Shown here: positions 1-64,000 of the stretch, piece after piece
Numbering within the stretch: the first letter of the stretch is position 1
Layout of the letters: every line of letters starts with the position of its first letter
The notes under the pieces: model-generated
Told to the model about the DNA's origin: nothing
Database searches by the model: none
The model's input: the letters and a program-made list of their open reading frames with translations, nothing else
Translations under genes and position numbers: made by a program
Assembly (NCBI GenBank): GCA_004299485.1
Contig: SCQP01000001.1
Location: forward strand, 372,001 to 436,000
DNA from: Acidobacteriota bacterium
Lineage (GTDB): Bacteria > Acidobacteriota > Terriglobia > Terriglobales > SCQP01
Length of the DNA: 64,000 nucleotides
Direction of reading: 5' to 3'

Positions 1-327
1 TTGTTCGTGGGCTGCCGCAGCGGCGCGATTGTGGTGTTTGACACCCGGACCGGCAAAGAGTTGCAGGCGCTGACGATTCCGCGCGGGATTGACGATTTGA
101 TTTACGATGCCGCCAGCGGCCGCCTCTATGCCACTTGCCCGGACGGCGGCGGCGCCGTGGCCGTTTATCAGGAACAGTCGCCCGACCACTACGTGCTCCT
201 GGGCGATGTCGCTTCCGCGCCCGGCGGCAAGAACGAGGTCCTGGTCCCGGCGCTGCACCGGCTCTACGTCACGATCCCGCCTGGCGCCCATGGCCGTGGC
301 GCGGTCTACGCGTACGCGGTGAATTAA
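1..327 (+). CDS. C-terminal fragment of a YncE/YVTN-type beta-propeller protein (cut by window edge)
   Basis: The frame is open from the first base, so the true start lies outside the window; 108 residues are visible before TAA at 325-327. The fragment contains propeller-like blades (a stretch reading LFVGCRSGAIVVFDTRTGKE, then a repeat of 'DAASGRLYATCPDGGG', then 'HRLYVTIPPG'), the pattern of YVTN/YncE-like propellers that often sit in the periplasm or are secreted. No substrate can be inferred. A short hairpin follows the stop codon. Confidence 0.6.
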   Translation: MFVGCRSGAIVVFDTRTGKELQALTIPRGIDDLIYDAASGRLYATCPDGGGAVAVYQEQSPDHYVLLGDVASAPGGKNEVLVPALHRLYVTIPPGAHGRGAVYAYAVN

Positions 328-333
328 AGCGCG

Positions 334-348
334 GGTGGCACAGCCACC
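334..348 (+). terminator. Short hairpin behind the propeller gene
   Basis: The arms GGTGGC and GCCACC are perfect complements around the loop ACA, 7 bases after the stop codon. There is no clear U-run, so termination is only possible. Nothing else supportable was seen between 349 and 464. Confidence 0.3.
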
Positions 349-464
349 TCTTGCTGGAGCCGCCCTCCCGCTGGTCGGGCTGTGGCTGGGCTTCGCTCCC
401 GGCAACGGACGCCCGCAGGTGCTCAAGTACCAGCGGCAGTGGGGCACGAGCCCCGCCCTGTGGA

Positions 465-753
465 TCAGGGCGTGTGCCGAATATCAAGGGTCGGATCCAG
501 CTTTTTCAAAAAACGAGCCGCCGTAGGTGCGTCGAAGCCGTCGCCGCGTCGCGCTCCCGCCATGTACCAGTCAGGGTCGGCCTTCTCGGCTGCAACGGAA
601 ATCACGGTTTTCGGCGACCAGTTCTGGTCGCCATAGAAAACTCGCCACGACCGCGGGTCACGCTCGGACCCCGCGCCCGGGGCGGTAGCCGCTTCTCAGT
701 CGCGCCAGGGCCTCGTGCACATGCCCCTTGGTAATCTTTTCCGAAATGGCCAT
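465..753 (-). pseudogene. Small ScoMcrA-type N-terminal 'head' domain protein, broken by a frameshift
   Basis: From ATG at 753 the minus strand reads MAISEKITKGHVHEALARLRSG and then hits a stop near 660. In a second frame, homologous-looking sequence continues (ERDPRSWRVFYGDQNWSPKT, then VISVAAEKADPDWYM and ARFLKKLDP) to TGA at 465. Together this resembles the small domain found at the N-terminus of ScoMcrA-like restriction proteins (I.KEHV..A...I, then Y.V.Y.GK.YPPKYVISLA, then FL..LGF). The 289-nt span is one base too long for an open frame, so a single insertion explains it; the break lies in runs of C and G at about 655-680, so a sequencing error is possible. A TATACT hexamer lies 7 bases before the ATG. 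Assignment is from remembered family pattern. Confidence 0.5.
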
Positions 754-791
754 AGGCGAGAGTATAGCCCGGTGCCGCCAGCGGGCACGGC

Positions 792-815
792 CTGCGATGT
801 ATACTGCGATGTATG
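792..815 (+). promoter_or_regulatory. Tandem 12-bp repeat with -10 hexamer, ending in the vapB1 start codon
   Basis: CTGCGATGTATA (792-803) is followed directly by CTGCGATGTATG (804-815); the last three bases are the antitoxin ATG. The -10-like TATACT (800-805) spans the junction and lies 7 bases before the ATG. Probable autoregulatory operator (inference) and near-leaderless promoter. Confidence 0.55.
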
Positions 816-1103
816 GCGGAGACGATGGTGCGCAAGCAGCTCTATATCGAGCCGCGGCAGGAGCGGTTGCTGAAGCGGCTGGCGAAGGAGCGGGGCACGA
901 CGGAAGCCGAGATCGTGCGCGCCGCGATTGATAAGTACGCCAGCGAGCCGGAGGAATCGCGGGAGCAGCGGTGGGAACGATTCATCGCGCGGCTACGCGC
1001 GCGCGCGGAAGCGACGAAAGGAGCACCGCAGCATCCACGCGACTGGACGCGAGAGTCGCTCTACGAAGAGCGCATGCGGCGCTATGACCGGCATTCTGGT
1101 TGA
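813..1103 (+). CDS. Ribbon-helix-helix antitoxin of a VapBC-type pair
   Basis: 96 residues. The N-terminus (RKQLYIEPRQERLLKRLAKE, then TTEAEIVRAAIDKY) is a CopG/Arc-type ribbon-helix-helix: a short strand followed by two helices. The C-terminal part is charged (many Glu and Arg) and would wrap the toxin. It overlaps the downstream PIN toxin by 20 bases, the usual translational coupling of these operons. ATG 813 is chosen because it lies at the expected distance from a TATACT hexamer; no Shine-Dalgarno site is present. The repeat at 792-815 is the likely operator. Confidence 0.8.
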   Translation: MAETMVRKQLYIEPRQERLLKRLAKERGTTEAEIVRAAIDKYASEPEESREQRWERFIARLRARAEATKGAPQHPRDWTRESLYEERMRRYDRHSG

Positions 1104-1524
1104 CACCAACTTATTGGTGTACACCGTCGATCCTGGCGAAAGCACCAAACGCGAGCAGGCGATTGCCGCTGTGGACCGCTTGGGTCTTACGGGGCGTGGC
1201 TGTCTGAGCGTGCAGTCTATGTCTGAGTTCGCCAACGCGGTGCTGCGCCGGCGGCTGCTCAGCGCCGCGGAAGCGGACGATTACGTTGGGGAATTGACGG
1301 GCAAGTGGAAGATTTTTGATCTGACTCCGACGGTGGTGCGCGAGGCGTTGCGGGGCGTGCGGGAGCACCGGATGAATATCTGGGACGCGCAGATCTGGGC
1401 GGTGGCGCGGCTGCACGGGGTCGAGACGGTGCTGAGCGAAGATTTTCAGGACGGGATGCGGGTCGAGGGAGTACGCTTTGTCAATCCCTTTCAGCGGGCT
1501 TTCGATCTGGAAGCGCTGCTTTGA
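1084..1524 (+). CDS. PIN-domain toxin (VapC-type ribonuclease)
   Basis: 146 residues from ATG 1084, inside the antitoxin reading frame. Motifs of the PIN fold are in order: ILVDTNLLVY near the N-terminus (first Asp), SMSEFANAVL (Glu), and NIWDAQIWA followed by VLSEDFQDG near the C-terminus (acidic metal-binding residues). VapC toxins are Mg-dependent RNases that usually cut tRNA or rRNA; the target here is unknown. A longer upstream start is possible in this frame but would run through most of the antitoxin gene. A 110-bp dispersed repeat begins at the base after the stop codon. Confidence 0.85.
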   Translation: MTGILVDTNLLVYTVDPGESTKREQAIAAVDRLGLTGRGCLSVQSMSEFANAVLRRRLLSAAEADDYVGELTGKWKIFDLTPTVVREALRGVREHRMNIWDAQIWAVARLHGVETVLSEDFQDGMRVEGVRFVNPFQRAFDLEALL

Positions 1525-1634
1525 GTGGCTCGCCACTTTTTGCCCTGGTCGCTCCCGTTGGTCGCTTGGAGTGCGGGCGTCGATTCCCGGCAGGGTCCGC
1601 CCGCTGGCGCTCAGGGCTCCTCCAAGCTACCGCC
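1525..1634 (+). repeat. 110-bp dispersed intergenic repeat, copy 1
   Basis: Starts with the small hairpin GTGGC-TC-GCCAC and ends with CTCCTCCAAGCTACCGCC. Near-identical copies lie at 6232-6341, 59740-59849 and, inverted, 60567-60676; a decayed one lies at 58522. It abuts the vapC1 stop and ends 23 bases before sucC. Confidence 0.9.
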
Positions 1635-1657
1635 ATTTGCTATCCTAGAAATTCATC

Positions 1658-2824
1658 ATGAAAATCCATGAATATCAGGCCAAGGAACTGCTGCGCGGTT
1701 TTGGCGTGGCGGTTCCGCGCGGGCGCGTGATCAGCGAGGCGGCCGAGGCCGCCGCGGCGGCGCGCGAATTGGGCGGCCAAGCCGTCATCAAGGCACAGAT
1801 CCACGCCGGGGGGCGCGGCAAGGGCGGCGGCGTGAAGCTGGCCAAGACGCCCGAGGAAGCCGTCGCGCTGGCGGGCCAGATTCTGGGCATGACGCTGGTG
1901 ACCCACCAGACGGGGCCAGAGGGGCGGCTGGTCCGCAAGGTGCTGGTCGAAGAGACGGCCAATATCGTGCGCGAGCTGTATCTGGGCATTGTGCTCGACC
2001 GCAATGCGGGCACGCCGGTGTTCATGGCCTCGGCGGCGGGCGGCATGGAGATTGAAGAAGTTGCAGCGAAGACGCCTGAGGCGATTCTGAAACAGCCGTT
2101 CTTGCTGGGCACGCTGCAGCCGTATCAGGCGCGGGAGCTGGCGTTCGGACTGGACCTGCCGGCGGCGGCGCTGGGCAGCGCGGTGAAGATGATGACCGGG
2201 CTGGCCAAGGCCTATGTCGCGCTGGACGCCACGCTGGCCGAGATCAACCCGCTGATTCTGACCGCAGAAAACCAGGTGGTCGCGCTGGACGCCAAGATCA
2301 ACCTGGACGACAACGCGCTGTTCCGGCATCCGCAGCTTAAGGAGTTGCGCGATTTGAACGAAGAAGCGCCGCTCGAGGTCGAGGCCAGCCAGTACGGGCT
2401 GAACTACATCAAGCTCGACGGCAATGTGGCGTGCATGGTCAATGGCGCCGGCTTGGCCATGGCGACCATGGACATCATTCAATACGCGGGCGGGTCGCCG
2501 GCAAACTTTCTCGATGTCGGCGGCGGCGCGAATGCGGAACAGGTCAAGCACGCGTTTGAGATTCTGCTGAAGGATCCGGCAGTGAAGGCGGTGCTGATCA
2601 ATATCTTTGGCGGCATTCTGCGCTGCGACACGCTGGCGACGGGCGTAGTCGAAGCAGCGCATGCGGTGAAGCTGAGGCTGCCGCTGGTGATCCGCATGGA
2701 AGGCACGAACGTGGCCAAGGGACGCGAGATTCTGGCGGCATCGGGGCTGAAGATTACCGTGGCCGAGGGCATGAAGGACGCGGCCGAAAAGGTCGTAGCG
2801 GCAGCGAAGGCGGCAAGGGCATAA
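1658..2824 (+). CDS. sucC: Succinyl-CoA synthetase (ADP-forming), beta subunit
   Basis: 388 residues, full length for SucC. It makes succinate and a nucleoside triphosphate from succinyl-CoA in the TCA cycle as a complex with SucD. The N-terminus [17 protein letters not shown] is the family signature; residues 1-220 form the ATP-grasp region ([18 protein letters not shown]), followed by the CoA-ligase part ([37 protein letters not shown]). sucD follows 3 bases after the stop. The start ATG 1658 fits the conserved N-terminus; a TATCCT hexamer at 1641-1646 would give a 5-base leader. Confidence 0.97.
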
Positions 2825-2827
2825 GAC

Positions 2828-3724
2828 ATGAGCATATTGGTCGACAAAAATACGCGGCTGCTGGTGCAGGGGATTACCGGGCGCGAGGGCAGCTTCCACG
2901 CACGCCAGTGCCGGGAGTACGGCACGAAGGTTGTGGCCGGCGTTACGCCGGGCAAGGGCGGGACGGAGCATGAGACCGTGCCCGTCTATAACACGGTGCG
3001 CGAGGCAGTGAAGGCGACGGGCGCGAATGTGTCGGTGATATTCGTGCCGCCGCCGTTTGCCGCGGACGCGATTCTGGAAGCTGCCGACGCCGAACTGCCG
3101 CTGGTGATCTGCATTACCGAGGGCATGCCGGCTCTGGATATGGCGCGGACGTGGGCCGTCGTGCGGAACTCCAAAACCCGGCTGATTGGGCCGAACTGCC
3201 CGGGCATCATTACGCCGGGCGAGTGCAAAATCGGCATCATGCCGGCGTCGATTCATCTGCCCGGGCGCGTGGGCATTGTCAGCCGCAGCGGGACGCTGAC
3301 CTATGAGGCGGTGCATCAGTTGACGCTGCTCGGCATCGGGCAGTCCACCGCCATTGGCATCGGCGGCGATCCGATTATCGGAACCACGCACCGCGACGCG
3401 ATCGAGATGTTCAACGCCGACCCGAAGACGGACGCCATCGTGATGATCGGCGAAATCGGCGGGACGGGCGAGGAAGAAGCGGCGGAATACATCAAAAAGA
3501 ACGTCAAGAAGCCGGTGGTGGGATTCATCGCCGGGCAAACGGCGCCGCCGGGACGGCGCATGGGCCATGCCGGCGCGATTATTTCCGGCGGCAAAGGCAC
3601 GGCAGCCGAGAAAATGGCGGCCATGAAGGCGGCCGGCATTCACGTCTGCCAAAGCCCGGCCGATATTGGCTCGACCATGGCATCCCTGCTGCCGAAAGGC
3701 GCACAAAAACAACATGCCCATTGA
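2828..3724 (+). CDS. sucD: Succinyl-CoA synthetase (ADP-forming), alpha subunit
   Basis: 298 residues. An N-terminal CoA-binding Rossmann domain ([16 protein letters not shown]) is followed by the ligase domain with SRSGTLTYE and the GHAGAII segment carrying the active-site histidine that is phosphorylated during catalysis. Partner of the upstream sucC gene. Its last codons overlap the ndk start, so sucC-sucD-ndk is one transcription unit; coupling with nucleoside diphosphate kinase fits sharing of the nucleotide product (inference). Confidence 0.97.
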
Positions 3725-4133
3725 ACGAACGCTCACGATTGTTAAACCCGATGGCGTCGCTGCCGGACTGACCGGCGCGGTGCTGGCGCATCTCGAAAAA
3801 GCCGGATTCAAGATCCTGGCGCTGCGGCGCTTGCAGCTCACGCGCGCGCAGGCGGAGGGCTTTTACGCGGTCCATCGCGAACGCGGTTTCTTTCAGGATC
3901 TGATCAGGTTCATGACCGAAGGACCGGTGGTGGTGGCGGCGCTGGAGCGCGAAAACGCTATCGCCGAGCTGCGGCGGCATATGGGCGCCACCGATCCGGC
4001 GAAGGCGGAAGCCGGCACGCTGCGGAAGCTGTATGCGACCTCGATCGAGCGCAATGTGATTCACGGCTCGGACGCAGCGGAGACGGCGCGGCAGGAGATT
4101 GCGTACTTTTTTGCGCAGGCGGAGCTGATTTAG
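3714..4133 (+). CDS. ndk: Nucleoside diphosphate kinase
   Basis: 139 residues, the usual Ndk length. It transfers the gamma-phosphate between nucleoside triphosphates and diphosphates through a phosphohistidine. [12 protein letters not shown] at the N-terminus and NVIHGSDA (active-site His) near residue 116 are family signatures. ATG 3714 is preferred over the upstream in-frame TTG 3666 because [13 protein letters not shown] is the conserved start. It overlaps the sucD end by 11 bases. A heptamer array begins at its stop codon. Confidence 0.96.
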
Positions 4134-4166
4134 CTGGTAGCTCGTAGCTCGTAGCTGGTAGACCTG
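4132..4166 (+). repeat. Degenerate heptamer array (AGCTGGT/AGCTCGT)
   Basis: Four units in phase 7: AGCTGGT, AGCTCGT, AGCTCGT, AGCTGGT (4132-4159), then a degenerate AGACCTG. It overlaps the last two bases of the ndk stop codon and fills the gap before the next gene. One of six such loci in the window. Confidence 0.75.
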
Positions 4167-4185
4167 TGGCCGCATCCCAGAGAAC

Positions 4186-5040
4186 ATGACGTGGGGGCGG
4201 GTGCTCAAGGCCGCGGGGATGGCGGCGAGCCGCGATGGTCTGCTGAACTGGGCGGCGGCGCTCGCCTACTACTTTTTCTTCTCGCTCTTCCCGGCCATTC
4301 TCCTTTTGGCGGCGTTGCTGCACGCGTTTCAACTGCAGCACCTCACGAACAATGTAATCGCCGCGCTGGGGCAGAATTTGCCGCGCGGCGCGGCGCAACT
4401 GATTTCGAATCAGATGCAGGGTTTGCTGGCGCACCACGTACCGGGATTGTTGAGCGTGGACATCGTGCTGCTGTTTCTCGCCGCCGGGCAGGGGTTTGCG
4501 GGGCTGATGGCGGCGCTCAATGCCGCCTATGAGGTACGCGAGGGGAGAAAGTTTCTCCATCAGATGTGGCTGCAGTTCGCGCTGACCCTCAGCGCGGGCC
4601 TGCTGGTGGTGCTGGCGCTGGCGGTGATTATTCTGGGCCGGCACACGCTGACGATTCTGGCCGGACCCGTACATCTTAGCCATGTGCTGGTGGCGGTTTG
4701 GCCGGTGATCCGGTGGGTGATCGTGGTGGTGTTTATGGCGGTGGCGTTGTGGCTGCTGTACCGGTTTACGCCAAACGTGGCGCCGCAGGACGCTGGACTC
4801 GTGCCGGCGGTGGCGACGGCGATCGTCATTTGGCTGATCGCGTCAGTCGTACTGGCGTTCTACATCAATAATTTCGGAAATTACTCGGCGGTGTACGGAT
4901 CGCTGGGCGCCGTTATCGGACTGATGCTGTGGTTCTATGTGATTGCGCTGGCAATTCTGTTTGGAGCTGAAGTGCATGCGCAATGGCTGCGTGCGCATGG
5001 CATCAAACCGACGCCACATAAGCCGCCGAAAGCAGCCTGA
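4186..5040 (+). CDS. YihY/BrkB-family inner membrane protein
   Basis: 284 residues with about six hydrophobic segments, beginning with WAAALAYYFFFSLFPAILLL near residue 25. The AxAYYxxFSLFP motif and the C-terminal GSLGAVIGLMLWFYVIALAILFGAEVHA are hallmarks of the YihY/UPF0761 family (once annotated as ribonuclease BN, later shown not to be an RNase). The molecular role is unknown. It lies 52 bases after ndk, across a heptamer array, on the same strand. No strong Shine-Dalgarno site is seen; the start is chosen because the conserved first helix follows at the normal distance. Confidence 0.85.
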   Translation: MTWGRVLKAAGMAASRDGLLNWAAALAYYFFFSLFPAILLLAALLHAFQLQHLTNNVIAALGQNLPRGAAQLISNQMQGLLAHHVPGLLSVDIVLLFLAAGQGFAGLMAALNAAYEVREGRKFLHQMWLQFALTLSAGLLVVLALAVIILGRHTLTILAGPVHLSHVLVAVWPVIRWVIVVVFMAVALWLLYRFTPNVAPQDAGLVPAVATAIVIWLIASVVLAFYINNFGNYSAVYGSLGAVIGLMLWFYVIALAILFGAEVHAQWLRAHGIKPTPHKPPKAA

Positions 5041-5046
5041 TATTCT
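5041..5046 (+). promoter_or_regulatory. -10-like TATTCT of queF
   Basis: TATTCT follows the yihY stop codon directly and ends 6 bases before the queF ATG, which predicts transcription starting at or next to the start codon. No convincing -35 was seen. Confidence 0.45.
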
Positions 5047-5052
5047 AGCTGC

Positions 5053-5457
5053 ATGCCGAAGACGCAGGTACGCCGTTATACCGACGCTCAGGCCAGGGCG
5101 GGCATTGATGCTCGGCTGCCGGGGCTGGAAACGTTTCCGAACCAATATCCGGGATATGAGATTGCGATTGCGATTCCGGAGTACACGTCGGTGTGCCCGA
5201 AGACAGGCTTGCCCGATTTTGGCAAGCTGACGATCACCTATATGCCGCGCGGGCGGTGCGTGGAGTTGAAGTCGCTGAAAGAATATCTGCTGGCATACCG
5301 GAATCTGGGGATTTTTTATGAGAATGCGGTGAACCGGATTCTGGAGGATTTCGTGGTGGCGTGCAAGCCGGTATGGGCGCGGGTCGAGGGGGCGTTTACG
5401 CCGCGCGGCGGGATCAGCAGCACCATCACCGCACGCTGGCCGAGACCGAGGAGGTAA
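5053..5457 (+). CDS. queF: NADPH-dependent 7-cyano-7-deazaguanine reductase (preQ0 reductase)
   Basis: 134 residues, the short single-domain (YkvM-like) type. It reduces the nitrile of preQ0 to preQ1 in queuosine biosynthesis. Visible signatures are SVCPKTGLPDFG, with the Cys that forms the thioimide and the nearby Asp, and CVELKSLKEYL, the QueF motif that binds NADPH and substrate. QueD, an earlier enzyme of the same pathway, is encoded at 48.4-48.7 kb. The downstream dioxygenase gene begins 2 bases after the stop. Confidence 0.95.
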   Translation: MPKTQVRRYTDAQARAGIDARLPGLETFPNQYPGYEIAIAIPEYTSVCPKTGLPDFGKLTITYMPRGRCVELKSLKEYLLAYRNLGIFYENAVNRILEDFVVACKPVWARVEGAFTPRGGISSTITARWPRPRR

Positions 5458-5459
5458 GG

Positions 5460-6230
5460 ATGCTACCCGCCATCTTTTTTGGCCACGGAAACCCGATGAA
5501 TGCGCTGGCGGAGAACCAGTACACGGCGGCGTGGCGGCGCATCGGCGCGGGGATGGCGCGGCCGAAAGCAATCCTGTCGATTTCGGCGCACTGGTACGTG
5601 CCGGGCACGGGCGTCACCATCAGCACCTCCCCACGGACGATCCACGACTTTGGCGGCTTTCCGCGGGAGCTGTACCGGGTGCAATATCCGGCGCCGGGTG
5701 ATCCGGCGCTGGCGCAGCGGGCGCAAAAGCTGCTGGCGCCGATCCCGGTGGTGTTGGACAACTCGTGGGGCCTGGACCATGGCACCTGGGCGGTGCTGCG
5801 GCACGTGTATCCGGAGGCGGACATTCCGGTGGTGCAGCTCAGCATTGACGAGACGCGGCCGCCGGCATTTCACTACGAGATCGGACGGCGGCTGGCACCG
5901 CTGCGCGAGGAAGGCGTCCTGGTGCTGGGCAGCGGGAATATCGTGCACAATCTGCACACTTACGCCTGGGGACAGCATGTGGCGGATGCGTATGACTGGG
6001 CGGCGAAGTTTGAAAGCGAGGCGCGGCAGATGATGCTGGCGGGCGACGTGAAGCCGTTGCTGCAGTATGACCGGCTGGGACCGGAAGCGGAGCTGGCCAT
6101 CCCCACGCCGGATCACTTCCTGCCGCTGCTGTACGTGCTGGCCGCGGCGCAGCCGCACGAAGCGATCTCGTTTCCCGTCGAAGGCGTGGACGGCGGTTCG
6201 ATCTCGATGCTGGCGGTGCAGGTCGGCTGA
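5460..6230 (+). CDS. DODA-type (YgiD-like) extradiol aromatic ring-opening dioxygenase
   Basis: 256 residues, the size of the single-domain class III (LigB-like) 4,5-DOPA-dioxygenase family. These are metal enzymes; candidate ligand histidines are in FFGHGNPMNAL near residue 8, SISAHWYVPG near 43 and GSGNIVHNLH near 162. The start ATG 5460 is supported by GGAGG 6 bases upstream, overlapping the end of queF, so the pair is cotranscribed. The natural substrate is unknown; bacterial YgiD proteins act on catechols such as L-DOPA in vitro. Confidence 0.88.
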   Translation: MLPAIFFGHGNPMNALAENQYTAAWRRIGAGMARPKAILSISAHWYVPGTGVTISTSPRTIHDFGGFPRELYRVQYPAPGDPALAQRAQKLLAPIPVVLDNSWGLDHGTWAVLRHVYPEADIPVVQLSIDETRPPAFHYEIGRRLAPLREEGVLVLGSGNIVHNLHTYAWGQHVADAYDWAAKFESEARQMMLAGDVKPLLQYDRLGPEAELAIPTPDHFLPLLYVLAAAQPHEAISFPVEGVDGGSISMLAVQVG

Positions 6231-6231
6231 A

Positions 6232-6341
6232 GTGGCTCGCCACTTTTTGCCCTGGTCGCTCCCGTTGGTCGCTTGGAGTGCAGGCTTCGATTCGCGGCAG
6301 GGTCCGCCCGCTGGCGCTCAGGGCTCCTCCAAGCTGCCGCC
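6232..6341 (+). repeat. 110-bp dispersed intergenic repeat, copy 2
   Basis: Same 5' hairpin (GTGGC-TC-GCCAC) and same 3' end (AAGCTGCCGCC) as copy 1. It begins one base after the dioxygenase stop codon and ends 8 bases from the stop of the convergent DUF151 gene. Confidence 0.9.
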
Positions 6342-6349
6342 GGCGGCGG

Positions 6350-6835
6350 CTACATTTTGTAGTGGCCGGTGTCTTCTTCGCCGAGATTTTCGAGCCAGCG
6401 GCGGAGTTCTTCGCTGGAGCTGGGGTCGGCGGCAGCGGCGGCGATTTTCGAGCTCTTCAGGACTTCGTCGTCGACGTAGATGGGGCAGTCGAGGCGCAAG
6501 GCAAGAGCCAACGCATCGCTGGGGCGCGCGTCGACGGTCATGGTTTCGCCCTCGTGATCAAGCCAGAGAACGGCGTAGAAGGTGTCGTCGCGCAGCTCGT
6601 TGACGACGACCTTGCGCAGGCTGGCGTTGAAGCCCATGAGGACCTGCTTGAGCAGGTCGTGGGTCATGGGGCGCGGCGTCGAGACCTTCTCAATTTCCAG
6701 GGCGATGGCGTTGGCCTCGTAGATGCCGACCCAGATAGGCAGGACGGCGCTGCCATCCTTGTCCTTGAGAATGACTATGGGCGTGTTGGTGGAGGCATCC
6801 ATCATCAAGCCACGAATTTTCATCTCGACTTCCAT
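6350..6835 (-). CDS. Bifunctional nuclease family protein (DUF151)
   Basis: 161 residues. The core from MEVEMKIRGLMMDASTNTPI through ILPIWVGIYEANAIALEIE-like sequence, HDLLKQVL and RPSDALALALRLDCPIYVDDEVL is the full DUF151 (BFN) domain. In plants and bacteria, proteins with this domain have been reported to have DNase and RNase activity; the role here is unknown. ATG 6835 is chosen because AGGAG lies just upstream at about 6842-6846. It starts 8 bases after the end of miaB, so both are probably on one transcript. Confidence 0.88.
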   Translation of the reverse strand: MEVEMKIRGLMMDASTNTPIVILKDKDGSAVLPIWVGIYEANAIALEIEKVSTPRPMTHDLLKQVLMGFNASLRKVVVNELRDDTFYAVLWLDHEGETMTVDARPSDALALALRLDCPIYVDDEVLKSSKIAAAAADPSSSEELRRWLENLGEEDTGHYKM

Positions 6836-6843
6836 CGTCACTC

Positions 6844-8253
6844 CTATTGGATGAGACGCCCTACGAAGCTGTTTGCTCCTGCTTTTTCGACCTGAACCCG
6901 CACATAGGCGCCGGGCGCCAGGCTGCCGACAGGGGACGGCGCAGGCGTGGACACCACTGCCTGTCCTAGTATCGGCAAAACCGCGACGGCACTTGACCGG
7001 GGTGCTGCCCCAGCGGGCGGAGCAGGGGCGGCGAAGTTCACTACGCGATTCGAGCTGGCCCGGCTGGCCCATTGATTGAGCTTGGGGTGGTAAGCCTCGA
7101 CCATGACTTCCAGTTCCCTGCCCACCCAAGCCTGATTGTCGGCGTACTGCAATTCCTGCTGGCGACGCTGGAGGATCATGAGGCGCTCGGTCTTGATGTG
7201 GTCGGGAATGGAATCTTCCCACGCCCGGGCTTCGGTGTGCGGACGCGGCGAGTACTTGAAGATGAATGCGCCAGAGTAACGGACCTCGTGCATGAGATCG
7301 GCGGTTTGCTCGAAGTCGGCATCGGTTTCGCCGGGAAAGCCAACGATGATGTCGGTGGTGACCGCCAACGGACGCGGACAGGCGCGGATGGCCTCGATCA
7401 ACTCCAGGTAATGCTCGCGCGTGTAGCCGCGGCGCATTTTGCCGAGCACCGCGTTGGAGCCGGACTGGACCGGCAGATGAACGTGATCGCAGAGAACAGG
7501 ATTGCGGCCCATGGCGGCGACGATGGCGGGCGTGAAGTCGCGCGGATGCGAGGTAGTGTAGCGGACGCGCTTGAGGCCGGGGACTTCGGCAACTGCCGTG
7601 AGCATCTCAGCAAAATTCAGACCAGCGGGCGAGGAGTCGCGGTAAGAGTTGACGTTCTGCCCCAGAAGCTGGATTTCGGTATAGCCCATCCCGGCGAGCT
7701 GGCGGGCCTCGCGCAGGATGCTGGCGCTGGCGCGGCTGCGCTCCTTGCCGCGCGTGTAGGGCACGACGCAATAGGCACAGTGCTTGTCACAGCCTTCGAT
7801 GATGGTGATGTAGGCACGGAAGGGGTGGTCGCGGCGGGTGAGCTCGGTTTCGAAGGCCTCGTCGGAGGCTTCACCCAGGCCGGTGACGTGGCGCTCGCCG
7901 GCTTCAAGCTGGGCGATCAACTCCGGCAGCTTCGGGTAGCTGGCCGAGCCGGCCACCAGGCTGACATGGGGAGCACGTTTGAAGATGGCTTCACCTTCCT
8001 GCTGCGCCACGCAGCCCAGAACGCCGAAAATCTTGCCCTGCTTCTGGAGGGCCTTGTAGTTGGCGAGACGGTCGAAGACTTTCTGGGCAGCCTTGTCGCG
8101 GATGGAGCAGGTGTTGAACAGAATGAGGCCGGCCTCCTGCATGGTTGCCACCGGCGTGTAGCCGTGGGCGACGAGGGTGCCGGCGACGCGCTCGGAATCA
8201 TGGACGTTCATCTGGCAGCCGAACGTCTCCAGGAAAAAGGTTTTGCCCGTCAC
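6844..8253 (-). CDS. miaB: tRNA-2-methylthio-N6-dimethylallyladenosine synthase
   Basis: 469 residues with the three MiaB domains. The N-terminal UPF0004 domain has Cys13, Cys49 and Cys81 for the auxiliary 4Fe-4S cluster; the radical SAM domain has C155-x3-C159-x2-C162 (EGCDKHCAYC); the C-terminal TRAM part covers roughly 380-469, lengthened by an Ala/Pro-rich insert near 408-440. It methylthiolates i6A37 in tRNAs reading UNN codons. The start is GTG 8253; TATACT (minus strand, 8266-8261) lies 7 bases upstream and no Shine-Dalgarno site is seen. Confidence 0.95.
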   Translation of the reverse strand: MTGKTFFLETFGCQMNVHDSERVAGTLVAHGYTPVATMQEAGLILFNTCSIRDKAAQKVFDRLANYKALQKQGKIFGVLGCVAQQEGEAIFKRAPHVSLVAGSASYPKLPELIAQLEAGERHVTGLGEASDEAFETELTRRDHPFRAYITIIEGCDKHCAYCVVPYTRGKERSRASASILREARQLAGMGYTEIQLLGQNVNSYRDSSPAGLNFAEMLTAVAEVPGLKRVRYTTSHPRDFTPAIVAAMGRNPVLCDHVHLPVQSGSNAVLGKMRRGYTREHYLELIEAIRACPRPLAVTTDIIVGFPGETDADFEQTADLMHEVRYSGAFIFKYSPRPHTEARAWEDSIPDHIKTERLMILQRRQQELQYADNQAWVGRELEVMVEAYHPKLNQWASRASSNRVVNFAAPAPPAGAAPRSSAVAVLPILGQAVVSTPAPSPVGSLAPGAYVRVQVEKAGANSFVGRLIQ

Positions 8254-8260
8254 TGGGGCA

Positions 8261-8266
8261 AGTATA
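8261..8266 (-). promoter_or_regulatory. -10-like TATACT of miaB
   Basis: On the minus strand TATACT ends 7 bases before the GTG start at 8253, predicting a leader of about one base. No clear -35. Confidence 0.45.
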
Positions 8267-8273
8267 ACAAGTA

Positions 8274-8308
8274 GGGACCAGGGGGCAGGCGCCAGAGGTC
8301 AGGGCAGG
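8274..8308 (+). repeat. Degenerate heptamer array (GGGACCA-like)
   Basis: Five units in phase 7: GGGACCA, GGGGGCA, GGCGCCA, GAGGTCA, GGGCAGG. It lies between the divergent miaB and vapB2 genes, just upstream of the vapB2 -35 element. More degenerate than the other arrays. Confidence 0.55.
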
Positions 8309-8314
8309 CTCGAG

Positions 8315-8343
8315 TTGATCCGTAGCTACCTGGTGGCTACTAT
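8315..8343 (+). promoter_or_regulatory. Sigma-70-type promoter of vapB2
   Basis: TTGATC (8315-8320), a 17-base spacer, then TACTAT (8338-8343). The predicted start site, 7 bases on, is the A of the vapB2 ATG (8350). Confidence 0.6.
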
Positions 8344-8349
8344 AGAGAC

Positions 8350-8655
8350 ATGCTTGCTGTGGGGATCAAAGTTCTTAAGAACCGGTTGAGCGAATACGTG
8401 CGCTTGGCCGCCGGAGGAGAGACCGTGCTGGTATTGGACCGCAACCGCGTGGTGGCGGAATTGAACCCGCCGCGGCCGGCGAACCCCGTGCCCAGCAGCG
8501 ATGAGGACTGGAAGGCGCGTGGCGTGCGCGAAGGTTGGCTAACGCTGCCAACGCACAAGATGACCGGTGCCCCCAGGAACTTCCCCACGATGACGTTGGA
8601 GGAGCTCCTGGCGGACCTGGACGAGGCGCGCTCCGATCGTGATATACCTCGATAG
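8350..8655 (+). CDS. Phd/YefM-type antitoxin
   Basis: 101 residues. MLAVGIKVLKNRLSEYVRLA followed by GGETVLVLDRNRVVAELNP is the DNA-binding N-terminal fold of Phd/YefM antitoxins (..K..LS.yl..v..Ge.v.v..rg.pva.l). The C-terminal acidic tail is the expected toxin-binding part. It overlaps the PIN toxin gene by 17 bases. The start is fixed by the promoter: no Shine-Dalgarno site, and the predicted transcription start falls on the ATG. Confidence 0.82.
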   Translation: MLAVGIKVLKNRLSEYVRLAAGGETVLVLDRNRVVAELNPPRPANPVPSSDEDWKARGVREGWLTLPTHKMTGAPRNFPTMTLEELLADLDEARSDRDIPR

Positions 8656-9034
8656 TTCGGTGGTACTTGCAGCCCTGTTTGTCGAGCACCGGCGTCCTCC
8701 AGGTCAGTTCTGGATGCAGGATTTGACATCGAGCTGGTTGCTTGGCTATGAGGTGTGGAACCGATTGCATGCACACGCCGCCCCTGAAGCGGTCAAGGAT
8801 ACTGCCCGCATCATATTACGGAGCGTATTCCTGATTGACTTGGCGCACGCCGCCCTCGGTCGCGCTTTGGATCCATTTCCAGTCGCGGTCAAAACGCTGG
8901 ATGGACTTCACCTTGCAAGCATGGATTTTACGCGTAACACCGGTCGAGACGTCCGCGTTGCCACCTACGACCGGCGGCTGGCGCAGGCGGCGGAGGCGAT
9001 GGGGTTCGCGCTGTGGCAGTGGAACGAGAGCTAG
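8639..9034 (+). CDS. PIN-domain toxin (VapC-type ribonuclease)
   Basis: 131 residues starting at GTG 8639 within the antitoxin end. IYLDSSVVLAAL gives the first PIN Asp, LLGYEVWNRL the Glu, and KTLDGLHLASMDF with VATYDRRLAQAA the C-terminal acidic residues. A VapC-type RNase neutralised by the upstream Phd-like antitoxin. It is convergent with the long BNR gene and its stop is immediately adjacent (9034/9035). Confidence 0.85.
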   Translation: MIYLDSSVVLAALFVEHRRPPGQFWMQDLTSSWLLGYEVWNRLHAHAAPEAVKDTARIILRSVFLIDLAHAALGRALDPFPVAVKTLDGLHLASMDFTRNTGRDVRVATYDRRLAQAAEAMGFALWQWNES

Positions 9035-12000
9035 TTAGGGCATAAGTTGCTTGGCAGCGGCGATGGCGGTGGTGAGGTGCTGCTCACCTGCGGCGGCTTG
9101 CTGGCTCAGCGCGGCGAAGACGGCGACCTGTGCTGGCGTGGGATGCAGATAGGCCAAGTCGAGGTCGGCGACTAAATACGCCAGATGGCTGCGGAGTTTG
9201 GCTTCATAGGAAAGCGTACCTTCGCTGGCGTGTTCCTGTAGATCCACAAGGCCCAGGATGGTGCGGTTGAGGTTGATCAGCACCGGGTCTGCCTTGGCGG
9301 CAGGAACGGCGTGCTTGGCGACGGCGGCCTGCAGGGCGGATTGGACAGCGAGCGCCTGATTGAGCTTTGTGTCGAGGGCGTTCAAGGTGGTGTGAATCTT
9401 GAGCGACAGGACGAGACGCGCGTTCAGGTCACCCTGACTGGCGTCGATGCGCGGATCGAGCTTCACCGTGAAGGGCTTGCTGATTTTTTGGCCCGCGTAG
9501 TTGAGGGTGACGGTGTAGGCGCCGGGAGTGACGACCGGGCCTTCGACGCTGTCGTCCAAGCCGCCGGCCGCGGCGGGCACGTAGAAGCCTTTGACTTCGG
9601 TGGCGTCGGGATACCGCAGATTCCAGACGAAGCGGTTCATGCCGGGCGTGATGGCGGTCAGGCGCTGTTGCTGCAGGGCGGTGCGCTGAGATGGGCTCAG
9701 CGTGGCCATGTTCACCTTGGGCGCGTGGGCCGGTTTCAGGTGGAGGCTGTAGGTATTGACCACCTGGCCGAGATTGTTGGTAAAACTGAGCGTGACCGGC
9801 GTTTTGCTGCTGTAACTGGCGGGGACGTGGAAGAAAACGACGGCGCCAAAGGGCGGGTTTTCGCCTGATACGCCACCGCCGCCAAAGCCGCCCCCGGAAC
9901 CGTAGGCGTGACTGAGCCAGGCGGTGTCAGGCGAAAAGACGGCGACTTGGGCGCTGGTGGGTGACTTGCTGAGCTGCTCAAGTAGCGCGAGATTATCGAG
10001 AATCCAGAAGGCGCGGCCGTGGGTGGCGATGACGATATCGCCCTGGCGTGTATTGAGTGCAATGCTGCGCACATCGGCACGCGGCAGATTGAGCGTCAAC
10101 GGCTGCCAATGTGCGCCGCCGTTGAGACTGACGTAGACGGTCTGGTTGGTAGCGAGGAAAAGCAGATTGGGATCGTTGGGATCCTGAACGATGGAGTTGG
10201 CGTACTGGGCATTCCGGCCCTGGGGCAGGCCGTTGGTGATGGCGGTCCAGGTTTTGCCCATGTCGGTGGTTTTGTAGACGTAGGGGCGGAAATCGTCCCA
10301 CATATGGCGTTCGGTGGTGACGTAAGCGGTAGCGCTGTCGTTGACGCCTGGCTCGATCGCGCTGTACCAGCTCTCAGCGGGCGCCGACGGCGGGTTGACT
10401 TGCTGCCAGCTTTTGCCGCCGTTGAAGGTGACATGAAGTAGGCCATCGTAGGAGCCAGCCCAGATCACGTTGTCATCCTTGGGCGAGACGGAGATGACCG
10501 ACAGGCCGGGATAGGTTTCCGCGCCGGATTGATCGAGTGAGACCGGGCCGCCGGTGGGCGCTTCGGTTTTCGGATCGTTCCGCGTGAGGTCGGGACTGAT
10601 CTGGGTCCAGTGCTGGCCGTAATCGTCGCTCTTGAGGACGTACTGCGCGCCAATCAAAAGCTCTTTGGGATTGACCGGCGAAAAGGTGATGGCGTGGGTC
10701 CAGCCGAAGCGGTACTTCAGCTCGCCGGCGGAAGCGCCTTCCATGTAGTTGGGCCAGGGGCTGATGTCCTGGTACTGGCCCAGCTTCAGGTTGTAGCGCA
10801 TGAAGAGGCTGAAGTAGCCGCTGCCGTAGGTGATGTTGGGATCGCCGGGCTGCGGAACGACCCAAGTGCTTTCGCCGTAGGCGACGCGCTGCCAGGCGGC
10901 GGTAGGAATCGAGCCGCCCACGGCGGCGCTGGGGCCTTCGGTTGAGCCTTCATCCTGCTGCGCGCCGTAGACGTGGAAGGGGAATTGGTCGTCAAGGTTG
11001 ACGTGGTAGAACTGGCCGGTGGGCTGGTTGTGTTCGCTGGACCAGGTCTTGCCGCCATCCTGGGAGACGGTGGCGCCGCCGTCGTTGCCTTCGAGGAGAA
11101 TTTGCGGATTCTTGGGGTTGATCCAGACGATGTGGTTGTCGCCGTGCGGCGGGTGCAGCGGCGCCCAGGTTTGGCCACCGTCGCGTGTGGCCCAAACGCC
11201 ATCCACTTCGGGGACGTAGGCGGTGTTGGGATTGGTGGGGTCGACAAAGATCTGCATGTAATAAAAGGCGCGCTGGCGGAGTTCCATGCCGGCGAAGACG
11301 TGCTGCCAGCTCCGGCCGCCGTCGTTGGAGCGGTACACGCCGCCGGCGGCTTTGTTCTGGATGATGGCGTAGACCACGTTGGGCGAGCTAGCGGCCACGC
11401 CGACGCCGACGCGGCCCCAGACGCCCGTGGGCAGGCCAGTTTTGTGGGTGAGGTTGGTCCAATGCGCGCCGCCATCGGTGGATTTATAAAGGCCGCTGCC
11501 GGGACCACCGCTGAGGAGCGACCAGGGCGTACGTTGTGCCTGCCACATGGTGGCGTACAGGACGTTGGGCTGGCTGGGCGCCATGGCCAGATTGATGGCG
11601 CCGGTATTGTTGTCGACGAAAAGAATCTGTTTCCAGGTCTTGCCGCCGTCGGTGGTCTTGTAAACACCGCGGTTGGGATCGGGCACGAAGACGTGACCCA
11701 TGGAGGCGGCGTAGACGACATTCGGATCGGTGGGGCTGACAATGAGGGCGCTGGTGCTGTGGGTGTCGGCGAGACCGGCGTAGGCCCAGGTTTTGCCGCC
11801 ATCGGAGGAGCGGAAGACGCCATTGCCGGTGAGCATGTCATTGCGGATGTCGGTTTCGCCGGTGCCGGCATAGATGATTTGCGGATTGGAGGGCGCGACG
11901 GCGAGGGCGCCGATGCTGGGCGCCATAGCGCGGGTCTTGTCGGTGAGATTGGTCCAGCTCAGGCCGGCATTTTCGGTTTTCCAGACGCCACCGCCGACCG

Positions 12001-12184
12001 TGCCCATGTAGTAGAGCTTCGGGTTCGAGGGCACGCCGGCGATGGCAACAGCGCGGCCGCCAACAAAGGGGCCGATGCTGCGCCATTCGAGCTTGCCCAG
12101 GAGAGTTTGCGTCGGCACCTGGGCGGTGACCAGAGCGAACGGCAGAAAGGCGGCGGCGAGGGCCAGAGCGATGCGGAGTCTCAT
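9035..12184 (-). CDS. Secreted BNR/Asp-box (VPS10/sortilin-like) beta-propeller protein
   Basis: 1,049 residues. ATG 12184 is chosen because GGAGGA lies 9 bases upstream and MRLRIALALAAAFLPFALVTAQ is a signal peptide. Residues about 25-700 hold many Asp-box repeats (STDGGAHW, SNDGGRSW, TRDGGQTW, SQDGGKTW, TTDMGKTW, SLNGGAHW), as in the VPS10/sortilin-like propellers often annotated 'glycosyl hydrolase'; no glycosidase active site can be named. The last about 250 residues include a beta-rich part and a helical end. The family is abundant in Acidobacteriota and function is unknown. It is last in a minus-strand run containing ADOP permeases, and a paralogue lies at 21-24 kb. Confidence 0.85.
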   Translation of the reverse strand: MRLRIALALAAAFLPFALVTAQVPTQTLLGKLEWRSIGPFVGGRAVAIAGVPSNPKLYYMGTVGGGVWKTENAGLSWTNLTDKTRAMAPSIGALAVAPSNPQIIYAGTGETDIRNDMLTGNGVFRSSDGGKTWAYAGLADTHSTSALIVSPTDPNVVYAASMGHVFVPDPNRGVYKTTDGGKTWKQILFVDNNTGAINLAMAPSQPNVLYATMWQAQRTPWSLLSGGPGSGLYKSTDGGAHWTNLTHKTGLPTGVWGRVGVGVAASSPNVVYAIIQNKAAGGVYRSNDGGRSWQHVFAGMELRQRAFYYMQIFVDPTNPNTAYVPEVDGVWATRDGGQTWAPLHPPHGDNHIVWINPKNPQILLEGNDGGATVSQDGGKTWSSEHNQPTGQFYHVNLDDQFPFHVYGAQQDEGSTEGPSAAVGGSIPTAAWQRVAYGESTWVVPQPGDPNITYGSGYFSLFMRYNLKLGQYQDISPWPNYMEGASAGELKYRFGWTHAITFSPVNPKELLIGAQYVLKSDDYGQHWTQISPDLTRNDPKTEAPTGGPVSLDQSGAETYPGLSVISVSPKDDNVIWAGSYDGLLHVTFNGGKSWQQVNPPSAPAESWYSAIEPGVNDSATAYVTTERHMWDDFRPYVYKTTDMGKTWTAITNGLPQGRNAQYANSIVQDPNDPNLLFLATNQTVYVSLNGGAHWQPLTLNLPRADVRSIALNTRQGDIVIATHGRAFWILDNLALLEQLSKSPTSAQVAVFSPDTAWLSHAYGSGGGFGGGGVSGENPPFGAVVFFHVPASYSSKTPVTLSFTNNLGQVVNTYSLHLKPAHAPKVNMATLSPSQRTALQQQRLTAITPGMNRFVWNLRYPDATEVKGFYVPAAAGGLDDSVEGPVVTPGAYTVTLNYAGQKISKPFTVKLDPRIDASQGDLNARLVLSLKIHTTLNALDTKLNQALAVQSALQAAVAKHAVPAAKADPVLINLNRTILGLVDLQEHASEGTLSYEAKLRSHLAYLVADLDLAYLHPTPAQVAVFAALSQQAAAGEQHLTTAIAAAKQLMP

Positions 12185-12223
12185 TGTGTCCAATCCTCCA
12201 GACACAGATACTCTAAACCGTTC

Positions 12224-12258
12224 AGTGGCTAGTGGCTAGTGGTTAGTGGCTAGCGAAG
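12224..12258 (+). repeat. Heptamer array (AGTGGCT)
   Basis: AGTGGCT, AGTGGCT, AGTGGTT, AGTGGCT (12224-12251), then a degenerate unit. It fills the gap between the stop of the ADOP gene at 12261 and the start of the BNR gene on the minus strand. Confidence 0.8.
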
Positions 12259-12260
12259 GC

Positions 12261-14705
12261 TCAGGATTCACGAAGGGCGGTCAGGGGGTCGACGCGGGTG
12301 GCCTGGAGGGCGGGTACGTAGCAGGCGAGGGCCGCCATGAGGACTAAAACCAGGCTAATCAGCGAGTAAATCGCCCAGTCGCCGGCGCCAGCGCCTTGAA
12401 TCAGGCCCTGCAGCGAGCGCGCCATGGCATAGGCGAGAGGCAGGCCGACGAGCAGGCCGATACCCAGCATGGCGCCGCCGCGGCGCAGAACCAGCATGAC
12501 GATGGAGCCGTGCGAGGCGCCGAGAGCCTGACGGATGCCGAACTCGTGAACGCGCTCGTTCACCAGGAAGGACATGACGCCGTAGACGCCAATGGCGGCC
12601 AGAATGAGCGCCAGCAGGCCGGCGACACTCAGCATGACCGAAACATAGGCGATGCCGATACTGGCCTCGTGGATGACCTGATGGAGCGATTCCATGGCGA
12701 AGAGCGGATCAACGGGATCGACCGAAGCGATGGCGTGACGCATGGCGGGACCGGCGGCGGTGACATCGCCCGAACCGGAGCCGCGCAACAGGAAGAAGGC
12801 TGAGTGATTGGGATGCTGGGCGGCGGGCATGTAGAAGGTTGAGACCGCCTGCGGGCTGGACCAGTTCCATTTCACGTCGCCGGCGACGCCCACAATGGTC
12901 AGCCATGGGTTGCTGGAGTTATCGTTTCCGAGCTTGATGTGCTGGCCGAGCGGGCTGCGATCGGGCCAGTAATGCTGCGCCATACGTTGGCTGATCACGG
13001 CAACGGGCTGCGTGCCGGCGCCGTCGGAGGCGGAAAAGGAACGTCCGGCGAGCAGCGGCACCTGCATCAGGGTGAAGAAACTGGGGCTGACAGACTGCGC
13101 CACAGCATAGCGCTGCTGGCTGGCGTTGCCGATGGGACGGCCTTCGATGCTGAAGCCGTTTTGATTGAGATCATTGCTCAGCGGGAGATACGTCGAGGTG
13201 GCGGTGGCGCGCACGCCGGGCAGCGCCTGTAGCTTGGCGAGTGTCTGCTGAAAGAACTGGGCGCGGGCGATGTCGGACTGCCAATGGCCGGAGCTGGGCA
13301 AGCGCATGGCAGCGGTCAGGGTGCGGTCGGGCTGGAATTGGGCGCCGGCGCCGAGGAGGGTGCGGAAGCCCTCGACCATCAAGGCGGCGCCGACCAGCAG
13401 AACAAGAGCGAGCGCGATTTGGGCCACGACCAATACCGCCCGCAGGCGCTGGCGGGACTGACCGATGGCGCCGCGGCCGCCTTCTTTCAAGGTGGAATTC
13501 AGTTGCGGACGGGCGGCGTGCAGCGCGGGCGCCAGGCCGGCGATCAGGCCTGCCAGGATGGCGATGCCGAGGGTATAGAGCAGCGCGGTTCCGTCGAGGC
13601 GGATGCGATCCCAGCCACCGATAAACTGGGCCACGTCGGCGGGCATGTTGACCAGAATGAGACGAATGGAGACGTAGGCGAAACCGAGACCTACACCGGC
13701 GCCGCCGATGATGCCGAGGAGGACGTTTTCGGTGAGCAGTTGGCGCACCAGGCGGCCGCGGCTGGCGCCGAGAGCCACGCGCAGGGCTAGTTCCTGACTG
13801 CGGCGAAGGGCGCGGGCGAACTGCAGGTTGGCGACATTGGCACAGGCGATGAGCAACAGAAAGCCGACGGCGCCAAGCAGCAGCCAGACGTAACTGGCGG
13901 TTTCGTAGCCGATGATGTAGTTCGTCAGCGTCTGCACGTTCACGCCCCAGCCGCTATTGGTAGCGGGATACTGGGCATCGATGCGGGCGGCAAGAGCGCG
14001 CATTTCCGCTTGCGCCTGCGTCAGGGCAGCGCCCGGGCGAAGCTCGGCAATGACCTGCAAGTTGTGGTTTTCGCGGTCGGCGAGCTGTTGCGGTGTGAGC
14101 GCCAAGGGCAGCCAGAGCTGCACCGCTTGCGGCATCACGGCATCTTTGCCCAGAATGCCGACGACGGTATAGACCTGCTGGTTGAGTTGGATCGTCTGGC
14201 CCACGATTGCAGGGTTGGCGGCGAACTGATGCTGCCAAAGCGACTGGCTGAGGATGGCTTCGCGGTCGTGGCCGGGCTGATCTTCGCCAGGCAGAAAGAC
14301 GCGGCCGCGCAGGGGTACCGAGGGCAGCAGTTTGAAGAAATTAACCGAGACCGCACCCGCCTGCACCATGACCGGCGTGCCGGAGCCGCTCAAGTTTACG
14401 TCGTTGTACTCGTAGGCCGCCAGCGCCTGGAAGACACTGGCCTGCTTGCTCCAGGTCGCGTAATTGAAGGCGGAAACAGTGTTGGTTGAGGAAGGCGGCG
14501 AATGCGGTGGGACCTCGGAGATGTCGAGCAGACGGTTCAGGTGGGCATAGGGCAACGGGTGCCGCAGGATGCCGTTGGCTACGCTAAAGATGGCGGTGTT
14601 GGCGCCAATGCCGAGGCCGAGCGCCAGAATGGCAATCAGGCTGGCGGCGGGCGCTTTAGTGATCAGCCGCAGACCGAAGCGCAGGTCATTCCAGAAGGTG
14701 CGCAT
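12261..14705 (-). CDS. ADOP-family MacB/FtsX-type permease (A)
   Basis: 814 residues. An N-terminal transmembrane helix (LIAILALGLGIGANTAIFSV, about 20-43) leads into a MacB-type periplasmic core domain, an FtsX domain with three helices (about 285-410), a second core domain and a second FtsX domain ending in VPALQATRVDPLTALRES. The RVDPxxALR end is an ADOP hallmark. These duplicated permeases resemble MacB without its ATPase; none is encoded nearby, so the energy source and cargo are unknown. ATG 14705 has AGGGAGGA upstream and sits one base after the stop of the next ADOP gene, so the two are cotranscribed. Confidence 0.93.
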   Translation of the reverse strand: MRTFWNDLRFGLRLITKAPAASLIAILALGLGIGANTAIFSVANGILRHPLPYAHLNRLLDISEVPPHSPPSSTNTVSAFNYATWSKQASVFQALAAYEYNDVNLSGSGTPVMVQAGAVSVNFFKLLPSVPLRGRVFLPGEDQPGHDREAILSQSLWQHQFAANPAIVGQTIQLNQQVYTVVGILGKDAVMPQAVQLWLPLALTPQQLADRENHNLQVIAELRPGAALTQAQAEMRALAARIDAQYPATNSGWGVNVQTLTNYIIGYETASYVWLLLGAVGFLLLIACANVANLQFARALRRSQELALRVALGASRGRLVRQLLTENVLLGIIGGAGVGLGFAYVSIRLILVNMPADVAQFIGGWDRIRLDGTALLYTLGIAILAGLIAGLAPALHAARPQLNSTLKEGGRGAIGQSRQRLRAVLVVAQIALALVLLVGAALMVEGFRTLLGAGAQFQPDRTLTAAMRLPSSGHWQSDIARAQFFQQTLAKLQALPGVRATATSTYLPLSNDLNQNGFSIEGRPIGNASQQRYAVAQSVSPSFFTLMQVPLLAGRSFSASDGAGTQPVAVISQRMAQHYWPDRSPLGQHIKLGNDNSSNPWLTIVGVAGDVKWNWSSPQAVSTFYMPAAQHPNHSAFFLLRGSGSGDVTAAGPAMRHAIASVDPVDPLFAMESLHQVIHEASIGIAYVSVMLSVAGLLALILAAIGVYGVMSFLVNERVHEFGIRQALGASHGSIVMLVLRRGGAMLGIGLLVGLPLAYAMARSLQGLIQGAGAGDWAIYSLISLVLVLMAALACYVPALQATRVDPLTALRES

Positions 14706-14706
14706 C

Positions 14707-17253
14707 TCAATCCTCCCTGAGCGCAGCGAGCGGATCGACGTGGCTGGCGCGGCGGGCGGGCAAGAAGCCGGCAATCATGGCCACGATCGTTAATGCGACG
14801 GCGGCACTCACATAGACGGTGGGATCGGAATAATGAAGCTGGAAAAGGTCCATGCGATGGACTGAGAGCTTGGCCAAGCCGAGGCTGACGGGAATGCCGA
14901 TGGCGACACCAATGCCGAGCAGCAGCAGCATTTCGCGCATGACCATGCCGATGACGTTGAAGCGGGAAGCCCCCAAGGCCATGCGGACGCCGATTTCCGC
15001 CTGGCGGCGGGTGACGCTGTAGGCCATGACGCCATAGAGCCCGATGGCGGCGAGCAATAGCGCGAGGACGCCGAAGAACCCGCTCAGTTTGGCGAGCAGG
15101 GTTTGGCTGACGGCGGTCTGAGAAATCAGCGTTTGCACGGGCGCGAAGTCCTGCACGCGGATACTGGGCGCAAGCGCGAGAATTTCATGGCGCAGCGCCG
15201 TGGCGACCGCGGCCGACGAACCCGATTCGCGGATCAGAACGGAAGTGCCCGGTGGCGGGGTGGCCACCGGCAGACCGTTGAGGAAGGGAAAATACATGCG
15301 CGGCATGTCCGGTTCATCGAGGCTGCCGACTTTGATATCGGCGCAGACGCCCACCACGGTGTACTCAGCGCCATGGTCGTCCGGAAAAGCATCGATGATG
15401 TGATGCCCGATGGGGTTCCGGGTGGCAAAGAAGGTTTTGGCCATGGTCTGACTGATGACCACGTTTTTGGTGGCGCTGGTGGCATCGGCCTCATTGAGGG
15501 CGCGGCCCATGAGAATCGGAATGCCTACCGTCTTGAAGTAGCCGGCCGAGACCTGATCGACCATGGCGGCGCTGCCCATGCCTTCGCCCATGGAGCCGGC
15601 GGCAGGAGGAGTGTAGCCGTTGACCTTGATGGGAATGCCGGCGTTGCTGCCGTCAAACAGACCAATCATGGAGAGCGCGACGCCCTGCACGCCGGGCGTC
15701 GCAGCGGTGCGGTCGAGAAAGCGGTGATAGAACGCCGCCAGCGATTCGCCGCGAAACCCAGCACGTTCGGCGTTGAGGTCAGTTTCAACGAGATCCTTGG
15801 TGGAGAAGCCGACGCTTTGCGACTCGAGCTTGAGGAGGCTGTGCAGGAACAGACCGGCGCCGACGAGCAGGATCACCGAGAGCGCGACCTGGCCGGCGAC
15901 CAGGGCTTTGCCAAGCGGCATGCGGGCGTGAACGGCGCGGCCCTCGGCTTTGAGCGTGGCGTTCAGATCCGTGCGGGCCATGCGCCACGCCGGCGCGAGG
16001 CCGAAGAGCAGACCGGCGAGCACCGAAATGCCGAGCACGAAGCCCAGCACACGAGCATCGGGGGCGAGCGGCAGCGTCAGCGAACCACCAGCGCTGACCA
16101 TGCCCAGCAATAAGTGCACACCCCACCAGGCGAGTAGCGCGCCGAGGGCGCCGCCGCAGAGTGCCAGCAGCACGCTTTCGGTGAGCAATTGCCGCAGGAT
16201 GCGGCCGCGACTGGCGCCCAACGCCAGACGCACACAAATTTCCTTTTGCCGCACAGCCGCGCGCGATAGCAGCAGACTGGCGAGATTCACCACCGCAAGC
16301 AGCAGGATGAGGCCGACCAAGGCCAGCAGCGCCAGCAGCGGGGCGGAAAACTGGCCGCGAGCGGCCGAGGCTCCGCGGGCGCCACTCGAGAGCTGCAGCC
16401 GCTGGCTGAGCACCGACTGGCGGATTTGGCCGGAGGCGGCACCCATTTGGGATTGCAGCGCTTGCTGGAAAATGGCGTTGCTTTGGGCTTGCGCGGCGGC
16501 CAGCGTGACGCCGGGTTTCAGGCGGCCGATGACTTGCAGCCACATGAAACGCGAGACGCCAGGCGGGTTATGGAGCAAGTCCCGGCCCGGCAATGCTTGC
16601 GCCTGCATGGCGATGGGCATCCAGAGGTCGGGCTCGAGGCCAACGTCCGTACCGAAAAATCCGGGCGGGGCGATGCCGATGATGGTGAAGCTATTGCCGT
16701 GCAACGTAAAGGTACGGCCGATAACGTCTGGATTGCGGTGAAAGCGCTGGTTCCAGTAACCGTAACGCATGAGGGCGACCGGGTCGGCGCCGGGCTTAAG
16801 CGCCTGCTGATCGGCAAAAGTTCGACCACGATAGGCCGGCACTCCCAATACGTTGAAATAATTATTCGAGACTAATTCAATACGGGCAAGTTCAGGAGTG
16901 GCGGACTCGCCTGAGCGGCTCCAATTCACAAGAGTGCGCGGATGTTCGGTGCCAAAGGCGGCCAAGCCGCGGAAGGAAGTATCGGCGGCGCGCAATTGCT
17001 GGTATTCCGGATAGGCGAGCTTGCCGCGGCGGCCACCGCTCGTGCCCAGGCTGAGACCGTCCTGCGCCGGATCAGTGAGCATGACGAGCTGACTGGGATG
17101 GCTGACCGGCAGCGGCTGCAGCAAAACGGCATTGACCAGCGTGAAGATCGCCGCATTGGCGCCAATGCCGAGGGCCAGCGTGAGCAACGCAACGGCGGTA
17201 AAACCGGGCGTTTTGAGCAGCATCCGGCAGGCAAGGCGGAGGTCACGCAGCAT
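14707..17253 (-). CDS. ADOP-family MacB/FtsX-type permease (B)
   Basis: 848 residues with the duplicated ADOP layout: first helix (VALLTLALGIGANAAIFTLV), periplasmic core, FtsX domain near 300-420, second core, second FtsX domain (IGLYGVMAYSVTRRQAEIGVRMALGAS), and the terminal ASHVDPLAALRED. First gene of a two-gene ADOP operon with permease A. A TATAGC hexamer lies 7 bases before the ATG. It is closely similar in layout to permease C at 17.8-20.4 kb (shared LLHNPPGVSR and YGVMAYSV stretches), so B and C look like a local duplication. Confidence 0.93.
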   Translation of the reverse strand: MLRDLRLACRMLLKTPGFTAVALLTLALGIGANAAIFTLVNAVLLQPLPVSHPSQLVMLTDPAQDGLSLGTSGGRRGKLAYPEYQQLRAADTSFRGLAAFGTEHPRTLVNWSRSGESATPELARIELVSNNYFNVLGVPAYRGRTFADQQALKPGADPVALMRYGYWNQRFHRNPDVIGRTFTLHGNSFTIIGIAPPGFFGTDVGLEPDLWMPIAMQAQALPGRDLLHNPPGVSRFMWLQVIGRLKPGVTLAAAQAQSNAIFQQALQSQMGAASGQIRQSVLSQRLQLSSGARGASAARGQFSAPLLALLALVGLILLLAVVNLASLLLSRAAVRQKEICVRLALGASRGRILRQLLTESVLLALCGGALGALLAWWGVHLLLGMVSAGGSLTLPLAPDARVLGFVLGISVLAGLLFGLAPAWRMARTDLNATLKAEGRAVHARMPLGKALVAGQVALSVILLVGAGLFLHSLLKLESQSVGFSTKDLVETDLNAERAGFRGESLAAFYHRFLDRTAATPGVQGVALSMIGLFDGSNAGIPIKVNGYTPPAAGSMGEGMGSAAMVDQVSAGYFKTVGIPILMGRALNEADATSATKNVVISQTMAKTFFATRNPIGHHIIDAFPDDHGAEYTVVGVCADIKVGSLDEPDMPRMYFPFLNGLPVATPPPGTSVLIRESGSSAAVATALRHEILALAPSIRVQDFAPVQTLISQTAVSQTLLAKLSGFFGVLALLLAAIGLYGVMAYSVTRRQAEIGVRMALGASRFNVIGMVMREMLLLLGIGVAIGIPVSLGLAKLSVHRMDLFQLHYSDPTVYVSAAVALTIVAMIAGFLPARRASHVDPLAALRED

Positions 17254-17292
17254 ACTACTGGCTATACGCGGGAAGCGGCTTACCGAGTTCCG

Positions 17293-17838
17293 TTAATGTA
17301 GAAAGGATCCCAGCAGCATGGTCCAGCCGGGCAGCAGCTCGGGGGCATCCATGTATTCGCCACGATCGGCGGAGCGAACCTCGGGTTGGATGCCCGGCTT
17401 GGTGAACAGGTGGGCCTCGCCATATTCTGGATACAATACCCAGACTCGGACAGTGCCCGCGGCCAAGTACTGGTTCACTTTTCCCTGCATGGCGCCAGGG
17501 CGGTCGCTGCTCGATATAATTTCAACGGCCAGATCGGGCGCCATCGGCTGCACGTTCAGGCTTTCATATTCCGTTTGAAAGCGCTCGGCGCGAATGAATG
17601 CCACATCGGGGCGCCGTACCGTATCTGGGCCGAGCTGAAAATCGCTTTCGCTTGTAACCACGCCCATTGGGTGATCGCGCAGCCATGCGCGTAACGAGGC
17701 GTTGATGAGATCGCGGATTTCGTTGTGCCGGAAGGTTGGTGCAGCGCACACGACCAGCTCTCCTTCGCTCAGCTCGTAGGGCGCGCCCTCGGGCAGGGCC
17801 ATGTAGTCGGCCAGCGTCCAAGCGGTTTTGGTCGCCAT
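17293..17838 (-). CDS. Uma2-family (DUF820) PD-(D/E)XK-fold protein
   Basis: 181 residues. MATKTAWTLADYMALPEGAP, YELSEGELVV, RHNEIRDLINASLRAWL, RRPDVAFI and DLAVEIISSSDRPG are the ordered motifs of the Uma2/DUF820 family, predicted restriction-endonuclease-fold proteins whose function is not established. The Glu of YELSEGEL, the Asp of RPDVAF and the Glu of AVEIIS match the expected catalytic acidic residues. It stands alone between two ADOP genes. TAAACT ends 6 bases before ATG 17838 and overlaps the stop codon of the upstream ADOP gene. Confidence 0.85.
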   Translation of the reverse strand: MATKTAWTLADYMALPEGAPYELSEGELVVCAAPTFRHNEIRDLINASLRAWLRDHPMGVVTSESDFQLGPDTVRRPDVAFIRAERFQTEYESLNVQPMAPDLAVEIISSSDRPGAMQGKVNQYLAAGTVRVWVLYPEYGEAHLFTKPGIQPEVRSADRGEYMDAPELLPGWTMLLGSFLH

Positions 17839-17844
17839 GAGGGT

Positions 17845-17850
17845 AGTTTA
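17845..17850 (-). promoter_or_regulatory. -10-like TAAACT of the Uma2-family gene
   Basis: On the minus strand TAAACT is followed by six bases and then the ATG at 17838, predicting a leaderless mRNA. The hexamer overlaps the stop codon of permease C (17848-17850). Confidence 0.45.
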
Positions 17851-20382
17851 CTCCTGGCGCAGCGCCTGCAAGGGGTCGACGCGGCTGGCACGAAGGGCGG
17901 GCAAATAGCCGGCGAGACTGGCTACCGCCGCCAGAAGAACCACGGCGGCGGCAAGCGAAGCGGGATCGAAATAGCTAAGACCAAAGAGGTGGATCTGGCT
18001 GGAGACAATTTTGCCGCCGCCGAGCGCCGCGGGTATGCCGATGATCACGCCGACGGCGACCAGCAGTAGCGTTTCGCCCAGGATCATGCGCACGACGGCG
18101 CTGCGGCTGGCGCCCAGCGCCAGGCGAACGCCCAACTCGCTGGTGCGCCGGGCGACGCTATAGGCCATGACGCCGTACAGGCCGATAGCGGCCAACAGCA
18201 GCGCCAGCAGGCCGAAGAAGCCACTGAGGCGGGCGAGCATTTTCTGCGTGGCCAGGGAGGCGTCCACCATTTCTGCCATCGTGCCTAAGTCGCCGAATTG
18301 CACGTTGCTATCGAGCGAGCGCACGGTGCGACGCACGCCCTGCGTCACCGCGGCGGCGGGGCCGGAGCTGCGGACGAAGATGCGGGCGTCGGTATTGGCC
18401 TGGCCCGGCAAGCCGTTGAAGAAGGATAAATAGAAGCGGGGCGGCGTTTTTTCTGACAGGCTGTTGTATTTGGCGTCGGCGCAAACGCCCACAACCGTGA
18501 AGACCGCGCCGTGATCGTCGGGATAGATATCGTGGATTTGCCGGCCGAGCGGATTGCGGCCGGCGAAGAAGCGCTTCTGCATGGTCTGGTTGATCACAGT
18601 GTATTTCACGCCGCTGGTCGCATCCTGAGGGGTGAAGCCGCGGCCGAGCAGGATGGGAATGCCCACCGTCTGAAAATATCCGGTAGAGACTTCGTCTGCG
18701 CGGGCGCCGCTTCCCTGCCGACCATTGGGCGGCGTATAGCCGTCGACGGCGACGGGCAGACCCATTTCGCTGTGGGCGAACAGGCCATCAACACTAAACG
18801 CCGCGCCGCTGACGCCCGGCAGCGCGCGCAGACGATCGAGAAGATGGTGAAAGTAGGCCGTGGCGGCAGCGCCTTTGTAGCCGGCGGTATTGGTATTCAC
18901 CCCGAAAAGCGAGAGGCCTTGTGCCTCGAAGCCGAGAGGCACGTCCTGCAATTGGCTCAGACTGCGGACGAACAGGCCCGCGCCCACCAGCAGCACGATG
19001 GAGAGCGCGATCTGCGCGATGACCAGCACCTTGCCGAGGCGCAGGCGCTGATGGACGCTGCGCCCCTGTGCTTGCAAGGTGTTATTCAGATTCGTGCGCG
19101 ACAGACGGAGCGCGGGAAGAAGGCCAAACAGAACGCCACTGAAGAGGCACAAAATGGCGATGAAACCGAGCACGCGCCAGTCTGGCGCAAGGCTAAGACT
19201 CATCGCGGTCCGCCCCGCGCCGGAGCCGGCCATCGCCAAAAGCAGATGCTCGCCCCAGAACGCCAACACCACGCCCAGCAGTCCACCCACGACCGCGAGC
19301 AAGACGCTTTCGGTCAGAAGCTGACGGATGATGCGGCTCCGGCCGGCGCCGAGCGCCAGGCGCACGCTGACTTCTTTTTGCCGTGCCGTGGCACGCGCCA
19401 GTTGCAAGCTGGCGAGGTTCACGATAGCTTCCGCCAGAACCAGACCCACGAGCGCCAGCAGGGCCCAGAGCGGATCGGCAAACTGGCCGCGCAAGCTGGA
19501 AGCACCGGTACGGCCGCTGGAAAGTTTCAAGTGCTGGGTCAGCAGGTTGCGGCGGGTTTGCGCATCCGCGGCCGCGCCCGCCTGCTGCTCGATGACGTGA
19601 TGGAAAATCGAGTTGCTGGCGGCCTCTGCCGCCGTCAGCGAGACATCGGGCTTGCGCCGGCCGAGAACCTGGAGCCACATCGCGCGCGATACGCCGGGTG
19701 GGTTGTGCAGCAGATCGCGGCCGGGGCGAACGTCGAGTTGCATACTCAGGGGAAACCACAAATCCGGCGCCTGACCCACGCTCTCGCCAAAGAACCCGGG
19801 CGGAGTAACGCCGATGACCGTAAACGTGTGGCCATGCAGACGCAGTGTGCTGCCCAGCACGGCGGGGCTGCGCGCGAAGCGCTGGTTCCAGTAGGCGTAG
19901 CTCATGACCGCGACCGGGTCGGCGCCGATCTTGATGGCCGCATCAGGCGAAAACACCCGGCCGCGGAAGGCCGGAACGCCCAGCACGCTGAAGAAGTTGT
20001 TGCTGACCAATTTGGTCATGACGCGCTCGCCGCCGGCGCTGCCTGCACCCCAGGTCACCTGCTGGCGGTCTTCGCTCGATTCCGCGGCCAGCAGGCCGGC
20101 GAAGACATCGTTTTGATCGCGCAGGGCGGTGTACTCGGTGTAGGCCAGCAGGCCGCGTTGGCCGCCGGTGGTACCGAAGTCCATGCCCGAGTCAGTGGGA
20201 TCGGTTAAAAACGCTAACTGCGAGGGGTTCTGCACAGGCAGCGGCCGCAGCACGATGGCGTTGATGAAGGTGAAAATGGCGGTATTGGCGCCAATGGCGA
20301 GCGCCAGCGTCAGCAACGCGACGGCCGCAAAGCCGGGCGCTTTGCGCAGGGTGCGGAGGGCGAATTTCAGGTCTTGCAGCAT
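17848..20382 (-). CDS. ADOP-family MacB/FtsX-type permease (C)
   Basis: 844 residues with the ADOP layout: VALLTLALAIGANTAIFTFI helix near the N-terminus, MacB-like periplasmic core, first FtsX domain (about 300-420), second core, second FtsX domain (IGLYGVMAYSVARRTSELGVRLALGAS) and the terminal ASRVDPLQALRQE. No ATPase gene adjoins it. It diverges from the vapBC3 operon; about 95 bases separate the two starts. No Shine-Dalgarno site is evident; a TATAAC-like hexamer about 40 bases upstream could serve as -10. Confidence 0.92.
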   Translation of the reverse strand: MLQDLKFALRTLRKAPGFAAVALLTLALAIGANTAIFTFINAIVLRPLPVQNPSQLAFLTDPTDSGMDFGTTGGQRGLLAYTEYTALRDQNDVFAGLLAAESSEDRQQVTWGAGSAGGERVMTKLVSNNFFSVLGVPAFRGRVFSPDAAIKIGADPVAVMSYAYWNQRFARSPAVLGSTLRLHGHTFTVIGVTPPGFFGESVGQAPDLWFPLSMQLDVRPGRDLLHNPPGVSRAMWLQVLGRRKPDVSLTAAEAASNSIFHHVIEQQAGAAADAQTRRNLLTQHLKLSSGRTGASSLRGQFADPLWALLALVGLVLAEAIVNLASLQLARATARQKEVSVRLALGAGRSRIIRQLLTESVLLAVVGGLLGVVLAFWGEHLLLAMAGSGAGRTAMSLSLAPDWRVLGFIAILCLFSGVLFGLLPALRLSRTNLNNTLQAQGRSVHQRLRLGKVLVIAQIALSIVLLVGAGLFVRSLSQLQDVPLGFEAQGLSLFGVNTNTAGYKGAAATAYFHHLLDRLRALPGVSGAAFSVDGLFAHSEMGLPVAVDGYTPPNGRQGSGARADEVSTGYFQTVGIPILLGRGFTPQDATSGVKYTVINQTMQKRFFAGRNPLGRQIHDIYPDDHGAVFTVVGVCADAKYNSLSEKTPPRFYLSFFNGLPGQANTDARIFVRSSGPAAAVTQGVRRTVRSLDSNVQFGDLGTMAEMVDASLATQKMLARLSGFFGLLALLLAAIGLYGVMAYSVARRTSELGVRLALGASRSAVVRMILGETLLLVAVGVIIGIPAALGGGKIVSSQIHLFGLSYFDPASLAAAVVLLAAVASLAGYLPALRASRVDPLQALRQE

Positions 20383-20445
20383 CTGGCAGGCTTGGACGAA
20401 CCGATGGAGTCCCGGTTAGTTATACCACCGCAAGCGGAAAAGGTT

Positions 20446-20481
20446 CCATGCAACCAAAACGGTTGTAAAATGGTTGCATGG
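20446..20481 (+). promoter_or_regulatory. Perfect 11-bp inverted repeat over the vapB3 -10 region and start codon
   Basis: CCATGCAACCA (20446-20456) and TGGTTGCATGG (20471-20481) are exact complements; an extra GGTTG half-site lies between them (20461-20465). The -10-like TAAAAT (20466-20471) ends 6 bases before the ATG (20478), which itself lies in the right arm. Probable autoregulatory operator; binding here would block both RNA polymerase and the start codon. Confidence 0.7.
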
Positions 20482-20741
20482 TGTCGATCACCTTGAAAAA
20501 CGTGCCCGACGACCTGCACGTCCAGCTTAAACAAATGGCGAAGCGAGACGGCAGGAGCCTCAATCAGGAAATACTCGTACGTTTGCGCTCGGCGTTGAGC
20601 GCCGTGCCAAAACCGGCAGAGGTGAAAGCACGACTGGCAGCGCTCGACCGGCATCACCGGGCCCTACTAGCCAGCGGATATGTACCGCCGTCGCTGGATG
20701 AGATTGTGCGCATCATCCGAGAGGGCCGCGAGAGCCATTGA
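20478..20741 (+). CDS. FitA/Arc-like ribbon-helix-helix antitoxin
   Basis: 87 residues. MVSITLKNVPDDLHVQLKQM followed by AKRDGRSLNQEILVRLRSAL is the FitA/Arc-type ribbon-helix-helix (strand ITLKNVP, two helices). The C-terminal part (SLDEIVRIIREGRESH) would bind the toxin. It overlaps the toxin start by four bases. ATG 20478 has no Shine-Dalgarno site and falls at the transcription start predicted from the TAAAAT hexamer. Confidence 0.83.
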   Translation: MVSITLKNVPDDLHVQLKQMAKRDGRSLNQEILVRLRSALSAVPKPAEVKARLAALDRHHRALLASGYVPPSLDEIVRIIREGRESH

Positions 20742-21121
20742 TCGTTGTCGACGCGAACATTATCGTGTACTACTGCCTGCCCGGACCGCAAAATGAAGCG
20801 GCGAAGCTGCTGTCAGTTGTCGAGCCTGACTGGCAGGCTCCCGCGCTGTGGCGCTCGGAGTTGCGGAACGTGCTGGCTGGCAAGCTACGCCATGGCATGG
20901 CGATGTCAGCGGTGCTCGACGCGCTGTCGGATGCGGAGCGATGCATTGCCGATACGCATGAAGCGGACAGCCGGCGCGTAATGGAACTGGCCGCTACGAC
21001 GCATTGCACCGCTTACGATCTCGAATATGCGGCACTGGCGCTGCAACTCCACGTAGATCTGGTCACGATGGACACGGAGCTGCTACGGGCGTTTCCGGAG
21101 ATTGCGCGGCCGCTGGTTTAA
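20738..21121 (+). CDS. PIN-domain toxin (VapC/FitB-type)
   Basis: 127 residues from TTG 20738, overlapping the antitoxin stop as TTGA. IVVDANIIVYYCL gives the first Asp, LWRSELRNVLAG the Glu, and CTAYDLEYAALAL with LVTMDTELLRAFP the C-terminal acidic residues. Together with the FitA-like antitoxin this is the usual FitAB/VapBC pairing. Its stop codon overlaps that of the convergent BNR gene by four bases (TTAA). Confidence 0.86.
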   Translation: MIVVDANIIVYYCLPGPQNEAAKLLSVVEPDWQAPALWRSELRNVLAGKLRHGMAMSAVLDALSDAERCIADTHEADSRRVMELAATTHCTAYDLEYAALALQLHVDLVTMDTELLRAFPEIARPLV

Positions 21122-24100
21122 TTGCCGGCTCCGCCCAGCAGCGCGTTGGCTTGCGCTTGCAGGGCGTCGAGCTGGGCTTTGAGCACCTGATAGCGGGCGA
21201 TGGCGTCCTGACCGATTTGCTGATCGGCGCGGTTGGTCATGCCGTAGAGATAGGTGATCTGGGTTTGCAACTCGGGCTGGCTGTAGCGGATGGCAGGAGT
21301 GATGAGCTGCGCCGCCAGCGCCTCCAGTCTGGCCGGATCGACCTTGGGCGAGGGATCTTTTTGGGCTGTGCGGATGCGAGCGACGAGTTGGTTGACTTGG
21401 CTGACCAACGCCAGCACGCGCTGGTTGTGATCGAATTGCTGCTGCAAATCCACCTGCGTCACGCCGTCGCCGGTGTTGCGGGGATCTTCAACCAGCGTCA
21501 GCGGCTGAGTTTGGCTCCAGGAGCCGAAGCTGAGGCGCACCTGATATTGGCCGGGAACGGCCAGCGGGCCGTTACCACCGTGCGGCTGGCGGGCGCTTTC
21601 CCATGGGCCGGGATAGTGCAGATTCCAGGTGAAGCGGTGCATGCCGGGCGTGGCGGCGAGGCGCTGGGGCGAGCCGAAGCGGCCAAAGCGGCTGCGGGCT
21701 GGAGCGGGCGCGTTGCTGGAAAACGTCTGGATCACGTTGCCGGCCGAATCGAGGATTTCGAGCTGCAGCGGCGCGGCGGGCGTGGCTTTGAGGTAGTAAC
21801 CGATCAGAGCGCCCGGTGCAGGATAGGATGGGCCGGCGGCGCGTCCGAAACCGAAGAACCCGTAACCGCTGCCGGAGCGGATGGCGGTGCGAGGCGCAAA
21901 CAGGTAGGCGTTCGAGGCCTCGATGGCCGGCGTCAGGTGCTCCAGCGGGCTGAGATTGTCCAAAATCCAATCGGAGCGGCCTTGGGTGGACAGGATCAGA
22001 TCGCCGTGAGCGATTTTGATGTCGGTGACGGGCGTATGCGGCAGATTGAGCTGGAACGGCTGCCAGTGGCCGCCGTTGTCGAAGGAAACGTACATACCGA
22101 ACTCGGTGCCAGCGAAGAGCAAGCCGGGGCGGACGGGATCTTCGCGGACCACGCGCGTGGGCGAGTTGCCGGGAATGCCGTTATGGCCATCGGTGAGCAG
22201 CGTCCAGTGGGCGCCGAAATCGCCGGTGCGGTAGATGTAGGGCTTGAAGTCGCCAAGCAGATAGCGATAAATCGCGGCGTAAGCGCCGGCGGCGGAATAG
22301 GGGCTGGGGTCAATGTTCTGGACGCGGCCACCGGGCGGGAGGCCTTGGGGCGTGACATTGGCCCAGGTTTTGCCACTGTCGCGGGTCACGTAGATGAGGC
22401 CGTCGTTGGAGCCAGTCCAGATCACGCCTTTTTGGACCGGCGAGACGCGGATGGAGTAGAGCGTACTGTAGACTTCTTCGCCGGTGGCATCGCGGGTGAT
22501 GGGCTGGCCGCTGGCAATTTGCGTGCCCGGAGGATGCGCGGTGAGATCGGGGCTGATGCGCTGCCAGTGCACGCCGCCATCGAGGGTGCGGTGCAAGTAT
22601 TGCGAACCATAGTAAACGGCGTAGGGCGGATGGGGCGAGACTTCCATCGGCGCCACGCGCTGGAAGCGGTCGATGAGGCGCGGCGGGTTGTTGCCGTAGA
22701 GTGATTGCGCGCCGACCCAGTAATTCATTTCGTTGTGGGTGCGGATGTCCTCGCGCGTGAACTGGCCCTTGCAGCCGCCGTAGACGATGTCGGGTTTGGC
22801 GGGATCGGGAATGATGGGGCCGGTTTCGCAGCCGGGGCCGGAACGGAAGGCCTGATCATCGCCGAGCGGCAGGCTGGGGATGATGACGGTGTCGTCGTCC
22901 TGCTGGGCGCCATAGATGCGGTAGGGGTGCTGGTCATCCACGGCGACCTGATAGATTTCCGCGGTGGGCTGATTGAGCTGCGTGCTCCAGGTCTTGCCGC
23001 CGTCGAGCGAAACGTTGGCGCCGCCGTCGTTGGCCTGGATCATGTCGAGCGAATTGCTGGGATTGATCCAGATGCCGTGATTGTCGCCATGCGGCGTGCG
23101 CTCGCGCTGAAAGGTTTTGCCGCCATCGGTGGACTGGAACCAGTTCTCGTCGCCAACGTAAACCACATCGGCATGGTTGGGATCGACGCCGAGCGCGTCG
23201 TAGTAGAAGGGGCGCGTGATCAGCTCGGCGTTGCCGTTGATGAGCGACCAATGCGCGCCTGCATCTTCGGAGCGGTACAGGCCGCTGCCGGGCTTGGCCT
23301 CGATGAGCGCGTAGATGCGGTTGGGAGCGACGGCAGAAATCTTGATATTGCTGCGGCCGAAGAGCTGCTCGGGCAGGCCGTTGCCGAGCTTGGTCCAGTG
23401 ATCGCCACCGTCGGTGGATTTGTACAGGCCTGCACCCTGGCTGGCTTCTGAGCCGCTGATGATGGTCCAGGGCTTGCGCAGACCGTGCCAGAGGCCAGCG
23501 TAGAGAATCTGCGGGTTGACCGGATCCATGGCCAGCGCGGATGCGCCCAGCTCGGGCGAGATGTAGAGCACCTTCTGCCAGGTTTGGCCGCCGTCGCGGC
23601 TGCGGTAGACGCCGCGATCGGGGCCGTTCGCGAAGGGATTGCCCTGCGCGGCAACGTAAACAAGATTGGGGTCATGCGGCGCAATGTCAATGAAGCGAAT
23701 CTGGCCGGCGTCGGGCAGGCCGGCGAACGTCCAGGTTTTGCCGGCGTCGGTGGATTTGTACAGGCCGCGGCCGATGGAGACGTTGCTGCGAATGTCGGCT
23801 GAACCCGTGCCGGCATAGACGACGTTCGGATCAGATGGCGCGACAGCGATGGCGCCCATCGACCCAACGGTGAAGTACTTGTCGCTGACGTTGCTCCAGG
23901 CTGCGCCGGCATCGGTGGTTTTCCAGACGCCGCCCCCGGTCGAGCCGAAGTAGAAGGTGTTGGGCTCGCTCGCGACGCCGGCGACCGCGGTCACGCGGCC
24001 GCCACGGAAGGGACCGATCAGGCGATAGCGCATGCCGCTCCAGAAAGCGGGATTGACCGGCATGGGAATCTGAGGAAGGGCAGGAAGCGCGGCAACGGCC

Positions 24101-24144
24101 AGCAGGGCGAGCGGCAGCAAGCGGTAGATTCGGCGACGCAGCAT
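21118..24144 (-). CDS. Secreted BNR/Asp-box (VPS10/sortilin-like) beta-propeller protein, paralogue
   Basis: 1,008 residues. A signal peptide (RLLPLALLAVAALPALPQ) precedes 'YRLIGPFRGGRVTAVAGVAS', matching 'WRSIGPFVGGRAVAIAGVPS' in the 9-12 kb paralogue. Asp-boxes repeat through residues about 60-680 (STDAGKTW, SRDGGQTW, STDGGDHW, SLDGGKTW, TLDGGVHW, TRDSGKTW). The C-terminal about 300 residues hold a beta domain and a helical end rich in Gln. Function unknown; probably periplasmic or exported. A perfect TATAAT lies 7 bases before the ATG. The two paralogues flank three ADOP permeases. Confidence 0.86.
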   Translation of the reverse strand: MLRRRIYRLLPLALLAVAALPALPQIPMPVNPAFWSGMRYRLIGPFRGGRVTAVAGVASEPNTFYFGSTGGGVWKTTDAGAAWSNVSDKYFTVGSMGAIAVAPSDPNVVYAGTGSADIRSNVSIGRGLYKSTDAGKTWTFAGLPDAGQIRFIDIAPHDPNLVYVAAQGNPFANGPDRGVYRSRDGGQTWQKVLYISPELGASALAMDPVNPQILYAGLWHGLRKPWTIISGSEASQGAGLYKSTDGGDHWTKLGNGLPEQLFGRSNIKISAVAPNRIYALIEAKPGSGLYRSEDAGAHWSLINGNAELITRPFYYDALGVDPNHADVVYVGDENWFQSTDGGKTFQRERTPHGDNHGIWINPSNSLDMIQANDGGANVSLDGGKTWSTQLNQPTAEIYQVAVDDQHPYRIYGAQQDDDTVIIPSLPLGDDQAFRSGPGCETGPIIPDPAKPDIVYGGCKGQFTREDIRTHNEMNYWVGAQSLYGNNPPRLIDRFQRVAPMEVSPHPPYAVYYGSQYLHRTLDGGVHWQRISPDLTAHPPGTQIASGQPITRDATGEEVYSTLYSIRVSPVQKGVIWTGSNDGLIYVTRDSGKTWANVTPQGLPPGGRVQNIDPSPYSAAGAYAAIYRYLLGDFKPYIYRTGDFGAHWTLLTDGHNGIPGNSPTRVVREDPVRPGLLFAGTEFGMYVSFDNGGHWQPFQLNLPHTPVTDIKIAHGDLILSTQGRSDWILDNLSPLEHLTPAIEASNAYLFAPRTAIRSGSGYGFFGFGRAAGPSYPAPGALIGYYLKATPAAPLQLEILDSAGNVIQTFSSNAPAPARSRFGRFGSPQRLAATPGMHRFTWNLHYPGPWESARQPHGGNGPLAVPGQYQVRLSFGSWSQTQPLTLVEDPRNTGDGVTQVDLQQQFDHNQRVLALVSQVNQLVARIRTAQKDPSPKVDPARLEALAAQLITPAIRYSQPELQTQITYLYGMTNRADQQIGQDAIARYQVLKAQLDALQAQANALLGGAGN

Positions 24145-24151
24145 AGGGCGG

Positions 24152-24157
24152 ATTATA
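24152..24157 (-). promoter_or_regulatory. -10 TATAAT of the second BNR gene
   Basis: A perfect TATAAT on the minus strand ends 7 bases before the ATG at 24144, predicting a one-base leader. Confidence 0.55.
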
Positions 24158-24196
24158 GCGGCATCAGCCCTGCTCGGGAATGTTATGACGTACGGT

Positions 24197-24646
24197 TCAC
24201 TCTGGCGCCGGCGGATGATGAAAGCGGGCTGGGAGGGGTGCGGGCGCGGAGACGCCGAGGATTAAGCCGAGAGCGGCAAAGGCCAGGGCCGTAGCAACGG
24301 CTGGCCGCACGGGGCTGCCGAGGCCGGCATTGATGCGCACCAGCGACCAGAAAACGCCGCCGATGAAGCCGAAGAGACCATAGCAAAAGCTGAAGGCCAG
24401 TGTGGCGGCACCGCGGCCGCACTCACCCTCGCGCGGCAACAAGCAGGTGGCGAGCGCGACGACGGTACAAAGAACTGCCAGGGTCACGAGAGCGAAGACG
24501 GGGCGCGGCAGGAAGCGGCTGGGAGCATCACCGTGGCTGAAATGAATGACGAGAGCGTGAGGCAGCGCCGTCCAGCGCAGGCCCAGGAGCAGCGCATAGG
24601 CCGCGGTCATCAGCCACAGCGGCAGCAGGCGGCCTCGGACGCGCAT
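24197..24646 (-). CDS. Small membrane protein with DUF1648-like start
   Basis: 149 residues with about four hydrophobic segments (LLPLWLMTAAYALLLGL; VFALVTLAVLCTVVALATCLL; TLAFSFCYGLFGFIGGVFWSL; AVATALAFAALGLILGV). The stretch LPHALVIHFSHGDAPSRF after the first helix resembles the DUF1648 motif (lP..ip.Hf...G.pd.w), so a weak link to that family is possible. Function unknown. TAGGTT lies 6 bases before ATG 24646. Confidence 0.6.
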   Translation of the reverse strand: MRVRGRLLPLWLMTAAYALLLGLRWTALPHALVIHFSHGDAPSRFLPRPVFALVTLAVLCTVVALATCLLPREGECGRGAATLAFSFCYGLFGFIGGVFWSLVRINAGLGSPVRPAVATALAFAALGLILGVSAPAPLPARFHHPPAPE

Positions 24647-24688
24647 GGTAATAACCTACCCTGACGCGAGCGTATCTTTGGGCGGATT

Positions 24689-25102
24689 CTAGGAACCACC
24701 GGCCAGGTGCAGGCCGGTAACCTGGAGATTGGCATTAGCCAGAGTCCAGTCGAGAAATTGCGTGCCTCGGAGGAAGTGGCAGGCCACGACTACATCGGTG
24801 GCCGTGGCGCCATGCTGGCGATTCTCGACGGCGGAAGCGCTATCGAAGCTGCCGTATTTACTCTCGAAGCCCTGCCAGAGCTTGGCCATTTGCATCGGTG
24901 GGAGAGCTTTTTGGAGCGCCGGACTGAAACGGGCGTAGACCTGAGAAAAATGCTGACCGGCAAGTTGATACGTGATCGCCACGGCGGCAGTGCTAGCCTT
25001 TACGTCGCCAGGGCTGTCGCCCTTGTTGTTGACACAGCCGCCGGCCAAAAGACAGGCTATGGCCAGCAGCGGAAGGCTCATTTGGCGCCAGGCACGGAGC
25101 AC
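24689..25102 (-). CDS. Putative lipoprotein
   Basis: 137 residues. LPLLAIACLLAGGC near the N-terminus is a lipobox, so the protein is expected to be lipid-anchored after cleavage before Cys23. The mature part (about 110 residues: AGQHFSQVYARFSPALQKAL, then QMAKLWQGFESKYGSF) resembles small DUF3887-like domains; this match is tentative. The start is uncertain: GTG 25102 supplies Arg residues for the signal n-region but lies directly on GAAGGAG; ATG 25081 is the alternative. It follows the M42 gene's stop region on the opposite side by 11 bases, same strand. Confidence 0.6.
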   Translation of the reverse strand: MLRAWRQMSLPLLAIACLLAGGCVNNKGDSPGDVKASTAAVAITYQLAGQHFSQVYARFSPALQKALPPMQMAKLWQGFESKYGSFDSASAVENRQHGATATDVVVACHFLRGTQFLDWTLANANLQVTGLHLAGGS

Positions 25103-25113
25103 TCCTTCAATTA

Positions 25114-27216
25114 TTACCAGGAATGGGCGAGAGTCTCGATGATCTGCGTCAGGGAATCCAAATCCCTGGTGTCGATAACTTCCGCGGGCGAGTGCGAGGT
25201 GCGCAGGGGCCAGCCCAAGGGCAAATCGACCGAGCCATAGGGCAGAAAAGCGGAACCATCATTGCCGCCGCTGGTTTCGCCAATCTGCACGGGAATGTGG
25301 GCGGCAAGCGCCATCGAGCGCACGCGGCGGGCGAGGTCCCAGGGGGTAATGCTGGAGTCGTCGATGGCGCGGATGACGAAGCCATCGCCGAGCGCGGCGT
25401 CGGCGTAGCGGTGCGACTCGAGGGGCGAGTCGGAACTGACGAAGGTGTCGATGGCGAAGACGTAATCAGGCGCATGGCCGGCCGCGGCCATGCGGGCAGC
25501 GATAACTTTGGCGCCCAGCAGGCCTTCTTCCTCGCCGGTGGACCAGGCGAGGGTGACGTCGCGACCAGGCAGGCTGGGGCCCAGCGCCCAGGCGGCGGCA
25601 ATGAGCGCGGCACAGCCGACACGATCGTCAAAACTGCGGGCACTGGCGCGGTCGGCCAGCAGCGCGCGATAGCGTTTGGGAATGGTGACGGTGTCGCCGG
25701 CGGCAATGCCCAACGCCTGAACTTCGGCCGGCGTGTGCGCACCAACGTCCGCCCAGAGGGGCATGCCACGCTCGAATTTGAAACCGGGCTGATCCCAGCC
25801 TTGCGGGAGTTCGAGCACGGCGGGGCGCATCCCCTTGCCGGTATGCACGACGAGCGGGTGACCAATGTAGAAGCGCAGGTCGACGCCGCCGCGGGTTTCG
25901 AGGCGCACCCGGCCGTCGGGGGCAATCGCTTGCACGGCGAAACCGGTTTCATCCTGATGGGCGACAAACAGGATGCGGGGGGCGTTGGGTCCGCTATCAG
26001 CCCCATGCAGTACCAGGTCGCCGGCGCTGTCGCTGATGGGGTGCGCCCAGGGCGGCAGCAGGTTCTGGATCGCCTGCGCGACGCGCGACTCGTGCGGATG
26101 CACGCCATACTGCGCGACCAATTGCTGCAGCGCCGCGGTGGGCGTGGGTGCGGTAGCGGGGCGCGCGGGCAAGGGCGGGAGCGGCAGCAGCGCAGGCTGC
26201 GGCAGCAGCGGTGCCGACGGGGTCTCGCCGAGTGCTTTCTCCACGCGCGCGACCAGATCGTCCAGCGGTTTGGCGTCGATCGTGGCGGCGGGTGTGGAGC
26301 GCCAATGCACCGGAATCGACCAATATTGGAGGGTGGGAACCGGTGCCGCAGCCTGCGCCGCACGTAAGCGCCGGGCCTGGCGCGGCGGCGCCGGCCAGCC
26401 TACCAGTACCGCCGGGACGGGAGCGGCGGCGTTCGTCTGCTGCGCAAGCTGCTCGCGCACGCGAGCGAGGCCGCGTCCACCGCTCCATTGCTGCGTCACA
26501 AAGGCGATGGTGACCGGGCCGGGCAGTTTGGCCGCGTCCACATGGCGCAGGGCTTCGACCAGCACCGCCGCGCCATAGCGGTTGCCGATGCTAAAGCCGG
26601 TAAGCGCACCATCGCCGAGCACCTGCAACTGGCGGTCGAGCGCAATCGGGCTGAGCACATGGACGCCGGCGGCGCGCGTCTCCGCGGCGGAGGAGGCGCC
26701 GACGTCGACATACATGTTGTCCAGGTTTGCCGGATCGGGCGGGTTCAGGCGGCCGCCGCGCAAGTGGACCGAAAGGCCGGTAACGACGCCTTGCAGCCAA
26801 TGGCCGGATGGGGTCTGCACCTGAATAGGCTGACCTGTGGCCAACACATTGAACAGGGGCAGGAAACCGCGCGTGGGCAGGCGCTCGACGCGCAGATAGC
26901 CCTGGCTGGTGATGGCGCTGACTACGTAGCCCGGCTCGTCGAGCGGCGCCACCAGCAGCAGCGGCGCGCCCGTGGCGGCGGCTGGCGGCGAGAGAGTGAC
27001 AATGACATCGCCGAGATTGTCGCGCGTGGGATTGAAGGCGGCAAGTTCATCGGCGATGTGATTGGCCAGCGCGCTCTCGTAGCCAGACACCGCGGGCGTG
27101 GCCACGTAGTTGCGCAAATCCTGCGCCATGGAGCCGGAGACGGCCTGGGCGATGGCAAGGGCAGCTAAAAGAGCGCACGTAGCCGAAAGTGCAAGGAAGC
27201 GGCGCACGCTTTCCAT
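25114..27216 (-). CDS. Secreted double M42-type aminopeptidase, N-terminal half catalytically degenerate
   Basis: 700 residues from ATG 27216; a signal peptide (VRRFLALSATCALLAALAIAQ) favours this start over GTG 27243. Two M42 (glutamyl aminopeptidase/PepA-like) domains stand in tandem, joined by a Pro/Ala-rich linker near residue 330-360. The C-terminal half has the metal and catalytic motifs: FVAHQDETGF, SFDDRVGCAA, STGEEEGLLGA, FAIDTFVSSDSP and a final SHSPAEVID. The N-terminal half keeps the fold pattern but reads LLVAPLDEPGYVV, SIGNRYGAAV and VTQQWSGGRGL at these sites, losing the His, Asp and Glu. Predicted exported metallo-aminopeptidase; substrate unknown. Confidence 0.82.
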   Translation of the reverse strand: MESVRRFLALSATCALLAALAIAQAVSGSMAQDLRNYVATPAVSGYESALANHIADELAAFNPTRDNLGDVIVTLSPPAAATGAPLLLVAPLDEPGYVVSAITSQGYLRVERLPTRGFLPLFNVLATGQPIQVQTPSGHWLQGVVTGLSVHLRGGRLNPPDPANLDNMYVDVGASSAAETRAAGVHVLSPIALDRQLQVLGDGALTGFSIGNRYGAAVLVEALRHVDAAKLPGPVTIAFVTQQWSGGRGLARVREQLAQQTNAAAPVPAVLVGWPAPPRQARRLRAAQAAAPVPTLQYWSIPVHWRSTPAATIDAKPLDDLVARVEKALGETPSAPLLPQPALLPLPPLPARPATAPTPTAALQQLVAQYGVHPHESRVAQAIQNLLPPWAHPISDSAGDLVLHGADSGPNAPRILFVAHQDETGFAVQAIAPDGRVRLETRGGVDLRFYIGHPLVVHTGKGMRPAVLELPQGWDQPGFKFERGMPLWADVGAHTPAEVQALGIAAGDTVTIPKRYRALLADRASARSFDDRVGCAALIAAAWALGPSLPGRDVTLAWSTGEEEGLLGAKVIAARMAAAGHAPDYVFAIDTFVSSDSPLESHRYADAALGDGFVIRAIDDSSITPWDLARRVRSMALAAHIPVQIGETSGGNDGSAFLPYGSVDLPLGWPLRTSHSPAEVIDTRDLDSLTQIIETLAHSW

Positions 27217-27233
27217 GCTACTCGGGATGGCGG

Positions 27234-27262
27234 TTGACATCACAATGCAATTTGCGCATCAT
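27234..27262 (+). promoter_or_regulatory. Promoter of vapB4
   Basis: A perfect TTGACA (27234-27239), a 17-base spacer and CATCAT (27257-27262). The predicted start site is the A of the ATG at 27269. The elements lie between the divergent M42 gene and vapB4. Confidence 0.55.
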
Positions 27263-27268
27263 TTTGCT

Positions 27269-27541
27269 ATGCGGACGACAATATCCGTAAACGATGACTT
27301 ATTGGAAGAAGTGCATCATTATGCCAGCAGCCGCGGCCTGCGGTTCAGCCGGGCGGTCGAAGAGCTGCTCAAGCGGGGACTGAAGCCACGCCCCCTTCCG
27401 GTGCAGTCCCCAGGGGACGGGCTAGAGCCATTCGACCTTCCAGCCGGTTCCCCGGCAATGACATTAGAGAGATTGCTCCAGCTTGAGCGGGACATGGAAG
27501 ATGAAGAGGACGCAAGGAAATGGTCGCCCTCCTCGACGTAA
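27269..27541 (+). CDS. Ribbon-helix-helix antitoxin of a VapBC-type pair
   Basis: 90 residues from ATG 27269. MRTTISVNDDLLEEVHHYAS followed by RGLRFSRAVEELLKRGLKP is a ribbon-helix-helix (strand TTISVNDD, two helices). A Pro-rich middle leads to an acidic tail (LERDMEDEEDARK) that fits toxin neutralisation. An upstream ATG (27245) is in frame, but would place the -10 inside the gene; the promoter spacing selects 27269. It overlaps the toxin gene by 22 bases. Confidence 0.75.
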   Translation: MRTTISVNDDLLEEVHHYASSRGLRFSRAVEELLKRGLKPRPLPVQSPGDGLEPFDLPAGSPAMTLERLLQLERDMEDEEDARKWSPSST

Positions 27542-27957
27542 ATGTTCTCATCGCGATTACGTGGCCAGCCGATCCGGCACATTCAAAGTGCCGCGAATGG
27601 TTTATACACACGTGCCCTCAGGGATGGGCAAGTTGCCCATTGACGCAAACCGGGTACGTTCGCGTCATTACGAGCCCGGGATTTTCGCCTGATGCACCTT
27701 CGATCGCAGAGGCCGTTTCCAAGCTTGAACGCCACATTGCCCACCGGGATCACCAATTTTGGGCAGCAGATCTGCAACTGCCAGAAGTGTGGCGCTATTT
27801 CGTTGGCCGGCTGCAAGGGCATCGGCAAATCACGGATGCATACCTGTTGGCGCTTGCCATTCATCGCGGGGGCGTGCTGGTCACACGAGATAGAGGTATT
27901 CGTTCGCTGCTGCCCGCGGGCAGCCCACTGGTGAAGCATCTGCTGGTGCTGGAATGA
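27520..27957 (+). CDS. PIN-domain toxin (VapC-type ribonuclease)
   Basis: 145 residues. MVALLDVNVLIAITWP gives the first Asp; the second motif reads CPLTQTGYVRVITSPGF, the TQxGxxR form seen in one VapC subfamily; QITDAYLLALAIHRGGVLVT and RDRGIRSLL give the C-terminal acidic residues. HRDHQFWAADLQLPEVWRYF is the lid region typical of the same subfamily. Start ATG lies inside the antitoxin gene. Convergent with the ADOP gene, whose stop begins 2 bases further on. Confidence 0.87.
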   Translation: MVALLDVNVLIAITWPADPAHSKCREWFIHTCPQGWASCPLTQTGYVRVITSPGFSPDAPSIAEAVSKLERHIAHRDHQFWAADLQLPEVWRYFVGRLQGHRQITDAYLLALAIHRGGVLVTRDRGIRSLLPAGSPLVKHLLVLE

Positions 27958-27958
27958 A

Positions 27959-30586
27959 TTATTCGTAGCGCAGGGCGACGGTGGGATCGACGCGGGTGGC
28001 GCGGCGGGCGGGGAGATAGCAGGCGGCGAGAGCCACCAGAATCAGGACGGCGGCGACGGCGAGCAGCGTGACGGGATCGTCGGGGCGGATCTGGTAGAGC
28101 ATGCCGCTGAGGAAGCGCGTGAGCGCCAGCGCCGCGGCCAGGCCGAGGATCACACCCAGCAAAGCCAGGCGCATGCCTTCACGCACGACCGAGCGCAGGA
28201 CATCGGCGCGCTGTGCGCCGAGCGCCATGCGGATACCGATCTCGTGGACGCGGCGGCTGACGGTATAGCTGAGCACGCCGTAAAGGCCGATGGCGGCGAG
28301 GAAAACGGCGCAGAGCGCAAACAGCGCACTGAGGGTGGTTTCGTAACGGCGCGGAGCGGTGCTGGCAGCGAGGACGCCTTGCAGGGTTTGCTGGCTGGCG
28401 ACCGCTACGTTGCGGTTCACCCTGGCAAGCACGCGCCGGATCACGGCGCCGGCGGCTTGAGGCGACAGGCGCGTGCGTACGATCAGGCTCTCGCCGGGTT
28501 CAGCGAAGAACCAGATGGGAACGTAAACGGCGAGTGCAGCCGGTTTCTCCGCGCCATCACGCACGTCGCCGACGACGCCGACGATTTCGAAGGGCTTGGG
28601 CGTTTCGTTCGGCGCCCACATCAGGTGCAGGCCGAGGGGATTGCGGCCGGGCAGCAGGCGCTGGGCGACGCTTTGGGAGATGACGGCCACATCGTTGCCG
28701 CGATCAGATTCCGCGATGCGCCGGCCGGCGATGAGGGGCAGCCCCATGACCTGGCTCAGCCCTGGGCTGACGAAATAGAAATCACCTAGTTTGACATCCG
28801 TTTTGGGCCGCGGGGCTTCGCGGAACTCGATGTCATCGCCCCAGCTTCCGCCCAGTAGCGGCAGCACCGGCGTAACGCCGGCGCCGTCAATGCCGGGCAG
28901 CTCTCGCACTTGGGCCAGGGCCTGGTGATAGAAGCCGGGAAACCCGGGAGGGGAGCGGAAGTCGGAGTAAGGTGTCACCAGCTTCAGCGCCAGCACATTC
29001 TCCTGCTGCATCCAGGCGTTGGCCTGCCCGATGCGCGCCAGACTCTGGACGAGCAGCAAAGCGCCGGCGAGCAGGATTCCGCACAGCGCCACCTCGGCCA
29101 CAACCAGGGCGTTGCGCAGGCGGCTGTGGCCGCCGCTGACGCGCGCGCCGGCACTGCGCATGGCCTCGCCGGGCTGTACGCGGGTGAGCAGCAGGAGGGG
29201 TAGACCGGCAAACAGCAACGCGGCGACCATCGCCGCGGCGAGCGTAAACCAGAGGGCTGGCGCGCTCAGGTGAATCTCAGCCAGGCGCGGAATGCCAACG
29301 GGGGCGTGCCGGACAAGAAGATCCAACGCGCCGGCGGCAAGGAGTAAGCCGAGGCCGCCGCCGCCAACGGCCAGCAGAGCGGCTTCCGTCAGGAATTGCC
29401 GGAGCAAGCGGCGCCGCGTGGCGCCGAGCGAGGCGCGCATGGCGACTTCGCGGGCGCGATCCGTATTCTTCGCCAGCAGCAGATTGGCCAGGTTCACGCA
29501 GACGATCAGCAACACAAGCAACGCGGCGGCTTCGAGCATCCACAAGGCCCGTACGGCGGGGCCGAGGATGGCAGCCTTGAGCGGCGTGAGCGTCGCGTAA
29601 AGGTTGAATTGACCTGGGGCAACGTGCCGGTAAGAGTCGCCGCGGCGCGCAATGCCGCCTTCGACGGTGTTCAGTTGCGCCAGGGCCTGCTGCGGGCTGA
29701 CTCCAGGCCGCAAGCGCGCGATGACGGTGTATTGGAACCCGCCGATGCCGGGCGTGCCATCGCCGGGGGGGGCGGGGATATAGTCGGGAAGAAACAGCTC
29801 CGGCGCTGGACTTTTCCATACGCCGGGAAAACGGAAGTTGGCGGGTAGCACTCCGATAACGCTGTACGGGTTGCCGTTCAGCGTAAGCGATTTCCCGAGC
29901 GCATGCGCGTGGCTGGCCGCCACCACCACTTCGTGGTTATGGCCCGGCTCAGTTTCGCCCGGCAGAAAGTTGCGGCCGCGCGTCATCGCAACGCCCAGCA
30001 GCGGAAAAAAGTTCGCCGGCACGAATGCCGCCTGCACCTGGCGCGTACGGCCGCTGCCGGTGAGTACCAGCTTTTGCGGGAGAAGCGCGGCCATGCCCGC
30101 AAAAGCAGAACAGCGCGTTTGCCAGAGTTTGAAGTTGCCGCCGTTGGCGTCGAACTGGGGCGCGAAGTGGCTCCATTGGGGGACGACCTCGTGAATGGTG
30201 TACAACTGCTGCGGCTGGCGATACGGCAGCGCGCTCAGGAGCATGCCGTTGAGCATCGAGAAGATAGCGGTGTTGGCGCCGATACCGAGAGCGAGAGTGA
30301 GAATCGCGACCGTGGTGAAACCGGGAGAGCGGCGGAGCTGGCGCAGGCCCTGGCGCACATCGGCGCGCAGTTCGCTCAGGAGGCGCACGCCGAGCGCCTC
30401 GCGGCACTCTTCCTGGCAGCGCTGGTAGCCGCCGAATTCGATGCGGGCGCGGCGCTCGGCCTCGGCAGAGTTCAGGCCTTCAGATGCCAGTGCGGCGGCG
30501 CGGCGGCGGAGATGCGCCTGCAGCTCTTCTTCCATTTCGCGCTCAAGTTGGGCGCGGCGGAATAGCCAGGCGAGGAGAGCCTTCAT
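27959..30586 (-). CDS. ADOP-family permease (D) with N-terminal cytosolic helical extension
   Basis: 875 residues. Unlike the other four ADOPs, about 75 residues precede the first helix (LLAWLFRRAQLEREMEEELQ, then AHLRRRAAALASEGLNSAEA and ARIEFGGYQRCQEECREA), the helical 'permease prefix' found in ADOPs encoded with PadR regulators. The first helix (VAILTLALGIGANTAIFSML), two periplasmic core domains, two FtsX domains and the terminal ATRVDPTVALRYE follow. ATG 30586 overlaps the padR stop as ATGA, so the pair is translationally coupled; the longer upstream start would lie inside padR. The cargo is unknown. Confidence 0.93.
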   Translation of the reverse strand: MKALLAWLFRRAQLEREMEEELQAHLRRRAAALASEGLNSAEAERRARIEFGGYQRCQEECREALGVRLLSELRADVRQGLRQLRRSPGFTTVAILTLALGIGANTAIFSMLNGMLLSALPYRQPQQLYTIHEVVPQWSHFAPQFDANGGNFKLWQTRCSAFAGMAALLPQKLVLTGSGRTRQVQAAFVPANFFPLLGVAMTRGRNFLPGETEPGHNHEVVVAASHAHALGKSLTLNGNPYSVIGVLPANFRFPGVWKSPAPELFLPDYIPAPPGDGTPGIGGFQYTVIARLRPGVSPQQALAQLNTVEGGIARRGDSYRHVAPGQFNLYATLTPLKAAILGPAVRALWMLEAAALLVLLIVCVNLANLLLAKNTDRAREVAMRASLGATRRRLLRQFLTEAALLAVGGGGLGLLLAAGALDLLVRHAPVGIPRLAEIHLSAPALWFTLAAAMVAALLFAGLPLLLLTRVQPGEAMRSAGARVSGGHSRLRNALVVAEVALCGILLAGALLLVQSLARIGQANAWMQQENVLALKLVTPYSDFRSPPGFPGFYHQALAQVRELPGIDGAGVTPVLPLLGGSWGDDIEFREAPRPKTDVKLGDFYFVSPGLSQVMGLPLIAGRRIAESDRGNDVAVISQSVAQRLLPGRNPLGLHLMWAPNETPKPFEIVGVVGDVRDGAEKPAALAVYVPIWFFAEPGESLIVRTRLSPQAAGAVIRRVLARVNRNVAVASQQTLQGVLAASTAPRRYETTLSALFALCAVFLAAIGLYGVLSYTVSRRVHEIGIRMALGAQRADVLRSVVREGMRLALLGVILGLAAALALTRFLSGMLYQIRPDDPVTLLAVAAVLILVALAACYLPARRATRVDPTVALRYE

Positions 30587-30915
30587 AGCTCTTCCCTGCT
30601 CGCGCGCAAAACCGCGCCCATGGCTTCCACCAACTGCTCCCAATCGGCGGTCTCCTCGCGCAGGCGTTTGCGGCCGGTGGCGGTGAGGGCATAGAACTTG
30701 GCACGCTGATTATTATCCGAGACGCCCCAGCGGGCGGTGAGCCAGCCGCGGCGGACGAGACGATAGAGCGCGGGATAGAGCGCGCCCTGCTCGATGCGCA
30801 GCGCGCCGGCGGAGATTTGGCCGATGCGCACCAGAATGCCGTAGCCATGCTGCGGCTCGAGCGAAACGGCTTTGAGAATGAGCAGGTCGAGGGTGCCGGG
30901 CAGGAGTTGCGCCAT
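30583..30915 (-). CDS. PadR-family transcriptional regulator
   Basis: 110 residues. MAQLLPGTLDLLILKAVSLE, QHGYGILVRI, IEQGALYPALYRLVRRGWL and KFYALTATGRKRL are the winged-helix signature of PadR (G.L.L.iL..L....hGY.i, lYp.L.rLe..G.i, y.lT..G...l). PadR proteins of this size are dimeric repressors. It heads an operon with ADOP permease D and probably represses it and itself; the inverted repeat just upstream of the ATG is the best operator candidate. An AGGA site within the right arm of that repeat gives a good ribosome binding site. Confidence 0.92.
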   Translation of the reverse strand: MAQLLPGTLDLLILKAVSLEPQHGYGILVRIGQISAGALRIEQGALYPALYRLVRRGWLTARWGVSDNNQRAKFYALTATGRKRLREETADWEQLVEAMGAVLRASREEL

Positions 30916-30918
30916 ATG

Positions 30919-30940
30919 GTCCTAATTTGCTTAGGACTAT
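30919..30940 (-). promoter_or_regulatory. padR promoter and inverted-repeat operator
   Basis: On the minus strand TATAGT (30940-30935) overlaps a perfect inverted repeat GTCCTAA-N5-TTAGGAC (30937-30919), which ends 3 bases before the padR ATG. The right arm also holds the AGGA ribosome binding site. Autoregulation is inferred. Confidence 0.6.
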
Positions 30941-30961
30941 AGCGCCGCGGCGCAAAAGCTG

Positions 30962-31810
30962 TCAACCCAAGTCGGGATCGCAGCGCTCTTCGGGGTGCAG
31001 CGCGGGCGGCACGTCGGCGCCGGCAACGCGGGCGAGAATGCGATGAAGCTGGCGGACGCCTTCGGTGAGTGAGGCCGGGCCGGGCTGGAGAATATAGGTG
31101 GACTTGATCTCGTAGATATGGCCGGCGCGGACGGCAGCGGTCGCGTCCCAACCGGAGCGTGCAGCGATGGCGCGCTTGTTCACCTTCTGGCCGCACCAGG
31201 AAGCGATGACGACCTCGGGGTTGCGCCAGGCCGCTTCTTCCGGTGCAACGATGCGCTCGGTAGCGCTGGATCGATGGCGCAGCTCCGGAAATATGGGTTC
31301 GCCACCGGCGATTTCGATCAGCTCTTCGACCCAGCGGATGCCGGTAATGAGCGGCGCTTTCCATTCTTCAAACAGGACGCGAGGGCGGTGCGGGAATTTA
31401 GCGGCGCAAGCGGCGATCGCTTCGAGATTGGTGCGCAACTCCGTTTCGAGGGCGCGGCCGCGCGCTTCCGCGCCGACCAGGCGAGCGAGCGTGGCCATCA
31501 TGGCGAAGATTTCTTCGACGCTGCGCTGGTTAAAGTTGAAGACGGTGGCGCCGCGGCGCACCAGCTCGCGCGAAATATCCGCCTGCAGGTCGGAAAAGGT
31601 CAGCACCAAGTCGGGCTGCAGAGCGAGGATGGCGTCGAATTTGGCGTTGATGAAGGCAGAAACGCGGGGCTTTTTGCGCGCCTCCGGCGGCCGGACGGTG
31701 TAGCCGGAAACGCCTACGATGCGGTCGCCTTCGCCGAGGCGATAGAGCGTCTCCGTCGTTTCTTCCGTCAGGCAAACAATGCGTTGGGGCCAATTAGGCA
31801 AGACGGCCAC
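30962..31810 (-). CDS. TroA/BtuF-like substrate-binding-fold protein without signal peptide
   Basis: 282 residues from GTG 31810. QRIVCLTEETTETLYRLGEG, DRIVGVSGYTVRP, FDAILALQPDLVLTFSDLQ and VRAGHIYEIKSTYILQPGPA are typical of class III (BtuF/FhuD-like) binding proteins and of cobalamin-binding annotations. No signal peptide or lipobox is seen, so the protein would stay in the cytosol unless an unrecognised start exists. No permease or ATPase genes adjoin it. It overlaps the end of the decarboxylase gene by 17 bases, implying coupled translation; a shared role is suggested but unproven. Confidence 0.75.
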   Translation of the reverse strand: MAVLPNWPQRIVCLTEETTETLYRLGEGDRIVGVSGYTVRPPEARKKPRVSAFINAKFDAILALQPDLVLTFSDLQADISRELVRRGATVFNFNQRSVEEIFAMMATLARLVGAEARGRALETELRTNLEAIAACAAKFPHRPRVLFEEWKAPLITGIRWVEELIEIAGGEPIFPELRHRSSATERIVAPEEAAWRNPEVVIASWCGQKVNKRAIAARSGWDATAAVRAGHIYEIKSTYILQPGPASLTEGVRQLHRILARVAGADVPPALHPEERCDPDLG

Positions 31811-33215
31811 CCTCTTCCTGAATGCGGCGCCAGGCGGCGGTGACGTGTTTCTCTTCGGTCTCCATCTGGCCGATGCACATGCGCAGGACGTAGCGGCCGT
31901 TCAGCTTGGTGTGCGTCAGGAAAAGCGCGCCGCTGGCGTTGAGGCGCTGGAGCAGCTTCTCGTTCACTTCGTCGCTGCCGCGCAGGCGGAAACAGACGAG
32001 GTTCAGCGGCGCCGGCGCGGCCAGCTCAAAGTGCGGATCGCTGCGCACCCAGCGGGCAAACTCCTGCGCCAGGGTGACGTGGCGGCGCACGGCCTGGCGC
32101 AGGCCTTCAACGCCGTAGGCGCGGATGACGAACCATAGCTTCAGGGCGCGGAAGCGGCGGCCGAGCGGAATCTGCCAGTCGCGGTAGTCGATGACGGCGC
32201 CACTGGCGCTGGCGGCATTGCGCAGGTACTCGGGCAGGATGCTGAGAGCGGCAATGAGGGCCGCACGCTCGCGTACCCAGAGGCAACTGCAATCGAAGGT
32301 GGTGAACATCCACTTGTGCGGGTTGAAGTTGTAGCTATCCGCCAGGTCGAGGCCGGTGAACCAGCGGCGGAACTCGGGACACAAGGCGGCGGTGCCGCTC
32401 ATAGCGGCGTCGACATGCAGCCATAGGCCGTGTTGACGGGCGATACGGCCGATGGCGGCGAGCGGGTCCATGGCGTTGGAGGAGGTGGTGCCGATGGTCG
32501 CGGCCACAAAGCAGGGCTGGAAGCCGGCCTGCTGGTCGGCAGTAATCTGCGCCTCGAGCGCGGCCGGATCGAGAGCAAAGTCCTTGTCGACCGGGATCAG
32601 ACGCAGGTGCTCGCGGCCGAGGCCGGCGATGGTCACCGCCTTTTCGACGGAGGAGTGGGCCTGCGTCGAGGCATAGGCGGTAAGGCGCGTACCGGCCTCC
32701 CCAAGCCCCTTCTGGTTTCCGCTGCCCGCGGTGGCGCGTTCGCGCGCGGCCAGCAGGGCGCAGAGGGCGGAGCTGGAGGCGGTGTCCTGGATGACGCCAC
32801 CGCCGGCGCTGGTCGAACGGAAGGCCTCGGGCAGGGCCAGCATCTCCACCAGCCAGTCGAGAACGTGGGTTTCCAGTTCGGTGCAGGCGGGCGAAGTAGC
32901 CCAGAGCATGCCCTGCACCCCCAGGCCGGCGGATAAGAGCTCACCGAGGATCGAGGCTCCGGAACTGTTGGAGGGGAAATAGGCGAAAAAGTTAGGTGAC
33001 TGCCAATGGGTAATGCCGGGCAGAATAATCCGGTCGACGTCGGTAAGCACGGCGGAGAAATCCTCGCCGCGCTGGGGCGGATGCGGCGGCAAGGCCGCCC
33101 GGATATCGCCCGGCTGGGAGCGGGCCAGAACCGGGCGTTCGGCGATGGATTGACGATAGTTAGCCAGCCAATCCACCAGAGCATGCGCCTCGCGGCGAAA
33201 GTTTTCCCAATCCAT
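31794..33215 (-). CDS. Group II PLP-dependent (aromatic-L-amino-acid-type) decarboxylase
   Basis: 473 residues, the length of bacterial AADC/TDC enzymes. FFAYFPSNSSGASILGELLS, GGGVIQDTASSSALCALLAA, AHSSVEKA, LWLHVDAAMSGTAAL and SYNFNPHKWMFTTFDCS appear in order; Lys301 in NPHKW is the PLP lysine and the Asp of HVDAA contacts the PLP ring nitrogen. The substrate (Trp, Tyr, Phe or a related acid) cannot be decided by eye. GATAAT ends 6 bases before ATG 33215, predicting a leaderless mRNA. Confidence 0.92.
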   Translation of the reverse strand: MDWENFRREAHALVDWLANYRQSIAERPVLARSQPGDIRAALPPHPPQRGEDFSAVLTDVDRIILPGITHWQSPNFFAYFPSNSSGASILGELLSAGLGVQGMLWATSPACTELETHVLDWLVEMLALPEAFRSTSAGGGVIQDTASSSALCALLAARERATAGSGNQKGLGEAGTRLTAYASTQAHSSVEKAVTIAGLGREHLRLIPVDKDFALDPAALEAQITADQQAGFQPCFVAATIGTTSSNAMDPLAAIGRIARQHGLWLHVDAAMSGTAALCPEFRRWFTGLDLADSYNFNPHKWMFTTFDCSCLWVRERAALIAALSILPEYLRNAASASGAVIDYRDWQIPLGRRFRALKLWFVIRAYGVEGLRQAVRRHVTLAQEFARWVRSDPHFELAAPAPLNLVCFRLRGSDEVNEKLLQRLNASGALFLTHTKLNGRYVLRMCIGQMETEEKHVTAAWRRIQEEGGRLA

Positions 33216-33221
33216 GCCGAT

Positions 33222-33227
33222 ATTATC
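33222..33227 (-). promoter_or_regulatory. -10-like GATAAT of the decarboxylase operon
   Basis: On the minus strand GATAAT is followed by six bases and the ATG at 33215. No Shine-Dalgarno site is present. Confidence 0.45.
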
Positions 33228-33349
33228 TACTAGGCTTCCCGGCAGACCGCACGGCGCGGGTTTTGCTTGACGTCGCTAGCCGTTGTGGGCAGACTGACAG
33301 CAATTCCCCCCAGGCTCGCGCGGGCCGCCGGACCGAGCGGTGTGCACGC

Positions 33350-35428
33350 ATGGGCTCGTTGTCCCAACACGAAACCGACATGAGCGAGCTCACGCATCGC
33401 CTGGCCACGGAGTACGCCGTCAGCCGCATTCTCGCCGAAGCGGGTGATCCGGCGGAGAGTCTCGCGCGGGCGCTGCTGGTGATGGGGCAGGAACTCGACT
33501 GGGACTACTGCGTCTGCTGGCGGCTGCAGCCGGGAAGCGAGACGATGCGGCTGCTCGCCAGTTGGCAGCGGGATTCCGGACGGTTGCGCGAGCTCGAGGA
33601 AGCGGTGCAGGCGGCGACGCTGCGTCCCGGCCTGGGGCTGGCCGGACGAGTGTGGGCGAAGGCGCAGACCGAATGGGTGGAAGATGCCGGCCAGCCGGGA
33701 AACTTTTTTCTGGCCGCCGAGGCCCACCGTGCGGGCATCGATCGCGCGGTCTGCTGCCCGATCTTATTCCAGACCAAGATCGTCGGTCTGCTGGAATTGC
33801 TGACCGGCCGGGAGACCCAGCCGCACCCGGTCTCGCTCACGGTTTTGGAGAATCTGGCGGGACAGATCGGGCACTTCCTGAACCACACGACCATGGCGGA
33901 GGCACTGCGCGTTTCCGAAGCCCACTTCCGGGCCTTGTTTGACGCCAACATCGCCGGCGTGCACTGCAGCACGCTCGACGGCCGCCCCTTGGCGGTGAAC
34001 GCCTCGTTTGTCAAAATGTTTGGCTTCCAGTCCGCGGCCGAGGCCATGGCGGTCAACAGCACGGATTTTTACCTCGACCCGCGCGAACGGGACGAGCTGA
34101 TCGAGCATCTGCGCCGGTACGGCCGGGATGTGAACCGTGAGCTGCGGCTACGCCACCGCGACGGCCACACCCTCTGGGTGCTGTGTAACACCGTGATGAT
34201 TCCCGGGCTGGAGGGCCAGCCCGACGGCAACGAGAGCACGCTGCTGGACATCACGGAGGCGAAAGACCGCACCCGGAGGCAGTGGCAAGTCTCGAAGCTG
34301 GAAAGCATGGGGCGGCTCGCGAGTGGTCTGGCGCACGATTTCAACAATTTTTTGGGCGTCATCAATGGCTATGCCGATCTGGCGCTGAATGCGCTCGAAG
34401 CGAACCATCCCGCGCACGAGGCCCTGGAAAAATTGCGGGCGGCGGGGGACAGCGCGGCCGCGCTGACGCGTCAATTGCTCGCCTTTGGGCACCGGCCGGA
34501 GAGTGAACCGGAAGCGCTCGATCTGGTGGCCACGGTCCGGACCTCGCTGGGGATGCTGGCGGAAACGCTGGGCCCCGGGGTGCGGGTCCGCATCGAGGCG
34601 GCCCCGGAGCTGGCGCCCGTGCGCGCCCAGGCGGCCGGCATCCACCAGATCGTCATGAACCTGGCCATCAATGCACGGGATGCCATGCCCGGCGGCGGCG
34701 ACCTGCTGGTGCAGATTGATCCGGTCACCATCGATGCCGAGTACACGCGCCACCACGTGCAGGCGCGGCAGGGCGAATACTTGCAATTGGCGGTGAGCGA
34801 TACGGGCGAGGGGATGGACGCGGACACGCGCCGCCACGTCTTCGAACCGCTGTTCACTACCAAACCTGCCGGCAAAGGCACCGGGCTGGGGCTTTCCAGT
34901 GTGTACTCGCTGATGAATCAGCACCGGGGCTGGATCGAACTGTACAGCGAACGCGGCCATGGCACCACGTTCAAGCTCTATTTTCCCGTGGCCGGCGCGA
35001 CGGCAAGGCTGGCGGCGCCCACGGTGGCCAGCGCTGCCGACCCAGCGGACACGGGGGCTACGGTCGTGCTGGTCGATGATGAGCGCAATCTGCTGCAACT
35101 GATGCGCGACATCCTCGAACAGAAAGGCTACCGCGTGATCGCGGCCAGCAGTGGCCAAGAAGCCTTGAGCCGGGTGCGGGCCGCGGGCCGCTCGCCCGAG
35201 CTGCTGATTACCGACCTGGTGGTTCCCGGCGGCGGTCCGGTGCTGGCCGCGCAACTGAGTGTTGCCACGCTGTATGTTTCCGGATTTACGCTGGGGGCGG
35301 CCACCGCACAAGGCTTGCTGCCCGCCAGTCACGATCCCGGCGCGTTTCTGCAAAAGCCATTTTCTCCCTCCGCCTTGCTCGAACACGTGGCCGTGCGCTT
35401 GCAGCAGCACCGGGCCGCAGGAGCTTAG
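33350..35428 (+). CDS. Soluble hybrid sensor histidine kinase (GAF-PAS-HK-REC)
   Basis: 692 residues from ATG 33350; ATG 33380 is equally possible, as neither has a clear ribosome binding site. No membrane segment is seen. A GAF domain (about 35-165) is followed by a PAS domain (about 175-290). Kinase core: H-box GLAHDFNNFLGVINGYADLA with His329, N-box MNLAINARDAMP, G1 DTGEGMD, F-box FEPLFTTK and G2 GKGTGLGL. The C-terminal receiver (about 568-690) has DDE, Asp622 in ITDLVVPG and the Lys of LQKPF. A cytosolic sensor with unknown ligand. The second kinase follows after 6 bases. Confidence 0.9.
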   Translation: MGSLSQHETDMSELTHRLATEYAVSRILAEAGDPAESLARALLVMGQELDWDYCVCWRLQPGSETMRLLASWQRDSGRLRELEEAVQAATLRPGLGLAGRVWAKAQTEWVEDAGQPGNFFLAAEAHRAGIDRAVCCPILFQTKIVGLLELLTGRETQPHPVSLTVLENLAGQIGHFLNHTTMAEALRVSEAHFRALFDANIAGVHCSTLDGRPLAVNASFVKMFGFQSAAEAMAVNSTDFYLDPRERDELIEHLRRYGRDVNRELRLRHRDGHTLWVLCNTVMIPGLEGQPDGNESTLLDITEAKDRTRRQWQVSKLESMGRLASGLAHDFNNFLGVINGYADLALNALEANHPAHEALEKLRAAGDSAAALTRQLLAFGHRPESEPEALDLVATVRTSLGMLAETLGPGVRVRIEAAPELAPVRAQAAGIHQIVMNLAINARDAMPGGGDLLVQIDPVTIDAEYTRHHVQARQGEYLQLAVSDTGEGMDADTRRHVFEPLFTTKPAGKGTGLGLSSVYSLMNQHRGWIELYSERGHGTTFKLYFPVAGATARLAAPTVASAADPADTGATVVLVDDERNLLQLMRDILEQKGYRVIAASSGQEALSRVRAAGRSPELLITDLVVPGGGPVLAAQLSVATLYVSGFTLGAATAQGLLPASHDPGAFLQKPFSPSALLEHVAVRLQQHRAAGA

Positions 35429-35434
35429 GCGCCC

Positions 35435-38400
35435 ATGGCACGGCCACCGGAGCTGCAGCGCTTCCCGTGGCATTATCCGCCTTCCCCGCGCCTGGAACGG
35501 CGCTGGCACATTGTATGCCGGGCGACCGGTGGGCTGGCGGCGCTGACCGCGCTGCTGTCGCTGGCAGGCGCTCTGGGCCACGCCGCGCGAGCCGCGGAAG
35601 CGGCCCAGCTCGGGGCCTGGCTGCACCCGGCCGCGGCCATCGCGGTTTTGCTGCTGGCGATCGCCGCCATGCTGGCGCCGCACCAACCGCAGGCCACGAA
35701 ATGGCTGGCCGCGGCAGCTCTCCTCTGGTCGTTGGTCGCGCTCGGCCACGTGTGGGCCCGCCAGGCGGGCGCCGGAGCGGCGCGTCTGGATCCGGCGCTG
35801 GCCTTACTCGCCATCCTGGCGCTGGCGCTGGCGCTGCCGGAGGCCGCGCGGTTCGTGGCGGCCCTGTTGGCGCTGTTCGATCTGTTTTCCGGCTTCGTTA
35901 CCGTCACGCGAACGCTGACAGGCGGAACGTGGACGCCGCTGGGATCGCATACCTCCGTGCTGGGAACTACCGCGGGCGCGTGCCTGTGCCTGCTCAGTGT
36001 CGCCTGGCTGGCGGCCGATCCCCACCTGCGCCCGATTTCGTACTGGCATGAGGCAACGTCGTCGGGTTGGTTGATGCGGCACGTGCTACCGCTGGTATTG
36101 GTCTTCCCGTTGCTGTTGACGTGGCTGCAAAGTTACGCGGCCCACCCGCTCGAAGCCAAAATCATTGCGCTGCTGCTGGTGGCCGGCAGCTTTGTATTCT
36201 TTTTGACGTTGCTCTGGAAAGCGTCCAGCCTGCTGGACGCGAGCGACCGCAACCGGCTGGAGCGCCAGGCCTACGCCAGCGAGATCAGTGATCTGTACGA
36301 TCACGCGCCCTGTGGCTACTACTCGCTGGACCCGGGCGGCCGCATTGTGAAAATCAACGAGACAGCGCTGCGCTGGCTGGGCTACCAGCAACGCGATATC
36401 GTGGGCCGGGTGCTGTTTGCAGATCTGCTGACCCCGGCCAGCCGGGTGGCGTTTTTGCGCCATTTTCCCATGGTGCAACAATCCAACGCAGTACAAACGC
36501 TGGAGCTGGAGCTGCGGCGCGAAGATGGCAGCTTGCTGCCGGTGGCGATCAGCGATGCCGGCGTGTTTGGCGCGGAGGGTGAGTTTCTGCACACCCGTTC
36601 GACGCTTTTCGACGTCACCCAGCGCCGCCAGACCGAAAGCGCGCTGCGCATGTCGGAGGCGCGCAACCGCGCCATTCTCGCCTCGGCCGCCGACGCCATC
36701 GTCACGCTGGAAGAGAGCGGCGCCATTGCCGACTTCAACCCTGCGGCGGAGCTGATGTTTGGCATGCGCCGCAGCGAAGCCGTACAGCGGCGGGGGGTGG
36801 ATCTGCTGGTGCGGGATTCGCCGCTGCGGATGCGGCCGCTCGCCACGCTGGCGGTGGAGCTGGAAATTTCCCCGACCCGGCATCTGGAGTTCACCGCCCG
36901 GTGCTCGGATGGAACCCTGTTCCCGGCCGAGCTCACGCTCACGCGTGTGGCAGGCCAGTCACCCGGGCTGTTCACGGCCTTTATCCGCGACCTCACCGAG
37001 CAAAAGCGAGCGGAGCTGGAACTGCGGGATTCCGAGGAGCGGTTGCGGCTGCTGCTGGATTCTACGGGTGAGGGAATTTTTGCCCTGGATCTGAGTGGCA
37101 ACTGCATCCTGTGCAACCGTGCCGCGCTGCGGCTGCTCGGCTATGACCACGCGGACGAATTGCTGGGCCGCCCGATTCACAACCTCATCCATCACACCCG
37201 CCCCGACGGGCGCCTGTATCCGGGGTTTGAATGCCGCTGCTCCATGGCCGCGCGGCAGGGCAAAGGCGTGGAAGTGGACGACGAGCTGTTTTTCCGCAAA
37301 GACGGCAGCAGCTTCCCAGTGGAGTACCGCAGCGCGCCGGTGGAGCGCAATGGGCAGCCGGTCGGCGCTGTGGTCACATTTACGGATATCACCACACGCC
37401 GCAATCTGGAAGGCCAGATACGCCAGGCCCAGAAGATGGAAGCGATCGGGCGGCTGGCCGCCGGGGTGGCGCATGACTTCAACAACCTGCTGACGGTGAT
37501 CAACGGTTACACGGACCTGCTGCTCGAGACCAACGCCGATGCCGGCACGCAGGACAAACTGCGCAGCGTACGCTCCGCGGGCGAGCGCGCGGCGAAGCTC
37601 ACGCATCAGTTGCTCGCCTTCAGCCGGCAACAGATTCTGCAGCCGCGCGTGCTGGATTTAAACGCCGTGGTGCGTGATCTGGAGCCGCTGCTGCAGCGCA
37701 CCATTGGCGAAGACGTTGAGCTGAGCTGTCAGCTTGCCGCTGGCCTGCCGCCGGTCAAGGCCGACCCCAGCCAACTGGATCAGGTGCTGATGAATCTGGT
37801 GGTGAATGCGCGCGACGCCATGCCCAACGGCGGCCGCGTACGGGTTACAACGGCCGCCAGCGTGTTCAGCGGCGCCACCGGCCAGGCGCCCGCCGGCCTG
37901 CAGCCGGGGGGTTACGTGACCTTGGCGGTCAGCGACAACGGTGTGGGCATGGCGCCCGAGACCCAGACCCATATCTTCGAACCGTTTTTTACCACCAAAC
38001 CCCAGGGCAAGGGCACGGGGCTGGGCTTGCCGACGGTGTTCGGCATCGCCCGGCAAAGCGGCGGTACGGTCACGGTGGAATCGGCACCCGGCCGAGGCAC
38101 CACCATGCGCGTGTATCTGCCGGTCTACGCCGTGAAGCCGAACGAACTTCCCGCCGCGCATGACCGCACCGATGCCGTCGCCGGCCGCGGTAAAGAAACC
38201 ATTCTGGTGGCGGAAGGCGAGCCCGAATTACGGCGGCTGATGCTGGAAGTACTGCGCGCCCAGGGCTATCAGGCAATGGAGGCGAACCATCCGGAAGCCG
38301 CGATTGAAATCAGCCTGCTGCACTCCGAACCGCTGCACTTGCTCATTACCGACGTCGTGATGCCCGATGTCAACGGCGTGGCGCTGGCAGCGGAGATCGC

Positions 38401-38584
38401 ACGCCATCGCCCCGATCTACGGGTGCTCTACATTGCCGGCTACGCTGACGCCAACGCTGCGCCCCATCCGAGCCTGAAAAAACCGTTTACGCCGGAAGCT
38501 CTGCTGCGCATGGTGCGGACGGTGCTGGACCGGCCCGCATCCGAAGCCGCGCGCCTTGCCAGCGGCGGATCGCTCCAGGCCTAG
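35435..38584 (+). CDS. Membrane-bound hybrid histidine kinase (multi-TM, three PAS, HK, REC)
   Basis: 1,049 residues. Residues about 25-265 contain roughly eight hydrophobic segments, a MASE-like sensor region. Three PAS domains follow (about 285-400, 405-520, 530-660). The kinase core has [20 protein letters not shown] with His680, [27 protein letters not shown] and GKGTGLGL. The receiver (about 925-1040) has Asp973 in ITDVVMPD and a Lys in KKPF, but the usual DD pair is replaced (LVAEGEPEL). Cotranscribed with the preceding kinase (6-base gap). Its TAG stop overlaps the msrB stop on the other strand. Confidence 0.9.
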
Positions 38585-38988
38585 GCGGCCGCGCGCGGCT
38601 CGAGCTTGAGCGAGACCGAATTGAGGCAGTAACGGGTGCCCGTGGGGGGCGGGCCGTCGGGAAACTGGTGGCCCAGGTGGCTGCCGCAGCGGCCACACAC
38701 CACCTCAATGCGCCGCATGCCGTGGGTGGTGTCTTCGTGCAATTCCACGCGGGCGGGGTCGATGGGCGCCCAGAAGCTCGGCCAGCCGGTGCCGGACTCG
38801 AACTTGGTAGTCGAATCGAACAGGGCGGCGCCGCAAGCGACGCAATGGTAAACGCCGGCGGCGTGCTCGTTCCAGTAACGGCCGGTAAACGCGGGTTCGG
38901 TGCCCTTTTCGCGGGCGGCGTGGTACTCCTCCGGGCTGAGCGCGGCACGCCATTCGGATTCGGATTTCACGATTTTTTCTTGAGGCAT
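38581..38988 (-). CDS. msrB: Peptide-methionine (R)-S-oxide reductase
   Basis: 135 residues, the usual MsrB length. Two CxxC pairs bind zinc (CVACG and CGRCG). The catalytic Cys is in [10 protein letters not shown] near the C-terminus; GTGWPSFW and [12 protein letters not shown] are family motifs. It reduces the R epimer of methionine sulfoxide in proteins. No signal peptide, so cytosolic. It overlaps the upstream UDG gene by 22 bases, in the same minus-strand operon. Confidence 0.96.
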
Positions 38989-39677
38989 AGGTACTCCATG
39001 ATCAGTTGCAGATCTTTCCAGGCCTCGCGCTTCTGTGCGGGATCGCGCAGCAGATAGGCGGGGTGATAGGTCACCACCAGGCGGGTTTCGAAGTCACCCA
39101 GGCGGAGCGTGTGCATGCGGCCGCGCACCGAAGCCAGCGAACCCCGATACGGCCGCAGCGTCTGGGCGGCGGTCGCCCCCAGCGCACAGACCATGCGCGG
39201 CGCAATGGCGCGCAATTGGCGCAGCAGGAAGGGCGAACAGGCGGCGATTTCATCGGCCTCGGGCGTGCGATTGCCGGGCGGACGGCACTTGACGACGTTG
39301 CAGATGTAGACGTCTTCGCGCCGCAGACCCATGCCTTTCTGGATCATGTCGGTCAGCAGTTGACCGCCGCGACCCACGAAGGGCAGGCCTTGCGCGTCCT
39401 CATCCGCGCCCGGGCCCTCGCCCACGAACACCAGTTCGGCGTGCGGATTGCCGCTGCCGAACACGATGGAGTGGCGGCCGAGACCGGCGAGCTTGCAACG
39501 GCGGCAGTCGGGGCCGATCTCGGCCTGGATTGCGGCCAGAGATTCGCCTGCTGTAGCCGCGGCATCCGGGACAGAAGCAAAGCTTTTCGTCATGCGCACG
39601 CGCTCGATGCCCAGCTCTTGCTGGAACTGCAAATAGGCGGCCAGGCGCTGCTTCCCTTCAGTGCTGAGCGACGGCAT
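38967..39677 (-). CDS. Family 4-type uracil-DNA glycosylase (4Fe-4S)
   Basis: 236 residues from ATG 39677, which lies in the end of coaBC; a longer start is possible but would overlap coaBC further. [21 protein letters not shown] and [10 protein letters not shown] supply the four Cys ligands of the iron-sulfur cluster. [20 protein letters not shown] holds the GEGPG(A)D(E) catalytic and uracil-binding motif, and [11 protein letters not shown] the HPA(Y/A) leucine loop region. It removes uracil from DNA to start base excision repair. Confidence 0.92.
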
Positions 39678-40854
39678 GGCGGGAAAGTGCAAGGACGGCG
39701 TCCAAAACGGCATCGGCAATCGAGCGTTTGGATGCCTGAGCAAGAGGACGTTCGCCGTCCTGCGCAATCAGGGTTACGGCGTTATCGTCACTATCGAAGC
39801 CGATGCCGCTGCGGCTGACATCATTGAGCACCATGAGATCGGCATTCTTGGCGGAGCGCTTGGCGCGCGCCAGATCGAGCGCACGGGCGCTCTCGGTCTC
39901 TGCGGCAAACCCAACCAGGATTTGACCGCGCTTGCGCGCGCCGAGACTGGCCAGAATGTCGGGCGTGGGGACCAGCGCCAGCGACGCCGGGACCGCTGCC
40001 TTTTTGATTTTTTGTGACTGCGGCGCGGCAGGGCGGTAATCGGCGACAGCGGCGGCCAGCACGGCGATCGTGCAGACATCAAAGGCAGCCTCGGCGGCGG
40101 CGGCCATTTCCGCCGCGCTGGTTACCGGAACCAGAGTGACACCTGCGGGCGCGGACAACGCGGTGGGGCCGCTGACGAGGGTGACGCGCGCGCCGCGCTG
40201 CCGGGCGGCCTCGGCCAGTGCGTAACCCATGCGGCCGCTGGAGCGGTTGCTGAGATAACGGACGGGATCGATGGCCTCGCGGGTGGGGCCGGCGGTGATC
40301 AGGACGTGCTCGCCGGCAAGATCGTGGCGTGCCGGCAAATCGAAGCTGACGGCAAAGATGGCTTCGGGCTCGGCCATGCGGCCTTCGCCCACCATACCGC
40401 AGGCCAGTTCGCCTTCTCCCGGCGGCATCACCCTGATACCGCGCGCGCGCAGGGTCGTGACATTGGCCTGCGTGGCGGCGTTATGCCACATCTGCACGTT
40501 CATGGCGGGGGCGAGCAGCACCGGCGCCGGAGTTGCGAGCAGCAAGGTGGTGAGGTAATCGTCGGCCAGACCATGCGCCAGGCGCGCCAGGGTATGGGCG
40601 GTAGCCGGAGCGACCACAACCGCGTCGGCTGCCTGGGCGGCGGCGACGTGCTCGATGGCGGCGGGATTGCGGCCAAACAGGTCGGTCAGCACCGGCTCGC
40701 CGCTCAGCGCCGCCAGCGTCACGGGGGTCACAAAACGCCGCGCCGCGCGCGTCATCACCACTTGCACGCTGTCGCCGTGCTTACGGTACAGGCGCACCAG
40801 CTCGGCGGCTTTGTAGGCCGCGATGCCGCCGGAAATGCCGAGCAGCACGCGCAT
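39658..40854 (-). CDS. coaBC: Bifunctional phosphopantothenoylcysteine decarboxylase / synthase
   Basis: 398 residues, full length. The N-terminal flavin decarboxylase (CoaC) has LLGISGGIAAYKAAELVR, the catalytic His region NPAAIEHVAAA and PAMNVQMWHN; the ACGMVGEGRMAEP lid with its Cys follows. The C-terminal synthase (CoaB) has ITAGPTREAIDPVRYLSNRS, AAVADYRP and FAAETE. It makes 4'-phosphopantetheine for CoA from pantothenate phosphate and Cys. ATG 40854 starts the conserved sequence. rpoZ ends 10 bases upstream, the frequent gmk-rpoZ-coaBC order. Confidence 0.96.
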   Translation of the reverse strand: MRVLLGISGGIAAYKAAELVRLYRKHGDSVQVVMTRAARRFVTPVTLAALSGEPVLTDLFGRNPAAIEHVAAAQAADAVVVAPATAHTLARLAHGLADDYLTTLLLATPAPVLLAPAMNVQMWHNAATQANVTTLRARGIRVMPPGEGELACGMVGEGRMAEPEAIFAVSFDLPARHDLAGEHVLITAGPTREAIDPVRYLSNRSSGRMGYALAEAARQRGARVTLVSGPTALSAPAGVTLVPVTSAAEMAAAAEAAFDVCTIAVLAAAVADYRPAAPQSQKIKKAAVPASLALVPTPDILASLGARKRGQILVGFAAETESARALDLARAKRSAKNADLMVLNDVSRSGIGFDSDDNAVTLIAQDGERPLAQASKRSIADAVLDAVLALSRHAVAQH

Positions 40855-40864
40855 GGCGCTCGCC

Positions 40865-41098
40865 TCAGGCCTCCGCGCCGGGCTGGGTGCCGTCGGCCGC
40901 AGGCGCGGCATTCAGAAAGGTGAACTCCAGCAGGCCGGACATGGCCTCCTGCTGGGCAATGCGCGTGAACTTGCGCGAGTTCGGCGTCACCAGCGGCTTG
41001 GCGCCGCCCTGCAATTTACGCGCGCGGCGCGCCACCACATGCACAAACTGGTAGCGGCTGGGCACGTCTTCTACGCTGGCAAATGGTCCCCACGACAT
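40865..41098 (-). CDS. rpoZ: RNA polymerase omega subunit
   Basis: 77 residues. SRYQFVHVVARRARKLQGG matches the omega signature (R..LV..aa.RArqL..G) that clamps the beta' C-terminus. It lies between gmk and coaBC as in many bacteria; its ATG is directly after the gmk stop (41099-41101). The C-terminal end after residue 60 is Ala/Gly-rich and probably disordered. Confidence 0.92.
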   Translation of the reverse strand: MSWGPFASVEDVPSRYQFVHVVARRARKLQGGAKPLVTPNSRKFTRIAQQEAMSGLLEFTFLNAAPAADGTQPGAEA

Positions 41099-41752
41099 CT
41101 AGCAACTCCTCACTCCAAACGATTCCAGAACCGGCTGCATCCGGGCGGCCATACGGCTCTGCTGGCACTGGCTTGCGATAGCGCAATCACCGGCACACAA
41201 GCTTCGGCGGCAGCGCACGATGGCACACAACTGCTCGACCGACTCGGGGAGACGGTCGTTGATCACTACGTAGTCATAACTATTATAGGCCGCGATTTCA
41301 TGCGCGGCATCATGAAGACGCTGGGCGACCACCTCGGGCGTGTCCAGGCCGCGGCTTTTCAGGCGCCATTCGAGTTGTCCGCGATCGGGCGGTGCAATAA
41401 AGATACTGACGGCTTCCGGCAGGCGCTGCTTCACCTGCGCGGCGCCCTGCACATCAATGTCGAGCACCAAATCATCGCCGGCGCGCCCGGCCTCGGCCAG
41501 GCTGGCGCGGGCGGTGCCGTAGTAGTTGCCGAAGACTTGGGCATGTTCCAGGAAGGCGTCTGCGGCCATCATGGCTTCGAACTGGCCACGCCCAACAAAG
41601 TGGTATTCGATCCCGTCGCGTTCGCTGCCGCGCGGGGTGCGGGTGGTGTAGGAAACGGAAAAACGCAGTCCGTCCACGCGCGCAAACAGCTCCTTCACCA
41701 AGGTGGACTTGCCGGAGCCGGAAGGCGCAGAAATGATGAAAAGCGAGTTCAC
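41099..41752 (-). CDS. gmk: Guanylate kinase
   Basis: 217 residues from GTG 41752. P-loop SAPSGSGKSTLV near residue 7, the GMP-binding YTTRTPRGSERDGIEYHFV and the DIDVQGAAQVK segment are diagnostic. It phosphorylates GMP to GDP. The longer open frame upstream has no family similarity and runs through yicC, so GTG next to LFIISAPSGSGKS is the best start. No Shine-Dalgarno site is present; instead a heptamer array (41747-41781) covers the start and the 5' region. The C-terminal end is unusually Cys/Gln-rich (CAGDCAIASQCQQ). Confidence 0.92.
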   Translation of the reverse strand: MNSLFIISAPSGSGKSTLVKELFARVDGLRFSVSYTTRTPRGSERDGIEYHFVGRGQFEAMMAADAFLEHAQVFGNYYGTARASLAEAGRAGDDLVLDIDVQGAAQVKQRLPEAVSIFIAPPDRGQLEWRLKSRGLDTPEVVAQRLHDAAHEIAAYNSYDYVVINDRLPESVEQLCAIVRCRRSLCAGDCAIASQCQQSRMAARMQPVLESFGVRSC

Positions 41753-41781
41753 AGTTTCCAGTTCACAGTTTACAGTTCGCC
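41747..41781 (+). repeat. Heptamer array (GTTCACA/GTTTCCA) over the gmk start
   Basis: GTTCACA, GTTTCCA, GTTCACA, GTTTACA, GTTCGCC in phase 7. It lies between the yicC stop and gmk, and includes the gmk GTG start codon on the minus strand. Confidence 0.8.
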
Positions 41782-41810
41782 CCGGGATCTCTGATGCGGA
41801 CAGGCAGGCT

Positions 41811-42710
41811 CTACTCCAGGTTTTGCACCTGCTCGCGGAATTTTTCGAGATCGGCTTTGAGGCCGATGCCAATCTCAGAAACCTGCAAGCCGGCAGGGCT
41901 GGCGGAGGTGGTTTTGGAAAGCAGCGTGTTGACTTCGCGGTTGAGTTCCTGGGAAAGGAAGTCGAGCTTTTTACCGGCTTCGCCGCCGGAGGCGAGCAGC
42001 GCGCGCGCCTGGGCGATGTGGGCGCCGAGGCGCGTCAGTTCTTCACTGATGTCGCTGCGGTCGGCCTGCAGCGCCGCCTCCTGCAGCAGCCGGTCCGGGC
42101 TGGGGAGGGCCGCGCCCAGGATGTCGCGCATCCGCAGCTCGAGGCGCTCGCGCAGACCGGCCTCGAGTTCGAGGCGCAGATCGGCGAGGGCGGCGCGGGC
42201 GGCGTCCATCGCGTCCAGGCGCGCGGTAAGGTCGGCGGCGAGCGCGGCGCCTTCGGCGGCGCGCATGCGGCGTAAATCGGCCAGCGCCGCCTCCAGGGTT
42301 GCGCGCGCCAGCGCGGGCCAAATTTCAGGGGCGACCGGCGTGGCGCTGCCCGCCGCCAGCACGCCCGGCGCGCGCAGGACTTCGGCGATTGCAGGCGGTT
42401 CGCTGCGGCCGAGGCGCTGTTGCAGTTCGTTCCAGGCGGCCAGGTACGCCTCCACCGCGGCCGTGTCGAGGCGCGGGCCGGCGCCGGCGGCGGGCGCGTC
42501 ACAGCGCCCGCGGATATCCACATGGCCGCGTACCAGCGCGGCGCGCACCTGCTTTTCCAAATCCGCCAAGGCTGGTTCCAGCTCGGGCGGGAGCTGCCAG
42601 CGCAAATCCAGAAAGCGATGGTTCACCGTGCGCAGCGCCATGGTTACGGCGCAGCCCTGCTGCGTACGCTGCGCCTGGGCAAATCCGGTCATGGAGTAGA
42701 GCTCGGCCAT
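41811..42710 (-). CDS. yicC: YicC-family endoribonuclease
   Basis: 299 residues, the standard YicC length. MAELYSMTGFAQAQ at the N-terminus, LRTVNHRFLDLRWQLP and the C-terminal GKKLDFLSQELNREVNTLLSK with EIGIGLKADLEKFREQVQNLE are the conserved blocks. The family was renamed after YicC was shown to act as an endoribonuclease. Placement next to gmk is common. ATG 42710 lies 4 bases after the transporter stop, with AGGA about 9 bases upstream. Confidence 0.94.
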   Translation of the reverse strand: MAELYSMTGFAQAQRTQQGCAVTMALRTVNHRFLDLRWQLPPELEPALADLEKQVRAALVRGHVDIRGRCDAPAAGAGPRLDTAAVEAYLAAWNELQQRLGRSEPPAIAEVLRAPGVLAAGSATPVAPEIWPALARATLEAALADLRRMRAAEGAALAADLTARLDAMDAARAALADLRLELEAGLRERLELRMRDILGAALPSPDRLLQEAALQADRSDISEELTRLGAHIAQARALLASGGEAGKKLDFLSQELNREVNTLLSKTTSASPAGLQVSEIGIGLKADLEKFREQVQNLE

Positions 42711-42714
42711 GCAA

Positions 42715-44964
42715 TTATTCCTGCGGCGGTCCGGGCGGGTAGCGGGGGATGTGCGCCAGCTCGCGCAAGGATTCCATCAGCTCCTCGCGGCGCTGGCTGT
42801 GCAGCTCGCCTTGCAGCTCCTTCAGCGCCAGCGCCACCACGTCGTAATGGTGCAGGCCGCGATATTCGGGATTGGCCGTAATCTCCAGCCAGAGATTGTG
42901 CAGCAGATCGAGATCTTCGGGCCGCAGACGAGGGGTGTGCGGCCCCAGGCTCTTGATGGTGAGCTGGTTGTCGCGCGAGAGCACGCGCAGCTCCAGGCGC
43001 GGGCGCGGCTCGGGCAGATCCTCCCAGGCATCGCCAGTCAGCTTGGCCTGATCCTCGACCGAGCGCAGCGCCGAGGCGCCTTCAAGGATGACGCTCGACT
43101 CCAGCCTCTGCGCCGTGGCGACGATGGTGTGATAGGCGTTGGAGCCGGGCACAACCAGCAGCGAGACCGGTTTGCCGGCCTTTTCGGCAATGGCCACAAC
43201 CTGGGTGAATAGCTCCTGCTCGTACTGATCGAAGGCCCGCTTTTCATCGACCACCGCCGGTCCAGCAAAGGAACGGAACAGCCGCACGGTCATCACCACG
43301 ATGTCCTGCTTGACGGTATCGGTTTGCGCCAGCGCATACTCCAGGTGATGCAGACTGCGGGGATCGCGCACCGTCACCAGCAGGTTGCCGGGGCGCACGT
43401 TTAACGGCTCGGTGCCGAGATCGGCGCTGACCGCGATACGGAATTTTTCCAGATGCGCATCCCGCGCGCGCTGCCGCTTGGTGATCTGCTCGCTGACGAC
43501 GAAGATAACAAAAAAGCCGGCCGTGAAAGCCGAACCGGCGATGGTGGCGATTTCCTTGGTGAACAGGTTGATGACCGCGGTCGAGGTCAGCACAATCGCG
43601 ATGAAAATTACCCCCAGCGGAATTTCGGTTTTTCCGAACTTGAAGTTGGCGGGAATGCGCCACTCGCGCCCTGCGGGCTGGGTAAATCGCAATACCAGGA
43701 CCGAGACCGCCAGGAAGGTAAAACTCCAGACCAGACCAAACGCATAGCCCTCGCCCAACTCGTAGACATTGCCCCAGGTGATGACAATGACGATCAACTG
43801 CATCATCACGATGGCGTTGATAATGCGATAGACGGTGCCATAGTGACGGTGCGGGCGCCGGAACCAGTCGGTCAGCACGCCGTCCTCACTGACGCGGCTG
43901 AGCACGCCGGTCGAACCGATGATGGCGGTGTTGACCGCACCCGACAGAATCAGCGCGCCCACGAAGACGACGAACGCCTGGAAGATCAGCCGGAGTGTGT
44001 AGGGCCCGGTGAGGTACATGGCCATGCCGCCGATGAGATTGTCGTAATACTTCGGCAGCAGATTGCCGGGGATGATCATGGCGCTGAAAAAGACCGCCAG
44101 CGGGGTGAAGATCACCGTGTAGATGAAGATCACCATGCCGGCCTTTTCCAGGTTTTTCGCCTTCGGGCTCTTGATGTCGCGATAGACCTGGGCCAGCGTT
44201 TCCTCGCCGCTCATGGCCAGGATCGAATGGCCGAACCCGATCAGCAGCACGATACCGGCGACGCCGGTGAGGCTACTCCCCTTTAGCCATCCCAGCGCAT
44301 CCGGACCGAACACGGTGTTGTGCACTGTGGGCAGCGGGGGCAGCGGGGCATGGATGTGAATGACCGTGTACAGACCCCACACGATCATGATGACCACCAT
44401 GATGGTGGTGATCTGCATGACGCGCATGGCCTTCTGGCTGGTCTCGTGGATGCCCTGAATGTTTTTCCACCAGAAATAGACCGTCACCAGAATGGCGAAC
44501 ACCGCGGAAAAACTATTGACCGCGACGTGAACGCTGTAACCCAGGCGGGTGAATAAATCCTGCAAAAAGCCGGCCAGGTACTGACCGGCGGAAACCGCGC
44601 TGATGGGTCCGGTGAGCAGGAAGTCAAACATCAGCGCCGAAACGGCGACTTTGGCAAGGCGGCTACCCAGCGCCTCTTTGACCACGCGGTAGACGCCACC
44701 GCGCACGAACATGGTGCTGGACTCGATGTAGAGGGCCCGCACCGCGTAGCTGAACACCATGACCGCCAGCACCAGCCAGGGCGCACTGGTGCCGATGGCC
44801 TGCTCGGCGATGCCGCCCACATAGAAAGCTGAGGACGCCAAGTCCGCGAGGACAATGGCCGCCGCCTGCCAATAAGTGATGAAGGTCAACATCACCGTAG
44901 TGGCGACGAAGACCTTAGTGGCGGGGCGGCGCAAGAGCCCCTCTGCGGGCGGTTTTGAGGACAT
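42715..44964 (-). CDS. APC-superfamily permease with C-terminal UspA-like domain
   Basis: 749 residues. Residues about 15-490 contain roughly twelve hydrophobic segments of an amino acid/polyamine-type (LeuT-fold) permease, including a GFGHSILAMSGEETLAQVYRD-like segment (broken helix then cytosolic loop). Residues about 520-749 form a soluble domain (LLVTVRDPRSLHHLEYALAQ, QDIVVMTVRLF, KPVSLLVVPGSNAYHTIVATAQRLESSVILEGAS) resembling universal stress proteins, as in bacterial APC transporters fused to a nucleotide-sensing domain. Substrate unknown. It precedes yicC and gmk on the same strand with a 4-base gap. Confidence 0.85.
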   Translation of the reverse strand: MSSKPPAEGLLRRPATKVFVATTVMLTFITYWQAAAIVLADLASSAFYVGGIAEQAIGTSAPWLVLAVMVFSYAVRALYIESSTMFVRGGVYRVVKEALGSRLAKVAVSALMFDFLLTGPISAVSAGQYLAGFLQDLFTRLGYSVHVAVNSFSAVFAILVTVYFWWKNIQGIHETSQKAMRVMQITTIMVVIMIVWGLYTVIHIHAPLPPLPTVHNTVFGPDALGWLKGSSLTGVAGIVLLIGFGHSILAMSGEETLAQVYRDIKSPKAKNLEKAGMVIFIYTVIFTPLAVFFSAMIIPGNLLPKYYDNLIGGMAMYLTGPYTLRLIFQAFVVFVGALILSGAVNTAIIGSTGVLSRVSEDGVLTDWFRRPHRHYGTVYRIINAIVMMQLIVIVITWGNVYELGEGYAFGLVWSFTFLAVSVLVLRFTQPAGREWRIPANFKFGKTEIPLGVIFIAIVLTSTAVINLFTKEIATIAGSAFTAGFFVIFVVSEQITKRQRARDAHLEKFRIAVSADLGTEPLNVRPGNLLVTVRDPRSLHHLEYALAQTDTVKQDIVVMTVRLFRSFAGPAVVDEKRAFDQYEQELFTQVVAIAEKAGKPVSLLVVPGSNAYHTIVATAQRLESSVILEGASALRSVEDQAKLTGDAWEDLPEPRPRLELRVLSRDNQLTIKSLGPHTPRLRPEDLDLLHNLWLEITANPEYRGLHHYDVVALALKELQGELHSQRREELMESLRELAHIPRYPPGPPQE

Positions 44965-44978
44965 GCCGCGAACGCTAG

Positions 44979-45152
44979 CTACAGTTTTTCGGCGTATTCA
45001 CAGGCGGAGCAGGAAATGTACATGCCCCCTGCGACATGCAAGGCGCGATTGCGGATGCGTTTGACCACCCGCAGCGGCTTGCCACATTTGGGGCAGGCCT
45101 GCTCGGCGGCTTCGCCTTTGGAGCGGTCTGCAGTTTTGGCTACCTTACCCAT
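44979..45152 (-). CDS. 57-residue zinc-ribbon protein
   Basis: Short gene not covered by routine length cut-offs. From ATG 45152 the protein reads MGKVAKTADRSKGE..., with CPKCGKPLRVVKR and, 25 residues later, YISCSACEYAEKL, which give two CxxC pairs for one zinc. GGGAGGA lies at the correct distance upstream. It ends 14 bases before the APC transporter gene and probably heads the same operon. Similar small ribbons are often seen near topoisomerase or ribosomal genes, but no function can be assigned. Confidence 0.75.
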   Translation of the reverse strand: MGKVAKTADRSKGEAAEQACPKCGKPLRVVKRIRNRALHVAGGMYISCSACEYAEKL

Positions 45153-45185
45153 TCGGATCCTCCCGTTTCGGACTGAGCAACGATT

Positions 45186-45935
45186 TTAGCGCAACAGGCG
45201 CACTGGGGTCCCGCGACGGGCATCGAGGCGGGTGGCGGCAGAATCGCCCGCGGCGGCGATTTCCATCCAACCCTCGGCACCGACCATCAGCAGGAGTTCG
45301 CCAATCGGCGCCGCACCGTAATGGCCGCGCCAGCGGCGAATGTGCTGATTCCCAATTTGTGCCACCTGCCAGCCGCCCACGGCCTGGGCGCGGACGTTCA
45401 GCACCAGATTTCCGAACGAATCTACGAATAACACCTGGGCGAGGACGCCATCGACGGCGACGGTGGGTTTGGGCAATTCCAGGCGGCGCCAGTCAGTGAC
45501 CAGTTCGCCCGGCGGCGCTCCGGCGCGGCGAACGAGCTGGGCGGCAATGTCGGCCATGGCATCTCGTGCGACAAAGGTGGTGCGCTCGCGCAAGGGCACG
45601 GCCCAGACGCGCGCCTCGGGCTCGTGTTCGAGCACCAGCCCCAGGCCGCCGTGATCCAGCGCGATGAAAAATTGCCCCGCGGCTGACGCCACCAGAACCC
45701 GATCGGGACCGGTTCCGCGATCAAGAGCGAGCAAATGGATGGTTCCGGCAGGATAATAAGAATAGACCCGCAGCAGGAACAGGGCAGCGGCGAAAACATC
45801 GCCACCCGCCAGTTCGTGGCTGAGATCGAGTAAACGCGCCTCGGGGCAGCGGCGCAGCAGCGCGCCACGCAGTATGGCGGCAAACGCACTGGCACCGCCA
45901 AAGTCGGAGCTGAGCGTGATCAGCGGGTCAGGCAT
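45186..45935 (-). CDS. SAM hydroxide adenosyltransferase-like (DUF62) protein with altered motifs
   Basis: 249 residues. LITLSSDFGGASAFAAILRG at the N-terminus, LLDLSHELAGGDVFAAALFL, TIHLLALDRGTG, FFIALDHGGLGLVLEHEP and VLFVDSFGNLVLNVRA follow the order of the DUF62 (SAM hydrolase/fluorinase-related) family. Typical members hydrolyse S-adenosylmethionine to adenosine and methionine and carry VVDPGVG and APDNG; here those positions read LALDRGTG and ALDHGG, so activity may differ. It is divergent from the citrate synthase gene. Confidence 0.72.
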   Translation of the reverse strand: MPDPLITLSSDFGGASAFAAILRGALLRRCPEARLLDLSHELAGGDVFAAALFLLRVYSYYPAGTIHLLALDRGTGPDRVLVASAAGQFFIALDHGGLGLVLEHEPEARVWAVPLRERTTFVARDAMADIAAQLVRRAGAPPGELVTDWRRLELPKPTVAVDGVLAQVLFVDSFGNLVLNVRAQAVGGWQVAQIGNQHIRRWRGHYGAAPIGELLLMVGAEGWMEIAAAGDSAATRLDARRGTPVRLLR

Positions 45936-46012
45936 AGAGTTTACGCAAGCGTGGAAGTAGGTTATACCTCTTAATAGAACACTTTAACGGCGAACAACGG
46001 AGAACCACGGCA

Positions 46013-47164
46013 ATGTCAACGGCAAACGTAACGACCCATCCAGCCACCCGCGGCCTGCAGGACGTGGTGGCGTCCCCCTCGGCCATCTGCTTCATCAATG
46101 GCGATGAAGGCATCCTCGCCTATCGCGGGTACAACATTCACGACCTGGCCGAGCGTTCGACCTTTGAAGAGACAGCATACCTGCTCTGGTTTGGCCACTT
46201 GCCGACGGCAGGGGAGCTGTCCAGCCTGAAGCGCGACCTGAACGCCGCCTTGACGCTGCCCCAACCCATCCAGCAATTGTTGTCCAATTTTCAGACCAGC
46301 GCGCCCAAGGCGACACCTATGGACGTGCTCCGCACTACAGTTTCGGCGCTGGCGCTGTATGATCCGGACGCCGCCGATATGAGCCGCGAAGCCAATGTGC
46401 GCAAATCGATCCGGCTGATCGCACAAACCGCGGCCATCGTCGCCGGCCTGGACCGGCTGCGCAAGGGCAAGCCCATGGTTGCGCCGGCAGCGGAGGGCCC
46501 GCTGGCGACCAATTTTCTCTACATGCTGAACGGCACAAAGCCCACCGCAACGGCCGAGCGGGCGATGGATATCGCCCTGATTCTGCATGCCGATCATGAG
46601 TTTAACGCCTCGACATTTGCTGCCCGCGTGACCGCGGCGACCCTGAGCGACATTCACTCGGCGGTGACCAGCGCGATTGGCGCCCTGAAGGGGCCTCTGC
46701 ACGGCGGCGCCAACCAGGCGGTGATCAAGATTCTGCTGGAAATCGGCAAGGGAGATCCCATCGCCAAAATTCAGGAGTTGATCGCCAACAAAGTCAAGAT
46801 TCCCGGCTTCGGGCATCGCGTGTATCACACCATGGACCCGCGCGCGGTGCATTTGCGCGAGCTCTCGAAGGAGCTGTGCCAGGCCTCCGGCAATGGTTTC
46901 CTCTACGAGCACTCGAAGCAGATTGAGGAGTACATGAAGCGGGAAAAGAATCTGAACCCGAACGTGGATTTCTACTCGGCTTCGGCCTACTACGCCATGG
47001 GCATCAGCCCCGATCTGTACACGCCGATTTTCGCCATTTCGCGCATGGCGGGTTGGACGGCGCACGTACTGGAGCAGTACAGCGACAACCGGCTCATCCG
47101 GCCGCGCGCGGAATACATCGGGCCCAAGGTGCCGCAGACGTACGTGCCGATCGAAAAGAGGTAG
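46013..47164 (+). CDS. gltA: Citrate synthase (short, 2-methylcitrate-like type)
   Basis: 383 residues, the short Gram-positive/archaeal-type length. GILAYRGYNIHDLAERSTFEE near the N-terminus, GPLHGGANQAV (active-site His), KIPGFGHRVYHTMDPRA (second His) and NVDFYSASAYYAMGI (catalytic Asp) are all present. It condenses oxaloacetate with acetyl-CoA, or possibly with propionyl-CoA. GGAG lies 11 bases before ATG 46013. A heptamer array starts at its stop codon. Confidence 0.95.
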   Translation: MSTANVTTHPATRGLQDVVASPSAICFINGDEGILAYRGYNIHDLAERSTFEETAYLLWFGHLPTAGELSSLKRDLNAALTLPQPIQQLLSNFQTSAPKATPMDVLRTTVSALALYDPDAADMSREANVRKSIRLIAQTAAIVAGLDRLRKGKPMVAPAAEGPLATNFLYMLNGTKPTATAERAMDIALILHADHEFNASTFAARVTAATLSDIHSAVTSAIGALKGPLHGGANQAVIKILLEIGKGDPIAKIQELIANKVKIPGFGHRVYHTMDPRAVHLRELSKELCQASGNGFLYEHSKQIEEYMKREKNLNPNVDFYSASAYYAMGISPDLYTPIFAISRMAGWTAHVLEQYSDNRLIRPRAEYIGPKVPQTYVPIEKR

Positions 47165-47197
47165 CCATCAGCTATCAGCCACCAGCCATCAGCGGTG
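47163..47197 (+). repeat. Heptamer array (AGCCATC)
   Basis: AGCCATC, AGCTATC, AGCCACC, AGCCATC, AGCGGTG in phase 7. As at ndk, it begins with the last two bases of the preceding TAG stop codon. It separates gltA from the deacylase gene. Confidence 0.8.
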
Positions 47198-47216
47198 CCC
47201 GGCACCGGCTGAAACC

Positions 47217-47705
47217 ATGGGCATGAAAGCGCCAGTCACGGCGGCGGTGCGCTGGCTGCGTGAGCATAATGCGGCGTACGACGAACGGCTGTACCGCTAC
47301 GAGGAGCATGGCGGTACAGCCGTTTCCGCGCGTGAGATGGGCGTCGAGGAGCACACGGTGATCAAGACGCTGGTGATGGAAGACGACCAGAGGGCGCCGC
47401 TGATCATGCTCATGCACGGCGACCGTGAGGTCTCGACGCGAGCGCTGGCGCGGCAGCTCGAGCGGCGCAGCATTGTCCCCTGCCGGCCGGAAGTGGCGCA
47501 GAAACATAGCGGCTATCTGGTGGGCGGGACCTCGCCGTTCGGCACGCACAAGCCGCTGCCGGTCTATGCGGAAGCCACCATTGCGGCGCTGCCGCGCCTG
47601 TTCATCAACGGCGGCAAGCGCGGGTTTCTGGTGGAAATGACAGGCGCAGAGCTGTGGCGGCTGCTGGCGCCGACGCCGGTTTCGGTTGCGGTGAGCGCGC
47701 CATGA
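47217..47705 (+). CDS. YbaK/EbsC-type aminoacyl-tRNA deacylase
   Basis: 162 residues, the standard length. TVIKTLVMEDDQRAPLIMLM holds the conserved Lys; RPEVAQKHSGYLVGGTSPFGT and LFINGGKRGFLVEM are YbaK-type motifs. Members hydrolyse mischarged Cys-tRNA(Pro) or related errors in trans. The C-terminal codons overlap the SDR start (ATGA), so the two are coupled. No strong ribosome binding site is seen; ATG 47217 starts just before the conserved sequence. Confidence 0.9.
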   Translation: MGMKAPVTAAVRWLREHNAAYDERLYRYEEHGGTAVSAREMGVEEHTVIKTLVMEDDQRAPLIMLMHGDREVSTRALARQLERRSIVPCRPEVAQKHSGYLVGGTSPFGTHKPLPVYAEATIAALPRLFINGGKRGFLVEMTGAELWRLLAPTPVSVAVSAP

Positions 47706-48406
47706 GCCAGGCGGCAGTAATCACGGGCGCCTCCAGCGGCATTGGCGCGGCCTGTGCGCGTCGGCTGTTGCAAGAGGGCTGGCGCGTGGCGGCGATGGCA
47801 CGGCGCGAGCAGCCGCTCGCAGCGCTGGGGGAGGCGTTTCCCGGCCAGGTGCTACCCGTGCCGGCCGATCTCGCCGATGCCGCCGCGATCGACCGTACCG
47901 TGGCGGCTATTGCCGCCTGGCAGCCTTCGATTCAGGCGGTGGTCTGTGCCGCCGGGGATTTTCTGGTGCGGCCCATGGAGGCAACCAGCAGCGCGGAGTT
48001 CGAGCGCCTCTGGCGGCTGACAGTGTGGTCGAAGTTTTATCTGGTGCGGGCGCTGCTGCCGCTGCTCGCGGCACCGGCGCAACCGGCGCGGGCCGTCATT
48101 CACCTTGCCTCGCTCGCCGCTCATCACGATTTTGCCGATGAAACCGCCTACACCTCCGCCATGCATGGTGTCATCGGCCTGGCGCGGGCGCAGGATGTCG
48201 AATTGAAGGGCCGCGGTATCCGCGTGGCCGTGGTTTCGCCAGGACTGGTGCGCACGCCGCTCACTGAGCGGTCCTTCCCTGCGGAAGTGCTGACCGGGGC
48301 GCTGGCGCCGGAAGCCATCGCGGGTTCGGTCGAGACGCTGATTGCGACCATCGCCGCCGGCGGCTACATCCCCGAAATTTTTCATGTTCCCCAGAATTCG
48401 ACGTAG
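47702..48406 (+). CDS. SDR-family protein lacking the YxxxK lysine
   Basis: 234 residues from ATG 47702, overlapping the previous stop. An SDR Rossmann fold is clear: AAVITGASSGIGAACARRLL (TGxxxGIG), VPADLADAA, CAAGDFLVRP (NAG replaced by CAAG) and VIHLASLAAHHDF with the catalytic Ser. The YxxxK site reads AYTSAMHGVIGLARA: the Tyr is kept but the Lys is Met. Lys contributes to NAD(P) binding and Tyr activation, so oxidoreductase activity is doubtful. Substrate unknown. It is convergent with queD and overlaps it by 25 bases. Confidence 0.85.
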   Translation: MSQAAVITGASSGIGAACARRLLQEGWRVAAMARREQPLAALGEAFPGQVLPVPADLADAAAIDRTVAAIAAWQPSIQAVVCAAGDFLVRPMEATSSAEFERLWRLTVWSKFYLVRALLPLLAAPAQPARAVIHLASLAAHHDFADETAYTSAMHGVIGLARAQDVELKGRGIRVAVVSPGLVRTPLTERSFPAEVLTGALAPEAIAGSVETLIATIAAGGYIPEIFHVPQNST

Positions 48407-48744
48407 AGCGAGCGCGTTTCCCAGAGCGTGAGACCCAGGCGCAGATGCGCCGGAACGGCGGGCCGCAACTGCTCCCAAATCCAGGATGCCAGCGCCTCCA
48501 ACGAAGGGTGCTCCAGAATGGCATCCAGATTGCGGTGGTCGAGCGGCGCGATCACCGCATATTCAACCAGCGTCTTCAGACCGCGGAGATCGTAGAGCAT
48601 GCCTTCGCCGTCCAGCTCGCCCTCCAGCATGACGGTGAACTCGTAGTCGTGACCGTGGGGCAGGCGATCGTAGCCATGGTCGTTGGGAAACGAATGTACC
48701 GCGTTGAAGCGGAAACCGGTCTTGGCAACACGAAAGGTCGGCAC
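48382..48744 (-). CDS. queD: 6-carboxy-5,6,7,8-tetrahydropterin synthase
   Basis: 120 residues, the usual QueD/PTPS length. FNAVHSF and PHGHDYEFTVML give the zinc His residues (H17, H30, H32), and APLDHRNLD the catalytic Asp-His region; the C-terminal WETRSLYVEF carries the conserved Glu. It acts before QueE and QueC in making preQ0 for queuosine; queF is at 5 kb. The start is GTG 48744, with TACACT exactly 6 bases upstream. Confidence 0.9.
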   Translation of the reverse strand: MPTFRVAKTGFRFNAVHSFPNDHGYDRLPHGHDYEFTVMLEGELDGEGMLYDLRGLKTLVEYAVIAPLDHRNLDAILEHPSLEALASWIWEQLRPAVPAHLRLGLTLWETRSLYVEFWGT

Positions 48745-48750
48745 CCAGCT

Positions 48751-48756
48751 AGTGTA
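48751..48756 (-). promoter_or_regulatory. -10-like TACACT of queD
   Basis: On the minus strand TACACT ends 6 bases before the GTG start at 48744. Between 48757 and 48870 only GC-rich hairpin-forming sequence was seen, no gene. Confidence 0.45.
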
Positions 48757-48870
48757 CCTGTGGCCCGGCAGCGGAGCCGGGGCACCCAGGGCCCCCGGCG
48801 GAGCGGCCTCGCGGCCTTGGAGAGCGGGCCCCGCGGCGTAGCCGCGCTGGGCGCCCGCGATTAAGCAAAG

Positions 48871-49152
48871 TCAGTGTGACGGCGAAGGCGCCTGCGCTGC
48901 GAATCCCGCGATGCGGCCGCGCACGCGCAACAGCACCGTAAGCACGAAGCCGCCGAGCAAGGCCATCCAGGTGGACGAAACGATGCCGGCGCCAGGCGCG
49001 GTGCCCAGCGAGCGCATGATCAGGCCGCCCAGCAAGCCGCCAATAATGCCGCTGACGATCTCCATGCCCGGACGCTGGCCGCCGGCGCGCATGACGCGGG
49101 CGGTGACCCAGCCGGCAATGGCTCCTGCGAGGATCCAGGCAATGACCACCAT
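48871..49152 (-). CDS. GlsB/YeaQ/YmgE-family membrane protein
   Basis: 93 residues with three hydrophobic segments rich in Gly (MVVIAWILAGAIAGWVTARV; IVSGIIGGLLGGLIMRSLG; TWMALLGGFVLTVLLRV). The G.I.GG..GG pattern is characteristic of this 'transglycosylase-associated' stress family, whose function is not known. TAACTT ends 6 bases before the ATG and lies inside the first unit of a heptamer array. Confidence 0.85.
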   Translation of the reverse strand: MVVIAWILAGAIAGWVTARVMRAGGQRPGMEIVSGIIGGLLGGLIMRSLGTAPGAGIVSSTWMALLGGFVLTVLLRVRGRIAGFAAQAPSPSH

Positions 49153-49159
49153 GCCTCTA

Positions 49160-49260
49160 AGTTATCAGTTTTCAGTTGTCAGCTTTCAGTTTTTGGCGCC
49201 GCGATCCTCGAAGTTCGCTCGTACGACTGAGAACTGACGACTGATTACCGACGACCTCAG
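49160..49260. repeat. Two opposed heptamer arrays able to pair as a long hairpin
   Basis: First array 49160-49194: AGTTATC, AGTTTTC, AGTTGTC, AGCTTTC, AGTTTTT. After 31 bases the second array 49226-49260 reads ACTGAGA, ACTGACG, ACTGATT, ACCGACG, ACCTCAG, which is the opposite-strand version of the same motif. The arrays could form an imperfect stem. They separate the PpiC gene's stop from the GlsB-type gene's start on the minus strand, and could act as a terminator or processing site (inference). Confidence 0.75.
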
Positions 49261-49261
49261 T

Positions 49262-50269
49262 TCAGTTCGCGCCCGCAAGCAGCCGTTCCGCGAAATAATT
49301 CACCACCTTGGCGCGGTCGCGGACGGTTGTCAAAAATGCGGTCTGCAGTACCTGCTGCCGGGCGTTGGTAAGCAAATCGCGGATGCTCTGCTGCACCTGC
49401 TTATCCGATAGCGGCCGCAGACCCGCGGGTTCGATGCCGGCCAGCTTCAGCAGGTAATCACCGGAGGGGGTGGCAATGACGGGCGAGACTTCGCCGGGAT
49501 GCAGGCGCAGAATGGCGGCGCGCAGCAGCGGTGGGGTTTGCGACTGCAGCACCGACTGTGGGATCAGGCCCATGTCGCCGCCGCTGGAGGCAGTGGCCGG
49601 ATCTTCGGAATATTGCTCCGCGAGAGTAGCAAAGTCGGCGTGTGCGGCAAGCCGCTGCTGGAGCATCCGGATTTTCTTTTTGGCGGCTGCGGGCGTGGTG
49701 GCCTTGTCTTCCGCAAGATTGGTCACCGGACCCGCATGGGGCGTGACGACAATTTCGAGGACATGATACTGGCGCTCGGGCAGATGAAAGCTGGCCTGGT
49801 TTTGCTGATAGTAGGCGGCGATGTCGGCAGCGCTGATCTGGATTTTGTCGCCCACCTCACGCTGCAGGAGCTGATTCAAAATGAGCGAATCGGCAATTTG
49901 CTGCCGCTCGGCGGTCTGCGCGGCGGGACTTTGATGGACCGAAGCCACGCTCAGGGAGCGCTCGACTTGGGCAGGATCGGCCTGGATGCCGAGACGCTGA
50001 GCGTATTGCAGCAGAATATGGCGGTCAATGAGTTGATTGAGCAGTGAGAGGCGCAATTGCAGGCTTTGCTGGGGGGGCAAAGGCGCCGAGGCGCCGGCCG
50101 TCTGCTGCGCATAGAGGCGGTTGAGCGCGGCGGCGGTGACCGGCTGGCCATTGACGGTGGCCACCACATCGGGGCCGGCCGGCGCCGGCCGGAACCAGGA
50201 GCACCCGGTCAGGGCGAGAGCAGCCAGCAGGGCGGCGGCAGCGGGCAAGCGGGGCGCGGCTGAGGGCAC
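49262..50269 (-). CDS. SurA/PpiC-type peptidylprolyl isomerase lipoprotein
   Basis: 335 residues. AAALLAALALTGC is a lipobox, so the protein should be an anchored periplasmic lipoprotein. A SurA-like helical N-terminal part (VVATVNGQPVTAAALNRLY, about 35-160) precedes a parvulin rotamase domain (about 165-290: YHVLEIVVTPHAG, FATLAEQYSEDPATASSGGDMGLI, GEVSPVIATPSGDYLLKL). It probably assists folding of exported proteins. A weak start context; the ATG is selected by the signal peptide. Confidence 0.9.
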   Translation of the reverse strand: MPSAAPRLPAAAALLAALALTGCSWFRPAPAGPDVVATVNGQPVTAAALNRLYAQQTAGASAPLPPQQSLQLRLSLLNQLIDRHILLQYAQRLGIQADPAQVERSLSVASVHQSPAAQTAERQQIADSLILNQLLQREVGDKIQISAADIAAYYQQNQASFHLPERQYHVLEIVVTPHAGPVTNLAEDKATTPAAAKKKIRMLQQRLAAHADFATLAEQYSEDPATASSGGDMGLIPQSVLQSQTPPLLRAAILRLHPGEVSPVIATPSGDYLLKLAGIEPAGLRPLSDKQVQQSIRDLLTNARQQVLQTAFLTTVRDRAKVVNYFAERLLAGAN

Positions 50270-50431
50270 GCTTCAGTGTAGACTGCCCGGAGCCGATTTC
50301 CAATGCCGTCACTACCCAGTCGGGCGCGGCCCAGCCGAACGCAGGACCGGGCTGGGGCCTCGGGAATCCGGCCCCGTGCAAGCATAAGCGGGCAGCGCGG
50401 CGCTGCCGCGCCGGGGTCAGCGCCCATCGAA

Positions 50432-50479
50432 GATACCTAAGCACACGGGATATAAATTTGCGCCACAATTTGAGGTATC
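50432..50479 (+). promoter_or_regulatory. Inverted repeat GATACCT...AGGTATC upstream of marR
   Basis: Perfect 7-bp arms at 50432-50438 and 50473-50479, with an AT-rich centre (TATAAATTTG) that is unusual for this GC-rich sequence. It lies about 60 bases before the marR gene and is a candidate operator or promoter region. No other gene-like sequence was seen between 50270 and 50537. Confidence 0.35.
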
Positions 50480-50537
50480 ACAGGGATGCGTTTGCGGGTA
50501 TGATGAGGAGACGCGCCCAATACGGGGTGTACCCAAC

Positions 50538-50975
50538 ATGCGAATCAGCAAAGCCGATATCGAGTCCTTGGCGCAGTTCCGTTATGCACTGCGTCAGTTC
50601 CTGCGTTTCAGCGAGCGCGCCGCCCGCCAGGCGGGCGTTTCCCCCCAGCAGCACCAGTTGCTGATGACCATCAAGGGCATGCACGGCCGCCCCTGGGCCA
50701 ACGTGGCGGAAATCGCCGAGCGGCTGCAGGTAAGCCATCACGCCGCCGTGGCGCTGGTCACGCGCGCGCAGAACCTGAAGCTGGTGAAGCGCACGCAGGG
50801 CAAGGAAGACCGGCGCACAGTGCAGGTGTCGCTCACGCAAAAGGGCGAAGACCTGATCGCCCAGCTGGCCGAACTCCATCACCACGAGCTGGGCCGGCTG
50901 TCGCAGATCCTGCTGCGGCAGTTGCAGTCCATCGGCGGCCAGGCGCGCAAACGCGCCATGACCGGCAGCCACTAG
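50538..50975 (+). CDS. MarR-family transcriptional regulator
   Basis: 145 residues. FLRFSERAARQAGVSPQQHQ, LLMTIKGMHGRPWANVAEIAERLQVSHHAAVALVTRAQ and LVKRTQGKEDRRTVQVSLTQ form the winged helix with the recognition helix (HHAAVALVTRA) and the DxRxxxVxLT wing. MarR proteins bind palindromes as dimers and respond to small phenolic or oxidant ligands. Downstream ribBA may be a separate unit, so its regulon cannot be read from context. Confidence 0.93.
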   Translation: MRISKADIESLAQFRYALRQFLRFSERAARQAGVSPQQHQLLMTIKGMHGRPWANVAEIAERLQVSHHAAVALVTRAQNLKLVKRTQGKEDRRTVQVSLTQKGEDLIAQLAELHHHELGRLSQILLRQLQSIGGQARKRAMTGSH

Positions 50976-51038
50976 CGCGGCTAGAGTTCTTCGGCGCTGC
51001 CGCCCAGGGAGGGTCACGGCCGGGCGATGGCGATCATT

Positions 51039-51044
51039 TACACT
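51039..51044 (+). promoter_or_regulatory. -10-like TACACT of ribBA
   Basis: TACACT ends 6 bases before the ATG at 51051. This spacing favours ATG 51051 over the in-frame ATG 51027, which would lie upstream of the hexamer. Confidence 0.45.
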
Positions 51045-51050
51045 AATGGC

Positions 51051-52178
51051 ATGACGCCATCGCTGGTTGCAGCCGTGTTTGCTACCGTTCCGGAAGCGAT
51101 CGAGGAGATTCGCGCCGGGCGGATGGTGGTGGTGGTCGACGATGCCGACCGCGAAAATGAAGGCGATCTGACGCTGGCGGCGGAGTGCGTCACGCCCGAG
51201 CTGGTGAATTTCATGGCCCGCCACGGCCGGGGACTGATCTGCGTGGCGCTGACGCCGGAGCGGCTGCATGCGCTCGACATTCCGCTGATGACGGAGAACA
51301 ACACCAGCAACTTTGGCACGGCGTTTTGCGAGTCGGTTGATGCCCGCGCCGGCGTCAGCACCGGTATCTCGGCTGCCGACCGCGCGCGTTCAATTCAGGC
51401 GCTGGTAGCGACGGAGACGCGGCCCGGGGACCTGGCGCGGCCGGGGCACATTTTTCCGCTGCGCGCGCGGCCCGGAGGTGTGCTGAGCCGCGCCGGACAG
51501 ACCGAAGCCGCGGTGGATCTGGCACGCCTGGCGGGACTGCGGCCGGCCGGGGTGATCTGCGAAATCATGAACGAAGACGGCACCATGGCGCGGGTCGCTG
51601 AACTCGATGCGTTCTGCCGCCAGCACGGCCTGAAGATGATTTCCGTCGCTGACCTGATCCGCTACCGGCTGCAGCACGAACATCAGGTGGCGCGGGTGGG
51701 GGAGACAAGGCAGCAGACGGCGATTGGGCCGTGCCGGCTGGTGGCCTATCGCAGCCAGCTCGACCAGGAGCTGCACACGGCGCTGGTGTTCGGTGAGCCG
51801 AAGGCGGGCGCGCCGGTGCTGGTGCGCGTGCAAAGCCATTGCCTGCTGGCCACGCTGGGCTCGCGCGAATGTCAATGCGCGGCCAATCTGGAAGCGGCGT
51901 TGCGGGCGATTCAGGCGGCGGGCACGGGCGTGCTGGTCTATTTGCACCAGAGTGGCGCCGGCTATGCCCTTGCCGACGGCGCAATTCAGCACAGCGGCTC
52001 GGCGGCGGAGACTGACCAGTCGCACTCGCTGGTGCAGCGCCAGATTGGACTGGGCGCGCAGATTCTAGCCGATCTTGGCCTGACGCGCATCCGGCTGCTC
52101 ACCGATCACCCGCGGCGGCTGGCGTCGCTCGAAGCCTACGGCCTGACCGTGGTCGAGCACGTGGCCTTGACACAATGA
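51051..52178 (+). CDS. ribB: RibBA-type protein: intact DHBP synthase, degenerate GTP cyclohydrolase II half
   Basis: 375 residues from ATG 51051. The N-terminal half (about 1-205) is a complete 3,4-dihydroxy-2-butanone-4-phosphate synthase: [61 protein letters not shown] and [16 protein letters not shown]. The C-terminal half keeps Cys residues for zinc ([16 protein letters not shown]) but the GTP cyclohydrolase II motif YxRQEGRGIGL reads [16 protein letters not shown], so RibA activity is probably lost. It makes a riboflavin precursor from ribulose 5-phosphate. Another ribA would be needed elsewhere. Confidence 0.88.
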
Positions 52179-52519
52179 CCGGGCCGCAGCCAAAGTCGGT
52201 CGATGTCTCGCTGAGTGAAGGCGTCACCATCGTCTGGAGTGATGGCGTGACCAGCCATTACACGATCCCGTCGCTGCGCGCTGCCTGTCCCTGCGCCACC
52301 TGCACCGATGCGCACCATACCGGTGACTACTCGACGCGGGTGGAGGCTCCCAAGCTGCCGGGCGCGGATGTACTGCCGATCTTCAAGCCCACCGGCGCCA
52401 CGCTGCGCAGCGTCAAGCCGGTCGGCCGCTACGCCCTGCAGTTCGACTTCAGCGACGGCCACAAGACGGGTATCTTCACCTGGGAGTATCTGCGCGAGCT
52501 GGCCGAGCATACGGGCTGA
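52175..52519 (+). CDS. DUF971 family protein
   Basis: 114 residues. VWSDGVTSHYTIPSLRAACPCATC followed by DVLPIFKPTGATLRSVKPVGRYALQFDFSDGHKTGIFTWEYLRELA is the DUF971 (gamma-butyrobetaine hydroxylase N-domain-like) sequence with the RxxCPCAxC cysteine cluster, found in proteins linked to iron-sulfur or oxygen-related metabolism; no firm function. The ATG overlaps the ribBA stop. It is convergent with nadK and overlaps it by 44 bases. Confidence 0.85.
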   Translation: MTGPQPKSVDVSLSEGVTIVWSDGVTSHYTIPSLRAACPCATCTDAHHTGDYSTRVEAPKLPGADVLPIFKPTGATLRSVKPVGRYALQFDFSDGHKTGIFTWEYLRELAEHTG

Positions 52520-53312
52520 AGCGAAGCCGCGGCTCGACGGAAACACAGAAAAAGGGATGCACGCTCTGAGTGCAGACCACCCGGTCCCCGGCAGCGAGCG
52601 GAGCGCCGTGCTGGCCGTCCACGGTTAGAAAAGCCGGCTCACCCGCTGCCAGAGTCACGGTGATGGCCGCGCTGGCAGGCACGAGCAACGGGCGTTCGCT
52701 GAGCGCATTCGGGCAGATGGGTGTAATCAGCAGCGCATCCACATCCGGGTGCACGATGGAGCCGCCGGCGCTGAGGTTATAGCCCGTCGAACCGGTGGGC
52801 GTAGCCACCAGCACGCCGTCAGCGCGATAGCGGCTGAGGGCCGATCCATTGACCTCCAGATCGAGCCACAGTAAGCGCGCCAGACCGGACTTGCTCACCA
52901 CCGCCTCGTTCAAAGCTTCAAATTCTCCGGCGGTCGTGCCCTGGCGTTCCAGACGCACATGCAGGCGGGCGCGCCGCTGGATTCGGCCTTGGCCGGCAAG
53001 AATGCGTTCCAGACTGGGGTAGAGATCTTCGACCCGGGTTTCATTGAGAAAGCCAAAGGATCCCAGATGCACCGCCAGTACCGGCGTCGGCGCGGCGGCC
53101 AACTGCCGGGCAACGTGCAAAACGGTGCCGTCCCCGCCCAGAGCGATGGCCAGCGCGGGCGGCGGGCTGGCGGGCGCATCAAGCCGGGGGCGGTAGCCGC
53201 GCGCCCGCAGCCACTGCTGCAATTCGTCGACCAGCGCGGGCACACGCGGATGGCCGGGCTTGGCGTAAATGGCAATCAGTGCTCCGGGAGTGATCAGTTC
53301 AGGCACGCTCAT
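52476..53312 (-). CDS. nadK: NAD kinase
   Basis: 278 residues. ALGGDGTVLHVARQL (GGDGT motif with the catalytic Asp), LGSFGFLNE and NALSERPLLVPASAAITV, plus ADGVLVATPTGSTGYNLSAGG, are the NAD kinase blocks. It phosphorylates NAD to NADP. The C-terminus (FFCVSVEPRLRFSPYARPAR) is usual in length. It ends inside the convergent DUF971 gene. tlyA precedes it with a 3-base gap, in one operon with dxs. Confidence 0.94.
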   Translation of the reverse strand: MSVPELITPGALIAIYAKPGHPRVPALVDELQQWLRARGYRPRLDAPASPPPALAIALGGDGTVLHVARQLAAAPTPVLAVHLGSFGFLNETRVEDLYPSLERILAGQGRIQRRARLHVRLERQGTTAGEFEALNEAVVSKSGLARLLWLDLEVNGSALSRYRADGVLVATPTGSTGYNLSAGGSIVHPDVDALLITPICPNALSERPLLVPASAAITVTLAAGEPAFLTVDGQHGAPLAAGDRVVCTQSVHPFFCVSVEPRLRFSPYARPARADTPR

Positions 53313-53315
53313 TTA

Positions 53316-54050
53316 TTATTGCAGCCTCGCATGCAGCAGATACTCCTGATTGCCGCTGGCGCCCAGCACGGGACTGGCCAGCGTGCCCTGCGGGACGAGA
53401 CCGGCCGCGGCAGCCGCGTCCTGGATGCGGGCTATCACCTGCTGCCGCACGGCGTCGTCGCGCACCAGGCCGCCCTTACCCACCTGACCGCGGCCAGCCT
53501 CAAATTGCGGCTTGATCAGAATGACGGCATCGGCGCCCGGCGCCAGGAGTGGGACGAGCACCGGCAGCAGTAACGTGACGGAGATAAAACTTACATCCAC
53601 GGTCAGCAGTTCCGCCCGCTCCGGAAGATCTTCCGGGCACAGGTAGCGGGCGTTCGTGTTTTCCCGGAGGGTGACGCGCGGATCGGTGCGCAGGCGCCAG
53701 ATCATCTGGTTGGTGCCGCTGTCAAAGGCATACACGTGGCGCGCACCGGCCTGGAGGAGGCAATCGGTAAAGCCGCCGGTGGAGCTGCCAATGTCAAGGG
53801 CGATGCGGTCGGTGACGGGAAGGGCAAAGTGATCGAGCGCGGCGGCCAACTTTTCACCGGCGCGGCTGGCGAAACGCGGGGGCTGCCCCAGCAGGCGCAG
53901 CTCCGCGTCGGGCGCAACCCACTGACCGCTCTTGTCGGCTCGCTGGCCATTGACCAGCACCTCACCGGCCAGAATCAGCGCCTGTGCCTGCTGCCGGCTG
54001 GGCGCCAAGCCACGCGCCAGCAGCAGCACGTCAAGGCGGGTTTTCGGCAT
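53316..54050 (-). CDS. tlyA: TlyA-family rRNA (ribose-2'-O) methyltransferase
   Basis: 244 residues. An S4 RNA-binding domain (TRLDVLLLARGLAPSRQQAQ, ALILAGEVLVNGQRADKSG) is followed by an FtsJ/RrmJ-like SAM methyltransferase (ALDIGSSTGGFTDCLLQAGA, VTLRENTNARYL, LTVDVSFISVTLLLP). TlyA methylates 16S and/or 23S rRNA; some members were called haemolysins. The start codon overlaps the dxs stop by one base, and the dxs-tlyA-nadK order is widespread. Confidence 0.93.
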   Translation of the reverse strand: MPKTRLDVLLLARGLAPSRQQAQALILAGEVLVNGQRADKSGQWVAPDAELRLLGQPPRFASRAGEKLAAALDHFALPVTDRIALDIGSSTGGFTDCLLQAGARHVYAFDSGTNQMIWRLRTDPRVTLRENTNARYLCPEDLPERAELLTVDVSFISVTLLLPVLVPLLAPGADAVILIKPQFEAGRGQVGKGGLVRDDAVRQQVIARIQDAAAAAGLVPQGTLASPVLGASGNQEYLLHARLQ

Positions 54051-55963
54051 TAGAGCAAGCGGGCAGCCTGATAGCGCGGGGCAGATGCGCGTCCGGAGGC
54101 AAACGTACGGATGCGCTGCACCAGGCCATCCGCATCGAGACCGTACTTGGCGTGCAGCAGCGCCGGTGAGCCGTGGGGAATGATAGCGTCCGGCACGCCA
54201 ATGCGCAGCAAAGAAACCGGAATGCGGCGGTCGGCGGCTAGCGCCGCGACCAGCGCACCGAAGCCGCCCTCGAGCGTGCCCTCTTCCGCGGTCACCAGGA
54301 AGGGCTTTTCCGCCGCCAGGCAGGCGATGAGGTCCTCGTCCAGCGGCTTGACGAAACGGGCGTTGATCACGGTCAGCGACAGACCCTCTGCCGCCAGGCG
54401 CGTGGCCGCCTCCAGACAGGGGTAGACCATGCTGCCGAGGGCCAGAATGGCGCCATCGCCGCCTTCGCGCAGGATTTCGGCCTTGCCGATTTCCAGCGCA
54501 TGCGGCTCCTCGCGCGGCGCCCCGATACCATTGCCGCGCGGATAGCGGAAGGCAATGGGCGCGCCATGTTCGAGCGAGGTGAGGAGCATATGCCGCAGCT
54601 CATTTTCATCCTTGGGCGCCATGACCGTCATATTCGGCGCGGCGGCGAGATAGGCCAGATCGTAGAGACCGTGGTGGGTCGGTCCGTCGGCGCCGACGAT
54701 GCCGCCCCGGTCAAGCGCAAACGTCACCGGCAAATTCATCAGGCAGACATCGTGAATGACCTGATCGTAGGCCCGCTGCAGAAACGTCGAGTAGATGGCG
54801 GCGACCGGCCGCAAGCCCTCGCAGGCGAGGCCCGCTGCAAACGTCACCGCATGCTGCTCGGCAATGCCTACGTCGAAAAAGCGGCGGGGAAAGCGGCGGG
54901 CGAACTCGCCCAGACCGGTGCCTTCGGTCATGGCGGCGGTAATGGCGACCACGCGGGCATCGTGTTCGGCGGCTTCGCACATCACCTGGCCGAAGATGCT
55001 GGTAAAGCTGGGCGCGCTGGCGGGCGCCTTGATAAACGCCCCGGTGGCAATATCGAAAGCCGTCACGCCATGATATTTCACCGGCAACTGCTCCGCCTGC
55101 GGATAGCCTTTGCCCTTGCGCGTCACGACGTGGAGCAGCACCGGGCGGTCTTCGTCCTTGTTGGCTGCCAGTGCCTCCAGCAACGCCTCGATACTGTGGC
55201 CGTTCACCGGCCCGACGTACTTGAAGCCCAGTTCTTCAAAGACCAGGCCCGGCAGGATGAGGCCCTTGACGGCATCCACCCATTGCCGCGTCAGGCGGAA
55301 CAGGCGCGGGCCGATGCGCGGCACCGCGGTGATAAGCTGCTCGACTTCGTCGCGCACGCGCTGGTAGGCCTGCCCGTGGACGATGCGGTTCAGGTAGCCG
55401 GAAAGCGCGCCCACGTTGGGCGAAATCGACATTTCGTTGTCATTGAGAATCACCAGCAGCCGGGGCTTGAGATGGCCTGCCTGATTCAGGCCCTCGAGAC
55501 CCACGCCACCGGTCAGACCGGCATCGCCAATCACGGCAACGACGTAGTTGTGCTTGCCCGCCAGGTCGCGCGCGGTACACATGCCCAAGGCCGCGGAGAT
55601 CGAGGTGCAGGCATGCGCCACATTGAAAGCGTCATACGGGCTTTCGGCGCGCACCGGAAAACCGCTGATGCCGCCGTATTGGCGCAGGGTGGGGAAACGG
55701 TCGCGCCGGCCGGTGAGGATCTTGTGGCCGTAGGCCTGGTGACCGACATCCCAGACGATTTTGTCCTCGGGGGCGTGGAAGGTGTAGTGCAGCGCCAGCG
55801 TGAGTTCCACCGCCCCAAGGCTGGAGGCCAAGTGGCCGCCCACCTTGCTGACCGTAGTAATCATGTAGTCGCGCAGCTCGACCGCCACCAGCGGCAAGTC
55901 GCCGCGCGCTACTTTCTTCAAATCCGCCGGTGAATCAATGCGATTGAGGAATTGGTACTCCAT
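54050..55963 (-). CDS. dxs: 1-deoxy-D-xylulose-5-phosphate synthase
   Basis: 637 residues, standard Dxs length. VVAVIGDAGLTGGVGLEGLN (TPP site, GDG type), the catalytic HLASSLGAVELTLALHY region, RFFDVGIAEQHAVTFAAGLA and DRGGIVGADGPTHHGLYDLAY are all present. First enzyme of the non-mevalonate (MEP) isoprenoid pathway, which fits a polyprenyl synthase gene 2.7 kb away. ATG 55963 is chosen because of GGGAG upstream and the MEYQFLNRIDSPADLKK start; the open frame extends further but without similarity. Confidence 0.96.
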   Translation of the reverse strand: MEYQFLNRIDSPADLKKVARGDLPLVAVELRDYMITTVSKVGGHLASSLGAVELTLALHYTFHAPEDKIVWDVGHQAYGHKILTGRRDRFPTLRQYGGISGFPVRAESPYDAFNVAHACTSISAALGMCTARDLAGKHNYVVAVIGDAGLTGGVGLEGLNQAGHLKPRLLVILNDNEMSISPNVGALSGYLNRIVHGQAYQRVRDEVEQLITAVPRIGPRLFRLTRQWVDAVKGLILPGLVFEELGFKYVGPVNGHSIEALLEALAANKDEDRPVLLHVVTRKGKGYPQAEQLPVKYHGVTAFDIATGAFIKAPASAPSFTSIFGQVMCEAAEHDARVVAITAAMTEGTGLGEFARRFPRRFFDVGIAEQHAVTFAAGLACEGLRPVAAIYSTFLQRAYDQVIHDVCLMNLPVTFALDRGGIVGADGPTHHGLYDLAYLAAAPNMTVMAPKDENELRHMLLTSLEHGAPIAFRYPRGNGIGAPREEPHALEIGKAEILREGGDGAILALGSMVYPCLEAATRLAAEGLSLTVINARFVKPLDEDLIACLAAEKPFLVTAEEGTLEGGFGALVAALAADRRIPVSLLRIGVPDAIIPHGSPALLHAKYGLDADGLVQRIRTFASGRASAPRYQAARLL

Positions 55964-56009
55964 GCCGCTCCCTGCTCCAGCATACAAGAACAGGGCCCTG
56001 GCCGGCAGC

Positions 56010-58460
56010 TTATTCACCGCGCAACGTGATCATGGGATCCACGCGCGTGGCCCGCAGCGCCGGCACGTAGCAGGCGGCCGCAGCGACCAGCAGCAGCACC
56101 AGGGGGACCAGCACCAGCGTGAGCGGATCATGACTGCTCACGCCGTAGAGAAACGAGGCCGCAAACCGGCCCACGACCAGCGCCACGACCAGACCGGCCA
56201 CCGCACCCGCCACCGCCAGACGCAGGCCCTGGCGCAGAATCAGCCGCAGCACGCGCGGCCGGTCGGCGCCGAGCGCCATGCGCAGGCCGATTTCGTGCGA
56301 GCGCTGCGCCACCGCGTAGCTGAGCACGCCGTAAATGCCGATGGCCGCCAGAATCAGCGCCAGCAGCGCGAAGCCACCCATCAGCCACAGCGTCAGGCGG
56401 CGCTGGGCCAGCGAGAGCGCGATGCGCTCACGCATGGTCATCATGTCGTAGAGCGGTTCGTCGGGGTCGATCGATTGAATCGCGGCCGTGGCCGCCCCGC
56501 GCATCTGCAGGGGATCGGCCAGGCGGGTGCGGACCACCAGGTAGCCGTCATTGGCGTCGCCGGCCTGGACGGTGGGCACGAACGCTTCCGGCAGCCGGTC
56601 CATTTCGGTCGAGGCGTCCAGGCCGTAATCGAGAACACGCTGTACGATACCGACAATCGTCCATGTCTTGCCGTTCATGCGGAACTGCTTGCCCAGCGCT
56701 GTATCGAGCGGGCGCGGGCCGGGCCAATAGCGGCGGGCGAACAGGGTATCCACGATCGCGACCGGCGTGGATTGGGCGGTGTCGTTTTCATGGAAGCTGC
56801 GGCCGCGCAGCAGATGCATACCCATGGCTTGCAGGTAGTCGCCCGAAATCATGGCGTAGTTGGCCGAGGGCGTCTGCCCGGGCGGCGGCGTGGGGCGGCC
56901 AACAATCGTGAAGCTGTTCTCCCAGTCGTTGCCGCTGAACGGAAGCGGATAGACCTTGCCGGCGGCAAGCACGCCCGGCAGGCGCTCCAGATGCAGCCGC
57001 GCCTGGTGAAAGAACTGGATGCCCTGATCGGGCCTGGGATATTTCGCGCTGGGCAAGCTGATGCCGAAACTCAGCACATGATCAGGATTGAAGCCGGGAT
57101 TAACGCGCTGCAACTGCAGCAGGCTGCGGATCAGCAGCCCGGCGCCCACCAGCAGCACCAGCGCCAAAGCCATTTCTACGGACACCAGCACGGCGCGCAA
57201 GCGGCCGCCGCTACCGGCAGCGGAGGTTTCGCGGCCGCCTTGTTTCAGCACCGCGGCGAGTTCGGTGTTGCTGGCATGCCAGGCCGGTGCGAGGCCAAAC
57301 AGCACGGTGGTGAGCAACGCCAAGGCAATCGTAAAACCAAGCACGCGCCAGTCCAGGCTCATCTGATCGGCGCGCATCATGCCCAATTGCGGCGCAATGA
57401 GGGCTGGGGCGGCGCGCATGGCCAACCAGGCCAACAGCAAGCCGAGGGCGCTGCCGCCAATGCCGAGACAGAGACTTTCGATCAGATGCTCGTGGATCAG
57501 CCGGCCGCGCGAGGCGCCGAGCGCCGAACGGATGGCGTTGGCTTTTTGCCGCGTGGCGGCGCGCGCCAGCAGCAAATTGGCCACATTGGCGCAGGCGATC
57601 AGCAACACCAGACCTACGGCGGCGAGGAGCGCCCATAGCGCCTGCGGCCCGTCGTTGCGCACAACCCGCTGCAAGTAGGTGGTGACGACGGCGGTTTCGC
57701 CGGTATTGGACTTGGGGAATTGCTGCGAGAGATTGCGGGCGATGCGCGCCATATCGGTGCGCGCGGCCACCAGCGTCACGCCGGGCTTGAGGCGCCCCAG
57801 GGCGGTCAGTCCGGGATGACTGCCGCGGTTCAGCAGGCCGGATTGCGCGGTGGCTTCCGCGCCCAGCGGCACCCAGAATTGTGCGGCCTCTTTTTCTGGC
57901 GCCAGGCCGGGAAAGCCCGGCGGCATCACGCCCACAATGGTGTGCGCGACTGAATCCAGCTCGATCGCTTTGCCGACGATCTGTGGGTCGGCGTGAAAGC
58001 GCGTGCGCCAGAGGTGATCGGAAATGACGGCCACCGGCGTGGCCCCGGAGTGGTCCTCGGCGGCGGTAAAAGTTCTGCCGCGTTGCGGTTTGATGCCCAG
58101 CACCGGAAAGTACTGCCAGGTACAGTCCTGCCCGTTCAGCACCGCGGGCGGGCCGGCATGGGTGATGACGGCACCGGCGCCGCGGTAGGCCGCCAGGGCC
58201 GAAAAGCTGCGGTTGTCTTTCTCCCAATCGAGATAGTCGGGGTAGGAGATCGACATCGAGGGAAAATTATGGTCAGCCTCGCGCACCGCGAGCAGGCGGT
58301 CGGACTGAGGATAGGGCAGCGGACGGAGCAAAACGGCGTCCACCACGCTAAAAATGGCGGTGTTGGCGCCGATGCCCAAACCCAGGGTCAGAATCGCAAT
58401 GATGGCAAAAGCTGGCGCCTGAGCCAGGCTGCGCAGTGCGTAGCGGAAGTCTTTCAGCAT
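56010..58460 (-). CDS. ADOP-family MacB/FtsX-type permease (E)
   Basis: 816 residues. First helix IAILTLGLGIGANTAIFSVV, periplasmic core, FtsX domain near 275-395 (LVLLIACANVANLLLARAAT), second core, second FtsX domain (IGIYGVLSYAVAQRSHEIGLRMALGA) and the terminal ATRVDPMITLRGE. It lacks the N-terminal extension of permease D and has no regulator or ATPase adjoining. A weak GAGA site precedes ATG 58460. Confidence 0.92.
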   Translation of the reverse strand: MLKDFRYALRSLAQAPAFAIIAILTLGLGIGANTAIFSVVDAVLLRPLPYPQSDRLLAVREADHNFPSMSISYPDYLDWEKDNRSFSALAAYRGAGAVITHAGPPAVLNGQDCTWQYFPVLGIKPQRGRTFTAAEDHSGATPVAVISDHLWRTRFHADPQIVGKAIELDSVAHTIVGVMPPGFPGLAPEKEAAQFWVPLGAEATAQSGLLNRGSHPGLTALGRLKPGVTLVAARTDMARIARNLSQQFPKSNTGETAVVTTYLQRVVRNDGPQALWALLAAVGLVLLIACANVANLLLARAATRQKANAIRSALGASRGRLIHEHLIESLCLGIGGSALGLLLAWLAMRAAPALIAPQLGMMRADQMSLDWRVLGFTIALALLTTVLFGLAPAWHASNTELAAVLKQGGRETSAAGSGGRLRAVLVSVEMALALVLLVGAGLLIRSLLQLQRVNPGFNPDHVLSFGISLPSAKYPRPDQGIQFFHQARLHLERLPGVLAAGKVYPLPFSGNDWENSFTIVGRPTPPPGQTPSANYAMISGDYLQAMGMHLLRGRSFHENDTAQSTPVAIVDTLFARRYWPGPRPLDTALGKQFRMNGKTWTIVGIVQRVLDYGLDASTEMDRLPEAFVPTVQAGDANDGYLVVRTRLADPLQMRGAATAAIQSIDPDEPLYDMMTMRERIALSLAQRRLTLWLMGGFALLALILAAIGIYGVLSYAVAQRSHEIGLRMALGADRPRVLRLILRQGLRLAVAGAVAGLVVALVVGRFAASFLYGVSSHDPLTLVLVPLVLLLVAAAACYVPALRATRVDPMITLRGE

Positions 58461-58521
58461 CGGTTCTCTTTCTATCTATACGCATCAATCGCCAAACGGA
58501 TCGCTGGTTACACAAAAATCC

Positions 58522-58640
58522 GTGGCTCGCCACTATATGCCCTGGACGCTCCCGTTGGTCGCTTGGACTGCAGGCTTCGAAGGTTTGATTGGCGCGGGGT
58601 CCCGCTCGGCTACGCCGGGCGACTTGGTAAACTTGGGCAG
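58522..58640 (+). repeat. Dispersed repeat, copy 3 (decayed)
   Basis: The first about 59 bases match copies 1, 2 and 4 (hairpin GTGGC-TC-GCCAC, then CCTGGaCGCTCCCGTTGGTC and GCTTGGaCTGCAGGCTTCGA); after 58580 the sequence diverges (GCGGGGTCCCGCTCGGCTAC). It sits between the divergent permease E and the polyprenyl synthase gene. The right limit is approximate. Confidence 0.65.
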
Positions 58641-58642
58641 CC

Positions 58643-59509
58643 ATGAGCAGCACGTGGATCGAACCAGAGCGGAGCGAATGCGAGCGGCGCTTGCAGGCGG
58701 CAGTTCCGGCAGCCAGCGAGGCGCCGCAACGGCTGCACCAGGCCATGCGCCATAGTCTGCTCGGCGGTGGCAAACGGCTGCGGCCGCTGCTCTGCCGGGC
58801 GGCCGCCCGCGCGATTGTGGGCAGCGATTGCGAGCTCGCCTGGACGCCGGCGGTTGCCGTCGAGTTGGTGCATACCTACTCGCTCATTCACGACGATTTA
58901 CCGGCGCTGGACAACGACGAGCTGCGGCGCGGGCAGCCGACCTGCCACGTTGTGTTTGGCGAAGCCCTGGCGATTCTGGCCGGGGACGCATTACTGACGC
59001 GCGCCTTTGCCGTGCTGGCGGCGGCGCCGGAGGCTGCGGCGATGGTGGCCGTGCTGGCCGCAGCGGCGGGCACGCCCGGCGGCATGGTGGCGGGACAGGT
59101 AGCGGATATGGAAGCGCGCCGCGACGCGCCGCTCGCGGCCGTGCGCGCCATCCACGAACGCAAGACTGCGGCGCTGCTGCGCGCCAGCCTGGTGTTGGGC
59201 GCTAGGGCGGCGGGCGCCGGCGCGGCCCAACAGGAGGCGCTGGGACGCTGCGGCGCCGCGCTGGGGCTGGCGTTTCAGATTGCCGATGACGTGCTGGATG
59301 CCAGCGCCTCCTCGGCCGAGCTTGGCAAGACCGCCGGCAAGGATGCCGCGCAAAACAAGGCGACCTGGGTTGCGGCGGTGGGTCTTGAAGCCGCCTGTCG
59401 CACCGCGGCGGACCTGACGGCGGAGGCAGAAGCGGCGCTCGGGCATTTTGGGCCGGCGGCGGACCATTTGCGCGACCTGGCCCGCCTCATCACCGCACGG
59501 CGGGGATGA
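58643..59509 (+). CDS. ispA: Short-chain polyprenyl (farnesyl-type) diphosphate synthase
   Basis: 288 residues. GGGKRLRPLLCRAAA, the first Asp-rich motif LIHDDLPALDNDELRRGQPT (DDxxxxD type of bacterial FPP/GGPP synthases), VAGQVADMEA and the second motif AFQIADDVLD are all present. It condenses IPP with allylic diphosphates. Chain length (C15 or C20) cannot be decided. A TAAACT hexamer 9 bases before ATG 58643 would give a 3-base leader. dxs lies nearby on the other strand. Confidence 0.9.
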   Translation: MSSTWIEPERSECERRLQAAVPAASEAPQRLHQAMRHSLLGGGKRLRPLLCRAAARAIVGSDCELAWTPAVAVELVHTYSLIHDDLPALDNDELRRGQPTCHVVFGEALAILAGDALLTRAFAVLAAAPEAAAMVAVLAAAAGTPGGMVAGQVADMEARRDAPLAAVRAIHERKTAALLRASLVLGARAAGAGAAQQEALGRCGAALGLAFQIADDVLDASASSAELGKTAGKDAAQNKATWVAAVGLEAACRTAADLTAEAEAALGHFGPAADHLRDLARLITARRG

Positions 59510-59529
59510 GGTAGACTTTTTCTATTCCC

Positions 59530-59724
59530 ATGCGCAACAAGAAAACCGTCCTGCCTCCCCGCTCACCGCGCTTCAATCGCTTTCAGACGGCGGTCGGCGG
59601 CCTGGGCTTTGTGCCCTCGGCCAACGGCGCCCGCTTTGATCCCTACAGCGAGCCGCCGCGCGAGCTGCAGCGGAGCAAGGCCGACATGGAGCAGATCGAG
59701 CGCATCGCCATTCCCGAGCGCTGA
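59530..59724 (+). CDS. Small conserved-looking basic protein of unknown function
   Basis: 64 residues: basic N-terminus (MRNKKTVLPPRSPRFNRFQT), then VGGLGFVPSANGARFDPY and a charged C-terminus (KADMEQIERIAIPER). No family recognised. It starts 20 bases after ispA; TAGACT 12 bases upstream of the ATG is a possible -10. A dispersed repeat begins 15 bases after its stop. Confidence 0.5.
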   Translation: MRNKKTVLPPRSPRFNRFQTAVGGLGFVPSANGARFDPYSEPPRELQRSKADMEQIERIAIPER

Positions 59725-59739
59725 TTACGCCGAAGCGTG

Positions 59740-59849
59740 GTGGCTCGCCACTTTTTGCCCTGGTCGCTCCCGATGGTCGCTTGGAGTGCGGGCTTCGATT
59801 CCCGGCCGGGTCCGCCCGCTGGCGCTCCGGGCTCCTCCAAGCTGCCGCC
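59740..59849 (+). repeat. 110-bp dispersed intergenic repeat, copy 4
   Basis: Near-identical to copies 1 and 2 from GTGGC-TC-GCCAC to AAGCTGCCGCC. It abuts the decayed C-terminus of the regulator pseudogene; the inverted copy 5 lies on its other side. Confidence 0.9.
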
Positions 59850-60427
59850 ACAGGTCGTAGAAGCCCCGATCATCGCCGCGGCTGCGGGTCAGCCGGACGA
59901 GCAACTGCATCACGCGGCATCGAGCGGCCAGAAGTGGCCCCCATCGGGATCTCCCGCCAGCATGGCCTGCACACGGCGCGTGGGCGCGCATTGCAGCCCG
60001 ATCACCTCACCCCCCAAGTCCTGGTGGGCGAGCTCGCGGCCTTCGCCGCTGCTCGTCTCCCGTGGCTCCAGGCGCGCACCGCCCGCCGCAACTGCGCCAA
60101 CACCTCCGCCGGCGTGGCGGCTTCGTTGAGTTGCTGCACCTGCTGCAAAAGCTGACCCAGGCCGGCATCCGTCAGCCCGGCCCGCTGGGCTTGACAGCGG
60201 CGCATCAGCTCGCGCGCCGAATGAACGTCAGCCTTGCGATAGATGGTCTTGATGTAGTCCTTTACGGTGTTCTCGCTGAGCGCAAGCTCGTGGGCAATGG
60301 TCTTGACCCGCTTGGCTGCGATCAGGGCCTGCACAACCTGTTGTTCACGCGCGGAAAACGGCCGCTGCAGGGCGGGCTGGGCCGCCGGCGGCAGCGGCAG
60401 CACACAAGAGATCGAAGGGGCACTCAT
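59850..60427 (-). pseudogene. Decayed copy of the HTH-GAF regulator
   Basis: From ATG 60427 (GGAGGA upstream) the protein matches the intact paralogue at 60701-61387 through the HTH (FSAREQQVVQALIAAKRVKT, IAHELALSENTVKDYIKTIY) and the linker to LRRAVRAW. There about 40 residues of the paralogue are missing and the frame shifts, giving a stop at 60002. In another frame the C-terminal homology resumes (LEPRETSSGEGRELAHQDL, GGEVIGLQCAP, MLAGDPDGGHFWPLDAA), then shifts again before MQLLVRL and runs into repeat copy 4. A shortened 141-residue product could still be made and would keep the DNA-binding part. Confidence 0.8.
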
Positions 60428-60566
60428 TGGTCTTTCATCCTCCTGCTCAGTCTGACGGTTACCCCGCTCAGAGGCACTTAGAGTGACAAAGACCCGAACC
60501 ACGCTACAATCCGGAGATCCCCGACTCCCAGTAAGGGAAATCCCGGACCCTTGGGCGGCATCCCCT

Positions 60567-60676
60567 GGCGGCAGCTTGGAGGAGCCCTGAGCGCCAGCGG
60601 GCGGACCCTGCCGGGAATCGAAGCCTGCACTCCAAGCGACCAACGGGAGCGACCAGGGCAATAAGTGGCGAGCCAC
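60567..60676 (-). repeat. 110-bp dispersed intergenic repeat, copy 5 (inverted)
   Basis: Exact family member on the minus strand, from the hairpin at 60665-60676 to GGCGGCAGCTTGG at 60567. It lies between the decayed and the intact regulator copies. The open frame it creates upstream of the pseudogene start is not a real N-terminus. Confidence 0.9.
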
Positions 60677-60700
60677 CCCCCGTGCGGGAGATTCCGGCTC

Positions 60701-61387
60701 TCAAGCGATGGCGCCGAGGGCGTGCAAACTGGGCTCACTGTGGATGAGGCGCGCCAGCAGCCGCATCACCGCCGCGTCGAGCGGTCCAAAATGACCGTCG
60801 GCCGGATCGCCCGCGAGCATGACCTGCACGCGCGGCGCGGGCGCACACTCCAGGCCGATCACCTCGCCCCCAAAGCCCTGCCGGCTCAGCTCACGGCCAT
60901 CACTGCTGCCCATTTCCTGTACTTCCAGGCGCGCCCATCCGCGCTCGCGCAGCCGCTGGCCAAAGCCGTCGACCCGCAGCACCGAACCCGGCCTGGTGCT
61001 GGATACATCTCCCACCAAGTAGAGATCGGAGCCGCTGCGTACCCAGCGCCAGAAGGTGACCCGGCGGGCGCGCGTGCAGGCGCGCACTGCGCCGTGCAGT
61101 TGCGCCAGCGCCTCGGCTGGGCTGGCTTCCTCGCGCAACTGCTGCACCTGGTGCAGAAGCTGGGCCAGACCGGCGTCGGCGGGAACCACCCGCTCGGCCT
61201 GACATTGACGCATCAGTTCGCGAGCGGAATGAACTTCGGCCTTGCGATAGATCGTCTTGAGATAGTCTTTCACCGTGTTCACGCTCAAATCAAGCTCGTG
61301 GGCGATGTCTTTGACGGCCTTGGCCTGCGTCACGGCATAGACGATTTGCCGCTCCCGCTGCGAAAATTCCCGCTTCCCTGGGTTCAT
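60701..61387 (-). CDS. Regulator with N-terminal LuxR-type HTH and C-terminal GAF-like domain
   Basis: 228 residues. Residues about 8-65 form a GerE/LuxR helix-turn-helix (FSQRERQIVYAVTQAKAVKD, IAHELDLSVNTVKDYLKTIY, RKAEVHSARELMRQC). The linker is followed by a domain (about 90-220: AVRACTRARRVTFWRWVRSG, SDLYLVGDVSS, GEVIGLECAP, HFGPLDAAVMRLLARLI) resembling a GAF domain. Most LuxR-type regulators have the HTH at the C-terminus, so this order is reversed. GAGGAGA lies upstream of ATG 61387, and a 14-bp palindrome (61407-61420) near the promoter may be its own operator. Ligand unknown. Confidence 0.75.
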   Translation of the reverse strand: MNPGKREFSQRERQIVYAVTQAKAVKDIAHELDLSVNTVKDYLKTIYRKAEVHSARELMRQCQAERVVPADAGLAQLLHQVQQLREEASPAEALAQLHGAVRACTRARRVTFWRWVRSGSDLYLVGDVSSTRPGSVLRVDGFGQRLRERGWARLEVQEMGSSDGRELSRQGFGGEVIGLECAPAPRVQVMLAGDPADGHFGPLDAAVMRLLARLIHSEPSLHALGAIA

Positions 61388-61406
61388 GGATGCCGCTCTC
61401 CTCGTC

Positions 61407-61420
61407 TGCTTATATAAGCA
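61407..61420. promoter_or_regulatory. Perfect 14-bp palindrome TGCTTATATAAGCA
   Basis: Lies 20 bases upstream of the HTH-GAF gene's ATG and includes a TATATA -10-like centre. A dimeric regulator site, probably autoregulatory, is inferred. Nothing else was seen between 61421 and 61553. Confidence 0.5.
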
Positions 61421-61553
61421 AATATCCTCATGTTGCTGAGGTAAAGCGATTCTGCCTCATGTTCATCGCAACCAGATATAGATTTGTAGCGAAGATTTGC
61501 GGCACAGTCCCGCGACATTGTCTTCGCGTTTTCTTTGGCACGCAGGGGGGGGG

Positions 61554-61643
61554 TGGCGGAGAGATGGGGATTCGAACCCCAGATACCCTTTCGGATATAC
61601 ACGCTTTCCAAGCGTGCGCCTTCAACCGCTCGGCCATCTCTCC
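61554..61643 (-). tRNA. tRNA-Ser (anticodon GGA)
   Basis: On the minus strand the acceptor arms GGAGAGA/TCTCTCC pair, the anticodon loop reads CTTGGAAAG (GGA), a long class II variable arm is present, and the T arm has GGTTCGAATCC. CCA is encoded at the 3' end (61556-61554). 90 nt, typical of tRNA-Ser. Confidence 0.95.
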
Positions 61644-61670
61644 GCACTGGGGTAAAGCGCTCTCTCAGTA

Positions 61671-61676
61671 TAAACT
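61671..61676 (+). promoter_or_regulatory. -10-like TAAACT of rsmD
   Basis: TAAACT (within TATAAACT, 61669-61676) ends 6 bases before the ATG at 61683. It lies 28 bases beyond the divergent tRNA gene. Confidence 0.45.
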
Positions 61677-61682
61677 TCAGCC

Positions 61683-62264
61683 ATGCGTGTGGTGGGAGGG
61701 GAATGGGGCAGCCGGCGGCTGCAAGCCCCGGCGGGCCGGAACCTGCGGCCGACCTCGGACCGGCTCCGGGAAACGCTGTTTGACGTGCTTGGCCCGGCAG
61801 TGGCGGGGGCGGCCTTCGTCGACGGCTTCGCGGGGACGGGCGCGGTCGGGATTGAGGCCTTCAGCCGCGGCGCGCGGCCGGTAATCTGGATTGAAGGGGC
61901 GGCCGCGGCGGCGCGGCTGCTGCGTTCCAATTTGGGCGCGTTAGGGGCGGCTGCGGATCCCGCCGCCGTGGTGCTGGAGCGGCGGCTGCCGGCTGCGGTC
62001 GCCGCGCTGGCGCGGCTGCCGGCGCTGCTCGAGGCGGGCGGCGCGCAGTTCGTTTTTCTCGATCCACCCTATGCCGACACCCGCGTGGCCGAGCAGACGC
62101 TGCTGGGGCTGCAACAGTACCCGGAAGTGCTGGCACCCGGAGGCCGCGTGGTTTGGGAGACGGCAGCGCGCACCCGCCTCCCGGAAATCCCGGGCCGCTG
62201 GCGCGTGCAGCGGCGGCACCGGCAGGGCGACAGTCAGCTCGTGTTTTTTGAAATGGCATATTGA
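61683..62264 (+). CDS. rsmD: 16S rRNA (guanine(966)-N2)-methyltransferase
   Basis: 193 residues. MRVVGGEWGSRRLQAP at the N-terminus, RPTSDRLRETLFDVLG, FVDGFAGTGAVGIEAFSRGA (SAM site) and FVFLDPPYAD (DPPY catalytic motif) identify RsmD. It methylates G966 of 16S rRNA in the 30S subunit. No Shine-Dalgarno site; the start is set by the conserved N-terminus and the -10 spacing. Confidence 0.93.
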   Translation: MRVVGGEWGSRRLQAPAGRNLRPTSDRLRETLFDVLGPAVAGAAFVDGFAGTGAVGIEAFSRGARPVIWIEGAAAAARLLRSNLGALGAAADPAAVVLERRLPAAVAALARLPALLEAGGAQFVFLDPPYADTRVAEQTLLGLQQYPEVLAPGGRVVWETAARTRLPEIPGRWRVQRRHRQGDSQLVFFEMAY

Positions 62265-62369
62265 ACCCGACTTTGCCGGCGGCGTCAAGCGGCTCCGGCG
62301 GGCAGCCCCGCTGCGCCCGAGCCGGCGCCTTGTTTTCGCGGCGGCGCGGGTGTAACAAAGAGCTTGGCC

Positions 62370-62660
62370 ATGGAACCGTATCCGCAAACAAGCTCAACCG
62401 CAGCGCCGGCGCCACGTCCGGGGAACCAGGAAGCGCCTGAACAGGAGGCGGCGTTTTTCTTCGGCCTTTTCCTGCGCGGCTACAGCTATCAGGAGTTGCG
62501 GCAAGACATCGAAGTGCCGGCGGAAGTGCAGAATGAATGGCGCCGCACCTCGGCCCGCGATCCCAGCTTCGCCTCCGTGGCCGGGCAAATGCTCGCCTAT
62601 CGGCGCCGCGTGCTCGCCATCTTTCAGTCTTTAATCGCCGCCGAGAGCCCGATTCAGTAG
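62370..62660 (+). CDS. Conserved-looking small protein of unknown function
   Basis: 96 residues from ATG 62370; an in-frame TTG at 62364 is an alternative. The first about 25 residues are Pro/Ala-rich and disordered. The rest is helical (AAFFFGLFLRGYSYQELRQD, IEVPAEVQNEWRR, FASVAGQMLAYRRRVLAIFQ). The SYQELRQDIEVP stretch recalls a helix-turn-helix-like segment ('which specificity... does not apply' cannot be tested by eye). It follows rsmD by about 100 bases. Confidence 0.5.
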   Translation: MEPYPQTSSTAAPAPRPGNQEAPEQEAAFFFGLFLRGYSYQELRQDIEVPAEVQNEWRRTSARDPSFASVAGQMLAYRRRVLAIFQSLIAAESPIQ

Positions 62661-62679
62661 CGGCGCTGGGCCGCGGGCC

Positions 62680-62877
62680 CTATTCCGTAGGAGCGGCGGC
62701 CTTGCCCGACCCCTGGCCCCCGGCCTCTGTCCCCTGAATAAAATCCCAGCCGCCGCGGCCGCACTTGTTGCGGCACTCCGGCAGCACCTGCCCGGCGGAA
62801 AACTGTCCCGGCAGCTTGCATACGCTGCACCAGTAAATGCCCGTCTGCGGGGCCACGACTCCAGGTTTCAAGGCCAT
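62680..62877 (-). CDS. Small YjzC-like zinc-binding protein
   Basis: 65 residues from ATG 62877, with GGAG 10 bases upstream. LKPGVVAPQTGIYWCSVCKL, GQVLPECRNKCGRGGWDFIQ: two Cys pairs (CSVC and CRNKC) could bind zinc, and the 'G..aP.tGiY.C..C' start resembles the YjzC/DUF-like stress family. The C-terminus is low complexity. It follows gph on the same strand. Confidence 0.55.
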   Translation of the reverse strand: MALKPGVVAPQTGIYWCSVCKLPGQFSAGQVLPECRNKCGRGGWDFIQGTEAGGQGSGKAAAPTE

Positions 62878-62906
62878 AGCGGTTTCTCCTGCGCTCCTCG
62901 ACGCTT

Positions 62907-63605
62907 CTATTTTTTCATGGCTGCGAGCAGACCGGCGGTGAGTTCGGCAAAGGTATCCGCTTGCCAATCGGGCGGTTGCAGCCGTAAACTTTCGGGCGCG
63001 AAGCCATAGCTGACGCCGGCCGTCCAGGTGCCGGCGTTGCGGCCGGCGAGTACGTCCACCGCGGAATCACCGATCATCACCGTTTGCCGGGGTTCGGCGC
63101 GGCATTCCTGGAGCAGGGTGTGAATGCCGACGGGATCGGGCTTTTTCTGTTCGAAACTGTTGCCGCCATAGACGGCAGCCAGCAGGCCGGCGATGCCGAG
63201 GTGGGCTACGATTTCCTGGCTCGGCCGCACGGGTTTGTTGGTCAGCACGGCCAGGCGCGCGCCGGCGGCGGCGAGCGCCCGCAAGCCTGGCTCTACTCCC
63301 GGGTACAATACGGTGAAATCGAGCTTGTGCGCCGCGTAGTAAACCAGAAAGAGCTCAACCGCGCGAGCACTCAAGGCGGCATCGGCCTCGCTCAGGGCCG
63401 GCGCCGGCTGGGGCGGGCGGCTGCGATCCGGAGGCGGCGCCAGCCCGAGAGAGCGTTGCATCAGCAACGCCGCGCCATCGCCGACGTTGGCGCCCACGAT
63501 GGCTTCCGGCAGCGGCGCCCGGCCGAGTTCCTGCAGCGCGCCATTCACGCTCTGCACGAGATCGGCGCGCGAGTCGATCAGGGTGCCGTCGAGATCAAAA
63601 ATCAA
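62907..63605 (-). CDS. gph: Phosphoglycolate-phosphatase-type HAD hydrolase
   Basis: 232 residues. MIFDLDGTLIDSRADLVQ holds the DxD nucleophile, LAVLTNKPVRP the Thr motif, QKKPDPVGIHTLL the Lys motif and VMIGDSAVDVLAGRNAG the last Asp pair; the order and the cap domain fit Gph/PGPase. It removes phosphate from 2-phosphoglycolate, but related phosphatases cannot be excluded. The start is TTG 63605, chosen because the DxD motif lies at the usual distance; upstream in-frame starts are not excluded. Confidence 0.8.
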   Translation of the reverse strand: MIFDLDGTLIDSRADLVQSVNGALQELGRAPLPEAIVGANVGDGAALLMQRSLGLAPPPDRSRPPQPAPALSEADAALSARAVELFLVYYAAHKLDFTVLYPGVEPGLRALAAAGARLAVLTNKPVRPSQEIVAHLGIAGLLAAVYGGNSFEQKKPDPVGIHTLLQECRAEPRQTVMIGDSAVDVLAGRNAGTWTAGVSYGFAPESLRLQPPDWQADTFAELTAGLLAAMKK

Positions 63606-63691
63606 CAGGGCTTGGCCCGCTTGCAGGCGCAGAGTCGCTGGAACTTGCGGCGGGCCGCTGAAACCGGCAGGGGAAGATGGCGCGCGGATAG

Positions 63692-63892
63692 CTATTTCTT
63701 TTCTTCCGCGGTGGCAGGCGCTTTTGCCGGCTCCTGGCCCTGCGCTTTCGCCTCAGACATGGACTTCTTAAACTCCCGAATGCTTTCGCCAATGCCGCGG
63801 CCCAGTTCCGGAAGCTTCTTGGGGCCAAAAATCAGCAAGCAGATCACCAGGATGATGATCAGGTGTTCGGGTCGGAAAATGCCGTCAAACAT
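63692..63892 (-). CDS. tatA: Sec-independent (Tat) translocase subunit TatA
   Basis: 66 residues from ATG 63892. EHLIIILVICLLIFGPKKLPELGRGIG is the TatA/E signature: one membrane helix, the FGPKKLPELG hinge and an amphipathic helix (ESIREFKKSMSEAK), then a charged tail ending in EEKK. Oligomers form the Tat pore for folded proteins. GAGAGG lies upstream. A TATACT hexamer at 63943-63938 (minus) gives a leader of about 39 bases. Confidence 0.93.
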   Translation of the reverse strand: MFDGIFRPEHLIIILVICLLIFGPKKLPELGRGIGESIREFKKSMSEAKAQGQEPAKAPATAEEKK

Positions 63893-63937
63893 GGGTACAC
63901 CTCTCACCACCCAGAGCCGGCGCGAGTGGCTGCATTG

Positions 63938-63943
63938 AGTATA
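63938..63943 (-). promoter_or_regulatory. -10 TATACT of tatA
   Basis: TATACT on the minus strand lies 45 bases before the tatA ATG, so this gene has a normal leader with a ribosome binding site, unlike the leaderless group. Beyond it, 63944-64000 shows nothing supportable. Confidence 0.45.
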
Positions 63944-64000
63944 GCTCATGCCGTCAGCCACGGCGGCACCCATCTGCGGGGATTGACCGCCAAGCTACTT

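Follow-up and report, generated by a model that had tools for sequence, protein, structure and literature searches.

Predicted leaderless-type promoters in a Terriglobia genome and their concentration in VapB antitoxin genes

Many genes of this uncultured member of the Terriglobia are preceded by a -10-like hexamer set at so short a distance from the start codon that we read these sites, with a probability of roughly 0.9, as sigma-70-type promoters whose +1 falls at the start codon and whose mRNAs would be leaderless. About 12% of all genes are estimated to carry the strict signature (TANNNT at offset 12 or 13 before the start codon) above background, and among VapB antitoxin genes the estimate rises to about 55-60%. 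Leaderless initiation is a known mode, and what is unusual here is how strongly it appears to gather in a toxin-antitoxin set of very large size; the new part seems to be the presence of 77 matches to the PIN domain (VapC-type) across 3.3 Mb, together with the concentration of the signature in the antitoxin genes.

Sixteen such sites lie in the window, the whole 64-kb stretch of DNA that was analysed. They are given below with their strand and the gene that follows, together with the toxin partners of the antitoxin genes.

761..766 (-), TATACT, 7 nt 5' of ATG 753(-), a frame of only 31 codons, a broken or remnant gene whose protein-like sequence seems to continue in another frame
800..805 (+), TATACT, 7 nt 5' of ATG 813, antitoxin with a weak PSK_trans_fac match
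1084-1524, PIN protein, partner of antitoxin 813
5041..5046 (+), TATTCT, 6 nt 5' of ATG 5053, QueF
8261..8266 (-), TATACT, 7 nt 5' of GTG 8253(-), UPF0004/radical SAM protein, MiaB-type
8338..8343 (+), TACTAT, 6 nt 5' of ATG 8350, Phd/YefM-like antitoxin, below cut-off
8639-9034, partner of antitoxin 8350, weak PIN match below cut-off (E 0.015)
17261..17266 (-), TATAGC, 7 nt 5' of ATG 17253(-), MacB/FtsX permease; a weak site, not TANNNT
17845..17850 (-), TAAACT, 6 nt 5' of ATG 17838(-), Uma2
20466..20471 (+), TAAAAT, 6 nt 5' of ATG 20478, FitA-like RHH antitoxin
20738-21121, PIN protein, partner of antitoxin 20478
24152..24157 (-), TATAAT, 7 nt 5' of ATG 24144(-), sortilin/BNR-repeat protein
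24653..24658 (-), TAGGTT, 6 nt 5' of ATG 24646(-), no family above cut-off
27257..27262 (+), CATCAT, 6 nt 5' of ATG 27269, DUF6364/VapB-like antitoxin, below cut-off
27538-27957, PIN protein, partner of antitoxin 27269
33222..33227 (-), GATAAT, 6 nt 5' of ATG 33215(-), PLP-dependent decarboxylase; not TANNNT
48751..48756 (-), TACACT, 6 nt 5' of GTG 48744(-), 6-pyruvoyl tetrahydropterin synthase family
49159..49164 (-), TAACTT, 6 nt 5' of ATG 49152(-), no family above cut-off
51039..51044 (+), TACACT, 6 nt 5' of ATG 51051, DHBP synthase plus GTP cyclohydrolase II, RibBA-type
61671..61676 (+), TAAACT, 6 nt 5' of ATG 61683, Cons_hypoth95 family

All sixteen had been named in an earlier, sequence-only reading of this DNA, and each is present in the printed upstream regions 6 bases (11 of 16) or 7 bases (5 of 16) before its start codon; thirteen match TANNNT, the others being those at 17253, 27269 and 33215. 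The two -35 elements that it placed 17 bp upstream of the hexamer are likewise found, TTGATC at 8350 and TTGACA at 27269. Its statement that every site heads a transcription unit holds by geometry for 10 of the 16, since six starts sit at most 75 nt behind a same-strand gene, which ends 12 nt before 5053, 9 nt before 17838 and 39-75 nt before 17253, 24144, 24646 and 51051. The site at 17838 is doubtful because the TAA of its TAAACT is the upstream gene's stop codon and an AGGAG stands at -17. All four VapBC operons were said to be in the set; their sites are there, the fourth pair (8350/8639) being weak as a VapBC. At 20478, the -10 is flanked by an inverted repeat, ATGCAACCA/TGGTTGCAT, as judged by eye.

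Beyond the window, the spacing recurs on a larger scale. Among 379 gene calls in 436 kb of contig C1, whose starts come from simple coding-score calls that missed four of the 16 noted genes (753, 5053, 20478 and 27269), the first genes (n=173) carry TANNNT at offset 12 in 14 cases and at offset 13 in nine, and in 0-5 at each other offset. When VapB genes are removed (8 first, 3 mid genes) and any ATG or GTG within 90 nt is admitted, the signature is found in 35 of 165 first genes (20 control offset pairs: mean 8.1, maximum 12), in 14 of 72 mid-distance genes (control mean 3.2, maximum 7) and in 11 of 130 genes at most 25 nt behind a same-strand gene (control mean 2.8, maximum 6). The first-gene peak at 12/13 reappears in a second sample, 389 kb of other contigs in stretches of at least 5 kb, which is biased to VapBC loci because the stretches were chosen around PIN hits. 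Counts that make no use of annotation agree: in 908 kb, half of it chosen around PIN hits, TA[CT]ANT followed by ATG occurs 34 times at a gap of 6 and 32 times at a gap of 7, with gaps 18-38 averaging 7.4, and genome-wide TATANT-N6,7-ATG occurs 65 times against 14 at N18,19. In the same 908 kb, GTG gives a weak signal (12 and 10 against 8.0) and TTG no peak (4 and 10 against 6.6), the bias that leaderless initiation predicts.

The bases left free by the search also resemble those of a promoter. At 58 ATG/GTG hits they are TATAAT-like, position 4 being A in 55% and position 5 being A in 47% or C in 40%, and G stands two bases 5' of the hexamer in 55%; a clear -35 consensus is absent at these hits. 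Shine-Dalgarno tetramers accompany one of the 46 VapB genes of leaderless type and, among other first genes, one of 19 leaderless-like cases versus 20 of 146 in the rest, a depletion that is not significant (p=0.47). The 16S gene was not found in this genome by a search that succeeded in just 9 of 14 control genomes. The earlier expectation that internal genes use Shine-Dalgarno sites is borne out on average, with a tetramer in 40 of 120 internal genes that lack TANNNT (background 8%), yet TANNNT is in excess inside operons as well, so that the sharp peak at -12 expected for first genes only is accompanied by a weaker internal one (the 11 of 130 above), the signal being strongest in first and mid-distance genes. 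An equal density of hexamers at random offsets, named in that reading as the contrary outcome, was seen neither in 436 kb, in 908 kb nor in the whole genome.

The weightiest support for leaderless mRNAs comes above all from queF. Across its orthologs, TANNNT lies 11-13 nt before an ATG in 13 of 14 loci, with 14 control offset triples giving 0-1, while the ATG in question ranges from -21 to +1 codons from the match edge; the -10 and the start codon thus appear to move together over about 20 codons. For RibBA, the signature is present in 8 of 15 loci (from 14 genomes, G122 counting twice; control offset triples 0-3), namely in 8 of 10 same-family loci and in 0 of 5 loci of another family of the order; these comparisons exclude a fragmentary QueF from G126 and a second copy from G120. 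The MiaB-type gene behaves differently. The box of 8253(-) is retained at 13 nt before GTG in the two nearest relatives, and in Terriglobia orthologs a TATACT-like box is often kept, but its distance drifts from 12 to 20 or more nt, so that short leaders also occur; about 17 of 76 loci have it at 12-13 nt and about 34 at 12-15, counted from the list without an offset control and after leaving out 4 of 80 loci with too little upstream sequence (L027, L052, L089, L095).

The antitoxin genes carry the signature far more often than other genes, which extends the VapBC membership noted in the window to the genome. Two of the 77 PIN loci lack an antitoxin frame; at the others, 46 of 75 VapB genes have it (20 control offset pairs: mean 4.55, maximum 13), with 40 ATG and 6 GTG starts, TTG not being admitted in the count. 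Other first genes, with 35 of 165, fall well below this (Fisher p = 3e-9), the two groups having been searched with different start ranges. PADLOC gave no result for the eight toxin-antitoxin proteins.

Taken together, the placement of the -10, the preference for ATG, the TATAAT-like bases and the co-movement at queF favour the leaderless reading. The -10 box would fill positions -12 to -7 when the first base of the start codon is taken as +1, from which transcription should start within about one base of that codon and yield an mRNA translated without Shine-Dalgarno pairing, and Shine-Dalgarno-led initiation would operate alongside for other genes, mostly operon-internal ones. In other bacteria, particles already bearing the initiator tRNA recognise the 5' AUG of leaderless mRNAs. 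In many VapBC operons the predicted promoter, an operator-like inverted repeat and the start codon are packed into about 40 bp, and binding of the autorepressor would therefore cover them all together. The positions, the enrichment, the conservation and the start codon bias are observed, whereas where transcription starts, how the mRNA is translated and what the operator-like repeat does are inferred. Start-codon annotation in this group should draw on a -10 model and not on Shine-Dalgarno sites alone.

It is unlikely that these are real -10 boxes with leaders of a few to about 20 nt that serve ordinary or SD-less initiation. The drifting MiaB box and a shoulder at offset 14 (7 of 152 in the 389-kb sample) would fit such leaders, but the peak stays at 11-13 in QueF and at 12-13 in the C1 sample, and TTG starts show no peak. 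For the VapBC operons, TANNNT could instead belong to the antitoxin's operator repeat, with the promoter further upstream. Inverted repeats with arms of at least 6 do occur in 23 of 46 leaderless-type VapB upstream segments (4.25 expected from shuffles), and TANNNT rises a second time at offset 24 (10 of 75); yet the remaining 23 VapB genes without such a repeat retain the 12/13 spacing, an extended -10 type TG precedes 23 of the 46, and genes outside toxin-antitoxin modules bear the same signature, leaving this explanation quite improbable. Chance was rejected for the set on the offset controls, the second 389-kb sample and the annotation-free counts. One might suspect that, in a 65% G+C genome, so loose an AT-rich hexamer turns up beside any start codon, given the three hexamers that are not TANNNT, the one that shares its TAA with a stop codon and the small annotation-free TANNNT peak of the 64-kb window alone (10 and 7 versus 5.2), and the single sites 17253, 17838 and 753 may be due to chance. 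As an account of the whole, chance is extremely improbable in view of the offset controls at three scales (436 kb, 908 kb, whole genome) and the conservation at QueF and RibBA.

Counts from other Acidobacteriota vary. Four same-genus genomes give 28, 44, 32 and 28 matches to the TATANT pattern and 1, 6, 7 and 6 to the reversed one, and in some genomes of the same family the contrast is weak (24 against 17 for the reversed pattern). Counting only loci with an antitoxin frame, the VapB signature is found in 6 of 10, 3 of 10 and 3 of 6 loci of three near relatives, the second of which has no distinct peak compared with other offsets (4 of 30 left out), in 6 of 9, 5 of 10 and 1 of 8 loci of G103, G049 and G074 (3 of 30 left out), and in 2 of 26 when one best PIN locus per genome is taken across the phylum (control 2.05; 4 of 30 left out). 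Among 119 genomes, richness in VapC and in leaderless genes correlate (Spearman 0.38, with a partial value of 0.32 once a background proxy is taken into account), also on means of 66 groups whose families are incompletely merged (0.32, p=0.008; partial 0.23, p=0.07); we do not rely on this because the proxy is the ratio's denominator and the counts themselves include VapB promoters.

It is possible, though doubtful, that VapB repeatedly became leaderless in VapBC-rich Acidobacteriota, the form of the signal tracking the host genome rather than the ancestry of the module, in a match to M. tuberculosis that would suggest selection. If so, promoter, operator and start codon of VapB would be fused, and the mRNAs that supply the antitoxin would therefore be independent of canonical Shine-Dalgarno initiation, suggesting selection for antitoxin synthesis that persists while canonical initiation is reduced by stress or by the toxin.

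Leaderless initiation as such is not new to the lineage, contrary to what the sequence-only reading had implied: the lineage is Acidobacteriota, and in the parts of the study seen, Zheng et al. 2011 (PMC3160421) predicted leaderless genes by computation in each of 3 Acidobacteria genomes (mean 13.3%, 9.7-19.4), describing TA-led genes in which TANNNT sits roughly 12 bp ahead of the start. The spacing and the share of genes (about 12% versus 13.3%) agree; an uncultured Terriglobia family is concerned here, and those parts note no toxin-antitoxin enrichment. In M. tuberculosis, the portion seen of Cortes et al. 2013 (PMC3898074) reports leaderless transcripts for 32 of 37 toxin-antitoxin pairs with a primary TSS, and the likeness covers the TANNNT -10, the lack of a -35 consensus and the predominance of leaderless forms in toxin-antitoxin pairs. 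The phylum differs, TSS mapping there stands against prediction from sequence here, and TGN precedes TANNNT in 7% there versus TG in 23 of 46 VapB promoters here. The M. smegmatis TSS map (PMC6448022), again as far as seen, gives 24% leaderless transcripts with cofactor-synthesis genes among the enriched classes; its -10, ANNNT/TANNNT, agrees with the one here, and the cofactor parallel consists of the window examples QueF, the PTPS family and RibBA only. On the VapBC result, Acidobacteriota may be a second phylum that pairs a very large toxin-antitoxin set with leaderless antitoxin genes, and the generality of the mycobacterial link could therefore be testable in cultivable soil bacteria.

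The sequence-only reading placed a -10-like hexamer 6-7 bases before 16 start codons, all taken as transcription-unit heads without a Shine-Dalgarno (SD) site. Inspection of the upstream sequence recovered all 16 hexamers at these distances, and 13 fit TANNNT, here 12 or 13 nt before the start codon (the signature). By geometry, 10 of the genes are such heads, their upstream neighbour being divergent or at least 100 nt away; four lie 39-75 nt behind a same-strand gene, and 5053 and 17838 (-) lie 9-12 nt behind one. The hexamer before 17838 opens with a TAA that doubles as the stop codon of the preceding gene, and by eye this site alone carries an SD tetramer within -17 to -6. The frame from the ATG at 753 (-) stops after 31 codons, and because protein-like sequence within 1-753 (-) continues in another frame beyond them, the gene appears to be frameshifted, decayed or misassembled. 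Other features of the window are as follows.

813-1524, 20478-21121 and 27269-27957: example VapBC toxin-antitoxin loci
9035-12205 (-): 1056 aa protein with sortilin/BNR (Asp-box) repeats
12261-20382 (-): three long genes in the same orientation (837-848 aa), a Uma2 gene among them
14707-17253: MacB/FtsX domains, in the sole one scanned of these three
21118-24144 (-): 1008 aa protein with sortilin/BNR (Asp-box) repeats

Gene calling by codon-bias score over 436 kb gave 379 genes and missed four of the 16. Among 173 first-gene starts, TANNNT occurred at 12 nt in 14 and at 13 nt in nine, versus 0-5 at the remaining offsets; the hexamers are not equally dense elsewhere. A second sample (389 kb of other contigs, chosen around PIN-domain hits) gave 10 and nine of 152 first genes and 12 and four of 64 mid-distance genes at these offsets. 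With VapB antitoxin genes taken out and any ATG or GTG within 90 nt admitted as start, the signature preceded 35 of 165 first genes (control at other offsets, 8.1), 14 of 72 mid-distance genes (3.2) and 11 of 130 internal genes, at most 25 nt behind a same-strand gene (2.8). The peak proposed for first genes is present, but internal genes show a weaker excess too. Overall the excess is about 46 of 367 genes (12%), a rough figure counting TANNNT alone. Annotation-free, TA[CT]ANT preceded ATG 34 times at gap 6 and 32 times at gap 7, versus 7.4; in this count the peak was weak for GTG and absent for TTG. Bases outside the selection are similar to those of a sigma-70 -10 in 58 hits, where G is also enriched two positions ahead of the hexamer, and TATANT-N6,7-ATG occurs genome-wide 65 times versus 14 for N18,19.

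Across its 3.3 Mb, the source genome has 77 matches to the PIN domain of VapC-type toxins (E <=0.001, a few partial); a first look gave 86 candidates (next genome, 65), the top count and density of 119 Acidobacteriota genomes. An antitoxin frame was identified at 75 of the 77 loci, and 46 of these genes combine an ATG or GTG start with TANNNT at 12/13, compared with a mean of 4.55 over 20 control offset pairs (maximum 13, reached because TANNNT rises a second time at offset 24). Against the 35/165 of other first genes, p = 3e-9, the start ranges searched differing between groups. Toxin starts had TANNNT at offset 12 in 0/75 and at 13 in 1/75. An SD tetramer accompanies one of the 46 signature-bearing antitoxins and three of the remaining 29, and the TG of an extended -10 is found in 23 of the 46.

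Beyond this genome, 30 of 82 PIN matches were taken from near relatives, 26 with an antitoxin frame; the signature was present in 6/10 and 3/10 antitoxins of the two nearest named relatives (the 3/10 without a clear peak) and in 3/6 of a third. With one best PIN locus per phylum genome, it fell to 2/26 (control 2.05), with an SD tetramer at some ATG in 11/26. From further genomes, 30 of 143 PIN matches were taken. Two other-family genomes with strong genome-wide signals (42 vs 13, 35 vs 7) gave 6/9 and 5/10, whereas a genome of the same order, its signal being weaker (74 vs 46), gave 1/8, and SD sites in 6/8. The predicted antitoxin signal thus seems to track the host genome, with few genomes behind it.

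The source genome, whose contig C1 contains the window at 372001-436000, is uncultured (3.30 Mb, 22 contigs, 98.8% complete); a whole-genome RF00177 search of this nearly complete assembly found no 16S rRNA gene, the same search being positive in 9/14 control genomes. The closest relatives of its MiaB-type protein in the window are 80% and 72% identical (CRAIB_MAG75, CRAIB_MAG124), and 78 of the best 80 are titled Acidobacteria or subgroups, many Terriglobia. Pattern counts, with the reversed pattern as control, were 28, 44, 32 and 28 versus 1, 6, 7 and 6 in four same-genus genomes, and 42, 33, 24 and 58 versus 23, 8, 17 and 31 in four of the same family. Across the phylum, gap 6/7 exceeds gap 18/19 in 13/119 genomes after Bonferroni correction and 29/119 at p<0.01, a test weak in A+T-rich genomes owing to high background; the source genome ranks 2nd by p-value and 10th by ratio. 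Among QueF orthologs from genus to order, 13/14 loci have TANNNT 11-13 nt ahead of an ATG despite varying N-terminus length, so start and -10 shift together. RibBA has TANNNT at this 11-13 nt distance in 8/10 same-family loci and 0/5 in another family of the order. In MiaB across Terriglobia, a TATACT-like box is often retained while its distance drifts (about 17/76 at 12-13 nt, about 34/76 at 12-15 nt; our own count from a list, with no offset control). Together, these ortholog patterns argue that the predicted signature is a lineage trait, gained and lost gene by gene.

Leaderless mRNAs can be translated by 70S initiation. PMC10783764 describes, for other organisms, a route in which IF2 and initiator tRNA bind before the mRNA. 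The supposed novelty for this lineage falls away, as Zheng 2011 (PMC3160421) defines the same signal and lists Acidobacteria as 3/3, mean 13.3%. PMC9581028 cites 21.6% of bacterial species as predicted users of leaderless genes. The phenomenon itself is therefore of a kind already known, and its concentration in VapBC is what deserves following up. In the titles and abstract openings listed by the literature searches, most subscription papers being outside coverage, leaderless VapBC in Acidobacteriota did not appear. In M. tuberculosis, 32/37 TA pairs are leaderless, according to Cortes 2013 (PMC3898074). Here, inverted repeats with arms of at least 6 occur in 23 of the 46 signature-bearing 51-nt segments versus 4.25 expected from mononucleotide shuffles; many, by eye and uncounted, lie over or adjoin the -10, matching the placement expected of antitoxin operators.

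Follow-up and report, generated by a model that had tools for sequence, protein, structure and literature searches.

A paired dead and intact M42 peptidase domain in Acidobacteriota that may build one composite active site

Why would a peptidase domain that keeps all of its catalytic residues be joined to a second copy of itself that has lost its metal site? The question is raised by a gene in the window (the whole stretch of 64,000 nucleotides of an Acidobacteriota contig analysed here), which an earlier note had read from the sequence as a tandem M42 peptidase with one dead and one intact domain. The coordinates it gave, 25114-27216, are correct, and the gene is read from the minus strand. 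The protein is laid out as follows:

25114..27216, minus strand: whole gene of the tandem M42 protein, stop included; 700 aa
27142..27216, minus strand: signal-peptide-like N-terminus, residues 1-25 (MESVRRFLALSATCALLAALAIAQA), from composition and comparison with relatives
26236..27135, minus strand: dead M42 domain, residues 28-327, from Pfam, the fold search and the ligand table
26146..26235, minus strand: proline-rich linker, residues 328-357, from the sequence
25117..26145, minus strand: intact M42 domain, residues 358-700, from Pfam, PDB sequence matches and the fold

The reading of one dead and one intact domain is borne out by Pfam on both halves and by the ligand columns described below. 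The Pfam M42 family matches the whole protein in two stretches with an E-value of 4.7e-70, and PF05343 scores 236 bits against a curated cut-off of 23.2, the best stretch being residues 410-690. Taken separately, the C-terminal half reaches 164.9 bits with PF05343 in the genome search, which places it in the M42 family, and the N-terminal half reaches 75 bits (5.3e-21, cut-off 23). The two halves also match each other directly, with 29% identity over 219 columns (E = 6e-8). By PDB sequence matches, PhTET1 is the best solved relative of the C-terminal half. No other M42 gene was found in the genome, which is 98.8% complete.

Aligned to TET2, the N-terminal half has the following replacements:

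26944..26946, minus strand: P91, replacing metal ligand H68
26584..26586, minus strand: G211, replacing bridging ligand D182
26485..26490, minus strand: Q243-W244, replacing the general base E212 and ligand E213
26398..26400, minus strand: G273, replacing ligand D235
26296..26298, minus strand: S307, replacing ligand H323

At the corresponding TET2 positions of the C-terminal half are:

25951..25959, minus strand: H420-Q-D422, ligand H68 and D70
25627..25629, minus strand: D530, bridging ligand D182
25528..25533, minus strand: E562-E563, general base E212 and ligand E213
25447..25449, minus strand: D590, ligand D235
25192..25194, minus strand: H675, ligand H323

The C-terminal half thus retains all five ligands and the general-base glutamate, as the earlier note had said. 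Its companion statement, that the N-terminal half had changed every motif residue, holds for six TET2 positions, but not for D70 of the HxD motif, which is kept as D93. Nor are replacement ligands from other residues of the N-terminal half apparent in the sequence. To place these changes among relatives, we aligned 67 dead-domain rows (~64 distinct genes) and 70 intact-domain rows (~66 distinct genes). The five ligands and the general base of the intact domain are unchanged in every relative covering each column, so that the ~66 intact domains keep every ligand, and the metal ligand E213 is absent from all ~64 dead domains. As judged from this alignment, a pattern shared phylum-wide by ~64 dead domains and the intact domains paired with them is far beyond chance, and the N-terminal half is best classed as a non-peptidase homologue, not as an M42 peptidase by function. 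Compared with that of most relatives, its stretch from the D235 to the H323 position is also short.

The dead copies with most ligands left belong to families f20 and f50. They still lack E213, and at the E212 position they have Gln, Ser or Gly, with Glu in one later-added f20 fragment. Five loci of these two families (L059, L060, L064, L066 and L068) encode dead partners that retain 2-3 of the five metal ligands, again without E213; from their sequences these look like intermediate stages of decay, with one metal possibly still bound.

Elsewhere the old metal site is filled by lineage-specific residues, Trp/Tyr in the window's order and Lys in Aminicenantes. Such new motifs are what might be expected if the dead half were a substrate-binding module, its pseudo-active cleft holding peptides or a cell-envelope ligand and feeding or regulating the living half, and pseudoenzymes do often bind ligands. 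However, the residues in the old metal site differ by lineage with no single conserved pocket evident, and the strictest conservation in the dead domain is found in a loop, not in the cleft. We therefore consider this role improbable.

The earlier note had proposed structure prediction of each half, and failure of the N-terminal half to adopt the M42 fold would have counted against its reading. An AlphaFold2 model of the N-terminal half alone, built from 11 sequences, has moderate confidence (pLDDT 68, pTM 0.69), and its residues 1-305 align with solved M42 structures at Z scores of 19-24. The matches include 4wwv (Z 24.4), PhTET1 (23.2) and TET2 (23.0), with M18/M20 relatives lower at Z 16-17. 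Together with Pfam, this rules out a chance resemblance of the N-terminal half to M42. As modelled, the dead half is a complete M42 fold, dimerisation part included. The C-terminal half, taken from the full-chain model, matches PhTET1 at Z 24.3. The pTM of the full chain, 0.74, gives only indirect support for a defined domain arrangement. The underlying alignment is deep in the N-terminal half only, and residues 566-602 and 612-649 of the model are poorly predicted. A MAFFT alignment merging the split N and C genes of relatives placed dead genes on the intact half and was left unused for the full model.

The loop in which the dead domain is most strictly conserved corresponds to the mobile loop that carries His123 in TET2, a residue conserved in 88% of the M42 family (PMC8993905). 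The two positions in the window protein are:

26764..26766, minus strand: H151, conserved loop histidine (TET2 His123 position) of the dead domain, kept in 66/66 rows (63 distinct) covering the loop
25795..25797, minus strand: W474 of the intact domain, at the loop position that is His in other M42 enzymes, from the alignment

The histidine is thus invariant in every dead-domain row that covers the loop, and it is present in only 4 of the 70 intact rows (3 distinct genes), where Tyr, Trp or Phe, usually Tyr or Trp, takes its place in 54. The intact half of the window protein, with Trp474, lacks a residue that is common in M42 without strictly defining it; all seven solitary M42 proteins examined have it. 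Seven residues are invariant among the dead domains; at six of these positions the intact domain most often has the same residue, and only at the loop histidine is its commonest residue a different one. In the alignment, then, the loss of the metal site and that of the loop histidine are reciprocal between the halves. The intact-half loop varies in length, which makes its column assignment less certain, and some of these loops have an unconserved His nearby. In two loci (L050:6080-7348 and L051:6080-7381) the intact partner carries, where the His123 loop would be, a long insert rich in Pro, Ala and Gln, as if this loop had been freed of constraint.

Two of the three distinct exceptions among intact domains come from one genus, g83 (two genomes; L082 and L128), where the intact half, although paired, carries a His at the loop position. 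The third is the intact-type enzyme of genome G462, for which we found no dead partner in the genome or on its 11-kb contig. Retention of the loop histidine by an unpaired enzyme is what a division of labour between the halves predicts, here as a sequence-based control from a single genome. No further unpaired intact-type enzymes turned up in G462's class, where the genomes of the other matches already show a dead partner. A candidate in G704 was ruled out as a control, its contig ending just upstream of the gene.

How old is this arrangement, and is it maintained? The fused form is present in the genus and family of the window and has a patchy distribution in the sister family of its order. 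In Candidatus Aminicenantes, the two domains are encoded by separate adjacent genes, dead then intact, nearly touching or overlapping and both with signal-like starts. A dead-domain profile was searched against 396 Acidobacteriota genomes, in which it found the dead/intact pair in many further families, both fused and split, and also against five genomes, three from archaea, to which other loci had led. Family f30 (L072, L073) has a split pair in reversed order, with the intact gene first, and family f20 has a fusion in one genome (L061) and a split pair in others (L064, L066). In the three archaeal genomes, which hold the nearest solitary enzymes, the profile matched more weakly, to what we take to be ordinary M42 proteins. 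No conserved operon was seen around the pair: the neighbours examined differ between genomes, a weak test made by eye except in the window. In a tree, a long branch with full support separates all dead domains from the intact and solitary domains. The tree, built by a quick method with SH-aLRT support only and with several long branches, is consistent with the dead copy having arisen once.

The dead half evolves faster than the intact half in nearly all compared pairs, and in the window's genus it has become shorter, both of which could be signs of a decaying duplicate without function. However, dN/dS between close pairs is similar to modestly higher in the dead half (0.11-0.46) than in the intact half (0.05-0.33), and therefore both halves are under purifying selection. 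The dead half has moreover been retained with its partner throughout the phylum, whether fused, split or reversed. Decay without function is hardly credible as an explanation.

The dead half could also be a purely structural, non-catalytic partner, contributing a dimer or cage interface, help in folding or stability outside the cytosol, with the loss of the loop histidine from the intact half reflecting a changed substrate or cage architecture. The full M42 fold with its dimerisation part, the free variation of most other dead-domain positions and the faster evolution of the dead half would all fit such a partner. It leaves unexplained, however, the strict retention of the loop histidine in the dead domains, its loss from nearly every intact domain, and its presence in the sole unpaired intact-type enzyme, that of G462. 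We think this reading somewhat unlikely.

We favour, at a probability of roughly 60%, a reading in which the protein is an exported dead:active pseudo-dimer with one composite active site, the dead half completing the site of the living half. The earlier note had suggested that the dead domain controls assembly or binds substrate. This open-ended proposal is sharpened here to completing the active site. The split-gene pairs and the selection acting on the dead domain point that way, and the reciprocal loss of metal site and loop histidine does so most of all. An ancestral M42 gene would have duplicated; one copy would have lost its metal site while keeping the mobile loop with its His toward the active site of the neighbouring subunit, and the other would have kept the metal site and lost the loop histidine. 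Duplication, loss of the metal site, reciprocal loss of the loop histidine, retention of the pair and selection can all be traced in the sequences compared. The two halves may then form the usual M42 dimer contact, through which the loop of the dead half would reach the active site of the intact half. The dead half would thereby supply the loop histidine, for substrate holding and perhaps water activation, as well as half of the dimer interface, and we would expect neither half to work well alone in the presumed peptidase activity, with one composite site per pair. Fusion, in some lineages including that of the window, would fix a 1:1 ratio that is elsewhere left to two adjacent genes.

Export is part of this proposal. 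The protein starts with two arginines, a hydrophobic stretch and AQA, resembling the n and h regions of a Sec signal peptide, and from this composition it is probably exported and periplasmic. The earlier note had also considered a location outside the cytosol unusual for the family. Export does seem likely, but it is not special within Acidobacteriota because four solitary acidobacterial M42 proteins also have signal-like starts (4/4 examined, against 0/3 archaeal relatives). Exported M42 enzymes may thus be common in the phylum. The solitary acidobacterial M42 proteins of L013, L014, L038 and L039, which have signal-like starts, carry a Glu at the D235 position.

The nearest M42 (TET) aminopeptidases are PhTET1 (PDB 2cf4/2wyr) and PhTET2 (1y0r), whose fold is common to both halves of the window protein. 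They share the metal ligands and general base with its C-terminal half and the loop His with its N-terminal half. Each TET subunit is a single domain with both a metal site and a loop His, whereas the window protein splits the two. Unlike the window protein, the archaeal relatives tested have no signal-like start. The TET-type assembly is a dodecamer of tetrahedral shape, put together from dimers. Two different M42 paralogues likewise assemble together in the PhTET2-PhTET3 heterododecamers, whose homodimeric units come from two TET aminopeptidases (PMC4220976), and in YtoP-YsdC of B. subtilis, but in neither are they fused.

A parallel in the way of working is found in M16 peptidases: mitochondrial processing peptidase, other active/inactive M16B pairs (such as TTHA1264/TTHA1265) and M16A/M16C fusions each combine a metal-bearing half with a homologous half that completes the active centre. 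There too the halves may come from separate genes, in some cases neighbours, or form a single fused chain. The M16 fold and family are unrelated to M42, and the likeness is not one of descent; the Pfam scan of the window protein returned M42, M20 and M28 only, which leaves it outside the M16 sequence family. For the M42 pair the mechanism is inferred from sequence. We found no earlier report of an M42 pseudoenzyme or a tandem M42 protein in the open-access literature searched, which is weak evidence of absence. M42 also goes unmentioned in a 2024 review of metallopeptidase pseudoenzymes.

The His of the TET mobile loop has been reported near the active site of the neighbouring subunit. The distance between the two across M42 structures ranges from about 4 to over 20 Å, and His123 mutants of TET2 are weakened, not dead, so action in trans is itself a hypothesis. 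In the Acidobacteriota pair, evolution appears to have run the separation experiment, having placed the metal site and the loop His in different chains. Because each element of such a dead:active pair can be mutated alone, the question of action in trans becomes directly testable. If our reading is true, M42 joins the few peptidase families with an essential dead partner, of which M16 is the best known, and a number of Acidobacteriota M42-family matches are each half of a two-part enzyme. The broader claim, that this M42 lineage has one active site split between two proteins and exists as an obligate exported one-site pseudo-dimer, with fusion in several lineages, that may have abandoned the tetrahedral cage, seems to us to stand at about even odds.

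Downstream of the M42 gene, on the same strand, lies a 1008-aa Sortilin-Vps10/BNR-repeat protein (21118-24144, minus strand), and a DUF3887 protein (24689-25102) sits between it and the M42 gene. On the other side, divergent from the M42 gene, is a VapBC-like pair (27110-27957, plus strand), made up of a short ORF with weak VapB/DUF6364 matches, each under its curated cut-off, and an overlapping PIN-domain protein (2.7e-10). Beyond this are an 894-aa MacB/FtsX-type permease preceded by a PadR-type regulator (27959-30915, minus strand) and a periplasmic binding protein of the Peripla_BP_2 family (30962-31810, minus strand).
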